The notes beneath the pieces were generated by a model that was not told the origin of the DNA, did not search any database, and worked only from the letters and a program-made list of their open reading frames with translations. Position numbers and translations under genes: made by a program. Shown here piece after piece: positions 1 through 64,000 of a stretch of 64,000 bases of DNA. How positions within the stretch are numbered: the first letter of the stretch is position 1; each line of letters begins with the position of its first letter. The DNA is from Haliclona indistincta (Eukaryota; Porifera; Demospongiae; Haplosclerida; Chalinidae): assembly GCA_964017065.1 (NCBI GenBank), contig OZ024785.1, positions 2,747,142 to 2,811,141 of the forward strand. Reading direction: 5' to 3'.

Positions 1-39
1 AGACTTCAGCACAATACTAGAGCTCGCCCACACACTGTA

Positions 40-114
40 GCATGAGTCCCTCCCTGTCCATGAGCCCCTCCCTGTCCCTACTAACATGAGCCCCTCCCTG
101 ACCCTACTAAGTAT
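40..114. repeat. 26-bp minisatellite downstream of ZNF-A
   Basis: Short array of the GAGCCCCTCCCTGTCCCTAC-type 26-bp unit, about three imperfect copies. The same repeat lies just past the finger exon of C, D, G, I, J and K, so it belongs to the duplicated gene unit. Confidence 0.85.
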
Positions 115-194
115 TATGACAGCAAATAATTGGTATTGATCATTATTTAGACAGCGCCTGCACAGAAAAGTTCATGGATATCCAAATGAGCAAA

Positions 195-2603
195 TCATTG
201 TCCACGTTTCTCTTTGGTATGGGTGCGGTTATGTACTCGGAGATTTGAAAGCTGAGTGAAGCACTTCCCACATTCGGCACATGAGTATGGTTTCTCTCCA
301 GTATGGGTGCGGATGTGTCTTGTCAAATCGTTAGCCCATTTAGTAGAGTAGGAACAGTGTGGGCATTGGTGCAACCTCTTGGTTTGGACACGACCAGTTC
401 GGCATTTGGCTTTAACATGATCAGTTACTGATTGAATGTGCGTTTGTCTACTGAAGGAGTGAGAACGGATATGACGTTTTAAGACTCGATGATTAGCTGC
501 AGAGTAAGGGCAGTGTGAGCTCTGGTGTGACTTGCTTGAAAGAGATTGAGATGAACAACCTTCCACAGATGGTTTAGACCTTAATGCATCAACAGGTTCT
601 TCTGTTTGGGTATGGTCAGAGGTAATCTGCTGTTGTACAATAGACAATTAGGAACGATAAAGAAGTAACACTGCCTACCTCTTCATCAAAATCTTTGTCC
701 ACACTCTCGGACTCATTCCAGTCCTCACTCTCTGACTCATTCCAGTCCTCGCTCTCGGACTCATTCCAGTCCTCGCTGTCGGACTCATTCCAGTCCTCAC
801 TCTCTGACACACTCCAGTCCTCACTCTCAGACTCATTCTCTTCCTCCTCATTCTCATCATGGGACTCATTCTCTCCTAGCACATTCTCATCCATGCTCTC
901 ATCATGTTCCTCAGCCGTCAGTTCGTTCTCCTCCATCATCACTGGCTCACAATCCGTCTCCTGACCTCTCTGTGCTGTTTGATGACTCTTACAGACAATA
1001 CCATGGATACTAGTGTTTGTCACGCCCACACCACGGCTAGCCTGGGTAAAACGCTGTACTGTAGACTCATCTAAACGTGCAAAAAGTTGAAGTAGAACAA
1101 TGTAAATTATCACTCACAAACAGTCTCTACTGTGACCAGTTCAATGAGAGGGTTGAGTGAGTGTATCTGATCACTGACGACTGATAGCTCCTCAAATAGC
1201 TCACCCAGTCTCTGATAATAGAGAGAGACAGTGCAGCAGGCAGGGTGAGTAGGGTTGGTACCTTATCATGACTCTCACTGCTTTCCTCATCTCTCATCTT
1301 GTGTATGCACACACACACGTTACAATGGAGTGTCGTAGCTGTAGCAAGTACTGTAGCTTCACATCACTCCACTCCTGGTGTCCCTCCTCAAGGCCACACC
1401 TCTTCTTGTTGACTGCATCCTCTGTGACTAGCTGTATACACTCTGAACAGACCATCACAGTACATGCTAGTATAGTGTCTCAGCTAGCCACACCTTCCAT
1501 AGTGTCCAAGATACTGATGGCTGCCTCTAAGTGTGTGTCCTGGTCTGCAGTATCCAGCTCTGAGAACACATCATAGTACTTCTATGAATGAGAGAAAGAG
1601 TGTCACTCACACTCGCTCGCCTACTCACTTGCTCGCTCTCTCACCTTGCCTATTGTATCAATCCAGTGTTGTTCATGATCGATCAATGTTGACAATGTTC
1701 TCCATCGATCCTTTAACCCCTTCAACTCTGACCTGCTTTCTCTCAAATATTCTCTCACTTCTGTCTCCTGTACTCGTTGCTCTATCACGCTGTCCTCAAG
1801 ATTGCATAATCTCTCACTCAGCTGCTCCTGTCTCCCAAAGTTAGTTAACCTCTTTGTCTTCAAGTCTCTCATTGTTGCTGTGAACTCCACATCGAAATTA
1901 TACATGGCATCATGTAAATCACTCTTGAGTTTCTCTGTGTGAGTACATTAGTACATCAGTATATTGTGTGACGTGTGTCTCTTACTGATCTTGTCTGCAA
2001 TACTCTCATACACAGCTCTCTCCTGCTCCACAATCTCCCTCTCCTTCTCCACTAGCTCCAATGCTTCAACACGTTGCTTCTCTAGTTCCTCAAGAGTCAC
2101 TTTATCCTCTTCCTCCTGCTCTCTTCTCTTCACCAGCTCACAGTTCCTCACAGCTTCTTCAACTGCCTTCTCTGAAAGGATCGAGAGGGGACATCACGAG
2201 CTGATTATAACATGATGCTGTACCTGAGCATTGTTCACATTTCTCCAACTCCTCTCTCGTCCTATCTTCCTCTCCCTCTGCTAAACTATCCAAGTAGCTC
2301 TTGAAAGCTCTGCCATACTCGTCCAGTGCTGGTGTGTGTGGGACCAGTCGACCATAGTTGTAAGCAAGGTCAAGATGGTTGAGTACTTGAGTGGGTGTAA
2401 CCGTAGGGAGGTTGTGAGTGTGAGCTAGTGAGAGGACCTGGTCAATCTTGGCTAGCAGTTGGTGAGGAATTGCTGATGATGACGTCACTGTTTCTGCTAC
2501 ATAGCGGCGTCGAGCAGACAGATCGTTCGCTATACGAGGAGGACAACAGTATTACTAGTAACACTATACACCAGGTTGACTCACAACGTGCAGTGGAAGA
2601 CAT
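195..2603 (-). pseudogene. ZNF-A: short-finger member of the zinc-finger cluster, frame-broken
   Basis: The shared exon series is visible from the ATG at 2601-2603 down to the stop at 195. The helical exons at about 1621-2490 are open. The acidic exon (about 680-1075) has [12 protein letters not shown] repeats. The finger exon has only two intact C2H2 fingers plus a first finger whose leading Cys is Ser. In the exon at about 1262-1470 a CA run (about 1308-1319) is two bases longer than in paralogs, which shifts the frame and gives an early stop. The segment holding the end of exon 2 and its intron is missing: the sequence goes directly from TCATCATCAGC to AATTCC, still in frame. It is closest to ZNF-I, which is also short-fingered. 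It could be polymorphic rather than fixed as a pseudogene. Confidence 0.7.
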
Positions 2604-2662
2604 GATGACATCTAAGATCCAAGATGGTCTGAGCGGGATCAGGGTACTTCAAAATAATTATG

Positions 2663-2712
2663 CACACGTGTTCATGGGCGTGTCGTTTATTTCAAGCGCG
2701 CGCGCAAATTTA
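2663..2712 (-). promoter_or_regulatory. Conserved upstream block of ZNF-A
   Basis: CACACGTG at 2663-2670 is followed by TTCATGGGCGTGTCG, then a GCGCGC tract and AAATTTAAAG. The block lies 60-110 bases upstream of the proposed ATG and recurs at the same place in most paralogs. Its role as a core promoter is inferred. Confidence 0.5.
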
Positions 2713-3009
2713 AAGACACACTAGAACATAAATACCAGTTGCTGAGCTAAGATCTACATAGTTAGCTAGTAAACGACTACTCCAGCAATACTGCAACAGC
2801 TAGTCCATAGACAGTGCAGTTATTACTTGTAGGTAATCATTCTCTGATGCAATATAGTTGATTTGATAGTAGACATACAACTGTATCATCAGACTGAAGA
2901 ACAATAACTAGCAATAATCATGCATGACAATGATAACTTTACAATGTACTATCAATGCTCAAGGTGTTAGGTATGTAAGATGAATTGAATAATGATAACA
3001 CACTCACTG

Positions 3010-3552
3010 TATGTAGTGTTGTATTGGTATACTAATACTAAAACACCTTATACTAGAGGATATTTTGTTTTAGTATACTAAACTAATACTAATACTAAAA
3101 GATCAATCATGGCTGTACTAAACTAAACTAGAACTATAAGTAAATTCTCACAGCAAACTAGACCATAACTAAATGTTTTTTCATTTAGTTTTAGTGTCCA
3201 GCTTCCTCGGCCCCAGTTGGGCATGTTTTTTCGACAGCAGGAGGAGCTATACAATTGGAAAATTGGAAAGCGAAATTGACTAACAGATTTAAACTTAGAG
3301 CGTGAAGTATTTCTTAGCCAAAATAAAAAGTACTTGTGACTGTACATGTGCACTTGTAGAATGCCCAATTTTATACCAAAACTATAATTCAATGTGGTGT
3401 ACTAAAACTAAAACCAAATTAATTGTGTTATAGTATACTATACTAATACTATAACTAAAACAATGAAAAGTGATTACTATAAAACTAGAATGAATTTATC
3501 CTGATAAAAATACTAATACTAATACCAAAATGGAATCTGGCTACTAAAACAA
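3010..3552. mobile_element. AT-rich insertion with 9-bp target duplication
   Basis: The intergenic module of ZNF-B reads ...ACACACTCACTGTTGATGG without interruption. Here the same site is split by 543 bases and the 9-mer CACTCACTG is present on both sides (3001-3009 and 3553-3561). The inside is full of TACTAATACTAAAA-like runs in both orientations. No coding capacity is seen. The TIR is poor, so the class is not assigned. Confidence 0.6.
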
Positions 3553-3561
3553 CACTCACTG

Positions 3562-4290
3562 TTGATGGTTGGATCAATTACTGTTCACAACAACAGAATG
3601 AGACACGATACTATCACTTCTAACAAACCCGTAGTTTCTTGCAGTCTGAAGCATTGTCAATGCCTAGCTCCTCTGTGTTCTCTCAGTGTAAGGCATCTCA
3701 TGAACACATGCTAAACAAAAGCAAACTTCTTACACAAAACTATCCAGAAAGTGAATGTAGATCATCTTATTTACTAGCTACAATGTATATATTTTGTTTG
3801 TGATTGTTTTAATAACAATATTAATTCTTAGTTGTCATGATTGAAGTTTCATTCATGAGAAATGAGCTCACGGGGTGAAATTGCCCATTCTTTATCTGAA
3901 AAATGAGAGATTGCTAAAGAAGCTTTCACCTCTGACCTAGAGTGGGTAATGTGACGTCAATGAATCATCACTATGGTAACTACAGTAATACACTGCTTGA
4001 TGAATATGTTCATGCATTTTTCATTGTTGCAGGTTCTTCATCTTTTGAAAACTAACACTGGTTTTGGACTGATTTTCTTTCCTTGGATGAAAGTGAAACA
4101 TTCAAGGTAAACTCAATTTCAAACTTTAAAACTATCGCAAAATTTTATGAACAGATTGCTACATAATACATTGTAGGTTCATTATAGGTAGTCCGGCCTT
4201 AAGTGAGAAACTGAACGTTTTATAGTCACAGGGTTTGTGAGGTAGCTAAATCAATTGCTCTGTTGTGCACGTGCTTTGAGACTAGCAATG
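3562..4290. other. Intergenic module between A and B
   Basis: No gene seen. The first part matches the flank module of other units (TTGATGGTTGGATCAATTAC onward). The part from about 3840 to 4260 matches 20220-20650, showing that A+B and D+E derive from one duplicated block. Confidence 0.6.
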
Positions 4291-4294
4291 TCCT

Positions 4295-4600
4295 CATCAG
4301 TTACTGAGTGAACATATGAACATTACGACGACAAGATTTCGCAAAGCATCGTCCACATTCGTCTTTATATGAGTATGGTTTCTCTCTAGTGTGAGTATGG
4401 ATGTGACCTTGCAAAACCCAGCACTATATACTTGGTAGAGCATGTACTTTAGCTTACTCTGACTCATCTGCATGGGTCATACTCCGACTCATCGGGCTGA
4501 TTTTCCAAATCATCCCTGACTCGTTTTGTACTCCGTAATCATATTCTGACTCAATCACAGTCTCCTCGCAATCTGCTCTTTCAGTACTGCTCTGTACTTA
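4295..4600 (-). pseudogene. Zinc-finger relic downstream of ZNF-B
   Basis: On the minus strand a CPYSTKYSAVL-like finger, a linker of the THTREKP type and an ECGRCF-like finger can still be read, but the first Cys spacing is broken and the frame shifts. A second copy lies at 20690-21030. It probably represents the lost end of an older finger exon. Confidence 0.6.
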
Positions 4601-4962
4601 TTCATAAGCGAAGCATGCATGGGGAAATTATGCTTTGCTTATGTTGCTTAAGTTATTTTCACCAAGTTGTTAAACATATGGATCAGACAAAATTTCTATT
4701 TTCAAATGTATTATAATGACAGGTCGTCTATAGTAATGATGGTTGATACAAAAGAATATTGATTAATTGCTTGAATAAAGAACAAGTGAGCATTGCAGTA
4801 TAATTATGATAGCTACAGCATACTAGCTGAAATAATTGTTATACATCTACTCAATGAAGAGTTAATCATCTCAATGATTCCTTCTCTTATGTCTAATACA
4901 ATTTGAACGTATGGTGAAGCACTGCCCACACATGAATATGGCTTCTCTCCAGTCTGATATAC

Positions 4963-7498
4963 TTATGACGAATGCTTTGTACGCATATGGGCATTGAGAA
5001 ACCCACATTGAGTAAAGCTCTGCCCACATTCCTCACACGAGTAAGGCTTCTCTCCAGTGTGAGTATGGATGTGACGTTGCAAAAACGCAGCACTATGTTT
5101 GGTAGAGTATGGACAATGAGGGCACTGGTGTACCTTAGTTTGATCAGTTGAATGCTTTAAACGCATATGGGTACTGAGACCAGCTGACTGAGTAAAGCTC
5201 CGCCCACATTCCTTACACGAGTAAGGTTTCTCTCCAGTGTGAGTACGGATATGATCTTTCAAATGGCGAGATCTCTTGGCTACGTAAGGACAGTGAGGGC
5301 ACTGGTGTGACTTGTTTGGACAAGATCGAGAGGTGCGAGACGAACGTGATTTCGGATGTTTCAACATTTCCGTAGTGTATATGTACATGTAGGCTTGACC
5401 ACTCAGTGCAGTACTGTGGTCCGAGATCACATCCTGTTCTACAGCCTGCAAAGCAAAACATGATTTTATGAGGAAAGTAATTAATGTACTGCATATGCAA
5501 GCTGACCTCTTCACAATATTGATCACTATCTTCGTCACTTGTCACATCTTGTTCTACATTATCCACTGACATATCTTGGTCTTCTTCTGTCACTTTGTCC
5601 TCATGCATCACCACCTGATGACTCATAGCCACACCCACATCACCGGCTTCACTACAACTAATCTATTAGATAATACAAAGGCATCACGATCACACTATAC
5701 ATGTACTTACAGGGAAGTCAGGGCACTGGTATTTCTCTGCTATTTCTTCGTCATTCTTTTGTTGATTCTCATTCTCCAATTCAACCTGGTCTTCCTCTGC
5801 AAGTCTATCCTCCTCCATTAGCACTATCTGACAATCTCCATGCTGCATATTTCTCTCAGCCACTTAGACATGATCATCGGAGAACGTTTTGCAATAGGCC
5901 TGTTTAGCGTTCTGCATAAGACAATCTAATTGTGCAAAATATTTAAAGTCGACAGTGTAAATGCATTTTGTTGACTCACAAACAATCTCTACTGTGACCA
6001 GTTCAATGAGAGGGTTGAGTGAGTGTATCTGATCACTGACGACTGATAGCTCCTCAAATAGCTCACCCAGTCTCTGATAATAGAGAGAGAGACAGTGCAG
6101 CAGGCAGGGTGAGTCGGGTTGGTACCTTATCATGACTCTCACTGCTTTCCTCATCTCTCATCTTGTGTATGCACACACACGTTACAATGGAGTGACGTAG
6201 CTGTAGCAAGTACTGTAGCTTCACATCACTCCACTTCTGGTGTCCCTCCTCGTGGCCACACCTCTTGATGACTGCATCCTCTGTGACCAGCTGTATACAC
6301 TCTGAACAGACCATCACAGTACATGCTAGTATAGTGTCTCAGCTAGCCACACCTTCCATAGTGTCCAAGATACTGATGGCTGCCTCTAAGTGTGTGTCCT
6401 GGTCTGCAGTATCCAGCTCTGAGAACACATCATTGTACTTCTATGAGAAAGAAATGAGTCAAGATCAGCTATTGCCACACCCACTCACTCACCTTGCCTA
6501 TTGTATCAATCCAGTGTTGTTCATGATCGATCAATGATGACAGTGTTCTCCATCGATCCTCTAACTTATTCAACTCTAACCTGGTCTTTGTCAATGTTTC
6601 TCTCACTTCTGTTTCCTCTACTCGTTGCTCTATCACACTGTTCTCCAGATGCCATATCCTCTCATTCAACTGCTCCTGTCTCCCAAGGTTAGTGAACCTC
6701 TTTTTCTTCAATTCAGTCATTGTCGCTGTGAACTCCACATAGAAAGTGCACATGGCATCATGTAAATCACTCTTGAGTTTCTCTGTGTGAGTACATTAGT
6801 ACATCAGTATATTGTGTGACGTGTGTCTCTTACTGATCTTGTCTGCAATACTCTCATACACAGCTCTCTCCTGCTCCACAATCTTTCTCTCCTTCTCAAT
6901 AATCGTCAATGCTTCAACACGTTGCTTCTCTAGTTCCTCAAGAGTCACTGTATCCTCTTCCTCCTGCTCTCTCCTCTTCACCAGCTCACAGTTCCTCACA
7001 GCTTCTTCAACTGCCTTCTCTGAAAGGATCGAGAGGGGACATCATGAGCTGATTATAACATGATGCTGTACCTGAGCATTGTTCACATTTCTTCAACTCC
7101 TCTCTCGTCCTGTCTTCCTCTCCCTCTGCTAAACTATCCAAGTAGCTCTTGTAAGCTCTGCCATACCCGTCCAGTGCTGGTGTGTGTGGGACCAGTCGAC
7201 TATATTGGTAGGCAAGGTCAAGATGGTTGAGCACATTAGTGGGTGTAACCGTAGGGAGGTTGTGAGTATGAGCTAGTGAGAGGACCTGGTCAATCTTGGC
7301 TAGCAGTTGGTGAGGAATGGCTGAAGAGGAGAGAGGATCACCCAAGCTACAACCTGTGCTATGCTAACCATCGCCACGTGTAGCTGTTTCTGATACACAG
7401 CGACGTCGAGCGGACAGATCGTTCTCTATACGAGGAGGACAACATTAGTAGTAACACCATACACCAGGTGTAGACTCACAACATGCAGTGGAAGACAT
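4963..7498 (-). pseudogene. ZNF-B: four-finger type-2 member with a premature stop
   Basis: Type-2 members (B, E, 5' part of F) have a different linker exon beginning [10 protein letters not shown]. The finger exon ends at 4963 and carries four C2H2 fingers (CPHCPYVAKRS..., [11 protein letters not shown]..., [11 protein letters not shown]..., CEECGQSFTQC...), two of them with a 13-residue Cys-His gap. In the linker exon the codon that is CAA in E and F is TAA here (5864-5866), directly after SDDHV, so the fingers are cut off. Exons 1-7 are otherwise open. The helical exon at 6469-6753 is a variant ([17 protein letters not shown]) shared only with F. A four-base deletion near 7360 falls within a predicted intron. 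Confidence 0.7.
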
Positions 7499-7532
7499 CG
7501 ATGTAGTCAGCGGGATCAGGATTTAAAATATG

Positions 7533-7556
7533 CACACGTGTTTATGGGCGTGTCGT
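7533..7556 (-). promoter_or_regulatory. Conserved upstream block of ZNF-B
   Basis: CACACGTGTTTATGGGCGTG followed by TCGTTT, upstream of the ATG at 7498. Same motif as upstream of A, D, F, H, I and J. Confidence 0.5.
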
Positions 7557-7559
7557 TTA

Positions 7560-8287
7560 GAGTTCTAATGAACACATATCCTTTGCTGTGCTAATAATAA
7601 TTATTGTAATATACTATCAATGCTCAAGGTGTTAGGTATGTAAGATGAATTGAATAATGATAACACACTCACTGTTGATGGTTGGATCAATTACTGTTCA
7701 CAAACAACAGAATGAGACACGATACTATCACTTCTAACAAACCCGTAGTTTCATGCAGTCTGAAGCATTGTCAATGCCTAGCTCCACATGTGTTCTCTCA
7801 GTGTAAGACATCTCATGAACACATGCTAAACAATTTTCAATAAAAACAAACTTCTTACACAAAACTATCCAGAAAGTGAGTACTAATAAATGTAGATCAT
7901 CTTGTTTGTTTGTGATTGTTTTAATAACAATAATAATTCTTAGTTGTCATGATAGAAGTATCGTTCATGATCGAGAATGCGCTGAGAAGAGTAACGATGT
8001 AGTAGTGATTCGTGTCCCTACTACTATTTCTTCTATTGCAGTGCATAACAATTAGAGCTAGCATAGATTCTCTGAGTTCAGTTCAAGGAGCTGTGTTCAA
8101 TGCATTCTACATAATGTGGGCATTGTGACTTACAGGTAGAAGTTGAATAATGAATGCCGTTGGCATTGAACTTCAAGAAGAGTGCATCCACAGAGAAAAG
8201 ATGGTGAAACTGAAAGAAAAAGCAAACTAGGTAACAAAAGACTTCGCTACAAAAGTTAAGTTGCCGCTCATGTATGTTCCATTTCCA
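7560..8287. repeat. Intergenic flank module between B and C
   Basis: No gene seen. This is the cleanest copy of the module that separates cluster members. It begins near TACTATCAATGCTCAAGG and runs through AGAGCTAGCATAGATTC to the minisatellite. Other copies are near 19455-20200, 31612-32600, 43330-44130, 54409-54700 and 58815-59600. It serves as the empty-site reference for several insertions. Confidence 0.75.
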
Positions 8288-8485
8288 GCCTCTGCCCCTA
8301 CTAACATGAGCCCCTCCCTGTCCCTACAAACATGAGCCCCTCCCTGTCCCTACTAACACGAGCCCCTCCCTGTCCCTACTAACATGAGCCCCTCCCTGTC
8401 CCTACTAACATGAGCCCCTCCCAGTCCCTACTAACATGAGCCCCTCCCTGTCCCAACTAACATGAGCACTTCCTGTCTCTACTAT
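8288..8485. repeat. 26-bp minisatellite downstream of ZNF-C
   Basis: About seven copies of the unit AACATGAGCCCCTCCCTGTC plus CCTACT, with point differences. Confidence 0.9.
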
Positions 8486-8568
8486 TATGACAGCAAATAA
8501 TTGATTATTTAGACAGCTGCAACACAAAAATGTCCATGGATATCCAAATGAGCAAATCATCGTCCACG

Positions 8569-11546
8569 TTACTCTCCTGTATGGGTGCGGTTATGCTTTT
8601 GTAGACTTGAAAGCTGAGTGAAGCACTTCCCACATTCTGTGCATGAGTATGGCTTCTCTCCAGTATGGATACGGTTATGTACTCGGAGATTTGAAAGGCG
8701 AGTGAAGCACTTCCCACATTCTATACATGAGTATGGTTTCTCTCCAGTATGGGTGCGGTTATGTACTCGGAGACTTGAAAGCTGAGAGAAGCACTTCCCA
8801 CATTCTGTGCATGAGTATGGTTTCTCTCCAGTATGGGTGCGGTTATGCTTTTGTAGACTTGAAAGCTGAGCGAAGCACTTCCCACATTCTGTGCATGAGT
8901 AGGGTTTCTCTCCAGTATGAGTGCGGTTATGTACTCGGTAACTTGAAAGCTGAGCGAAGCACTTCCCACATTGTGTACATGTGTATGGTTTCTCTCCAGT
9001 ATGGGTGCGGTTGTGAGCTCGGAGATGTGAAAGCTGAGTGAAGCATTTCCCACATTCTGTGCATGAGTATGGTTTCTCTCCAGTATGGGTGCAGTTATGC
9101 TTTTGTAGACTTGAAAGCTGAGCAAAGCACTTCCCACATTCTGTGCATGAGTATGGTTTCTCTCCAGTATGAGTGCGGTTATGTACTCGGTAACTTGAAA
9201 GCTGAGTGAAGCACTTCCCACATTGTGTACATGTGTATGGTTTCTCTCCAGTATGGGTGCGGTTATGTGCTCGGAGATGTGAAAGCTGAGTGAAGCATTT
9301 CCCACATTCGGTGCATGAGTATGGCTTCTCTCCAGTATGGAAACGGATATGAGTTGTCAAATTGCAAGCCCATTTGGTAGAGTAGGGACAGTGTGGGCAT
9401 TGGTGCAACCTCTTGGTTTGGAGACGACCAGTTCGACATTTGGCTTTAACTTGATCAGTTACTGATTGAATGCGCGTTTGTCTACTGAAGGAGTGAGAAC
9501 GGATGTGACGTTTTAAGACTCGATGATTTGTTGCAGAGTAAGGGCAGTGTGGGCACTGGTGCGACTTGCTTGAAAGAGATCGAGATGAACAACCTTCCTC
9601 AGATGGTTCAGACCTTACTGCATCAACAGGTTCTTCAGTATTCACTGTTTGGGTGTGGTCAGTGGTAATCTGCTGTTGTACAATAGATTATTACGAACGA
9701 TAAAGAAGAAAAACAAAACACTGCCTACCTCTTCATCAAAATCTTTGTCCTCACTCTCGGACTCATTCCAGTCCTCACTCTCGGACTCATTCTCTTCCTC
9801 CTCATTCTCGTCCTGGTCCTCATTCTCTCCTAGCACATTCTCATCCACGCTCTCATCATGTTCCTCAGCCGTCAGTTCGTTCTCCTCCATCAGCACTGGC
9901 TCACAATCTGTCTCCTGACCTCTCTGTGCTGTTCGATGACTCTTACAGACAATGCCATGGATACTAGTGTTTGCCACGCCCACATCACGGCTAGCCTGGG
10001 TAACACGCTGTACTGTAGACTCATCTAAACGTGCAAAAAGTTGAAGTAGAACAATGTAAATTATCACTCACAAACAGTCTCTACTGTGACCAGTTCAATG
10101 AGAGGGTTGAGTGAGTGTATCTGATCACTGACGACTGATAGCTCCTCAAATAGCTCACCCAGTCTCTGATAATAGAGAGAGACAGTGCAGCAGGCAGGGT
10201 GAGTAGGGTTGGTACCTTATCATGACTCACACTGCTTTCCTCATCTCTCATCTTGTGTATGCACACACACGTTACAATGGAGTGTCGTAGCTGTAGCAAG
10301 TACTGTAGCTTCACATCACTCCACTCCTGGTGTCCTTCCTCGTGGCCACGCCTCTTCTTGTTGACTGCATCCTCTGTGACAAGCTGTATACACTCTGAAC
10401 AGACCATCACAGTACAAGCTAGTATAGTGTCTCAGCTAGCCACACCTTCCATAGTGTCCAAGATACTGATGGCTGCCTCTAAGTGTGTGTCCTGGTCTGC
10501 AGTATTGAGCTCTGAGAACACATCATAGTACTTCTATGAATGAGAGAGAAAGAGTGTCACTCACACTCGCTCGTCTACTCACTTGCTCGCTCACTTACCT
10601 TGCCTATTGTATCAATCCAGTGTTGTTCATGATTATTTAATGTTGACAATGTTCTCCATCGATCCTTTAACCCCTTCAACTCTGACCTGCTTTCTCTCAA
10701 ATATTCTCTCACTTCTGTCTCCTGTACTCGTTGCTCTATCACACTGTTCTCAAGATTGCATAATCTCTCATTCAGCTGCTCCTGTCTCCCAAGGTTAGTG
10801 AACTTCTTTGTCTTCAAGTCTCTCATTGCCGCTGTGAACTCCACATCGAAATTATACATGGCATCATGTAAATCACTCTTGAGTTTCTCTGTGTGAGTAC
10901 ATTAGTACATCAGTATATTGTGTGACGTGTGTCTCTTACTGATCTTGTCTGCAATACTCTCATACACAGCTCTCTCCTGCTCCACAATCTCCCTCTCCTT
11001 CTTCACCAGCTTCAATGCTTCAACACGTTGCTTCTCTAGTTCCTCAAGAGTCACTGTATCCTCTTCCTGCTGCTCTCTCCTCTTCACCAGCTCACAGTTC
11101 CTCACAGCTTCTTCAACTGCCTTCTCTGAAAGGATCGAGAGGGGACATCATGAGCTGATTATAACATGATGCTGTACCTGAGCATTGTTCACATTTCTTC
11201 AACTCCTCTCTCGTCCTGTCTTCCTCTCCCTCTGCTAAACTATCCAAGTAGCTCTTGTAAGCTCTGCCATACTCGTCTAGTGCTGGTGTGTGTGGGACCA
11301 GTCGACCATATTGGTAGGCAAGGTCAAGATGGTTGAGTACTTGAGTGGGTGTAACCGTAGGGAGGTTGTGAGTATTAGCTAGTGAGAGGACCTGGTCAAT
11401 CTTGGCTAGCAGTTGGTGAGGAATGGCTGAAGAGGAGAGAGGATCGTCATACTACAACCAGCTACTGTGCTAACCATCTTCACGTGTAGCTGATGATGAC
11501 GTCACTTGTGCTGCTACATAGCGACGTCTAGCGGACAGATCGTTCA
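8569..11546 (-). CDS. ZNF-C: eleven-finger member of the cluster
   Basis: The finger exon (stop at 8569, up to about 9672) has eleven C2H2 fingers joined by TGEKPY linkers. The first has its full Cys pair, unlike most paralogs. Fingers 3-5 and 6-8 are near-identical three-finger blocks (contact residues at -1/2/3/6 about QSHA, QSSV, QSSK). The final linker ends at TAA where paralogs have AAA. The acidic exon is about 9727-10030 with two NESESED units. Helical exons follow to about 11546 and all junctions keep frame. The usual first exon (MSST...) is absent because the sequence upstream of 11560 diverges. An ATG near 11590 could start a tiny replacement exon, but this is weak. It is likely a nuclear DNA-binding protein; the target is unknown. 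Confidence 0.7.
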
Positions 11547-11642
11547 CTATACGAGGAGGACAACATTACTAGTAACACTGCATAACAAGGCAAGCTCACC
11601 AGATATGCTCAACTGTGTCATGTCCAGTCAGTGCTCACGATC

Positions 11643-11700
11643 ACACACGTGAGCATATGGGCGTGTAGTAATTGTACACGTGTTACTTCCCGCGCGCGCG
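11643..11700 (-). promoter_or_regulatory. Diverged upstream block of ZNF-C
   Basis: CACACGTGAGCATATGGGCG followed by TGTAG, then a second CACGTG and a CGCGCGCGCG run. The motif is related to the other units but altered and preceded by non-homologous sequence. Confidence 0.35.
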
Positions 11701-12029
11701 AATAAGCCGAGGGGCAGCGGCCAGACTACTATACTGCTATGGTTAGGTCAAAGGTCACGAAAGATGCCGAATTCAGCTGCAGAGCAACAATTTCAGAGAT
11801 TTGAATGTTGTTTGCAGGCGCGTGTCCACGATAGGGCTCCGGGTGCTCTAGCACCCCCCTCAGCAATGAAGTTTTAAATTATTCATTGCATTAAAGTACA
11901 CTGTGGCTCTGTTTTCAGCGAGGAACAAATCCAGTGCGCCTCGATAATAGTGACGAAATGACGTAGTTTAACGAATAATTATGAATATTATGTTTTCTTG
12001 ATGCTCGCATGTTCGCATATTCGCATGTT

Positions 12030-14708
12030 TTCTTGATGCTTCCAAGGCATTTGATATTGTCAGACATGACATCTTATTTGATCTGCTTGTGTCACGTGGT
12101 CTTCCCTTGCCTGTGGTTCGTTTGCTAAGTTCTTGGTACTCTACGCAAAATTTATCTGTGAGGTGGAGAAATGCTCTCTCTTCTCCTTTCACAGTATCCA
12201 ATGGAGTTCGCCAGGGTGGTGTTTTGTCACCTGTATTGTTTTCTATTTATCTAGATGAGCTGCTTTTAAAGCTTGAGTCTACTGGAGTTGGTTGTTTTTG
12301 GAATAGCCATTATGCAGGCGCCCTTGCATACGCAGATGATATAGTGCTTTTGGCACCTTCTGCCTCTGCATTACGCACCCTTCTTGCTACTTGTGAATCA
12401 CATGGTAGTTGTCTTGGTCTACATTTCAATCCTCTCAAGACTCAGCTTATTAATTTTCGTTTGGGTGTATCTGATTTTGACAATATTAATTCTAATTTCC
12501 TCTTCTGTGACTCGCCTCTCCAATTTTCTAATACCGTCGTGCACTTGGGGTCTGTGTACTGTTGGTCCACTCAATTTTCGCTTCAAAACTGATAGTTCAA
12601 AAATGAAATTTTAGCCATTTTTCATGTTTTGTATTTTAACACTCAGTTTGAAAAATAGAAATTGCAGCCTATTTTCTAAATTTTGTCCTGTTCTAAGCAG
12701 ATGCACTATCAGCTAAGGGCCTGTGTACTGTTTGTCCACTCTATAGTCATGTTTTATTTTATCATTGAACAGTTCAAGATTCAAAAATGAATGTATTTTC
12801 ATAATTGTATTGCAATGCATGGTTTGAAAAACAGAAATACCATCAATTTTTAAATTTATTTGTATCTCGTAGCAAAAAACATTGCTTATTTATGGACTCC
12901 AAAAGATCAGTAGACCACACCCTCTTTAGAATGCAGGGCTGAAATAGAAGGTGTGGTCTGAGAGATAGAGCTCTTGAGCTTATTTATGAAGAGCCTGAGA
13001 AGCATGTGTTAATTAACTGGTTGATTGGTTCGGACTGACAACCATGTAATCACGTAAAACTCGGGTCGATGAGGCAGCATGCAGTTATTAAGTCCAATTA
13101 AACGGATTCTTCACCTTGGGTTAATTTGTCTACATTGGAGATCCAGAACAAGTAACTACCAGGACCATGCATAAAGTCCAATTTTTTTCTTGCTGCATTA
13201 CGCACTTTGAAGATGGCTGTTGACACTAAAGAAATTTAAGTATCCATCCCATCACCGTAGCATGTCTTATGTGCATGGACTGATAAAATCCTCCCTTGGC
13301 TATATATAATTATTATCTGTGTCACACATTATGTGCACGCACTCTTCCTCCTCCTCTTTCTTCCTGGTACTCACACTCCTCCTATTACTCTGTGTGCTTC
13401 CACCTCACCTATTCTGGTCCTGTACATGTACCAGAGACCAATTAATCGACTGACATAACCGGCTGTGTCTCACACATGATCATCATCTACTAATGTTGGT
13501 ACTCCTGCAAGTTCCTCAGGAGGTTCAAGGTTGCGTAGTATCTGTTTACTACAGGTACCCTGGCTCGCACATGTGGCCCTTGTGGATTGCTTTGCTACAT
13601 GTATGTGTTGTGCACTGTATACATGTGTGCATGCGTGCATTTAAGTTCTAATGGCCGCAGGAGGCGTGTGTGCACATAATTATTATTATAATTATTAGCA
13701 TTAACATGCTTGTAGGATACTACACCTACACACACAAACACACACACATAGGCAAACACATCACTTGATTTACTTCCTGTAAAGTGTTGTACAGGCCACA
13801 CCCACACACTTAGTCTTTTTCCAAATTTGAGTAAAAAATCGAGTACCAGGAATAAGATAAACCTAAGAAAGCATTACAATAATTTTATATTCTGAGACTC
13901 GACTCAAAAATGAAATATTGGTGGACACACAGTACCGTACACAGGGATTTTAGCTGGTAATAGTATGATTGTTTATTCTGCTTAGAACGGGACAAAATTT
14001 AGAAAATAGGCTGCAATTTCTATTTTTCAAACTGAGTGTTAAAATACAAAACATGAAAAATGGCTAAAATTTCATTTTCGAACTACCAGTTTTGAAGCGA
14101 AAATCGAGTCGACCAACAGTACACGTACAGACCACTTGGGTAACAGGCTAAAGTATAATCTCTGTGACGATGAAGATATTCTGCTAAAATCTCGTTATTT
14201 ATCCAGGGCTGCTAATAGCTTATTTTCTACTTTTCCAAATATCGCACCGATTCCTATGACATATCTGTTTTCATCATATTGTCTAGCTCTGTATGGTTGC
14301 GAACTTTGGAATATTTCTTCTCCTGGTCTAAGGAGTTTAGAGGTTGTATTAAACAACTGTCTGCGGCGTATCTGGAGATTGCCTCGTAGAACGCATACCG
14401 GTATCCTGCATCGATGTGCTAGAGTCCAAAGTATTTATAACTTGGTTTCTTCAAGATCGCTTAAATTTATCAAAAATGCAAAAAACAACTCAAACACTTT
14501 GGTCAAACTGATCTTTAACGAAGATTTGGCTTATACTTTCTCTGGACACAATATTTTCTGTGGTCGAACTTATTTAAAAGAATATTCCAATGATGACGAG
14601 AGATGTGCTATAGTATTAAGAGATTTCCTGCTGTCATCAAGCACTGTTAACATTTGTCAGGGAAGCTCTTCTATTGACTTAATGCTAAGGACAATTGCCA
14701 CTGATTAA
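12030..14708 (+). pseudogene. LINE (non-LTR retrotransposon) reverse transcriptase, split by an insertion
   Basis: The first part, 12030-12549, carries RT motif A (DASKAFD), motif B (GVRQGGVLSP) and the catalytic YADD box. The second part, 14141-14708, is the downstream thumb and C-terminal region (YGCELWN, LRRIWRLPRR), ending at the stop at 14706-14708. The break falls right after an HLG motif and is caused by the 12550-14132 element; the two parts are in the same frame across it. The 5' end with the endonuclease is missing, so it is truncated as LINEs usually are. The family (CR1/I/Jockey-like) cannot be settled by eye. Confidence 0.85.
12550..14132. mobile_element. Non-autonomous hAT-like element inside the LINE
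   Basis: The ends GTCTGTGTACTGTTGG and its mirror at 14107-14132 begin inverted repeats of roughly 150 bases (12550-12700 and about 13978-14132). An exact 8-bp duplication, CACTTGGG, flanks it (12542-12549 and 14133-14140). No transposase ORF is seen. The 8-bp duplication fits hAT or a similar superfamily. Confidence 0.85.
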
Positions 14709-14753
14709 CATTAATTTTAAATCTACATGTACACCTTATGTGGTGTGTTTTTC

Positions 14754-14792
<39 letters not shown>

Positions 14793-14796
14793 TAAT
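14754..14796 (+). repeat. AAT microsatellite tail of the LINE
   Basis: About 14 copies of a TAA/AAT triplet, 45 bases past the LINE stop codon. A simple repeat tail is typical for several non-LTR families. Confidence 0.8.
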
Positions 14797-14856
14797 TAGA
14801 TTTTGCGCGCGCGCTTCGCGCGCACCTATCTCTCTTCATTCCTGGACACGCGCCTG

Positions 14857-15181
14857 GTTTGGTACTTATAATTTTAGTGTTGTTGTAACTACACTAAAGG
14901 CTAGATTCTCTGACTTTTATTTTTTCATCGTGGACCCTAGCTTAACAATTAGAGCTAGTATAGATTCTCTGAGTTCACTTCAAGGAGCTGTGTTCAATGC
15001 GTTCTACATATGTGGGCATTGTAACTAACAGGTAGAAGTTGAATAATGAATGCCGCCGGCATTATTGTAAGGACTAAGCAACTGAGGCTAGCAGTAGTGG
15101 TGGATGAAGATGAGACTTCAGCCAAGAATGAAGATCTACACTATGGGCTTGAGCAATACTAGAGCTCGCCCACGCACTGAA
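14857..15181. other. Non-coding stretch between the 3-kb element and the minisatellite
   Basis: From about 14943 it matches the flank module (ACAATTAGAGCTAGTATAG). No gene seen. Confidence 0.5.
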
Positions 15182-15832
15182 ACATAAGCCCCTCCCTGTC
15201 CCTGCTAACATGAGCCCCTCCCTATCCCTGCTAACATCAGCCCCTCCCTATCCCTGCTAACGTGAGCCCCTCCCTATCCCAGCTAACATAAGCCCCTCCC
15301 TATCCCTGCTAACATAAGCCCCTCCCTATCCCTGCTAACATGAGCCCCTCCCTATCCCTGCTAACATAAGCCCCTCCCTATCCCTGCTAACATAAGCCCC
15401 TCCCTATCCCTGCTAACACGAGCCCCTCCCTGTCCCTACTAACATGAGCCCCTCCCTATCCCTGCTAACATGAGCCCCTCCCTATCCCTGCTAACATAAG
15501 CCCCTCCCTATCCCTGCTAACATAAGCCCCTCCCTATCCCTGCTAACATGAGCCCCTCCCTGTCCCTATTAACATGAGCCCCTCTCTGTCCCTACTAACA
15601 TGACCCCTCCCTGTCCCTACTAACATGAGCCCCTCCCTGTCCCTATTAACATGAGCCCCTCCCTGTCCCTACTAACATGAGCCCCTCCCTGTCCCTATTA
15701 ACATGAGCCCCTCCCTGTCCCTACTAACATGACCCCTCCCTGTCCCTACTAACATGAGCCCCTCCCTGTCCCTATTAACATGAGCCCCTCCCTGTCCCTA
15801 CTAAATTGAGCCCCTCCCTGTCCCTACTAACT
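15182..15832. repeat. Long 26-bp minisatellite downstream of ZNF-D
   Basis: About 25 copies of the 26-bp unit. Two variant classes are interleaved, CCTATCCCTGCT in the left part and CCTGTCCCTACT or CCTATT in the right part. This is the longest array in the cluster. Confidence 0.95.
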
Positions 15833-15925
15833 GCACATCAGTATTATGATAGCAAATAATTGGTTTGATAATATTATTTAGACAGCTTCAATGCAGAAAT
15901 GTCCATGGATATCCAAATGAGCAAA

Positions 15926-18900
15926 TCATTGTCCACGTTTCTCTCCGGTATGGGTGCAGTTATGTACTTGGAGATTTGAAAGCTGATTGAAGAACTTCCC
16001 ACATTCAGCGCATGAGTATGGTTTCTCTCCAGTATGGGTGCGGTTATGTACTTGGAGATTTGAAAGCCGAGTGAAGCACTTCCCACATTCTGTGCATGAG
16101 TATGGCTTCTCTCCAGTATGGGTGCGGTTATGTACTCGGAGACTTGAACGCCGACTGAAGCACTTTCCACATTCAGCGCATGAGTACGGTTTCTCTCCAG
16201 TATGGGTGCGGTTATGTACTCGGAGATCTGAAAGCTGAGTGAAGCACTTTCCACATTCAGCGCATGAGTATGGTTTCTCTCCAGTATGGGTGCGGTTATG
16301 TACTCGGAGATTTGAAAGACTAGTGAAGCACTTCCCACATTCTGTGCATGAGTATGGTTTCTCTCCAGTATGGGTGCGGTTATGTGCTCGGAGATTTGAA
16401 AGCTGAGTGAAGCACTTCCCACATTCAGCGCATGAGTATGGTTTCTCTCCAGTATGGGTACGGATGTGTCTTGTCAAACTGCTAGTCCATTTGGTAGAGT
16501 AGGAACAGTGTGGGCATTGGTGCAACCTCTTGGTTTGGTGACGACCAGTTCGACATTTGGCTTTAACTTGATTAGTTACTGATTGAATGTGCGTTTGTCT
16601 ACTGAAGGAGTGAGAACGGATGTGATGTTTTAAGACTCGATGCTTTGTTGCAGAGTAAGGGCAGTGTGGGCTCTGGTGTGAATTGTTTGAAAGAGATTGA
16701 GATGAACAACCTTCCTCAGATGGTTCAGACCTTACTGCATCAACAGGTTCTTCAGTATTCACTGTTTGGGTGTGGTCAGTGGTAATCTGCTGTTGTACAA
16801 TAGATTATTAGGAACGATAATGAAGAAAAGCAAAACACTGCCTACCTCTTCATTGTCCTCGCTCTCGGATTCATTGCAGTCGTCACTCTCGGATTCATTC
16901 AAGTCCTCGCTCTCGGATTCATTCAAGTCCTCACTCTCGGATTCATTCAAGTCCTCACTCTCGGACTCATTCCAGTCCTCACTCTCTGACTCATTCTCTT
17001 CCTCCTCGTTCTCGTCCTGGTCCTCATTCTCTCCTAGCATATTCTCATCCATGCTCTCATCATGTTCCTCAGCCGTCAGTTCGTTCTCCTCCATCATCAC
17101 TGGCTCACAATCTGTCTCCTGACCTCTCTGTGCTGTTTGATGACTCTTACAGACAATACCATGGATACTAGTGTTTGCCACACCCACATCATGGCTAGCC
17201 TGGATAACACGCTGTACTGTAGACTCATCTAAAATGTGCAAAAAGTTGAAGTAGAACAATGTAAATTATCACTCACAAACAGTCTCTACTGTGACCAGTT
17301 CAATGAGAGGGTTAAGTGAGTGTATCTGATCACTGACGACTGATAGCTCCTCAAATAGCTCACCCAGTCTCTGATAATAGAGAGAGACAGTGCAGCAGGC
17401 AGGGTGAGTAGGGTTGGTACCTTATCATGACTCTCACTGCTTTCCTCATCTCTCATCTTGTGTATGCACACACACGTTACAATGGAGTGTCGTAGCTGTA
17501 GCAAGTACTGTAGCTTCACATCACTCCACTCCTGGTGTCCTTCTTCGTGGCCACACCTCTTCTTGTTCACTGCAATGACTGCATCCTCCGTGACTAGCTG
17601 TATACACTCTGAACAGACCATCACAGTACATGCTAGTATAGTGTCTCAGCTGGCCACACCTTCCATAGTGTCCAAGATACTGATGGCTGCCTCTAAGTGT
17701 GTGTCCTCGTCTGCAGTATTGAGCTCTGAGAACACATCATAGTACTTCTATGAATGAGAGAGAAAGAGTGTCACTCACACTCGCTCGCCTACTCACTTGC
17801 TCGCTCACTCACCTTGCCTATTGTATCAATCCAGTGTTGTTCATGATTGATCAATGTTGACAATGTTCTCCATCGATCCTTTAACCCCTTCAACTCTGAC
17901 CTGCTTTCTCTCAAATATTCTCTCACTTCTGTCTCCTGTACTCGTTGCTCTATCACACTGTTCTCAAGATTGCATAATCTCTCATTCAGCTGCTCCTGTC
18001 TCCCAAGGTTAGTGAACCTCTTTGTCTTCAAGTCTCTCATTGTCGCTGTGAACTCCACATCGAAATTATACATGGCATCATGTAAATCACTCTTGAGTTT
18101 CTCTGTGTGAGTACATTAATACATCAGTATATTGTGTAGGGCTGAAACGAATAACACATTTTCATGTTCGAATAGTCACTAGCTAAAACGAACGAATAGT
18201 CGAATACTCTATTATCGGAATAAAACTAGCTCTAGCAATCAGTGCACAAGAACAAAATATGTTTGAAAGTTGTATATCAACATAAAGTCAGGGCTCAGGC
18301 TTGATTTGTGGACTAGTTACAAATAGCCCAAGTTTCCCAACTGCTAAAAGACTTCAAACGAATATTCGAATAGCTGCAATAGCATTCGAATACTGTCAAA
18401 ACGATTGAATAGTCGAATAGTACAAGTATTAGTTTCAGCCCTAATATTGTGTGACGTGTGTCTCTTACTGATCTTGACTGCAATACTCTCATACACAGCT
18501 CTCTCCTGCTCCACAATCTCCCTCTCCTTCTTCACTAGCTTCAATGCTTCAACACGTTGCTTCTCTAGTTCCTCAAGAGCCACTTTATCCACTTCCTTCT
18601 GCTCTCTCCTCTTCACCAGCTCACAGTTCCTCACAACTTCTTCAACTGCCTTCTCTGAAAGGATCGAGAGGGTACATCATGAGCTGATTATAACATGATG
18701 CTGTACCTGAGCACTGTTCACATTTCTTCAACTCCTCTCTCGTTCTATCTTCCTCTCCCTCCACTAAACTATCCAAGTAGCTCTTGTAAGCTCTGCCATA
18801 CTCGTCCAGTGCTGGTGTGTGTGGGACCAGTCTACCATAGTTGTAAGCAAGGTCAAGATGGTTGAGTACTTGAGTGGGTGTAACTGTAGGGAGTTTGTGA

Positions 18901-19135
18901 GTATTAGCTAGTGAGAGGACCTGGTCAATCTTGGCTAGCAGTTGGTGAGGAATGGCTGAAGAGGAGAGAGGATCACCCAAGCTACAACCTGTGCTAGCTA
19001 TGCTAACCATCGCCACGTGTAGCTGTTTCTGATACATAGCGACGTCGAGCAGACAGATCGTTCACTATACGAGGAAGACAACATTACTAGTAACACCATA
19101 CACCAGGTAGACTCACAACGTGCAGTGTAAGACAT
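15926..19135 (-). CDS. ZNF-D: complete cluster member, coiled-coil/acidic/C2H2 protein
   Basis: Reference gene model. Exons are 19120-19135, 19008-19064, 18707-18955, 18469-18654, 17813-18102, 17681-17747, 17421-17632, 17281-17370, 16846-17223 and 15926-16789. All introns are GT-AG; most are 48-65 nt, the 18103-18468 intron is enlarged by a MITE. The joined length is 2409 nt (802 aa). Residues about 1-389 are charged and helical ([19 protein letters not shown] and similar), a probable coiled coil of no family I know. Residues about 390-515 are very acidic with six [11 protein letters not shown] repeats. Residues about 516-802 hold one degenerate and seven intact C2H2 fingers. It is probably a nuclear DNA-binding protein with an oligomerising N-terminus (inference). 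Uncertain points are the first intron (55 or 37 nt) and the exact acceptor of the acidic exon (17211 or 17223). Confidence 0.8.
18137..18443. mobile_element. hAT-type MITE in an intron of ZNF-D
   Basis: Ends TAGGGCTGAAACGAATA and TTAGTTTCAGCCCTA are inverted, with many internal CGAATA/TATTCG repeats. The 8-mer ATATTGTG flanks both sides (18129-18136 and 18444-18451). Ten paralogous introns show the single uninterrupted ATATTGTG, so the empty site is directly seen. Length 307 bases, no ORF. Confidence 0.93.
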
Positions 19136-19186
19136 CGAAGATCCAAGATGTACTCAGCGAGATCAGGGTTCCTCAAAATAATTACG

Positions 19187-19237
19187 CACACGTGTTCATG
19201 GGCGTGTCGTTTATTTCCAGCGCGCGCAAATTTAAAG
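19187..19237 (-). promoter_or_regulatory. Conserved upstream block of ZNF-D
   Basis: CACACGTG (19187-19194), TTCATGGGCGTGTCG, then GCGCGCGCAAATTTAAAGAC, 52-100 bases upstream of the ATG. Confidence 0.5.
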
Positions 19238-20685
19238 ACACACTAGAACATATACCGCTAAGATCTACATAGTTAGCTAGTAAACGACTACTCCAGCAAT
19301 ACTGCAACAGCTAGTCCATAGACAGTACAGTTTTTACTTGTAGGTAATCATTCTCTGATGCAATATAATAGTTGATTTGATAGTAGACACACCATTGTAT
19401 CATCAGACTGAAGAACAATAACTAGCAATAATCATGCATGACAATGATAACTTTACAATATACTATCAATGCTCAAGGTGTTAGGTATGTAAGATGAATT
19501 GAATAATGATAACACACTCACTGTTGATGGTTGGATCAATTACTGTTCACAAACTAGAGTTCTAATGAACACATACCCGTGCGCTGAGCTAGGAGCTAAA
19601 CACGACTACTCCTGCATTACAGCAACACGCACGTTAGTTAATGGCTCTGACGTACTGTAAATGTGAGACTGAGTGAGGACATCGACATTGATAGGAGGTT
19701 GGGTGACACACCCACAATACCGTAAGTACTCTGACAAGAACACGTAGCTTTAGATAGCCATGGATTAGCCGCTCGAACAAGGCTTGCCAGCTCAGAAAAC
19801 GTCTTCATAGGACTATAAATTCAGTGAAGAAGCTGTAGAGAGTGTTTTCGTAGAGAATTTCGAGCGGTGAGACGTAAAAAAGCGTGTTTTTTTGATGACA
19901 CACACACACATATGACACACACACACATATATACCTACCGACGGACACAAACGCATAACCCTGGCGCATACTGCGCACGGGTAACAACAGAATGAGACAC
20001 GAAGCTATCACTTCTAATTAACAAACCCGTAGTTTCCTGCAGTCTGAAGCATTGTCAATGCCTAGCTCCTCTGTTTTCTCTCAGTGTAAGGCATCTCATG
20101 AACACATGCTAAACAATTTTCAATAAAAACAAACTTCTTACATAAAACTATCCAGAAAGTGAGTACTATTAAATGTAGATCATCTTGTTTGCTTTAATAA
20201 CAATAATAATTCTTAGTTGTCATGATTGAAGTTTCATTCATGAGAAATGAGCTCACAGGGTGAAATTGCCCATTCTTTATCTGAAAAATGAGAGATAGCT
20301 AAAGAAGCTTTCACCTCTGACCTAGAGTGGGTAATATGACATTGATGAATCATCACTATGGTCATTAATAATACCTGAAGTTAACTATTGAAGTGACTCT
20401 CTGTACAACAGTCAGGCACTGCTTGATGTTTATGCATTTTTCGTTGTTGCAGGTTCTTCATCTTTTGAAACTAACAATGACTTTGGACTGATTTTCTTTC
20501 CTCGGATGAGAGTGAAACGTTAAAGGTAAACTCACTCTCAAATTACTTTAAGCTTCAAAACTAACACAAAATTTTATGAACAGATTACTACATAATAGGT
20601 TCATAATAGGTAGTCCTTAATGAAGTGAGAAACGTTTTAGTCACAGGGTTTGTGAGGTAGCTAAATCAATTGCTCTGTTGTGCAC
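19238..20685. other. Intergenic region upstream of ZNF-D
   Basis: No gene seen. It is the flank module interrupted at about 19551-19984 by unrelated sequence that begins CTAGAGTTCTAATGAACAC, a string also found at 7560, 24000 and 29585. A short CA-rich tract lies at 19898-19930. 20220-20650 matches 3840-4260. Confidence 0.5.
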
Positions 20686-20689
20686 GTGC

Positions 20690-21030
20690 TTTGAGACTAG
20701 CAATGTCCTAATCAGTTACTGAGTCAACATATGAACATTATGACGACAAGATTTCGCAAAGCATCATCCACATTCGTCTTTATATGAGTATGGTTTCTCT
20801 CTAGTGTGAGTATGGATGTGACTTTGCAAAGCACAGCACTATACTTGGTAGAGTATGGACAATGATGTACCTTAGTTTGATCATCTGACTCTGACTCATC
20901 TGCATGGCTCATACTCCGACTCATCGGGCTGATTGTCCGAATCATCCTGGTCTTCATACTCATACTCTGACTCAATCTGGTTTTCTGCTGTCTCCTCACT
21001 ATCTGCCCTTTCAGTACTGCTCTGTGCTTA
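20690..21030 (-). pseudogene. Zinc-finger relic downstream of ZNF-E
   Basis: A minus-strand remnant with DQTKVHHCPYSTKYSA, then a frame break, a TLERNH linker remnant and an acidic stretch upstream with DESESDDQ. It is the counterpart of the relic at 4295-4600. Confidence 0.6.
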
Positions 21031-21361
21031 GCCATAAGCAAAGCAAAGCATGCAAGACTAAGTTATTTTCACCAAGTTGTAAAACATTTGGATCAAACAA
21101 AGTTTTAATTTTCAACTGTATTATAATGACAGGTCGTCTATAGTAACGATGGTTGATTCAAAAGAATATTGATTGATTGATCACTTGAATAGAGAACAAG
21201 TGAGTATATGATAGCTACAGCATACTAGCTGAAATAATTGTTATACATCTACTCAAAGAAGAGTTAATCAGTTCAATGCTTCCTTCTCTTATGTCTATTA
21301 CAATTTGAACGTATGGTGAAGCACTGCCCACACATGATCAGTATGGCTTCTCTCCAGTCTC

Positions 21362-23903
21362 TTATACTTTAGCCGAATGCTTTGTACGCATATGGGCCTT
21401 GAGATACCCAGATTGAGTAAAGCGCTGACCACATTCCTCACACGAGTATGGCTTCTCTCCAGTGTGAGTACGGATGTGACGTCGCAAAATCGCAGCACTA
21501 TGCTTGGTAGAGTATGGACAATGAGGGCACTGGTGTACCTTAGTTTGATCAGTTGAATGCTTTAAACGCATATGGGTACCGAGACCAGCTGACTGAGTAA
21601 AGCTCCGCCCACATTCATCACACGAGTATGGTTTCTCTCCAGTGTGAGTACGGATATGATCTTTCAAGTGGCGAGATCTCTTGGTTATGTAAGGACAGTG
21701 AGGGCACTGGTATGACTTGTTTAGACAAGGTTGAGAGGTGTGAGACGAACGTGATTTCGTATGTCTTGACATTTTCGTAGTGTACATGTAGGCTTGACTA
21801 GTACTATGGTCAGAGATCACATCCTGTTCTAAGGCCTGCAAATCAAACATAATTTTTATAAGGTCAATGCACTCCATATGCAAGCTGACCTCTTCACAAT
21901 GTTGATCACTATCTTCATCATTTGTCACATCTTGTTCTACATTATCTGACATATCTTGGTCTTCTACTGTCACTTTGTCCTCTTCCATCACCACATGATG
22001 ACTCATAGCCACACCCACATCACCGGCTGGACTACAACTAGTCTATTAGATAATACAAAGGCCTCACGATCACACTATACATGTACTTACAGGAAAGTCA
22101 GGGCACCGGTATTTCTCTGCTATTTCTTCGTCACTCTTTTGTTGATTCTCATTCTCCAATTCAACCTGGTCTTCCTCTGTAAGTCTATCCTCCTCCATTA
22201 GCACTATCTGACAATCTCCATGCTGTGTATTGTTCTCAGCTACTTGAACATGATCATCGTAGAACGTTTTGCAATAGGACTGTTTAGCGTTCTGAATACG
22301 ACGATCTAATTGTGCAAATATTTAAAGTCGACAGTGTAAATGCATTTGTTGACTCACAAACTGTCTCTACTGTGACCAGTTCAATGAGAGGGTTGAGTGA
22401 GTGTATCTGATCACTGACGACTGATAGCTCCTCAAATAGCTCACCCAGTCTCTGATAATAGAGAGAGACAGTGCAGCAGGCAGGGTGAGTAAGGTTGGTA
22501 CCTTATCATGACTCCCACTGCTTTCCTCATCTCTCATCTTGTGAATGCACACACACGTTACAATGGAGTGTCGTAGCTGTAGCAAGTACTGTAGCTTCAC
22601 ATCACTCCACTCCTGGTGTCCCTCCTCAAGGCCACGCCTCTTCTTGTTGACTGCATCCTCTGTGACTAGCTGTATACACTCTGAACAGACCATCACAGTA
22701 CATGCTAGTATAGTGTCTCAGCTAGCCACACCTTCCATAGTGTCCAAGATACTGATGGCTGCCTCTAAGTGTGTGTCCTGGTCTGCAGTATTGAGCTCTG
22801 AGAACACATCATAGTACTTCTATGAATGAGAGAGAAAGAGTGTCACTCACACTCGCTCGCCTACTCACTTGCTCGCTCTCTCACCTTGCCTATTGTATCA
22901 ATCCAGTGTTGTTCATGATTGATCAATGTTGACAATGTTCTCCATCGATCCTTTAACCCCTTCAACTCTGACCTGCTTTCTCTCAAATATTCTCTCACTT
23001 CTGTCTCCTGTACTCGTTGCTCTATCACACTGTTCTCAAGATTGCATAATCTCTCATTCAGCTGCTCCTGTCTCCCAAGGTTAGTGAACCTCTTTGTCTT
23101 CAAGTCTCTCATTGATGCTGTGAACTCCACATCGAAATTATACATGGCATCATGTAAATCACTCTTGAGTTTCTCTGTGTGAGTACATTAATACATCAGT
23201 ATATTGTGTGACGTGTGTCTCTTACTGATCTTGTCTGCAATACTCTCATACACAGCTCTCTCCTGCTCCACAATCTCCCTCTCCTTCGTCACTAGCTTCA
23301 ATGTTTCAACACGTTGCTTCTCTAGTTCCTCAAGAGTCACTTTATCCTCTTCCTTCTGCTCTCTCCTCTTCACCAGCTCACAGTTCCTCACAGCTTCTTC
23401 AACTGCCTTCTCTGAAAGGATCGAGAGGGGACATTATGAGCTGATTATAACATGATGCTGTACCTGAGCATTGTTCACATTTCGTCAACTCCTCTCTCGT
23501 CCTATCTTCCTCTCCCTCCACTAAACTATCCAAGTAGCTCTTGTAAGCTCTGCCATACTCGTCCAGTGCTGGTGTGTGTGGGACCAGTCGACCATATTGG
23601 TAGGCAAGGTCAAGATGGTTGAGTACTTGAGTGGGCATAACCGTAGGGAGGTTGTGAGTGTGAGCTAGTGAGAGGACCTGGTCAATCTTGGTTAGTAGTT
23701 GGTGAGGAATGGCTGAAGAGGAGAGAGGATCGTCATACTACTACTAGGTACTATACTAACCGTCGCCAAGTGTAGCTGATGATGACGTCACTTCAGCTGC
23801 TACATATCGGCGTCGAGCGGACAGATCGTTCACTATACGAGGAGGAGAACATAACTAGTAACACCATACACCAGGTAGACTCACAACGTGCAGTGGAAGA
23901 CAT
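21362..23903 (-). CDS. ZNF-E: type-2 cluster member with four fingers
   Basis: The ATG at 23901-23903 opens the common first exon. The second exon reads [14 protein letters not shown]..., and the helical exons (23400-23710, 23188-23391, 22861-23160) and the CSECIQLV exon are open. The type-2 linker exon ([10 protein letters not shown]... to DFP) lacks the stop that breaks ZNF-B. A further exon starts [12 protein letters not shown] and continues to four C2H2 fingers, ending [10 protein letters not shown] at 21362. The short intron between the MSHH exon and the AVEQD-like exon is open in frame here, so it may be retained or spliced. It appears intact. Relative to type-1 members it has fewer fingers and no NESESEDW repeat. 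Confidence 0.72.
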
Positions 23904-23925
23904 CTAAGATCTCAGCGGGATCAAT

Positions 23926-23990
23926 GAACACGTGTTTATGGGCGTGTCGTAACTGTCGTTCCTTTCTAGCTCTTGCGCGCGTAAATTCAA
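23926..23990 (-). promoter_or_regulatory. Conserved upstream block of ZNF-E
   Basis: AACACGTGTTTATGGGCGTG followed by TCGTAA and a GCGCGCG/AAATTCAAAG tract. One base differs from the consensus before CACGTG. Confidence 0.45.
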
Positions 23991-24269
23991 AGACAAACTA
24001 GAGTTCTAATGAACACATACCCGTTCACTGTGCAGTGGGCTAGCCTCGTCCCCGGACCCCAGGCCTCACACGCCAGAAATCAGCTCATCGCAAGCATCAT
24101 ACCAGCTCAGTGTTCTAGGTCAAAAGATCAATAAATAATAACATCAACATTGGCTGCTTACTAACTCCCTTTCAATGGAACTGCTGTCTCGAGTTCCCTC
24201 GCTTATCTTAGAGTCCAAGGTCTGTAACACAATGCACACTTACTACAGGATCTTTTCTCATTCTTATAG
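23991..24269. other. Non-coding stretch between ZNF-E and R1
   Basis: It starts with a GAGTTCTAATGAACACATAC string shared with other intergenic sites. No gene seen. Missing 5' exons of R1 could have been lost here. Confidence 0.4.
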
Positions 24270-26147
24270 GAAGGCTTGAGGTGGTGAAAGACGTACAACT
24301 GGTCCAGTACAATAGTACAGCTCTACACCTCCTTTCACTCTTGCTGGAGTGCCTATCAGTAACTATTCCATAACCATCACCTCTGCAGATGGTGCAAGCA
24401 ACACCACCATCACTACAACCACAACTGACCTCTTATACACAGCACATGACATCTGCACTAGCTACCATTTCAATATCACTGCTAATAACAGAGTAGGGAT
24501 TGGAGATTCATATCTAATCAACCAGACTATTTACAAAGGTTTGGATAAAGTATTACTAGAAATCAATGAATAGTACAGCAGCTCCCATTATGGTAGTGTA
24601 GTAGATACTCTCCATTGTTGCTGCATTTTTAATTTGACTATCGTTGAAAACAGTTTATTGAAGTAGTTTTTGTTTGTGTATTTCAGTTCCAGAGGAGTTT
24701 TCGGTTGATTCCACACTTGTCTTTTCACCCACCACTCCGACATCTGTTGAAACATTTCAGGTAAGTAGATGTGGAGTGTTTTGTTTACTCACATGCATGT
24801 TTCTATGCACATTTGGTTGATATTTCACTGTGAATTTTATAATCAAGCTCTTTACTGTAGGTTGACATGAAGTGTATTGCTACTCGTCCAAGCAACATAT
24901 CAATCATCTTGAACAACAGTTTAGGATCAGTTGTGTCTCTGAATTGTCCTCTAAGGGTACCACAGTCAATTGTTGATTGCGATGAGGTCTTATCTTTCTC
25001 CCAAACAAACACACTGATGTCCGTGATGGTAAACGTGACTAAGTATCTGATGTTTGGCGGTCACTATACTGCAATGGTAGCACTAGAGAACGAGGCTGGA
25101 GTTACTGAGTCAGATACAATTCGAATCAGTAAGTGCACACTGCAATGAAGTGAGTTTTACTACCACGCTATCGTTAGGTACGTTTCATGTGCAGAATGTC
25201 ACAACCAGAGTGTTTCAGAACAAGCATTGTGTGACGTGTTGGTTTGCGCAAGGGACTACTGCCATAGGATGTCACATTAGTTTCACTGACGCCATGGGCA
25301 ACCGAGTTCAGGAAACAGTAGCCCACAGAGAGGGCAGTTCTCTGTCTGCCAGTGACTGTGCTGGTGATCTCCCTCTAGGAGTCTACAGGGTAATGGTGTC
25401 TGACATTAACAGCAGTGATGTGGTGGACCATAGAATAGCAGCTATTGGAAACTCCCTCATCACAGTTACTGAGAAACCATCACTTCAACAAACCACTTCC
25501 ATTACTACACACAGATCAGTATCAATACCATTGTTTCCTTCTTCAACCACAGGTATTACTATAATACTATAGTAAACTATATGTCACATGGTTTCTCTCA
25601 GCAGTACTGTCATTATCAAGTATGGTATCAGCCACAGTGAGGCAAGTAGGAGCACCAGATAGGACCACCGGTGGTGACCTTGGTCTAATACTACCAATGA
25701 TAGTTACAGTGGTTGGAATCACTGTGTTAGCGGCATGTGTGATAATGATCACGATAGCGTGTCTAGTGCGCTACAGAGGAAAAGCTAAAAAGCACAAAAT
25801 CGGTAAGATTGAGAACATATTACATCTGTATGCATGGTATTAAACACATACTGGACTCCTAGTTTGTTTTCTCATCACAAAGATCTAGTGTTTGTATCAC
25901 ATCACTCTCATGTGTATTGCTTTACCACTTTTGTTGGTCAATCTCTGCTGCAGCTGAAATCAATGCCAAGCGTAAACAGAAGGAACTAGAAGAAGCAGCC
26001 AGCTGCAGTGAGCCGTCCTCCAGCCCACTCAGTCTCATGGCACCACCCATAGTGGCGGACCCACTCTATGATGAGGTTGCTACCAGACAAGTGTTTGCTA
26101 TACAGCAATGTCCAGCCTACGCTCCACTTCCACCACCAAGAGTGTGA
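24270..26147 (+). CDS. R1: FN3-like single-pass receptor, 5' partial
   Basis: Exons 24270-24538, 24687-24760, 24861-25128, 25178-25552, 25602-25802 and 25954-26147 join in frame with GT-AG introns. The first has an FN3-like fold pattern (NSTALHL ... SNYSITITS). Two extracellular modules follow with several N-glycosylation sites. A Thr/Ser stalk and a membrane span (LILPMIVTVVGITVLAACVI) come next. The tail is charged, with AKRKQKELEE, DPLYDEV (a possible SH2-type tyrosine site) and a proline-rich end APLPPPRV. The FN3 exon seems to have lost about 13 bases near 24330 where a Trp-Pro-Pro segment is expected, so the frame breaks there. No signal peptide or upstream exons are found. It may be a decaying copy. 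Ligand unknown. Confidence 0.65.
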
Positions 26148-26503
26148 CTTTCACTATACACTACCCACCCACACTGACTTGTACTATAACAAATTACGAT
26201 CATTTTTGTCTTAAAATCATGCACTATCTGATAATATACTTTTGGGCTTCGTATGAAAACAGTATTACTGTTGATGCCGATTTTGTATTTCATAACTCAC
26301 TCATTGTGAGAACACAGCTAGAAAATTGATATTCTCTGAGAACGATTTTTGAAGGAAATTATTAAGACTGAATGCAATTTTCAGTGTAATAGCTACACTT
26401 TTCAAAAAATGATACAATAATCAACATAATATTTTTTTGCAGTGCCTAATAATTATTTATTAGTGCAATTCAAGAGCTTCTGCTCAATGTATTCTAGACC
26501 TGT
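26148..26503. other. Non-coding stretch between R1 and ZNF-F
   Basis: AT-rich 3' region, closely matched by 39677-40050 after R2. No gene and no minisatellite seen. Confidence 0.6.
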
Positions 26504-29500
26504 TCAATGCATTGTACGCATGTGTCTACTATAGTTTGAAGATTGATTAAAGCTCCGCCCACATTCCTTGCATGAGTATGGTTTCTCTCCAGTGTGAGTT
26601 CTGATATGTTTTTTGAGGTGTGAAAGCTGAGTGAAGCACTTACTACATTCTGTGCAAGGGTATGGTTTCTCTCCAGTATGGGTACGAATGTGTAGTTGGA
26701 GATGTGAAGGCTGAGTGAAGCACTTCCCACATTCTGTGCATGAATAAGGTTTCTTTCCAGTATGGGTGCGGTTATGTACTCGGAGACTTGAAAGCCGAGT
26801 GAAGCACTTCCCACATTCGGTGCATGAGTATGGTTTCTCTCCAGTATGGGTGCGGTTATGTGCTTGGAGATTTGAAAGCCGAGTGAAGCACTTCCCACAT
26901 TCGGTGCATGAGTATGGTTTCTCTCCAGTATGGGTGCGGTTATGTACTTGGAGATTTGAAAGCCGAGTGAAGCACTTCCCACATTCGGTGCATGAGTATG
27001 GTTTCTCTCCAGTATGGATGCGGTTATGTACTTGGAGAGTTGAAAGATGGGTGAAGCATTTCTCACATTCAGTGCATGAGTATGGCTTCTCTCCAGTATG
27101 GGTACGAATGTGTTTTGTCAAATTGCTAGTCCGTTTGGTAGAGTAGGAACAGTGTGGGCATTGGTGCAACCTCTTGGTTTGGACACGACCAGTTCGACAT
27201 TTGGCTTTAACTTGATCAGTTACTGATTGAACGTGCGTTTGTCTACTGATTGATTGAGAACGGATGTGACGTTTTAAGACTCGATGCTTTGTTGCAGAGT
27301 AAGGGCAGTGTGGGCTCTGGTGTGACTTGCTTGAAAGAGATTGAGATGAACAACCTTCCTCAGATGGTTCAGATCTTACTGGATCAACAGGTTCCTCAGT
27401 ATTCACTGTTTGGGTGTGGTCAGTGGTAATCTGCTGTAGTACAATAGATTATTAGGAACGATAAAGAAGAAAAGAAAAAACACTGCCTACCTCTTCATCA
27501 AAATCTTTGTCCTCATTCTCGGATTCATTCCAGTCCTCACTCTCGGACTCATTCCAGTCCTCACTCTCTGACTCATTCTCTTCTACCGACATATCTTGGT
27601 CTTCTCCTGTCACTTTGTCCTCTTCCATCACCACCTGATGACTCATAGCCACACCCACATCACCGGCTTCACTACAACTAGTCTATTAGATAATACAAAG
27701 GCCTCACGATCACACTATAAACATGTACTTACAGGAAAGTCAGGGCACTGGTATTTCTCTGCTATTTCTTCGTCATTCTTTTGTTGATTCACATTTTCCA
27801 ATTCAATCTGGTCTTCCTCTGTAAGTCTATCCTCCTCCATTAGCACTATCTGACAATCTCCATGCTGTGTGTTGTTCTCAGCCACTTGAACATGATCATC
27901 GGAGAACGTTTTGCAATAGGCCTGTTTAGCGTTCTGCATACGACGATCTAATTGTGCAAAAAATATTTAAATTCACCAGTGTAAATGCATTTGTTGACTC
28001 ACAAACAGTCTCTACTGTGACCAGTTCAATGAGAGGGTTGAGTGAGTGTATCTGATCACTGATGACTGATAGCTCCTCAAATAGCTCACCCAGTCTCTGA
28101 CAATAGAGAGAGACAGTGCAGTAGGCAGGGTGAGTAGGGTTGGTACCTTATCATGACTCTCACTGCTTTCCTCATCTCTCATCTTGTGTATGCACACACA
28201 CGTTACAATGGAGTATCGTAGCTGTAGCAAGTACTGTAGCTTCACATCACTCCACTCCTGTTGCTGCTTCTCAAGGCCACACCTCTTCTTGTTGACAGCA
28301 TCCTCTGTGACAAGCTGTATACACTCTGAACAGACCATCACAGTACATGCTAGTATAGTGTCTCAGCTAGCCACACCTTCCATAGTGTCCAAGATACTGA
28401 TGGATGCCTCTATGTGTGTGTCCTGGTCTGCAGTATCCAGCTCTGAGAACACATCATTGTACTTCTATGAGAAAGAAATGAGTCAAGATCAGCTATTGCC
28501 ACACCCACTCACTCACCTTGCCTATTGTATCAATCCAGTGTTGCTCATGATCGATCAATGATGACACTGTTCTCCATCGATCCTCTATCTTATTCAACTC
28601 TAACCTGGTCTTTGTCAATGTTTCTCTCACTTCTGTTTCCTCTACTCGTTGCTCTATCACGCTGTTCTCCAGATGCCATATCCTCTCATTCAGCTGCTCC
28701 TGTCTCCCAAGGTTAGTGAACCTCTTTTTCTTCAATTCAGTCATTGTCGCTGTGAACTCCACATAGAAAGTGCACATGGCATTATGTAAATTACTCTTGA
28801 GTTTCTCTGTGTGAGTACATTAATACATCAGTATATTGTGTGACGTGTGTCTCTTACTGATCTTGTCTGCAATACTCTCATACATAGCTCTCTCCTGCTC
28901 CACAATCTTTCTCTCCTTCTCAATAATCGTCAATGCTTCAACACGTTGCTTCTCTAGTTCCTCAAGAGTCACTGTATCCACTTCCTTCTGCTCTCTCCTC
29001 TTCACCAGCTCACAGTTCCTCACAGCTTCTTCAACTGCCTTCTCTGAAAGGATCGAGAAGGGACATCATGAGCTGATTATAACATGATGCTGTACCTGAG
29101 CATTGTTCACATTTCTTCAACTCCTCTCTCGTCCTATCTTCCTCTCCCTCCACTAAACTATCCAAGTAGCTCTTGTAAGCTCTGCCATACTCGTCCAGTG
29201 CTGGTGTGTGTGGGACCAGTCGACTATATTGGTAGGCAAGGTCAAGATGGTTGAGCACATTAGTGGGTGTAACTGTAGGGAGGTTGTGAGTATGAGCTAG
29301 TGAGAGGACCTGGTCAATCTTGGCTAGCAGTTGGTGAGGAATGGCTGAAGAGGAGAGAGGATCACCCAAGCTACAACCTGTGCTAGATATGCTAACCATC
29401 GCCACGTGTAGCTGTTTCTGATACACAGCGACGTCGAGCGGACAGATCGTTCACTATACGAGGAGGACAACATTACTAGTAACACCATACACCAGGTAGA

Positions 29501-29524
29501 CTCACAACGTGCAGTGGAAGACAT
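26504..29524 (-). CDS. ZNF-F: chimeric type-2/type-1 cluster member with eight fingers
   Basis: Complete from the ATG at 29522-29524. The helical exons share the [17 protein letters not shown] variant with ZNF-B. The linker exon is type 2 ([10 protein letters not shown]..., no stop). The next exon starts as type 2 ([20 protein letters not shown]) and switches within a few codons to the type-1 acidic repeat ([18 protein letters not shown]). The finger exon has one degenerate finger (Cys and final His lost) and eight intact C2H2 fingers, the last being [26 protein letters not shown] as in ZNF-H. No frame break found. It is the clearest product of recombination between family types. Confidence 0.75.
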
Positions 29525-29556
29525 CGATGTAGTCAGCGGGATCAGGATTTAAAATA

Positions 29557-29585
29557 TGCACACGTGTTTATGGGCGTGTCGTTTA
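29557..29585 (-). promoter_or_regulatory. Conserved upstream block of ZNF-F
   Basis: GCACACGTGTTTATGGGCGT followed by GTCGTTT, about 33 bases upstream of the ATG, nearly identical to that of ZNF-B. Confidence 0.5.
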
Positions 29586-29849
29586 GAGTTCTAATGAACA
29601 CATATCCTTTGCTGTGCTAATAATAATTATTGTAACAATAATTATTATGCCACGCGGTAGTCGTGGCATATGTAGGGGGGATAGTACCGGTTTGCCTACT
29701 CCCACTTCGCCTACTCCCATTTTGCCTACTTACAGGCCCAAAGGGACGTTTTGCCTACGCAAGCCGCCTTCGGCGGCTTATATTATCTACGCGCGCGCGT
29801 ACAGAATCACTATAATGGCTTGTTTATAGCACTGGTCGGTCAGCTCGTT

Positions 29850-29940
29850 CCGGTGGCGCAGCGGTTTAGTTCGGTGGCTTGTAGTGCAAATGTTCAGGGT
29901 TCGATTCCCGCTCAGTACTTATTATTTTTAATTTTTTTCC
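29850..29940 (+). mobile_element. tRNA-derived SINE head
   Basis: TGGCGCAGCGG (29854-29864) matches the pol III A box, and GGTTCGATTCC (29898-29908) matches the B box exactly at the usual spacing. Acceptor and anticodon stems do not fold well, so this is a SINE-like relic rather than a tRNA gene. A T-rich stretch follows. Confidence 0.7.
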
Positions 29941-30006
29941 CCAGAAAACTTAAGTTTTTTTTAACTAAGTCGATCGTCGGGACAGCTTGCAGATCCAGTG
30001 AAGGAC

Positions 30007-30187
30007 GAAGGCCCTGTTTAGGACGACCCTCTCGACGATCTTTAGCCAGGGCCGAAGGCCCGGTTTAGGACGACCCTCCCGACGATCCTTAGGCTTACCA
30101 AGGGCCGAAGGCCCGGTTTAGGACACCCTCCCGACGATCCTTAGGCTTACCAAGGGCCGAAGGCCCGGTTTAGGACACCCTCCCGAC
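30007..30187. repeat. About 50-bp tandem repeat with GGGCCGAAGGCCC hairpins
   Basis: About 3.5 copies of a unit with the hairpin core GGCCGAAGGCC, then GGTTTAGGAC, CCTCCCGACGATCC and TTAGGCTTACC. It lies inside the fold-back element. Confidence 0.8.
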
Positions 30188-31271
30188 TTTGCACAGTTAG
30201 GAGAAGGTTTTTAGGGTTCAGGGTTTAGGGTTTAGTTTTGCTTACTTCTAGTAGGCAAAACGTCCCTTTGGGGCTGTAAGTAGGCAAAATGGGAGTAGGC
30301 GAAGTGGGAGTAGGCGAACAGGTACCAAATCATGTAGGGTTGGGCGGAAAATAAGATGGCGGCTACACTTAGGCTAAACGCAATAATTCACGTATATCTT
30401 GGCTGTTGACGACATCAGGGGTGTTTTAACTACCTAGGGGCTATCCTAAGAGGTAAGCGCTTACAATGAGTCTACTAATAAGTACTACAAGGGCAGTTGC
30501 TAGGGGCATGACAAGATGGCGTCTCCCCTGGAGGCACTAAGTACGGCACTGCCATATCTTCGCCGTACGGGCGTTTCAAGATAATCTAACGTTCTTAAGC
30601 TCCTTGCACGATTTGTGCGATTACAAAGAGACCTTCAGAAGCAAAAGAAACCAGGTTTAAGGTGGTAAACCAGAGTTCACGTGGTCACCCGTTTGTTCAT
30701 CTTCTTCTTTCCTTCTTTCTTTTTTCTTCTTTTTCAGCGAGTCTAGCACAGTAGTGAGCGAACCAAACGCAACTAAACGTACACAGAAGCAACGCTACCT
30801 ATGACCATCAGTGCACCTGATATCTATTTAGGCCTAAAACACTGGGAGAACCGAGTATTTCCAGAAAAAACAGCGATTTTTGGTCCATAACAGACTCCAT
30901 TCCATGCCTTCTGCTTGAACTCCGTTACTAGGTTACACCTACTCGCGCACGCGCGCCCGTGTACGTAATTATTCTAATACAAGTGCACCTTAGTACAAAT
31001 GGCTTGGAACGCGAGTGCTGCTTCCACTAGCAGTATTCACAGCAGACAACGAGCAAATCTTCACTGGTTTGCCCGTCAGCCTTGGTAAGAAAGTTAGCTT
31101 AAGCTTAGCTAATGTTGCATGGTACGTGTTGCATGTAGTGCAGCACTGCAGCCGATCAAGTGTAGTACGGTACGTCTCTCCGCATGCAGTGGCCTGAATA
31201 GTTCTCTTTACAATAACACTGTATTACTGAGCATAAGTGCGAACTAAGTTATTAACAAAAAAAAGAAAAGA

Positions 31272-31611
31272 AACAAGTAATAAAAACATTTTAACAAAAA
31301 TGGAAGAGATTTAGGGTTGGTGCATGTATCGAAAAAGTATGGAAACAAGATGTGAACTTAGGTAAGTAAACAAGATTTAAAATAAAAAGGGCTGTAACAA
31401 TAGCAGCGTAATGCTATCTCCCTAAATTAACTGCTTTCTATAGTTGTAGTTAATTTAATAGGGAGGTAGCATTACGCTGCTATTGTTACAGCCCTTTTTA
31501 TTTTAAATCTTGTTTACTTACCTAAGTTCACATCTTGTTTCCATACTTTTTCGATACATGCACCAACCCTAAATCTCTTCCATTTTTGTTAAAATGTTTT
31601 TATTACTTGTT
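31272..31611. repeat. Near-perfect palindrome, about 160-nt arms
   Basis: The left arm 31272-31432 and right arm 31448-31611 are almost exact reverse complements around a 15-nt loop (GCTTTCTATAGTTGT). The only clear differences are a C/T near the loop and a 3-nt AAT. A transcript would form a very long hairpin. No ORF. Confidence 0.9.
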
Positions 31612-32600
31612 ATACTATCAATGCTCAAGGTGTTTGGTATGTAAGATGAATTGAAGAATGATAACACACTCACTGTTGATGGTTGAATCAATTACTGTTC
31701 ACAAGCAACAGAATGAGAAACGAAACTATCACTTCTAACAAACCCGTAGTTTCCTGCAGTCTGAAGCATTGTCAATGCCTAGCTCCACATGTGTTCTCTC
31801 AGTGTAAGGCATCTCATGAACACATGCTAAACAATTTTCAATAAAAACAAACTTCTTACACAAAACTATCCAGAAAGTGAGTACTAATAAATGTAGATCA
31901 TCTTGTTTGTTTGTTTGTGATTGTTTTAATAACAATAATAATTCTCAGTTGTCATGACAGAAGTATCATTCATGATCGAGAATGCGCTGAGAAGAGTAAC
32001 AATGTAGTAGTGATTCGTGTCCCTACTACTATTTCTTCTATTGCAGTGCTTAACAATTGAAGGACTCCGGTGAAAAACGGCAATTAAACGTTTTCCGTAT
32101 ATTGCGAGAAAACGAAGCTGGAAGTTCGGATTGTCACCGTGCCGATGCAGTTCTATGCGTATGTGACAAGGCGCTGATCGGTGAACGCTATTAATTGTAG
32201 TAGGGGTTCTTCAAGCATTGATGCAGTCTGCTAATGCATATAAACTGAAGATTGGTGAAAAACGTTTTAGTGCCGTTTTTTACCGGAGCCCTTCAATTAG
32301 AGCTAGTATAGATTCTCTGAGTTCAGTTCAAGGAGCTGTGTTCAATGCATTCTACATATGTGGGCATTGTGACTTACAGGTAGAAGTTGAATAATGAATG
32401 CCGTCGGCATTGAACTTCATACGATGAAGAAGAGCGCATACAAGCTGAAAGCAAATGACTTCGTTACTAAAGTTAAATTGCCGCTCGTGGATGTTCCATT
32501 TCCAGACTGTAGACTAAACAACTTTAGCAGCAGCCGGCTGAAGATGAGACTTCAGCACTATGGGTACACTAGAGCTCACCCACACTGTATCATAAGCCCT
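31612..32600. repeat. Intergenic flank module upstream of the ZNF-G 3' end
   Basis: A copy of the module from TACTATCAATGCTCAAGG. It has an extra internal segment (about 32060-32295) bounded by inverted strings TTGAAGGACTCCGGTGAAAA and its near-complement ending CCGGAGCCCTTCAA, probably another small insertion. No gene seen. Confidence 0.55.
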
Positions 32601-32601
32601 A

Positions 32602-32659
32602 TAGCCTCGTACCCAGCCATATGCACCCACGCCGCGCCGAGAACCTGGGTACGAGGCTA
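32602..32659. mobile_element. 58-bp mini element with 15-bp inverted ends
   Basis: TAGCCTCGTACCCAG and CTGGGTACGAGGCTA are exact inverted ends, the same as the 606-bp element in ZNF-K. CATAAGCCC is duplicated around it. A damaged version is at about 54683-54707. Confidence 0.75.
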
Positions 32660-32777
32660 CATAAGCCCCTACTAAACATGAGCCCCTCCCTGTACTAACT
32701 GCACATCGCAAATAATTGGTATCGATAATTATTTAGACAGCTGCAACACAGAAATGTCCATGGATAAAATGAGCAAA

Positions 32778-35598
32778 TCATTGTCCTCGTTTCTTTCCAG
32801 TATGGGTGTGGTTATGTACTCGGAGATTTGAAAGCCGAGTGAAGCATTTCCCACATTCTGTGCATGAGTACGGTTTCTCTCCAGTATGGATGCGGTTATG
32901 TACTCGGAGACTTGAAAGCTGAGTGAAGCACTTCCCACATTCTGTGCATGAGTAAGGTTTCTCTCCAGTATGGGTGCGGCCATGCTTTTGTAGACTTGAA
33001 AGCTGAGTGAAGCACTTCCCACATTCTGTGCATGAGTATGGTTTCTCTCCAGTATGGGTGCGGTTATGTACTCGGAGATTTGAAAGCCGAATGAAGCATT
33101 TCCCACATTCTGTGCATGAGTATGGTTTCTCTCCAGTATGGATGCGGCTATGCTTTTGTAGACTTGAAAGCTGAGTGAAGCACTTCCCACATTCTGTGCA
33201 TGAGTATGGTTTCTCTCCAGTATGTATACGGTTATGTACTCGGAGATTTGAAAGCCAAGTGAAGCACTTCCCACATTCTGTGCATGAGTATGGTTTCTCT
33301 CCAGTATGGGTGCAGATGTGTTTTGACAAATCGGTAGTCCGTTTGGTAGAGTAGGAACAGTGTGGGCATTGGTGCAACCTCTTGGTTTGGAGACGACCAG
33401 TTCGACATTTGGCTTTAACTTGATCTGTTACTGATTGAATGCGCGTTTGTCTACTGAAGGAGTGAGAACGGATGTGACGTTTTAAGACTCGATGCTTTGT
33501 TGCAGAGTAAGGGCAGTGTGGGCTCTGGTGTGACTTGCTTGAAAGAGATTGAGATGAACAACCTTCCTCAGATGGTTCAGACCTTACTGCATCAACAGGT
33601 TCTTCAGTATTCACTGTTTGGGTGTGGTCAGTGGTAATCTGCTGTTGTACAATACATTATTAGGAACGTTAAAGAAGAAAAACAAAAACACTGCGTACCT
33701 CTTTATCAAAATCTTTGTCCTCACTCTCTGACTCATTCCAGTCCTCACTCTGTGACTCATTTTCTTCCTCCTCATTCTCGTCCTGGTCCTCATTCTCTCC
33801 TAGCACATTCTCATCCATGCTCTCATCATGTTCCTCAGCCGTCAGTTCGTTCTCCTCCATCATCACTGGCTCACAATCTGTCTCCTGACCTCTCTGTGCT
33901 GTTTGATGACTCTTACAGACAATACCATGGATACTAGTGTTTGCCACGCCCACATCACGGCTAGCCTGGGTAACACGCTGTACTGTAGACTCATCTAAAT
34001 GTGCAAAAAGTTGAAGTAGAACAATGTAAATTATCACTCACAAACAGTCTCTACTGTGACCAGTTCAATGAGAGGGTTGAGTGAGTGTATCTGATCACTG
34101 ACGACTGATAGCTCCTCAAATAGCTCACCCAGTCTCTGATAATAGAGAGAGACAGTGCAGCAGGCAGGGTGAGTAGAGTTGGTACCTTATCATGACTCTC
34201 ACTGCTTTCCTCATCTCTTATCTTGTGTATGCACACACACGTTACAATGGAGTGTCGTAGCTGTAGCAAGTACTGTAGCTTCACATCACTCCACTCCTGG
34301 AGTCCCTCCTCGTGGCCACGCCTCTTCTTGTTGACTGCATCCTCTGTGACTATCTGTATACACTCTGAACAGACCATCACAGTACATGCTAGCATAGTGT
34401 CTCAGCTAGCCACACCTTCCATAGTGTCCAAGATACTGATGGCTGCCTCTAAGTGTGTGTCCTGGTCTGCAGTATTGAGCTCTGAGAACACATCATAGTA
34501 CTTCTATGAATGAGAGAGAAAGAGTGTCACTCACACTCGCGCTCGCCTACTCACTTGCTCACTCACTCACCTTGCCTATTGTATCAATCCAGTGTTGTTC
34601 ATGATTGATCAATGTTGATAATGTTCTCCATCGATCCTTTAACTCCTTCAACTCTGACCTGCTTCCTCTCAAATATTCTCTCACTTCTGTCTCCTGTACT
34701 CGTTGCTCTATCACGCTGTTCTCAAGATTGCACAATCTCTCATTCAGCTGCTCCTGTCTCCCAAGGTTAGTGAACCTCTTTGTCTTCAAGTCTCTCATTG
34801 TCGCTGTGAACTCCACATCGAAATTATACATGGCATCATGTAAATCACTCTTGAGTTTCTCTGTGTGAGTACATTAATACATCAGTATATTGTGTGACGT
34901 GTGTCTCTTACTGATCTTGTCTGCAATACTCTCATACACAGCTCTCTCCTGCTCCACAATCTCCCTCTCCTTCTTCACTAGCTCCAATGCTTCAACACGT
35001 TGCTTCTCTAGTTCCTCAAGAGTCACTTTATCCTCTTCCTCCTGCTCTCTCCTCTTCACCAGCTCACAGTTCCTCACAGCTTCTTCAACTGCCTTCTCTG
35101 AAAGGATCGAGAGGAGACATCATGAGCTGATTATAACATGATGCTGTACCTGAGCACTGTTCACATTTCTTCAACTCCTCTCTCGTCCTATCTTCCTCTC
35201 CCTCTGCTAAACTATCCAAGTAGCTCTTGAAAGCTTTTTCATACTCGTCCAGTGCTGGTGTGTGTGGGACCAGTCGACCATATTGGTAGGCAAGGTCAAG
35301 ATGGTTGAGCACTTGAGTGGGTGTAACCGTAGGGAGGTTGTGAGTATGAGCTAGTGAGAGGACCTGGTCAATCTTGGCTAGCAGTTGGTGAGGAATGGCT
35401 GAAGGAGAGAGAGGAATCAGAGGATTGTCATACTATAACCAGCTACTATGCTAACCATCGCCACGTGTAGCTGATGATGACGTGACTTCAGCTGCTATAT
35501 AGCGGCGTCGAGCGGACAGATCGTTCACTATACGAGGAGGACAACATTACTAGTAACACCATACACCAGGTAGACTCACAACGTGAAGTGGAAGACAT
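32778..35598 (-). CDS. ZNF-G: complete cluster member with seven intact fingers
   Basis: ATG at 35596-35598 (MSSTS...). The second exon reads [14 protein letters not shown] and the intron after it is 57 nt. Helical exons at 35090-35400, 34874-35077 and 34559-34850 are open. The CSECIQIV exon (34190-34395), the 30-residue [10 protein letters not shown] exon and the acidic exon (about 33700-34000, two NESESED units) follow. The finger exon ends at 32778 with one degenerate and seven intact fingers. Contact residues alternate between RSNV-like and QSSK-like fingers, and the layout closely matches ZNF-J. The usual upstream block is missing: a repeat related to the 11815 element starts about 30 bases upstream of the ATG. 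Confidence 0.78.
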
Positions 35599-35628
35599 CT
35601 AAGATCTAAGGTGCTAGTACATGTAACA

Positions 35629-35730
35629 GGCGCGTGTCCACGATAGGGCTCAGGGTGCTCGAGCACCCCCTCAGCATTGAATTTTAAATTATTCATTGCA
35701 TTAAAGTACACTGTGGCTATAAATTTATCA
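35629..35730. mobile_element. Partial copy of the left end of the 11815 element
   Basis: CAGGCGCGTGTCCACGATAG and the following roughly 80 bases match 11815-11915 with few changes. No matching right end was found, so it is either truncated or rearranged. It occupies the promoter position of ZNF-G. Confidence 0.7.
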
Positions 35731-36195
35731 TAATTGTTATTACAACAAACTTAGCAGTTGCCAATATGATCATAATCCCATTTAGTGAGGCGGCAGTGCT
35801 TAAAAATACACAACAATTGTGCATTTTGTGATAAAAGCACCAAATTTGCTATACATGTTACTAAAGGTGTTACAAAAAGATTTGGATATTGGGCCACTCC
35901 ATAATTTTAACCTTTGGTCTTAAAAATGTTAATTAATGGTTAATTATGTCCGTCATAATTTTAAACAATTTTCAACAATCCAAAATGCAAAACTTTACAT
36001 TTATGGAAGAATTGGAATCTCTAAATGCATTGATGATGTTTGTAATTGTGCACTACAACCTCAAGACAAAATAAAAATAGAAAAGTAAATTACTTAATGA
36101 CTCATGAATAATTCATTTCATTTGGTTATCATTAATAATGTTTAGCTAATTCGTGTATATAAAGCAGTGATCTTCTTACCCTTGTTACTCAAAGT
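35731..36195. other. AT-rich non-coding stretch
   Basis: No gene or recognisable repeat seen between the partial element and the hairpin copy. Confidence 0.4.
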
Positions 36196-36202
36196 GTTTA
36201 TT

Positions 36203-36300
36203 AGGGAGACACGGTAGTGTCTCCCTATGTAGGGTTGAACGAGAAAACAAGATGGCGGCTACATACAATGTATTAGCGTTCAAACGCTGATATTTCGCCT
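36203..36300. mobile_element. Hairpin-ended repeat, copy 2
   Basis: A 10-bp stem AGGGAGACAC/GTGTCTCCCT with loop GGTA is followed by ATGTAGGGTTGAACG and AAGATGGCGGCTACA. The stem sequence differs from copy 1, while the loop and downstream bases are shared. Confidence 0.65.
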
Positions 36301-36440
36301 GGTGATGAATTTTATACGTCCAAAGACACTTAAATCTGCTATCTGGCGTTGCCCATCTTACAGTAGCAAGGAGATTGCTCGAGATTGTTACTAAAGTGAC
36401 GAACCTGGAAACGGTGAAAATCGAGTTTCGTCATCTTCGT

Positions 36441-37645
<1,205 letters not shown>

Positions 37646-37648
<3 letters not shown>

Positions 37649-38044
37649 CTCGCCTAGCACCTTTACGTGAGCAGTGCCGAGACCAAAACACCCACGAACA
37701 GTCGTGAAATTCTCCTGGCATGTGCCTTTTGAACTTAATTTTTAGCGAAACGGCGATATAAATTCCGCGATTTCTCGATCGTGATCCATTGTCAGCTAAG
37801 TGTTAGACGCCATTAATAATTATAGTGATTGCGCAATACGCACGTGACCAAGCTGTGGTTAGCGCACGTGACCAAGCACAAGCTTGAGTATCGCCACGTC
37901 ACGCCGTATAGATCACGGACAACACATTTGTCTGGAGTCTTCGAAGAACGGTAAGCTAGCAAGCGCAGAATCACCATTCTGCCTTGCCAGATAATTATAA
38001 CCGCCGTAAACAAGTGTGGGCGGGGCTCGTATGCACTGTATTCA
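37646..38044. other. Non-coding stretch before R2
   Basis: Unique-looking sequence with two CACGTGACCAAGC strings near 37840-37880. No gene seen. R2 homology starts abruptly at 38045. Confidence 0.4.
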
Positions 38045-39676
38045 TGCAGACTATTTACAAAGGTTTGGATAAAGCATTACTAGAAATCGATGAATAGTAC
38101 AGCGGCTCCCATTATGGTAGTGTAGTAGATACTCTCTATTGTTGCTGTATTTTCAATTTGACTACCGTTGAAAACAGTTTATTGAAGTAGCTTTTGTTTG
38201 TGTATTTTAGCTCCAGAGGAGTTTTGGGTTGATTCCACACTTGTCTTTTCGCCCACCACTCCGACATCTGTTCAAACATTTCAGGTAAGTAGATGTGGAG
38301 TGTTTTGTTTACTCACATGCATGCTTCCAGGTACATTTTAGTTGATATTCCGCTGTGAAATTGATGATCCAGCTCTTTACTGTAGGTTGACATGAAGTGT
38401 ATTGCTACTCGTCCAAGCAACATATCAATCATTTTGAACAACAGTTTAGGATCAGTTGTGTCTCTGAATTGTCCTCTAAGGGTACCACAGTCAATTGTTG
38501 ATTGTGATGAGGTCTTATCTTTCTCCCAAACAAACACACTGATGTCCGTGATGGTAAACGTGACTAAGTATCTGATGTTTAGCGGTCACTACACTGCAAT
38601 GGTAGCACTAGAGAATGAGGCTAGAGTAACTGAATCAGATACAATTCGAATCAGTAAGTGCATGTACACTGCAATGAAGTGAGTTTTACTACCACGCTAT
38701 CGTTAGGTACGTTTCATGTGCAGAATGTCACAACCAGAGTGTTTCAGAACAAGCATTGTGTGACGTGTTGGTTTGCGCAAGGGACTACTGCCATAGGATG
38801 CCACATCAGTTTCACTGACGCCATGGGTAACTGAGTTCAGGAAACAGTAGCCCACAGAGAGGGCAGTTCTCTGTCTGCGAGTGACTGTGCTGGTGATCTC
38901 CCTCCAGGAGTCTACAGAGTAATGGTGTCTGACATTAACAGCAGTGATGTGGTGGACCACAGAATAGCAGCTATTGGAAACTCCCTCATCACAGTTACTG
39001 AGAAACCATCACTTCAACAAACCACTTCCATTACTACACACAGATCAGTATCAATACCATTGTTTCCTTCTTCAACCACAGGTATTACTATAATACTATA
39101 GTAAACTATATGTTATATGGTTTCTCACAGCAGTACTGTCATTATCAAGTATGGTATCAGCCACAGTGAGGCTAGTAGGAGCACCAGATAGGACCACCGG
39201 TGATGACCTTGGTCTAATGCTACCACTGATAGTTACAGTGGTTGGAATCACTGTGTTAGCAGCATGTGTGATAATGATCATGATAGCGTGTCTAGTGCGC
39301 TATAGAGGAAAAGCTAAAAAGCACAAAATCGGTAAGATTGAGAACATATTACATCTGTATGCATGGTATTAAACACATACTGGACTCCTACTTTGTTTTC
39401 TCATCACAAAGATCTAGTGTTTGTATCACATCCCTCTCATGTGTATTGCTTTACCACTTTTGTTGGTCAATCTCTGCTGCAGCTGAAATCAACGCCAAGC
39501 GTAAACAGAAGGAAATAGAAGAAGCAGCCAGCTGCAGTGAGCCGTCCTCCAGCCCACTCAGTCTCATGGCACCACCCATAGTGGCGGACCCACTCTATGA
39601 TGAGGTTGCTACCAGACAAGTGTTTGCTATACAGCAATGTCCAGCCTACGCTCCACTTCCACCACCAAGAGTGTGA
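38045..39676 (+). pseudogene. R2: truncated, nonsense-carrying copy of R1
   Basis: Exon homology with R1 runs from the end of the FN3 exon (38045-38060) through 38211-38284, 38386-38653, 38707 onward, the membrane-span exon (about 39131-39330) and the tail ending PLPPPRV at 39676. In the fourth exon CGA of R1 is TGA (38832-38834), a CpG-type transition that stops the frame before the membrane span. The FN3 part and the 5' exons are absent. R2 and the following ZNF-H mirror R1 and ZNF-F. Confidence 0.8.
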
Positions 39677-40050
39677 CTTTCACTATACACTACCCACTCA
39701 CACTGACTTGTACTATAACAAATTTTTGTCTTGAAATCATGCAGTATCTGATAATAATTGTGCTTTTGGGCTTCGTATGAAAACAGCAGTACTGTTGATG
39801 CCGATTTTGTGTTTCATAACTCACTCATTGTGAGAACACAGCTATAAAATTGATATTCTCTAAGAAAGTTTTTTTAAGAAGATTGCAATTTTTAGTGTAA
39901 TAGCTACACTTTCAAAAAATGATACAATAATCAACATATTTTTGCAGTGGCGAATAATTATTTATTAGTGCAATTCAAGAGCTTCTACTCAATGTATTCT
40001 AGATCTGTGGGCATTGCAACTTGAAGAACTTGACAAGTACTTCCCACACC
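39677..40050. other. Non-coding stretch between R2 and ZNF-H
   Basis: Matches 26148-26503 with small indels. No gene seen. Confidence 0.6.
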
Positions 40051-41974
40051 TCATGGCTTCTCTCCAGTATGAGTACGGATGTGTCGTTGCAAAGTCGCTG
40101 GACTATATTTAGTAACGTAAGAACAATGAGGGCATTGATGTAACGTAACTCGACCAGTTGAATGGACCGTACGCATGTGTCTACTGTAGTTTGATGAGTT
40201 ATTAAAGCCCCGCCCACATTCCTTGCACGAGTATGGCTTCTCTCCTGTGTGAGTTCGGATATGAACCTGCATACGAAAAGATCTCTTGGATGAGTAAGAA
40301 CAGCATGGGCACTGGTGCAACATCTTGTTTGGGACTTTGGAAGCAGCGTCCCTGTTAACTACATATTGTCTTGTACGCTCATGTGTACCGCGACTCGAAG
40401 AGTACTTTCCGTATTGTTTGTGTGATTGTGTCGATTTCTTAGGCTGCAAACGGAAGTGATGGTTAAAATTACTTATTGAAGAAGGTTGAGTTTGAACTGG
40501 TTTACGACCTCTCTTCACACTGGTCAATTCTTCATCATCATTCAGTGTTGTAGTGTTGCTAGACTATTGTAGAAATATTGTAATCATAAGGAGACCAATA
40601 CAAGTAACTAACCTCCACTTCATAACATTGTTTATCCCAATCTGCTCCTTGAGTACTGGTCTGTGTTGTTTGATGACTATTGTAGACAATGTCATGGAGA
40701 TCAGTGTTAGCCACACCCACATCACGACCAGACTGGATAGCACGCTGCATAGACTGATCTAAAAGTATTCAAAATCAATCTAAAGTTGTACTGTCAGTGT
40801 ACATTGTTGACTCACAAACAGTCTCTACTGTGACCAGTTCAATGAGAGGGTTGAGTGAGTGTATCTGATCACTGACGACTGATAGCTCCTCAAATAGCTC
40901 ACCCAGTCTCTGATAATAGAGAGAGACAGTGCAGCAGGCAGGGTGAGTAGGGTTGGTACCTTATCATGACTCTCACTGCTTTCCTCATCTCTCATCTTGT
41001 GTATGCACACACACGTTACAATGGAGTGTCGTAGCTGTAGCAAGTACTGTAGCTTCACATCACTCCACTCCTGGTGTCCCTCCTCGTGGCCACGCCTCTT
41101 CTTGTCGACTGCATCCTCTGTGACTAGCTTTATACACTCTGAACAGACCATCACAGTACATGCTAGTATAGTGTCTCAGCTAGCCACACCTTCCATAGTG
41201 TCCAAGATACTGATGGCTGCCTCTAAGTGTGTGTCCTGGTCTGCAGTATTGAGCTCTGAGAACACATCATAGTACTTCTACGAGTGAGAGAGAAAGAGTG
41301 TCACTCACACTCGCTCGCCTACTCACTTGCTCGCTCTCTCACCTTGCCTATTGTATCAATCCAGTGTTGTTCATGATCGATCAATGTTGACAATGTTCTC
41401 CATCGATCCTTTAACCCCTTCAACTCTGACCTGGTCTCTCTCAAATATTCTATCACTTCTGTCTCCTGTACTCGTTGCTCTATCACACTGTTCTCAAGAT
41501 TGCACAATCTCTCATTCAGCTGCTCCTGTCTCCCAAGGTTAGTGAACCTCTTTGTCTTTAAGTCTCTCATTGTCGCTGTGAACTCCACATCGAAATTATA
41601 CATGGCATCATGTAAATCACTCTTGAGTTTCTCTGTGTGAGTGCATTAGTACATCAGTATATTGTGTGACGTGTGTCTCTTACTGATCTTGTCTGCAATA
41701 CTCTCATACACAGCTCTCTCCTGCTCCACAATCTCCCTCTCCTTCTTCACTAGCTTCAATGCTTCAACACGTTGCTTCTCTAGTTCCTCAAGAGTCACTT
41801 TATCCTCTTCCTGCTCTCTTCTCTTGACCAGCTCACAGTTCCTCACAGCTTCTTCAACTGCCTTCTCTGAAAGGATCGAGAGGGGACATCATGAGCTGAT
41901 TATAACATGATGCTGTACCTGAGCATTGTTAACACCATACACCAGGTAGACTCACAACGTGAAGTGGAAGACAT
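40051..41974 (-). pseudogene. ZNF-H: three-finger divergent member with deleted 5' exons
   Basis: The finger exon (stop 40051) starts with a basic Ser/Lys/Arg-rich stretch and has three fingers (CPCCSYSSKRS, CKECGRGFNNSS, CPHCSYVTKYS). Its linker exon ([15 protein letters not shown]...) is a third type without the acidic repeat. The helical exons at 41319-41603 and 41646-41846 are intact. Upstream, GAGCATTGTT at 41921-41930 joins directly to AACACCATACACC, deleting the NDLSARRR and AIPHQLL exons. Joining the first exon remnant (ATG 41972-41974) to the next exon is out of frame. Probably a 5'-broken gene, unless it starts elsewhere. Confidence 0.65.
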
Positions 41975-42032
41975 CTAAGATCTCAGGTGCCAGTACATGT
42001 AGTCGTCACTCAACTGACTCGGATGCCTCAAA

Positions 42033-42090
42033 TATGCACACGTGTTTATGGGCGTGCGTGTCGTTTCTTTCCATCTAGCGCGCGAAAATT
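42033..42090 (-). promoter_or_regulatory. Conserved upstream block of ZNF-H
   Basis: ATGCACACGTGTTTATGGGC followed by GTGCGTGTCG, then GCGCGCGAAAATTTAAAGAC. Confidence 0.5.
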
Positions 42091-43329
42091 TAAAGACGAA
42101 TAATTACCCAGAGAACAATGCGGATTCAAAAACTGACATTATAAACTCTTGTTATATTAGTAGTAGTGAGTGCAGTACTAAAGATACAGTAGAAGCCAGA
42201 ATTTCAAACAGTCTGGTATGTACTGTACGTACAACCCTGCTATTGTACCTGACAACCTTCAAGAACGTCCTGATGGACTATCCTACACACGAGCTAGACA
42301 GACCAGATCTGTTTAACTGAGTACTGCAACTTGCAGTGGAAGACATGTACTCGCCATTTTCAGCACATTTCGTCATTGGGGTACTCTTCTCTTTTGAGGA
42401 GGTGAATATGGATGTGACGTGTATGCCTCTATTCGGCGTGCAAATTTAAAGGAAGATTCTCCTGACTTACTGTCTAAACTCACAATGTACATACTATTTC
42501 AACTGTAAACTATTTAGAAAGAAGACTAGCATCTGGCTTTCAGACTTATTCGATGGTGTGCTTTTAGCTCTTCTAGGCAATCCATTCATTATCAGCTGGA
42601 AGTATGCTACTCTGTTCAGCTGGTGAGTGTAGCTTTCACTTCATTTGTTCATTCACTCCCTCACTCATTGATGTCTGCTCCTTATGCACAGATCTATTGA
42701 CCAAGACACAGCTAGCTGAGTAGAGGAAGCAGAAGTGAGAGAATGTTTGAGACTGAAACAAGTTCAGAGTTGAAGGGGTTAAAGGATCGATGAGAACACA
42801 GTCACAACATTGATGAAGGACTGTACTGTGCTGCTGCCTATTCAAACTATACTCATGCACTTAACAAGTTGAGCAAGTTAATTTCGAGAGTCATCAAGTT
42901 GTATACATGAGAGACAGAATCTGGAACGAAAAACAAGTATCGATAAACAATGGTAAGAGCTGACAGTGACACCATGATATTTGTGACTGACAAAGCGGCT
43001 CCAGCTTGATGTACAAGGGTTGTATCACCTTTGATAGGCAAGCATTGTCTAGCTAGTTACGTCTTGCGCATTCCAGTATCTTGTTTACAACTGGTTTAAC
43101 CAAACCTGTAGACCATGTGCTGTGCTGTCAAAATGAGACATAATTCATATTGTCTCTTCCAGTATTAGCCGGAGGTGCAGATACACATGTTAATAATTAT
43201 TGTCGAAATACATCATCATTATGGCTTGATGAAATTGTTGATCATTCTTCCGTGGTATCTTATACACTTTTTACAGTTTTTATAACTCCTTAAGAAAATG
43301 CTTTAATTTTGGTTCAGAAGTTATCATGC
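42091..43329. other. Intergenic region upstream of ZNF-H
   Basis: A plus-strand frame ending YPTHELDRPDLFN is shared by three copies (42042-42320, 46939-47265, 57694-57882). I treat it as duplicated non-coding DNA because its start differs each time. The segment 42350-43320 matches 57830-58800. No firm gene. Confidence 0.4.
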
Positions 43330-44133
43330 ATGCTTTACAATGTACTATCAATGCTCAAGGTGTTAGGTATGTAAGATGAATTGAATAATGATAACACACT
43401 CACTGTTGATGGTTGAATCAATTACTGTTCACAGAGACTGCAGGAAACTATGGGTTTTGTTAGAAGTGATAGTTTTGTGTCTCATTCTGTTGTTAGTAGC
43501 ATTGTCAATGCCTAGCTCCTCTGTGTTCTCTCAATGTAAGGCATCTCATTAACACATGCTAAACAATTTCAAACTTCTTACACAAAACTATCCATACTTT
43601 TAAAAGTACATCATCTTATTTACTAGCTATAAATTTTGTTTGTGATTGTTTTAATAACAACAATATTTCTCAGTTGTCCTGATAGAAGTTTCATTCATGA
43701 GAATGCGCTGAGAGGAGTAACAATGCAGTAGTGATTCGTGTCCCTACTACTATTTCTTCTATTGCAGTGCATAACAATTAGAGCTAGTATAGATTCTCTG
43801 AGGTCAGTTCAAGGAGTTGTGTTCAATGCATTCTACATTGTGACTAACAGGTAGAAGTTGAATAATGAATGCCACCGGCATTGAACTTTAAATGATGAAG
43901 AAGAGTTCATTCTCAGAGAAAAGATGAAGCTGAAAGAAATAGCAAATTAATGAGATAGCAAATGACTTCGCTACTAAAGTTAAGTTGCTGCTCATGCATG
44001 TTCAATTCCAGACTGTAAAATCGTAGAAAAATATAAAGACCAAACAACTTTGAGGCTAGCAGTAGTGCCGACTGAAGATGAGACTTCAGCACTATGGGCT
44101 TGAGCAATACTAAAGCTCGCCCACACACTGTAG
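43330..44133. repeat. Flank module between H and I, with a 60-bp inversion
   Basis: The common module, but bases 43435-43494 are in reverse orientation compared with the copies at 3590, 7703 and 31700. The copy at 58917-58976 has the same inversion. Confidence 0.75.
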
Positions 44134-44352
44134 CATGAGCCCCTCCCTGTCCATACTAACATGAGCCCCTCCCTGTCCATGAGCCCCTCCCTGTCCCTAC
44201 TAACATGAGCCCCTCCCTGTCCATGAGCCCCTCCCTGTCCCTACTAACATGAGCCCCTCCCTGTCCCTACTAACATGAGCCCCTCCCTGTCCCTACTAAC
44301 ATGAGCCCCTCCCTGTCCCTACTAATACGAGCCCCTCCATGTCCCTACTAAC
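44134..44352. repeat. 26-bp minisatellite downstream of ZNF-I
   Basis: About eight copies, some shortened to CATGAGCCCCTCCCTGTC, as in the array next to ZNF-A. Confidence 0.92.
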
Positions 44353-44445
44353 TGCACATAAGTATTATGACAGCAAATAATTGGTATTGATCATTATTTA
44401 GACAGCTGCAACACAGAAATGTTCATGGATATCCAAATGAGCAAA

Positions 44446-46926
44446 TCATTGTCCACGTTTCTCTCCGGTATGGGTGCGGTTATGTACTCGGAGATTTGAA
44501 AGCTGAGTGAAGCACTTCCCACATTCGGCGCATGAGTACGGTTTCTCTCCGGTATGGGTGCGGATGTGTCTTGTCAAATCGTTAGCCCATTTAGTAGAGT
44601 AGGAACAGTGTGGGCATTGGTGCAACCTCTTGGTTTGGACACGACCAGTTCGGCATTTGGCTTTAACACGATCAGTTACTGATTGAATGTGTGTTTGTCT
44701 ACTGACAGAGTGAGAACGGATGTGACGTTTTAAGACTCGATGATTAGTTGCAGAGTAAGGGCAGTGTGAGCTCTGGTGTGACTTGCTTGAAAGAGATTGA
44801 GATGAACAACCTTCCACAGATGGTTCAGACCTTACTGCATCAACAGGTTCTTCTGTTTGGGAATGGTCAGAGGTAATCTGCTGTTGTACAATAGACAATT
44901 AGGAGCAATAAAGAAGTAACACTGCCTACCTCTTCATCAAAATCTTTGTCCACACTCTCGGACTCATTCCAGTCCACACTCTCTGACTCATTCCAGTCCT
45001 CGCTCTCGGACTCATTCCAGTCCTCACTCTCGGACTCATTCCAGTCCTCGCTGTCGGACTCATTCCAGTCCTCACTCTCTGACACACTCCAGTCCTCACT
45101 CTCAGACTCATTCTCTTCCTCCTCATTCTCATCCTGGGACTCATTCTCTCCTAGCACATTCTCATCCATGCTTTCATCATGTTCCTCAGCTGTCAGTTCG
45201 TTCTCCTCCATCAGCACTGGTTCACAATCTGTTCCTTGACCTCTCTGTGCTGTTCGATGACTCTTACAGACAATACCATGGATACTAGTGTTTGCCACGC
45301 CCACATCACGGCTAGCCTGGATAACAAGCTGTACTGTAGACTCATCTAAACGTGCAAAAAGTTGAAGTAGAACAAAGTAAATTATCACTCACAAACAGTC
45401 TCTACTGTGACCAGTTCAATGAGAGGGTTGAGTGAGTGTATCTGATCACTGACGACTGATAGCTCCTCAAATAGCTCACCCAGTCTCTGATAATAGAGAG
45501 AGACAGTGCAGCAGGCAGGGTGAGTAGGGTTGGTACCTTATCATGACTCTCACTGCTTTCCTCATCTCTCATCTTGTGTATGCTCACACACGTTACAATG
45601 GAGTGACGTAGCTGTAGCAAGTACTGTAGCTTCACATCACTCCACTCCTGGTGTCCCTCCTCAAGGCCACACCTCTTCTTGTTGACTGCATCCTCTGTGA
45701 CTAGCTGTATTTACTCTGAACAGACCATCACAGTACATGCTAGTATTGTGTATCAGCTAGCCACACCTTCCATAGTGTCCAAGATACTGATGGCTGCCTC
45801 TAAGTGTGTGTCCTGGTCTGCAGTATCCAGCTCGGAGAACACATCATAGTACTTCTGTGAGTGAGAGAGAAAGAGTGTCAGTCACACTCGCTCGCCTACT
45901 CACTTGCTCGCTCACTCACCTTGCCTATTGTATCAATCCAGTGTTGTTCATGATCGATCAATGTTGACAATGTTCTCCATCGATCCTTTAACTCCTTCAT
46001 CTCTGACCTGCTTTCTCTCAAACATTCTCTCACTTCTGTCTCCTGTACTCGTTGCTCTATCACACTGTTCTCAAGATTGCATAATCTCTCATTCAGCTGC
46101 TCCTGTCTCCCAAGGTTAGTTAACCTCTTTGTCTTCAAGTCTCTCATTGTTGCTGTGAACTCCACATCGAAATTATACATGGCATCATGTAAATCACTCT
46201 TGAGTTTCTCTGTGTGAGTACATTAGTACATCAGTATATTGTGTGACGTGTGTCTCTTACTGATCTTGTCTGCAATACTCTCATACACAGCTCTCTCCTG
46301 CTCCACAATCTCCTTCTCCTTCTCCACTAGCTTCAATGCTTCAACACGTTGCTTCTCTAGTTCCTCAAGAGTCACCTTATCCACTTCCTCCTGCTCTCTC
46401 CTCTTCACCAGCTCACAGTTCCTCACAGCTTCTTCAACTGCCTTCTCTAAAGGATCGAGAGGGGACATCATGAGCTGATTATAACATGATGCTGTACCTG
46501 AGCATTGTTCACATTTCTTCAACTCCTCTCTCGTCCTATCTTCCTCTCCCTCTGCTAAACTATTCAAGTAGCTCTTGAAAGCTGTGCCATACTCGTCTAG
46601 TGCTGGTGTGTGTGGGACCAGTCGACCATATTGGTAGGCAAGGTCAAGATGGTTGAGTACTTGAGTGGGTGTAACTGTAGGGAGTCTGTGAGTATTAGCT
46701 AGTGAGAGGACCTGGTCAATCTTGGCTAGCAGTTGGTGAGGAATGGCTGAAGGGGAGAGAGCATCACCCAAGCTACAACCTGTGCTAGATATGCTAACCA
46801 TCGCCACGTGTAGCTGTTTTTGATACATAGCGACGTCGAGCGGACAGATCGTTCACTATACGAGGAGGACAACATTACTAGTAACACCATACACCAGGTA
46901 AACTCACAACGTGCAGTCGAAGACAT
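44446..46926 (-). pseudogene. ZNF-I: short-finger member with an in-frame stop
   Basis: The first ATG is at 46924-46926. Exons match the reference model. The finger exon has two intact fingers and one degenerate finger, as in ZNF-A. The acidic exon (about 44930-45345) is the longest, with seven NESESEDW/V-type units. In the CSECIQLV exon the Cys codon TGT is changed to TAA (45711-45713), stopping the protein before the acidic and finger regions. A one-base loss in the intron near 46449 leaves an AG acceptor usable and also opens a read-through frame. The finger exon frame remains clean, suggesting a recent lesion. Confidence 0.72.
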
Positions 46927-46986
46927 CTAAGATCTCAGGTGCTAGTACGTGTAGTCGTCACTCAACTGACTCGGATGCCTCAAATA

Positions 46987-47045
46987 TGCACACGTGTTTA
47001 TGGGCGTGTCCTTTCTTTCCATCTAGCGCGCGAAAATTTAAAGAC
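46987..47045 (-). promoter_or_regulatory. Conserved upstream block of ZNF-I
   Basis: TGCACACGTGTTTATGGGCG followed by TGTCC, then GCGCGCGAAAATTTAAAGAC. Confidence 0.5.
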
Positions 47046-49576
47046 AAATAATTACCCTGAGAACAATGCGGATTCAAAAACTAACATTATAAACTCTTGT
47101 TATATTATTAGTAGTGAGTGCAGTAAATATACAGTAGAAGTCAGAACATCAAACAGTCTGGCATGTACTGTACGTACAACCCTGCTATTGTACCTGACTA
47201 CCTTCAAGAACGTCCTAAGGGACTATCCTACACACGAGCTAGACAGACCAGATCTGTTTAACTGAGTACTGCAACTTGCAGTGGAAGACATGTACTCGCC
47301 ATTTTGGGGTACTCTTCTCTTTTGAGGAGGTGAATATGGATGTGACGTGTGTAATAATGCCGCACAGACTGACAGTTCAAGTTTGAGCTACTACTTCAAC
47401 AACAACACACACATGGACAGTCACTTAAATACAAAAACTAAACCAGACATACAGACAGAGTGCTTCGCTATTCACTACAATACACAATACAACTACAAGC
47501 ATACAATACACATTAAGACAACCTACACCACAAGCACATACACATCACAACGTGTATGTCTCTATTCAGCGCGCAAATTTGAAATTTTAAAGGAAGGTAC
47601 TCCTGACTTACTGTCTAAACTCACAATGTACATACTATTTTAGCTGTAAACTATTTAGACAGAAGACTAGCATCTGATATCAGCAACACAGGTAGAAATC
47701 ACTATTTGCTCGGAACTGTATTGATAAATTGTTGGTTCTAAAGCTCTGTTCGTGAGTTATGGTGTGAGATGCTTACCTCAATGGCTGTTCCCGGCTATCT
47801 GGACTCCTCTAAAGACAAAACAGTTTACAACTGACTGCCTTACAGCTAGTGAGTTCGTTTGTACTACAAAACAGCTTTGTAGGTCCTTCTCAGTAAGCTG
47901 TACTTTTGTATAATGATTGCATTTAGCAGATGTTTATGGCACGGATTCTTGGTGTAGCTATAGTTGGTCTAAATGCAAAGTGCTGTAGAGTTTTCCAAAA
48001 ATTTGTGCCACGCTACGATCAGCTTTGGTCGTCTCCTGCCGCTTTGAAAGCTGTCTGCATGATTTTATTTGTTTTCGCGGCAGAGAAATTTGTAAAAGCT
48101 ATTTTGCAAGGTCACCGCCCATGCAGAGCTTAAAATGAGCTCCACCTACCATGATTCAGGCATCTGCCAGCTCGAAATCGCTGAAGATAGCAGGATACTA
48201 CTATGTCTGCATTTTCATTAAAGTTCAGTCTTTAGTTTAAGCTTAGTTTGCTAACGATTTACACCTTCTTGTAACAATTAAAATTCATAAGGCAAATTTT
48301 CTCTTTTTTACTTCAGCTTCGTCAAGGTTCAGAGTGGCGCTGATTATACCAACAGGAAGGTAGTCAGTTAGCCTCAGTCTGGCTGTTGTGGTAGTGAGAT
48401 GTTGCCGCTACGAAGGCAGCATATTGGCTGTTGGAGTGAAAGCCCCTTCTTTCCAGAGCGATGGGTTTTCCGCAAAGTGACCGGAAATAGCCGGTGACCG
48501 AAATTAGGCCACTTTACCTTACATTATTCAAATGCAACTACGTGTATTAGTGGGTGAAGCAAGCCTTCCAATGGATGCAAAATATTATGTTTCAGTGGTG
48601 TATATACAATTGCTACAGTCAATTCCACTACTCATAGCAGACACTACTGATTCACTGATCACTCACGCTATCATTGTCCAGCAGTTACTGAAGCCAGTGA
48701 CATCATTACCGTACACTGACTGAGCTACATGCCCTGAATACAGCCAGATTCTAATACTCACCATGGCCAACAGCTACATTTATGTATTGACAGACCATAG
48801 CAGACTGTGGAGCACGGCTATACTCGGCGAGATCAACTGACGTAACTATACAGGTCGTCATGGTCACAACCTGCATGACTAGTCTATTCTTCTTCAAGAT
48901 CCCGATGATAGGTCTCCCAAGCTCTTCCTTATGTATATACCGAGCTCTCCTTTGCACACTGGCGACTACCACAGTGCCACTACAGCAGCTGTCCGCATAG
49001 TAAGCCTGGAATAGGCAACAACTCGGGTAACACAAAGATTAAGTTAAATTCCGCGCAAAACGGTTAAATTTCGACCTTTGACCCCGACAGGATGTCTTCC
49101 CCTAACAGGACTCATTACGTTTGGCGGAGGGCGCACGCCGAAAACCACTGGATTTTTTTACGGTTATTTGTATTCTTCGATTTAGCTTAATTTCAGAATA
49201 TTTTAACACTTTTTGATAAAGTTATGGTGTCTGAAGTATGTATGTCGCCGAAAGGCGACAATAGGGGTTAAAGGTATACGTGTATTATACAGGATGAGAT
49301 TATGTGTACCTAGTTGCAGATTGTGTTACTGGCATCTTATACTCATGTCAGTGGCACTGAGTGCCTTGATGCATCCAGCGAGATGGACCTTATTACCCAT
49401 TCATGAAGTGACTAAGCTTCAACTCAATACCTCTCAGCACTGTACGTTAAACCTAGCAGTCGATACAGTGTCGCTGGCCCATCTTTCCTACAGCCCTTAG
49501 ACAGGCCACGGTGATTGCAGCGACAGCACATGCACCATATGTCGCGTTCAACCAACCATGAAGCATAGATAATACA
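47046..49576. other. Long stretch without recognised genes
   Basis: 47046-47640 matches the other upstream regions, with a CA-rich insert at about 47350-47550. 47640-49240 is single-copy in this window; a few 60-95 codon frames exist (47930-48133 plus, 48751-49035 minus) but none has motifs I recognise. Confidence 0.4.
49243..49260. repeat. Perfect hairpin with GAAA loop
   Basis: TGTCGCC-GAAA-GGCGACA, followed by ATAGGGGTTA. It is reminiscent of the hairpin repeats at 29647 and 36203, but homology is doubtful. Confidence 0.5.
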
Positions 49577-49682
49577 GTCAGTTCAAGTGTCAATGCTACA
49601 GTTCGAGTGTCAAGTGTGATCAGTTCGAGTGTCAATGCTACAGTTCGAGTGTCAAGTGTGATCAGTTCGAGTGTCAATGCGC
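49577..49682. repeat. About 43-bp tandem repeat
   Basis: About 2.5 copies built from CAGTTCGAGTGTCAATGCTA and CAGTTCGAGTGTCAAGTGTG, just upstream of R3. Confidence 0.85.
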
Positions 49683-49746
49683 GTGCCCATGCCGGGATAG
49701 CAGTAGCATTCGTTGCAAAATTCGCGCTCCTTAGCTGGGTATCATC

Positions 49747-51703
49747 ATGTTGTCTTTTCCTGTAAGTCTGGTCTTATTCTGGAGCGGTACAGTGATTACT
49801 TTGACTCATGGTTCGCCGCTAATCCGTGGTCCAGAACCAATGGTTGCTGTCAAACCGATCGGTTCCTGGGTGAAGTTCAAGTGTGTAGTGAATATAACTG
49901 AGCTACCACCAGGCTCGACTTTTTTGTTATTCGACAAGTGGAGAGTAGATGGTAACAAATGTAGTCGTTACCCGAAGTTCTGGGCGAACGGACCGATAAT
50001 GTTTACTACCTTTGAGCGACCTGTAACAATAAACTATATCCGGCCTGTATCAGTTCAGTGTGGGTTTTTCGTAGCTTACAGCAGAACGCGAATTTATGGT
50101 ATCGCAAGTCAATTTGGTTCTCTAACAGCCTATGGTAAGATAATTATAGCTATGCAGGCTATAGCATCATCTCCATTTCTCTGCAGGAGCTCCTGATCCT
50201 CCGACAAATCTCAAGGCAGCAGTACAGACCAACAATGCTCTTACTTTATCATGGGAGCCTCCAATATTTCTGTACTCTGAAAGTGAAGTACAACTACAAT
50301 ACACAGTCAGAGTGACCAATACTAACACTGGCACTATCACGGTCTTCGATACTTCCTCCACCAAAATCACTATTGGTAGACTAATTTTAAAAGCATCAGT
50401 GTGCGACTTTGTCTTGTTCAGTGTCACAGCTAGTAATCCTGCTGGAAGAAGCAGACCAGCCAATCTCACTACACCAGTGACATTTGCAGGTAGCTATGCA
50501 GTATTATTTATAATGAATCTCGTGTACAGCGGTTTTATTACTCCTTGCAAGAAAGATTTGAGTGTAAAGCGTCACCTTGCAGTCACCAATGTGTCAGATC
50601 ACTGGTATTTATTCACACAATGGAGAATGATCAAAGACTTAATCACATTTTAACGCATTAGTGCTCCACGCTTTACGGTCTACGCTCTACGGTTTACGCT
50701 TTACCATTGCAAGAAGTAATAAAATCGCTGTACTTCTCACCATAGATGTAGATGTAAACGTGACGACTTCGATCAATGGATCAACACATCATAGCGTAAG
50801 TCACTGATAGCATTTTATGCCAGGTGATAATGTATGTTTTTAAGTCTGCAACAGACTTTGGCAGTGTCAATGTATCTATTGAATTGGTAAATGCAGGCAA
50901 GATCACAGTCACTGCTGGTAGGAAGCAGTGTAAGAGCAAATCTATATCATCGGTATCTCTGGATCGCACTGCACGTATGTTACTATCATTGTCACTCTGC
51001 AATGACTACCAAACAATGCCTAGTCCACAATATTAATAATAGTGCACTTACTTGGTGAATAAACTATAGATAGAAGCAAGCTAGGATATTGCAGGGTTGT
51101 CAGTGACATTATCTCTGTTTATTATCTGTTTATAAACATTGACGGCTTTGAATGTCATAGTTACAATGTAAAATTTCAAGTTAGAGTTTATAAATTCATA
51201 AGAAGCCGCTGATATAGGGACTCTTGGCTCTCTTCATTTGAAATCCCATCTCTTTTACTTATGCAAGCATCATTCCTGCACTTTCTTACTTACATTGTAC
51301 AGTGAAACCTGTCTTAAAGACCACTTGTGTAATAAGACCACCTCTTATTTTATTTAGGCCACAATTTTTGATCATTCTATTATGATTTAAAAATTTTATA
51401 GGCACTCTCTAGGCCCCAAATTTTGGTCCAAAGAGTGGTCTTATTAAGCAGGTTTCACTGTACCATTTACATTAATTATTGTTAATTTATTACTCAGGTT
51501 CAAGTCACACAAAAACAGCAAAATTACTTGAAAAACGAAATGGAACATGCTACACTTGTCCTGTTTGGATAAAAGCACTCACAGTCTTGTGCACATTACT
51601 GGTGGTGCTATTAGTGGTAGTAATTGGAGCTTTCTGTCTGTGGAAAAAGAAACGAAGCAAAGAAATCAACTCTTCTATTAAAGTAAATCATTTGTTAACT
51701 TAA
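49747..51703 (+). CDS. R3: complete FN3-domain single-pass membrane protein
   Basis: Exons 49747-50134, 50187-50489, 50746-50795, 50824-50974 and 51498-51703 have GT-AG introns and sum to 1098 nt (365 aa). Residues 1-22 form a signal peptide (MLSFPVSLVLFWSGTVITLT). A Cys-containing, possibly Ig-like module follows (residues about 23-129). A clear FN3 domain is in exon 2 (PDPPTNLKAAV..., LSWEPP, ASNPAGRSRP). Exons 3-4 form a membrane-proximal module like R1's second and third exons. The membrane span is LTVLCTLLVVLLVVVIGAF, with a short basic tail KKKRSKEINSS. No signalling domain is in the tail. Membrane spans of R1 and R3 differ in sequence. Probably a cell-surface adhesion or recognition protein (inference). 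Confidence 0.82.
51300..51460. mobile_element. 161-bp TA-flanked MITE in the R3 intron
   Basis: CAGTGAAACCTG...CAGGTTTCACTG inverted ends with TA on both sides, consistent with a pogo/Tigger or Tc1/mariner-type MITE. Internal homologous strings are AAGACCAC and GTGGTCTT. Confidence 0.85.
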
Positions 51704-52856
51704 GTGTTCAGTATGACTTTCTTCATTTTTAAGCAAATTAAAGGTAAGTATATTAAATCAAACTGTGAAATTATTAATCGGCTGCTAGTAATGAGAAACA
51801 TGAGCCTCTCAAACCAAGATAAGGTCAGTATTACTACAGTACTATAGACTTGATCTTGCGCAGCATTTCAAGATGATGCATGACATGATTCATAGTTATT
51901 GGATGATGATAACCATTTCTTTCCTTGACAGGTTTGAGCAACAACCAGCGAGTGTATCTACTGCTGAAGTTGATCATCATGTTGCTGTGCACCAACACTG
52001 CATGTTTAGTTAGGTTAATTTTGCTTTTACTTGTAGTATCAGTTGTTGTGTTACTGCTGTCATGCTGTAAGGAATCACTCATTCTTGCACTCCATGCTCA
52101 CTATTCAGTGCAATTAATTTTGATTTTTGAATCATGACCTAACGTTGCGCCTGGTGAAGGAATGTGCTACCATCGATGACCAGTATACAATCATTGTATT
52201 CAAGTGCTGCAACAGGTTTCCAAGCTTGGACACTCTGCAAGCAACAATTGTCCACAACCAGGAAATGAACCAAGTGTTCTAACTAGTGTACAATCAAGGT
52301 CATGTCACATGCGCAACTTGTACACTACCAGTACATTCTTGGTATTCTTTTGTTCACTAATTGATCACCAGCACTGCTATTGGACCACATTCTTGTTCAC
52401 TAGAGGTGCTCCGAGTATGGTCACTACCATGCATGCTAATCCCGTTTTGAAGGTAAATTTTTTAAAATGTATATTATTACAACAAACCATAAACATATTC
52501 AGTGTTTAGTGCTAAGTGATCAGTGTTCCAAATTGTATTGACCTATCAGATAAGAGACAGGTATGTACCAAGTTTTCTAATCCTCCATTGTGAATGGTTG
52601 TACATGTACCTCTGCTAGAACTTCTCTGTCTAAATTATAAGAGATTTACAAACAATGGCTGAATAGATTATCACTGGATTCTGACCTGCCGCTACTGATT
52701 GCTTGATGGTCCATTTTGGCGCCATTTGTTGGTCGGGGTCTGTGAGCTAATTCTCCAAGATGACGAACCTTCCTTGCCATTAAAACATTGTCCTTCTTCA
52801 ACTTGGCTTCATGGCGCTCATCGATTATTTCCAGAAATTGCATTAATTCTGCATAC
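51704..52856. other. Region downstream of R3
   Basis: A plus frame at 51925-52137 encodes a hydrophobic span (LVRLILLLLVVSVVVLLLS) and could be a decayed receptor exon; splice support is weak. Nothing else recognised. Confidence 0.3.
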
Positions 52857-53246
52857 ACAAGAAAATTAAAAAGATTTCTATCGAAATCAAAAGGATGTAT
52901 AGGGCTGTGAAATCTACCACTGGTCCACAATGTAAACTAACAAGGAACAAGCATGGAATGGTAACACGATTGACTTGCTAACAGACCATAGATCCCTACA
53001 TCAGTGGCTGCTGTGGTTGGCTATAGCTAGTTCAGCTATTTGCTGTCGACTGACACCTATAACGTGCATTCAGCTTGTGACAAAATATTGATCTTATGTA
53101 CAGCCACAGATGTAGGGATCTATATGGTCTGTTAGCAATTCAATCGTGTTACCATTCTATGCTTGTTCCTTGTTAGTTTACATTGTGGACCAGTGGTAGA
53201 TTTCACAACCCTACATCCTCGATAGAAATCTTTTTAATTTTCTTGT
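52857..53246. mobile_element. Fold-back element with about 150-bp arms
   Basis: Arms at about 52857-53010 and 53101-53246 are close reverse complements, for example GATCCCTACATC versus GATGTAGGGATC and CAAGAAAATTAAAAAG versus its complement. A 90-base spacer separates them. No ORF. Target duplication not identified. Confidence 0.8.
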
Positions 53247-53330
53247 TTGTGTCCTTTGTGTCCTTGTTTGGGTCCTTTCCAAAAAGATTCTCTGAGTTCA
53301 GTTCAAGGAGCTGTGTTCAATGTATTTTTA

Positions 53331-54411
53331 TATATTTTTAATTTCTTTTTATAATTATAATAATTTTTTTACTAAAAATTATTTTTAATGTAATTACCAT
53401 GGTAAGCAAGGAAAAATAAATTAAGATAAAAAAAATTATAGCAAAGTTAGGCAGCAGCAGACGAACAAGGAATCGAACCAATAACTGAGGCAGCGTTACC
53501 CCTCTGAACTGCCATGGAAAGTCTTTGATACAAATATAGGCCAAACTTTTCTTCACCAGTTTCATGAGCACATCTAGAGCCAAGTTCTTTGATGAGAGAT
53601 GCTGCAGCAGGGCCCATGGCTCCAAAGGTCTCAATGGCAACTGGGACAGTGATATTGACAGGAGAGATGTGAAAGTTTGTCCGACTTCTTCTCCTCAGCC
53701 AGTGCTGCCACACGACCTGCTCCACCTGTAGCCCGACTTCGATAGGATACAGCAAGAGTATCGGGGCATGTGGCATCCCAAACCAGGGGACGACCGAATC
53801 GCCAAGGAACAAGCCATCAGGGCGAGATCCATCTGTACTTGAGAGACCTGATGGCTCTAGTCTTGAGGGAATCTTGGCTGCAGTGAGGGCTCGGTGAAGA
53901 ATGTCATTAACAGAAGCATGTCTTGAGTGTCTTCCCTCACTGTACCTACAGCTGACCCATGACGACACAGATGAGGAGCACAAATGTCAGTTCCCAATCT
54001 CAACCCAACAGCAATTCTGAGGGAACTGTCATCCACAGTCTTAGACCAAGAGATGACACAGGGAGAGCCTGGAGCCAAGCTCCAGAGGCCTTAGACCTCA
54101 CTGCCAGCAATCTTGTACGGTCAGTGTCATCAAGTGCAGAGGCAAGCAAGGTAGAAGCATCCAAAGTTGTGAGAACTGAATCCCACTTGCTTTGTAAAGC
54201 TGCATCCTCATCTTGTGGAGGGCTGAAGGAGTGGCCTTGTGACCACAAAGACAAAGCTGAATCAGCGGCAGGGGTAGGTAAGCAATGGAGGGAAGGGATG
54301 ATGGCTGAAACTAAATCTTGATGGCTGAAACTAAATCTATAATAATTATAGACACAACACAAAATAGCAAAATGCTAATACAGGGTGTAATGTCTTTGTA
54401 CTAACTACAAA
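53331..54411 (-). pseudogene. Retroelement fragment: C-terminal region of an RT polyprotein
   Basis: Minus-strand frames 54362-54000, 54078-53857 and 53983-53447 overlap and together carry WLQALPVSSLGLRL, IAVGLRLGTDICAPH, RHASVNDILHRAL, GSRPDGL and VPVAIETFG...QRLSMAVQRGNA. I recall this pattern from the region downstream of the reverse transcriptase in invertebrate retroelements. At least three frame shifts are needed, so it is dead. It splits the ZNF flank module: TTCAATG at 53320 and GGGCATTGTGACTTACAGG at 54412 belong to the two halves. Confidence 0.65.
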
Positions 54412-54823
54412 AGAGGGCATTGTGACTTACAGGTAGAAGTTGAATAATGAATGCCGTCGGCATTGAACTTCATATGATGAAGAAGAGCGCATTCTCAGAG
54501 CGCATTCAAGCTGAAAGAAAAAGCAAATGAGATAGCACATGACTTCGTTACTAAATTTAAATTGCCGCTCGTGGATGTTCCATTTCCAGACTGTAGACTA
54601 AACAACTTTAGCAGCAGCCGGCTGAAGATGAGACTTCAGCACTATGGGTACACTAGAGCTCGCCCACACACTGCAACATAACCTGGGTACCTGGGTACGA
54701 GGCTACATAAGCCCCTACTAAACATGAGCCCCTCCCTGTACTGACTGCACATTGCAAATAATTGGTATCAATAATTATTTAGACAGCTGCAACACAGAAA
54801 TGTCCATGGATAAAATGAGCAAA
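54412..54823. repeat. Flank module and minisatellite remnant downstream of ZNF-J
   Basis: It continues the module split by the retroelement, then a damaged TACGAGGCTA end and one or two 26-bp minisatellite units (54706-54745). It matches 32360-32777 next to ZNF-G. Confidence 0.65.
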
Positions 54824-57628
54824 TCATTGTCCTCGTTTCTTTCCAGTATGGGTGCGGTTATGTACTCGGAGATTTGAAAGCCGATTGAAGCATTTCCCAC
54901 ATTCTGTACATGAGTATGGTTTCTCTCCAGTATGGGTGCGGTTATGTACTCGGAGACTTGAAAGCTGAGTGAAGCACTTCCCACATTCTGTGCATGAGTA
55001 TGGTTTCTCTCCAGTATGGGTGCGGTTATGTCTTTCGAGACTTGAAAGCTGAGTGAAGCACTTCCCACATTCTGTGCATGAGAATGGTTTCTCTCCGGTA
55101 TGGATACGGTTATGTACTCGGAGATGTGAAAGCCGAGAGAAGCATTTCCCACATTCTGTACATGAGTACGGTTTCTCTCCAGTATGGGTGCGGCTATGCT
55201 TTTGTAGACTTGAAAGCTGAGTGAAGCACTTCCCACATTCTGTGCATGAGTATGGTTTCTCTCCAGTATGGATACGGTTATGTACTCGGAGATTTGAAAG
55301 CCGAGTGAAGCACTTCCCACATTCTGTGCATGAGTATGGTTTCCCTCCAGTATGGGTGCGGATGTGTTTTGTCAAATCGCTAGTCCGTTTGGTAGAGTAG
55401 GAACAGTGTGGGCATTGGTGCAACCTCTTGGTTTGGAGACGACCAGTTCGACACTTGTCTTTAACTTGATCAGTTACTGATTGAATGTGCGTTTGTCTAC
55501 TGAAGGAGTGAGAACGGATGTGACGTTTTAAGACTCGATGCTTTGTTGCAGAGTAAGGGCAGTGTGGGCTCTGGTGTGACTTGCTTGAAAGAGATTGAGA
55601 TGAACAACCTTCCTCAGATGGTCCAGACCTTACTGCATCAACAGGTTCTTCAGTATTCACTGTTTGGGTGTGGTCAGTGGTAATCTGCTGTTGTACAATA
55701 GATTATTAGGGACGATAAAGAAGAAAAGCAAAAACACTGCCTACCTCTTCATAAAAATCTTTGTCCTCACTCTCGGACCCATTCCAGTCCTCACTCTCGG
55801 ACTCATTCCAGTCCTCACTCTCGGACTCATTCTCGTCCTGGTCCTCATTCTCTCCTAGCACATTCTCATCCATGCTCTCATCATGTTCCTCAGCCGTCAG
55901 TTCGTTCTCCATCATCACTGGCTCACAATCTGTCTCCTGACCTCTCTGTGCTGTTTGATGACTCTTACAGACAATACCATGGATACTAGTGTTTGCCACA
56001 CCCACATCACGGCTAGCCTGGATAACACGCTGTACTGTAGACTCATCTAAATGTGCAAAAAGTTGAAGTAGAACAATGTAAATTATCACTCACAAACAGT
56101 CTCTACTGTGACCAGTTCAATGAGAGGGTTGAGTGAGTGTATCTGATCACTGACAACTGATAGCTCCTCAAATAGCTCACCCAGTCTCTGATAATAGAGA
56201 GAGACAGTGCAGCAGGCAGGGTGAGCAGGGTTGGTACCTTATCATGACTCTCACTGCTTTCCTCATCTCTCATCTTGTGTATGCACACACACGTTACAAT
56301 GGAGTGTCGTAGCTGTAGCAAGTACTGTAGCTTCACATCACTCCACTCCTGTTGCCGCTCCTCAAGGCCACGCCTCTTCTTGTTGACTGCATCCTTTGTG
56401 ACTAGCTGTATACACTCTGAACAGACCATCACAGTACATGCTAGTATAGTGTCTCAGCTAGCCACACCTTCCATAGTGTCCAAGATACTGATGGCTGCCT
56501 CTAAGTGCGTGTCCTGGTCTGCAGTATTGAGCTCTGAGAACACATCATAGTACTTCTATGAATGAGAGAGAAAGAGTGTCACTCACACTCGCTCGCCTAC
56601 TCACTTGCTCGCTCACTCACCTTGCCTATTGTATCAATCCAGTGTTGTTCATGATTGATCAATGTTGACAATGTTCTCCATCGATCCTTTAACCCCTTCA
56701 ACTCCGACCTGCTTTCTCTCAAATGTTCTCTCACTTCTGTCTCCTGTATTCGTTGCTCTATCGCACTGTTCTCAAGATTGCATAATCTCTCATTCAGCTG
56801 CTCCTGTCTCCCAAGGTTAGTGAACTTCTTTGTCTTCAAGTCTCTCATTGTTGCTGTGAACTCCACATCGAAATTATACATGGCATCATGTAAATCACTC
56901 TTGAGTTTCTCTGTGTGAGTACATTAGTACATCAGTATATTGTGTGACGTGTGTCTCTTACTGATCTTGTCTGCAATACTCTCATACGCAGCTCTCTCCT
57001 GCTCCACAATCTCCCTCTCCTTCTCCACTAGCTTCAATGCTTCAACACGTTGCTTCTCTAGTTCCTCAAGAGTCACTTTATCCACTTCCTTCTGCTCTCT
57101 CCTCTTCACCAGCTCACAGTTCCTCACAGCTTCTTCAACTGCCTTCTCTGAAAGGATCGAGAGGGGACATCATGAGCTGATTATAACATGATGCTGTACC
57201 TGAGCATTGTTCACATTTCTTTAACTCCTCTCTCGTCCTGTCTTCCTCTCGCTCTGCTAAACTATTCAAGTAGCTCTTGAAAGCTCTGCCATACTCGTCC
57301 AGTGCTGGTGTGTGTTGGACCAGTCGACTATATTGGTAGGCAAGGTCAAGATGGTTGAGTACTTGAGTGGGTGTAACTGTTGGGAGTTTGTGAGTACTAG
57401 CTAGTGAAAGGACCTGGTCAATCTTGGCTAGCAGTTGGTGAGGAATGGCTGAAGAGGAGAGAGGATCACCCAAGCTACAACCTGTGCTAGATATGCTAAC
57501 CATCGCCACGTGTAGATGTTTCTGATACATAGCGACGTCGAGCGGACAGATCGTTCACTATACGAGGAAGACAACATTACTAGTAACACTATACACCAGG
57601 TAGACTCACAACGTGCACTAGAAGACAT
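54824..57628 (-). CDS. ZNF-J: complete cluster member with seven intact fingers
   Basis: ATG at 57626-57628 (MSSSA...), second exon [13 protein letters not shown], then the [40 protein letters not shown] and LGELFEEL exons in order, all open. The acidic exon (about 55750-56050) has three NESESEDW units, one with NGSESED. The finger exon ends at 54824 with one degenerate and seven intact C2H2 fingers; the first linker is TGGKPY instead of TGEKPY. Contact residues include RSNV, QSSK, RSHV and QSSR types. It is the closest paralog of ZNF-G, including the flank. Confidence 0.8.
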
Positions 57629-57686
57629 CTAAGGTGCCAGTACATGTACAGTAGTCGTCACTCAACTGACTCGGATGCCTCAAATG

Positions 57687-57712
57687 CGCACACGTGCTTA
57701 TGGGCGTGCTGG
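57687..57712 (-). promoter_or_regulatory. Conserved upstream block of ZNF-J
   Basis: GCGCACACGTGCTTATGGGC followed by GTGCT. The GCGCGC/AAATTTAAAG part is missing because the sequence jumps to the GGCATGTACTGTACG region. Confidence 0.4.
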
Positions 57713-59605
57713 CATGTACTGTACGTACAACCCTGCTATTGTACCTGACTACCTTCAAGAACGTCCTAAGGGACTATCCTACACACGAGCTAGACAGACC
57801 AGATCTGTCTAACTGGGTACTGCAACTTGCAGTGGAAGACATCTACTCGCCATTTTGGGGTACTCCTCTTTCGAGGAGGTGAATATGGATGTGACGTGTA
57901 TGCCTCTATTCGGTGTGCAAATTTGAAACTTTAAAGTAAGGTACTCCTGACCTACTGTCTAAACTCACAATGTACATACTATTTCAGCTGTAAACTATTT
58001 AGAAAGAAGACTAGCATCTGGCTTTCTGACTTATTCGATGGTCTTCTTTTAGCAGGCTCTTCTAGTCAATCCAATCATTTATCAGCTGGAAGTATGCTAC
58101 TCTGTTCAGCTGGTGAGTGTAGCTTTCACTTCATTTGCTCATTCACTCCCTCACTCATTGATGTCTGCTCCTTATGCACAGATCTATTGACCAAGACACA
58201 GCTAGCTGAGTAGAGGAAGCAGAAGTGAGATAATGTTTGAGACTGAAACAAGGTCAGAGTTGAAGGGGTTAAAGGATCGATGTGAACACTGTCACAACAT
58301 TGATGAAGGACTGTACTGTGCTGCTGCCTATTCAAACTATACTCATGCACTTAACAAGTTGAGCAAGTTAATTTCGAGAGTCATCAAGTTGTATACATGA
58401 GAGACAGAATCTGGAACGAAAAACATGCATCAATAAACAATGGTAAGAGCTGACAGTGACACCATGATGTGACTGACAAAGCGGCTCCAGCTTGATGTAC
58501 AAGGATTGTATCACCTTCGATAGGCAAGCATTGTCTAGTTATGTCTTGCGCATTCCAGTATCTTGTTTACAACTGGTTTAACCAAACCTGTAGACCATCT
58601 GCTGTGCTGTCAAAATGATACATAATTCATATAGTCTCTTCCAGTATTAGCCGGAGGTGCAGATACACATGTTAATAATCATTGTCGAAATACATCATCA
58701 TTATGGCTTGTTGAAATTGTTGATCATTCTTCCGTGGTATCTTATACACTTTTTACAGTTTTTACAACTCCTTAAGAAGATGCTTTAATTTTGGTTCAGA
58801 AGTCATCATGCATGCTTTACAATATACTATCAATGCTCAAGGTGTTAGGTATGTATGATGAATTGAATAATGATAACACACTCACTGTTGATGGTTGAAT
58901 CAATTACTGTTCACAGAGACTGCAGGAAACTATGGGTTTTGTTAGAAGTGATAGTTTCGTGTCTCATTCTGTTGTTTGTAGCATTGTCAATGCCTAGCTC
59001 CACATGTGTTCTCTCAATGTAAGGCATCTCATGAACACATGCTAAACAATTTTCAAACTTCTTACACAAAACTATCCAGAAAGTGAATACTTTTAATAGT
59101 AGATCATCTTATTTTGCTTGTGATTGTTTTAATAACAATAATAATTCTCAGTTGTCATGATAGAAGTATCATTCATGAGAATGCGTTGAGAAGAGTAAGT
59201 AGTTATTTGTGTCCCTACTACTATTTCTTCTATTGCAGTGTTTAACAATTAGAGCTAGTATAGATTCTCTGAGTTCACTTCAAGGAGCTGTGTTCAATGC
59301 ATTCTACATTGTGACTAACAGGTAGAAGTTGAATAATGAATGCCGCCGGCATTGAACTTTAAATGATGAAGAAGAGTTCATTCTCAGAGAAAAGATGAAG
59401 CTAAAAGAAATAGCAAATAATTATTAATGAGATAGCAAATGACTTCGCTACTAAAGTTAAGTTGCTGCTCATGCATGTTCAATTCCAGACTGTAAATCGT
59501 AGAAAATATAAAGACTAAACAACTTTGAGGCTAGCAGTAGTGCCGACTGAAGATGAGACTTCAGCACTATGGGCTTGAGCAATACTAGAGTTCGCCCACA
59601 CACCG
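57713..59605. other. Intergenic region between J and K
   Basis: 57713-58800 matches 42215-43320; 58815-59600 is the flank module with the 60-bp inversion at 58917-58976. No gene seen. Confidence 0.6.
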
Positions 59606-59818
59606 AAACATAAGCCCCTCCCTGCCCCTACTAACATGAGCCCCTCCTTGTCCCTACTAACATGAGCCCCTCCCTGTCCCTACTAACATAAGCCCCTCCC
59701 TGCCCCTACTAACATGAGCCCCTCCTTGTCCCTACTAACCTGAGCCCCTCCCTGTCCCTACTAACATGAGCCCCTCCCTGCCACTACTAACATGAGCCCC
59801 TCCCTGTCCCTAGTAACT
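59606..59818. repeat. 26-bp minisatellite downstream of ZNF-K
   Basis: About eight copies, with a higher-order pattern of CCTGCCCCTACT, CCTTGTCCCTACT and CCTGTCCCTACT variants. Confidence 0.93.
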
Positions 59819-59922
59819 GCACATCAGTATTATGCGAGAAATTATGACAGCAAATAATTGGTTTTGATAATTATTTAGACAGCTGCAACACAGAAATGTC
59901 CATGGATATCCAAATGAGCAAA

Positions 59923-62712
59923 TCATTGTCCACGTTTCTCTCCAGTATGGGTGCAGTTATGTACTCGGAGATTTGTAAGCTGAGTGAAGCACTTCCCACA
60001 TTCTGTGCATGAGTACGGTTTTTCTCCAGTATGGGTGCGGTTATGTGATTGGAGATTTGAAAGCTGAGTGAAGCACTTCCCACATTCGGCACATGAGAAT
60101 GGTTTTTCTCCAGTATGGGTGCGGTTATGTACTCGGAGATTTGAAAGCCGAGTGAAGCACTTCCCACATTCGGCACATGAGAATGGATTTTCTCCAGTAT
60201 GGGTGCGGTTATGTACTCGGAGACTTGAAAGCTGAGTGAAGCACTTCCCACATTCTGTGCATGAGTACGGTTTCTCTCCAGTATGGGTGCGGTTATGTGC
60301 TCGGAGATTTGAAAGTGTAGTGAAGCACTTTCCACATTCTGTACATGAGTATGGTTTCTCTCCAGTATGGGTGCGGTTATGTTCTTGGAGATGTAAAAGT
60401 GTAATGAAGCACTTTCCACATTCGGCACATGAGAATGGTTTCTCTCCAGTATGGGTGCGGTTATGTACTTGAAGATTTGAAAGCGTAGTGAAGCACTTCC
60501 CACATTCGGTGCATGAGAATGGCTTCTCTCCAGTATGGGTACGGATGTGTCTTTTCAAATTGCCAGCCAATTTGGTAGAGTGGGAACAGTGTGGGCATTG
60601 GTGCAACCTCTCGGTTTGGAGACGACCAGTTCGACATTTGGCTTTAACTTGATCAGTTACTGATTGAATGTGCGTTCGTCTACTGATTGAGTGAGAACGG
60701 ATGTGACGTTTTAAGACTCGATGCTCTGTTGCAGAGTAAGGGCAGTGTGAGCTCTGGTGTGACTTGCTTGAAAGAGATTGAGATGAACAACCTTCCTCAG
60801 ATGGTTCAGACCTTACTGCATCAACAGGCTCTTCAGTATTCACTGTTTGGGTGTGGTCAGTGGTAATCTGCTGTTTTACAATAGATTATTAGGAACGATA
60901 AAGAAGAAAAACAAAAACACTGCCTACCTCTTCATCAAAATCTTTGTCCTCCCTCTCGGACTCATTCCAGTCCTCACTCTCTGACTCATTCTCTTCCTCC
61001 TCATTCTCGTCCTGGTCCTCATTCTCGTCCTGGTCCTCATTCTCTCCTAGCACATTCTCATCATGTTCCTCAGCCGTCAGTTCGTTCTCCTCCATCAGCA
61101 CTGGCTCACAATCTGTCTCTTGACCTCTCTGTGCTGTTTGATGACTCTTACAGACAATACCATGGATACTAGTGTTTGCCACGCCCACACCACGGCTAGC
61201 CTGGATAACACGCTGTACTGTAGACTCATCTAAATGTGCAAAAAGTTGAAGTAGAACAATGTAAATTATCACTCACAAACAGTCTCTACTGTGACCAGTT
61301 CAATGAGAGGGTTGAGTGAGTGTATCTGATCACTGACGACTGATAGCTCCTCAAATAGCTCACCCAGTCTCTGATAATAGAGAGAGACAGTGCAGCAGGC
61401 AGGGTGAGTAGGGTTGGTACCTTATCATGACTCTCACTGCTTTCCTCATCTCTCATCTTGTGTATGCACACACACGTAGTGTCGTAGCTGTAGCAAGTAC
61501 TGTAGCTTCACATCACTCCACTCCTGGTGTCCCTCCTCGTGGCCACGCCTCTTCTTGTTGACTGCATCCTCTGTGACTAGCTGTATACACTCTGAACAGA
61601 CCATCACAGTACATGCTAGTATAGTGTCTCAGCTAGCCACACCTTCCATAGTGTCCAAGATACTGATGGCTGCCTCTAAGTGTGTGTCCTGGTCTGCAGT
61701 ATTGAGCTCTGAGAACACATCATAGTACTTCTATGAATGAGAGAGAAAGAGTGTCACACTCGCTCGCTAGCCTTGTACCCAGGCTCACTGACGGAGATTT
61801 AATTATGCGTGGGTGTTGAAATGCGGGGGTGGCGATTGAGAGCCTGGTATCCACTGATTCGCACATGCGCAGACGATCCATGGAATTCCATGGATCCGTA
61901 TATTTTAGTTCACTATTGTGTTACTTTGCATCACGTTTACGGGATGACAGATTCTGATCGTGCACTATGGCTATGCTGTTGGCTATGTAAATTTGCGACG
62001 CGTTCCAGATAGTTTTTAGGCTGCTAAGAGAGCAGACAACTAGAGAGAGTTGCCCGCACGCTAGTACAAGTATACCTGTCATGAACACGTGGACGTACGA
62101 GGCTATACCTTAGTCTTGATAAACTGGAACGCATCTCGTGGAGCTACACGGGTTATATGCTTTGTGTAAGCATTGCCCACTTGATGCGCTCTTATGGTAG
62201 GCAAAGTCAGGCTTGTGGGAGACGCAGGCGCTCGATCAATACAGTGAAGGCGCAGCCATGTTGTAAACAAGAACGTCATAACGATATCTCGGTGGGCGCT
62301 CTCAATCGCCACCCCCGCATTTCAACACCCACACATAATTAAATCTCCGCCAGAGAGCCTGGGTACGAGGCTAACTCGCTCGCCTACTCACTTGCTCACT
62401 CACTCACCTTGCCTATTGTATCAATCCAGTGTTGTTCATGATTGATCAATGTTGACAATGTTCTCCATCGATCCTTTAACCCCTTCAACTCTGACCTGCT
62501 TTCTCTCAAATATTCTCTCACTTCTGTCTCCTGTACTCGTTGCTCTATCACACTGTTCTCAAGATTGCATAATCTCTCATTCAGCTGCTCCTGTCTCCCA
62601 AGGTTAGTGAACCTCTTTGTCTTCAAGTCTCTCATTGTCGCTGTGAACTCCACGTCGAAATTATACATGGCATCATGTAAATCACTCTTGAGTTTCTCTG
62701 TGTGAGTACATT
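59923..62712 (-). pseudogene. ZNF-K: eight-finger member, frame-broken and 5' truncated
   Basis: The finger exon (stop 59923) has one degenerate and eight intact fingers, with the widest range of contact residues in the cluster (TSNV, TLHE, TSNA, QSSV, RSNV, QSNS, QTNV). The acidic exon has a duplicated NEDQDE unit. In the CSECIQLV exon eight bases present in all paralogs (TACAATGG) are missing at 61476/61477, shifting the frame. The intron after the YNFDVEF exon (62396-62690) contains a 606-bp element. Homology ends near 62712, within the intron before the [10 protein letters not shown] exon, where a different element begins. The remaining 5' exons may lie beyond the window. Confidence 0.7.
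61768..62373. mobile_element. 606-bp element with about 76-bp inverted ends and 10-bp target duplication
   Basis: Ends TAGCC(T/C)(T/C)GTACCCAGGCTC and the mirror GAGCCTGGGTACGAGGCTA continue inverted through GGTGGCGATTGAGAGC. ACTCGCTCGC is repeated at 61758-61767 and 62374-62383. Paralogous introns carry it once. The long TIR with a 9-10 bp duplication is Mutator-like (inference). No transposase ORF. Confidence 0.9.
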
Positions 62713-62719
62713 AATACAT

Positions 62720-64000
62720 AAGTATAATTTATTAGACTAGACTTTTTTTTCAAAATTCCACACATTGGAGGCATTTGTGAGGAAAAGTTGGCAGATAGCA
62801 TTTTCTGACCCAATTTTTAATGCTGAATTCAAATATGCTGTCTGCCAAAGCAGCTGAGACATTGTTTAATAGTTAATTGTAAATTTTTATTTTTTTAATG
62901 ATTTCATTGTAAACAATGTGGTAAAAATGATTATCTCACAATTCATTTCCATGGTTACATGTGCAGTCTCTTGTGCAGTTCAGGTTTGCCTTTTTACACC
63001 TGCAACATAAAGTTTTACATCCAGTTTTGCATTTGCATGCGATAATTTCCTTGTAGGATTCTGGTACTGGTGACAATAACATCAACATAGGCTTTAATGT
63101 TCCTTCTTCCATCTTCCAACCCATGCTTTCGGGATTTGGTATCGTGGGATAGGCCAAATGAGCTTGCCTCTATACTGCTGCTTGATAATGAGCACGTTGA
63201 ATGTGAAAGTAAAGAGCATAACTAGTCGGCGGTAGCGATTCTCGCGACCGTGTCTTGTTAAAAATTATCAATCTTGCTTCATTGGTATTTCTCACACTGG
63301 TAAGGTTGTAAAGTTTGCAGATAAACGGCTCAGTATTCTGTATTGTCTCAGCTGTCAATTCACCTTTTCCTAAGTTTCCAAAAGACGATGATGTGTCTGA
63401 AAAGTCTTCCAAGCAGACTTCTTACTATGGCCACCAATGCATGATGTAGTGTCACAGCCAGTCAATGCATGGAATGCTGGAATAGACTCTCTTGTATCTG
63501 AATTGTAAGCCATATGATTAATGGATGGGAATATATTGCCTCTTGTTAGCTGTCCCTGTTTTGAACCAAAGCTGGGTACAAGTCATTCTATGGAAGTGAC
63601 CTAAGAGCAAAGCAATGACATCAGTGTCTCTACACTGCACCACTATTTTGTCTGTGAGGTTTTTAACACAATTGAGATCTATTCTGGTGTCTGCCTCTTC
63701 ATGTCGTGCTTCTAGTGGTTCCGTGTCTATATCTGAGTGAGATGATTCAACCGTTTCCTCATTTGAAAAACCACTGGCTGCACTTACTGAAAACAAAGCA
63801 GATTTAGCTCACTTTCTATAACAACAGTTGATCGTCCAAGCACACCACATTCAGTTGCAGCCAGTGGTTTGCCGACTAGTTATGCTCTTTACTTTCACAT
63901 TCAACGTGCTCATTATCAAGCAGCAGTATAGAGGCAAGCTCATTTGGCCTATCCCACGATACCAAATCCCGAAAGCATGGGTTGGAAGATGGAAGAAGGA
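62720..64000. mobile_element. Inserted block with inverted cysteine-rich gene fragments
   Basis: It replaces the expected 5' part of ZNF-K. 63101-63230 and 63871-64000 are inverted copies of one coding segment. The second copy is truncated by the window edge. The right limit is not seen. Confidence 0.45.
62936..63796 (-). pseudogene. Fragment of an uncharacterised metazoan protein with a CXC-like Cys-rich C-terminus
   Basis: Exon-like frames 63796-63518, 63412-63170 and 63157-62936. The first has HEEADTRIDL and VVQCRDTDVIALLLG. The next has YALYFHIQRAHYQAAV, then an in-frame TAG where related proteins as I recall have Trp. The last has PTIPNPESMGWKMEEG and a run CKCKTGCKTLCCRCKKANL then CTRDCTCNHG, resembling a tesmin/TSO1-type CXC repeat. 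I know this arrangement from multi-copy invertebrate proteins without assigned function, possibly transposon-linked. The stop, together with the inverted partial copy at 63871-64000 that carries the same TAG, marks it as a dead copy. Confidence 0.55.

What the first reader, a model, noticed from the sequence alone, without database searches (positions are those of the whole stretch)
195..62712. Tandem cluster of eleven zinc-finger genes with an unrecognised coiled-coil N-terminal region
All members share one exon plan: a tiny MSST exon, [15 protein letters not shown], helical exons, an acidic exon, then C2H2 fingers. The N-terminal ~390 residues match no effector domain I know (not KRAB, SCAN, BTB, ZAD or FAX). 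A lineage-specific expansion in TE-rich DNA suggests a fast-evolving repressor family, possibly aimed at mobile elements (inference).
Basis: partly seen in the sequence, partly recalled or inferred. Interest (0 to 1): 0.9.

Follow-up and report, generated by a model that had tools for sequence, protein, structure and literature searches.

The report
Zinc-finger gene array, new N-terminal module
A small animal genome, perhaps a sponge's, carries a large, fast-changing family of DNA-binding zinc-finger genes whose front half is a helical module that matched no known family in the libraries searched, resembling in layout the families that vertebrates and insects each expanded.

Summary
Confirmed and enlarged. 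The window holds eleven head-to-tail C2H2 genes on the minus strand, part of a 29-copy array (C3:2.66-2.83 Mb) and of about 83 copies, fragments included, genome-wide. Splice models join the N-terminal and finger exons in one frame; 6 of 11 window copies (C-G, J) show no lesion, the rest are damaged or truncated. The N-terminal module (exons 3-8) has no Pfam or NCBIfam match above cut-off. Exon 3 is predicted as a four-helix domain (pLDDT 85), exon 5 as a long helix. Among intact copies the module is under purifying selection (pN/pS 0.48), while finger positions -1, 3, 6 are the most diversified of 680 triples. Divergent relatives keep the layout, and unnamed ENA sources hold an ortholog and a separate expansion, so the module predates the arrays. 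Best reading: a lineage-specific C2H2 family with a new oligomerisation or docking module, working like ZAD or SCAN families. Repression and mobile-element targets remain untested; no tested protein meets a published activation-domain rule.

The parts
195..2603 (-). Copy A, type 1; 2 fingers; frameshift in exon 7 near 1315
4963..7498 (-). Copy B, type 2; 3 regular fingers; stop in the first acidic exon and, by reading, at the exon 1/2 join
8569..11621 (-). Copy C, type 1, intact, 854 aa model, 11 fingers with an internal three-finger (252-bp) repeat; different first exon (11600-11621)
15926..19135 (-). Copy D, type 1, intact, 809 aa model
21362..23903 (-). Copy E, type 2 (two acidic exons), intact, 667 aa model
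26504..29524 (-). Copy F, intact mosaic: module close to B's, type-2 acidic exons running into the W repeat, type-1 fingers with a type-2-like last finger
32778..35598 (-). Copy G, type 1, intact, 7 fingers
39999..41928 (-). Copy H, lacks exons 1-3; divergent C-terminal part; aligner needs a frameshift near 40563
44446..46926 (-). Copy I, type 1, 667 aa hand model; stop at the canonical start of exon 7; 2 fingers
54824..57628 (-). Copy J, type 1, intact, 7 fingers collinear with G
59923..64000 (-). Copy K, type 1; frameshift in exon 7; enlarged intron between exons 4 and 5; exons 1-4 beyond the window (C3:2811538-2812217)
46498..46746 (-). Exon 3 of copy I: predicted four-helix domain, well conserved in relatives
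46261..46446 (-). Exon 4 of copy I: charged exon
45920..46209 (-). Exon 5 of copy I: long helix predicted for a homologous protein (P0002)
45393..45854 (-). Exons 6-8 of copy I, with the conserved LQYLLQLR segment
44930..45345 (-). Exon 9 of copy I: acidic, with a 24-bp in-frame repeat (SEDWNESE)
44446..44880 (-). Exon 10 of copy I: finger exon, no Met codon
15181..15831 (.). 26-bp minisatellite 3' of copy D's finger exon; one or more units also 3' of A, C, G, I, J, K; all 26 exact 34-base matches in the genome lie inside this array

Best explanation
This is a real C2H2 zinc-finger protein family with a new N-terminal module (exons 3-8, about 360 residues: a four-helix domain followed by long helices), an acidic linker and a C-terminal finger array. 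Most likely the helical module makes the proteins self-associate and dock a partner, and the fingers carry it to DNA sites that differ between copies, so that the family works like ZAD or SCAN zinc-finger families. Shown: gene structure, copy number, age of the architecture, purifying selection on the module, diversity at base-contact positions. Inferred: oligomerisation, partner docking, nuclear regulatory role.
For: Open frame through the exons in 6 of 11 copies; no Met ahead of the fingers in 8 of 8 type-1-style finger exons. Module plus fingers kept at divergent loci on C10, C9 and C5; 23 invariant columns in 8 members. Module pN/pS 0.48, bootstrap 0.35-0.67, 0 of 4000 replicates at 1 or more, six intact copies. 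Positions -1, 3, 6 have the highest non-synonymous diversity of 680 triples; contact positions pN/pS 1.76 against 0.44 at other non-ligand positions in 41 fingers. Exon 3 model pLDDT 85; exon 5 region of P0002 one helix, block pLDDT 65-87 over residues 11-80. SCAN and ZAD preferentially homodimerise (PMC5509000, passages).
Against: No direct evidence of oligomerisation: hydrophobic periodicity of four exon-4/5 sequences is only weakly above shuffles (87 to 263 of 2000 as high). The rest of the exon 5-8 model has low confidence (mean pLDDT 57.7). The collinear G-J comparison shows no significant excess at contact positions (4 of 28 against 12 of 140, p 0.31). By the pN/pS ratio 145 of 680 triples are as high as -1, 3, 6 and 225 of 2380 quadruples as high as the four contacts. 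Exon 4 alone has pN/pS 1.55. In 4 of 16 fetched module loci outside the window no fingers lie within the stretch fetched.
Confidence: 0.62

Rival explanations
1. KRAB-zinc-finger-like genome defence: the module recruits a corepressor and each copy silences a mobile-element family; new copies arise as new elements spread.
For: Birth and death in tandem: 29 copies in the array, window copies sharing stretches of 900 bases or more at 87-97% identity (45 of 61 pairs were printed); diverse contact positions; a reverse-transcriptase element with 22 matches at 96-98% identity over residues 6-185 among the 150 scored; a separate expansion in another source.
Against: No binding, expression or repression data. 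No corepressor-binding motif is known for the module. Diversifying fingers also occur in families with other roles, such as PRDM9 (recalled).
Confidence: 0.33
2. Mainly neutral or weakly selected tandem amplification: a recombination-prone unit multiplies and decays, with few working genes.
For: 5 of 11 window copies damaged or truncated; minisatellites and in-frame repeats within the unit; mosaic copy F; pN/pS 1.55 of exon 4.
Against: Module pN/pS 0.48 among intact copies; the architecture is kept in divergent relatives.
Confidence: 0.15
3. Transcriptional activators working through the acidic W-containing exon.
For: Acidic exon with 32-50 acidic residues of 98-138 in seven type-1 copies, and up to 6 W in copy I.
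Against: No 39-residue tile of D, E, G, J, I or C meets the published acidic activation-domain rule (passages of PMC10550315); F was tested only with an earlier, less accurate model (also none). 5 of 7 type-1 acidic exons have only one or two W.
Confidence: 0.1
4. The helical exons and the finger exons are separate neighbouring genes.
For: No transcript data; some module copies without fingers in the fetched stretch (L029, L036 with L046, L038, L044).
Against: Continuous frame over short introns, no Met before the fingers, same order in divergent loci.
Confidence: 0.04

Closest known systems
ZAD C2H2 family of insects
   Same: N-terminal module plus C-terminal finger array, expanded in one lineage; ZAD preferentially homodimerises (PMC5509000, passages)
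   Different: No ZAD match in Pfam; the exon-3 domain is predicted all-helical, whereas ZAD binds zinc through cysteines (recalled)
SCAN C2H2 family of vertebrates
   Same: All-helical N-terminal module ahead of fingers; gene clusters (PMC5509000, passages)
   Different: No SCAN match in Pfam; fold comparison inconclusive; a module of about 360 residues with a long helix rather than one short domain (SCAN length recalled)
KRAB zinc-finger proteins of tetrapods
   Same: Tandem clusters with turnover, TGEKPY-linked fingers, diverse base-contact positions (the KRAB side recalled)
   Different: No KRAB match; no evidence of a TRIM28-like partner or of repression
C2H2 expansions of cephalopods
   Same: Lineage-specific C2H2 expansion in an invertebrate (PMC12513265, passages)
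   Different: In that paper's main text the words N-terminal and effector do not occur, so no comparable module is described there under those words
PRDM9
   Same: Tandem-repeat finger arrays with diverse contact residues (recalled)
   Different: No PR/SET domain in the window family; a separate PR-domain finger cluster lies on C5 of the same genome

Membership tests
C2H2 zinc-finger proteins | zf-C2H2 repeats above Pfam cut-off | tested here: met
   PF00096 30.2 bits against cut-off 25.2 in copy I; 2-11 regular fingers per copy
KRAB zinc-finger proteins | KRAB domain by sequence profile | tested here: not met
   Absent at E<=10 for copy I and at E<=1 for 8 module sequences; exons 1-2 tested only in copy I
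SCAN zinc-finger proteins | SCAN domain by sequence profile | tested here: not met
   Absent
SCAN zinc-finger proteins | SCAN fold | tested here: inconclusive
ZAD zinc-finger proteins | ZAD domain by sequence profile | tested here: not met
   Absent
BTB zinc-finger proteins | BTB domain by sequence profile | tested here: not met
   Absent
PRDM family | PR/SET domain | tested here: not met
   Absent from the window family; present in the separate C5 cluster
TRIM/RBCC coiled coil | TRIM_CC profile above cut-off | tested here: not met
   One of 8 members, at E 0.76 only
KRAB-like genome defence (role) | Represses mobile elements through sequence-specific binding | not testable with these tools
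   No expression or ChIP data
ZAD/SCAN-like role | N-terminal module self-associates | not testable with these tools
   Helix predictions only

The most novel reading that the evidence does not exclude
If the genome is a sponge's, an early-branching animal independently evolved its own KRAB-zinc-finger-like genome-defence system: a new helical module that oligomerises and recruits a silencing complex, coupled to some 80 copies with fast-diversifying finger arrays that track mobile elements.
Probability: 0.27. Interest if true: 0.88.

Novelty: new variant of a known kind. Interest (0 to 1): 0.64.

Why it matters
Large C2H2 families have repeatedly paired a lineage's own N-terminal module with finger arrays: KRAB and SCAN in vertebrates, ZAD in insects (PMC5509000, passages). 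A comparable pairing with a different module, perhaps in a sponge, would be an independent case far from both, and would let one ask whether such families arise wherever mobile elements spread. The module is a concrete, expressible target.
Full report
What is there. The window is C3:2747142-2811141 of a 144-Mb genome in 46 contigs. Eleven copies of one gene lie head to tail on the minus strand. I built copy I by hand from the sequence: exons of 19, 57, 249, 186, 290, 90, 168, 94, 416 and 435 bases give 667 residues and a stop. The usual join of exons 6 and 7 reads [11 protein letters not shown]; copy I has a stop there and needs a downstream acceptor. Copies C, D, E, F, G and J have no lesion; F was rechecked with a mixed template and C with its own first exon (854 residues). 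A and K have a frameshift in exon 7. B has a stop in its first acidic exon and another at the exon 1/2 join (my reading). H lacks exons 1-3. Exons 1-4 of K lie beyond the window end.

Extent. Exon 5 has 80 matches and exon 3 has 85 matches in the genome. After dropping 2 and 8 short or weak rows they merge to 83 copies, 70 with both exons: 29 in the array C3:2.66-2.83 Mb, all on one strand, 13 at C8:5.10-5.21, 10 at C3:5.00-5.10, 5 on C6, 3 on C1, 3 on C10, the rest scattered. Of 16 fetched loci outside the window that hold module exons, 12 have fingers on the same strand within the stretch (C10, C9, C5, C6, C1, C3, C4, C8); L029, L036 (with L046), L038 and L044 do not, and L038 and L044 are themselves truncated. 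Minus-strand fingers lie further on from L029, in L030.

Two C-terminal types and reassortment. A, C, D, G, I, J and K have one acidic exon with a 24-bp in-frame repeat, SEDWNESE. B and E have two other acidic exons and different fingers. E pairs a module close to the type-1 copies with type-2 acidic exons and fingers, while F has B's module subtype, type-2 acidic exons, the W repeat and type-1 fingers, so the array reassorts its parts. A 26-bp minisatellite lies 3' of type-1 copies, and all 26 exact 34-base matches in the genome fall inside the array.

One gene, not two. In 8 of 8 type-1-style finger exons (A, C, D, F, G, I, J, K) there is no Met before the fingers, and 7 of 8 have none at all. 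Most introns are 43-67 bases (the longer values there include one true 366-base intron in D and aligner splits of the acidic repeat). The same order recurs at C10, C9 and C5, where the module is 27-54% identical to copy I's. This is indirect; no transcript was seen.

Age and expansion. Alignment searches found 46 exon-3 proteins and 7 others in unnamed ENA sources. Some equal this genome's copies, so it is sampled there itself. P0037 is 90% identical to the single C9 copy. Twelve others (P0020, 22-26, 28-32, 34 less P0027) reach 73-81% to the 38 distinct own peptides at hand, and P0024 reaches 78% over exon 3 in the whole genome. In a tree of 78 rows the twelve rows P0020, P0022-P0026, P0028-P0032 and P0034 fall in one all-ENA set (93/80) with a starred subset of 7; the tree has few columns, and ENA is a source label, not a species. 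The architecture therefore seems to predate the arrays, and at least one other source has its own expansion.

Selection. Over 361 module codons of six intact copies pN/pS is 0.48 (bootstrap 0.35-0.67, 0 of 4000 at 1 or more); for exons 3 to 8 it is 0.36, 1.55, 0.55, 0.59, 0.31 and 0.12. In 41 fingers of one type, positions -1, 2, 3, 6 have pN/pS 1.76 against 0.44 at other non-ligand positions. Among 40 distinct fingers, positions -1, 3, 6 rank first of 680 triples by non-synonymous diversity; by ratio they do not stand out (145 of 680 as high), because several positions have almost no synonymous change. The collinear G and J arrays show 4 of 28 contact and 12 of 140 other codons changed, p 0.31. 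Fingers within arrays are not independent, so this is suggestive, not proof, of positive selection.

How it most likely works. Shown: a conserved, predicted-helical module in frame with variable DNA-binding fingers. From the literature: ZAD and SCAN modules preferentially homodimerise, and for three ZAD proteins this sets long-range contacts (PMC5509000, passages). Inferred: this module self-associates and docks a cofactor. Activation through the acidic exon is less likely: no 39-residue tile in D, E, G, J, I or C meets the published rule. Repression of mobile elements is plausible, since a reverse-transcriptase element with 22 matches at 96-98% over most of the query lies in the array, but untested.

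Verdict. It is a new variant of a known kind: a lineage-specific C2H2 family with its own N-terminal module.

Noticed in passing
G000 C5:10.303-10.353 Mb (L001-L004, L006-L008): A separate cluster of finger genes; the two loci scanned (L001, L006) carry an upstream PR/SET domain (PRDM2_PR E about 1e-28; SET E 1e-5 and 3e-7). PRDM9-like in layout; no exon-3 or exon-5 module there.
   Followed up: partly
window 12002-12592, perhaps to 14708: Reverse-transcriptase frame (RVT_1 E 4e-22), LINE-type by my reading, between copies C and D; 22 matches at 96-98% over residues 6-185 elsewhere (150 of 370 candidates scored), so probably recently active.
   Followed up: partly
window, about 100-155 bases upstream of exon 2 in copies A-F, I, J: CACGCCCAT with an E-box CACGTG starting 12 (C: 14) bases further on, in 8 of 9 copies checked (not G); CACGTG also in 7 of 20 other copies, against 12.6% of random 470-base stretches. 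Shared descent is not excluded.
   Followed up: partly
window 24515-26503 and 38039-40008: Duplicated at 94% identity between finger-gene copies; plus-strand frames with a possible transmembrane segment by my reading, no Pfam match in the two frames scanned. A passenger of a larger duplication.
   Followed up: no
window 50165-50653: Plus-strand frame with a fibronectin type III domain (fn3 E 5e-7).
   Followed up: no
window 20724-21062: Degenerate type-2 acidic/finger remnant between copies D and E (by reading), perhaps a twelfth, dead copy.
   Followed up: no
L036 (C8:12262500-12272400) with L046: Module exons 2-8 without fingers in the fetched downstream stretch; neighbouring frames repeat an SRTEIRKELLEQCHDSEEER-like segment beside long S/T/Q/P repeats.
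   Followed up: partly
window 36441-37645: 1.2-kb TTTC microsatellite.
   Followed up: no
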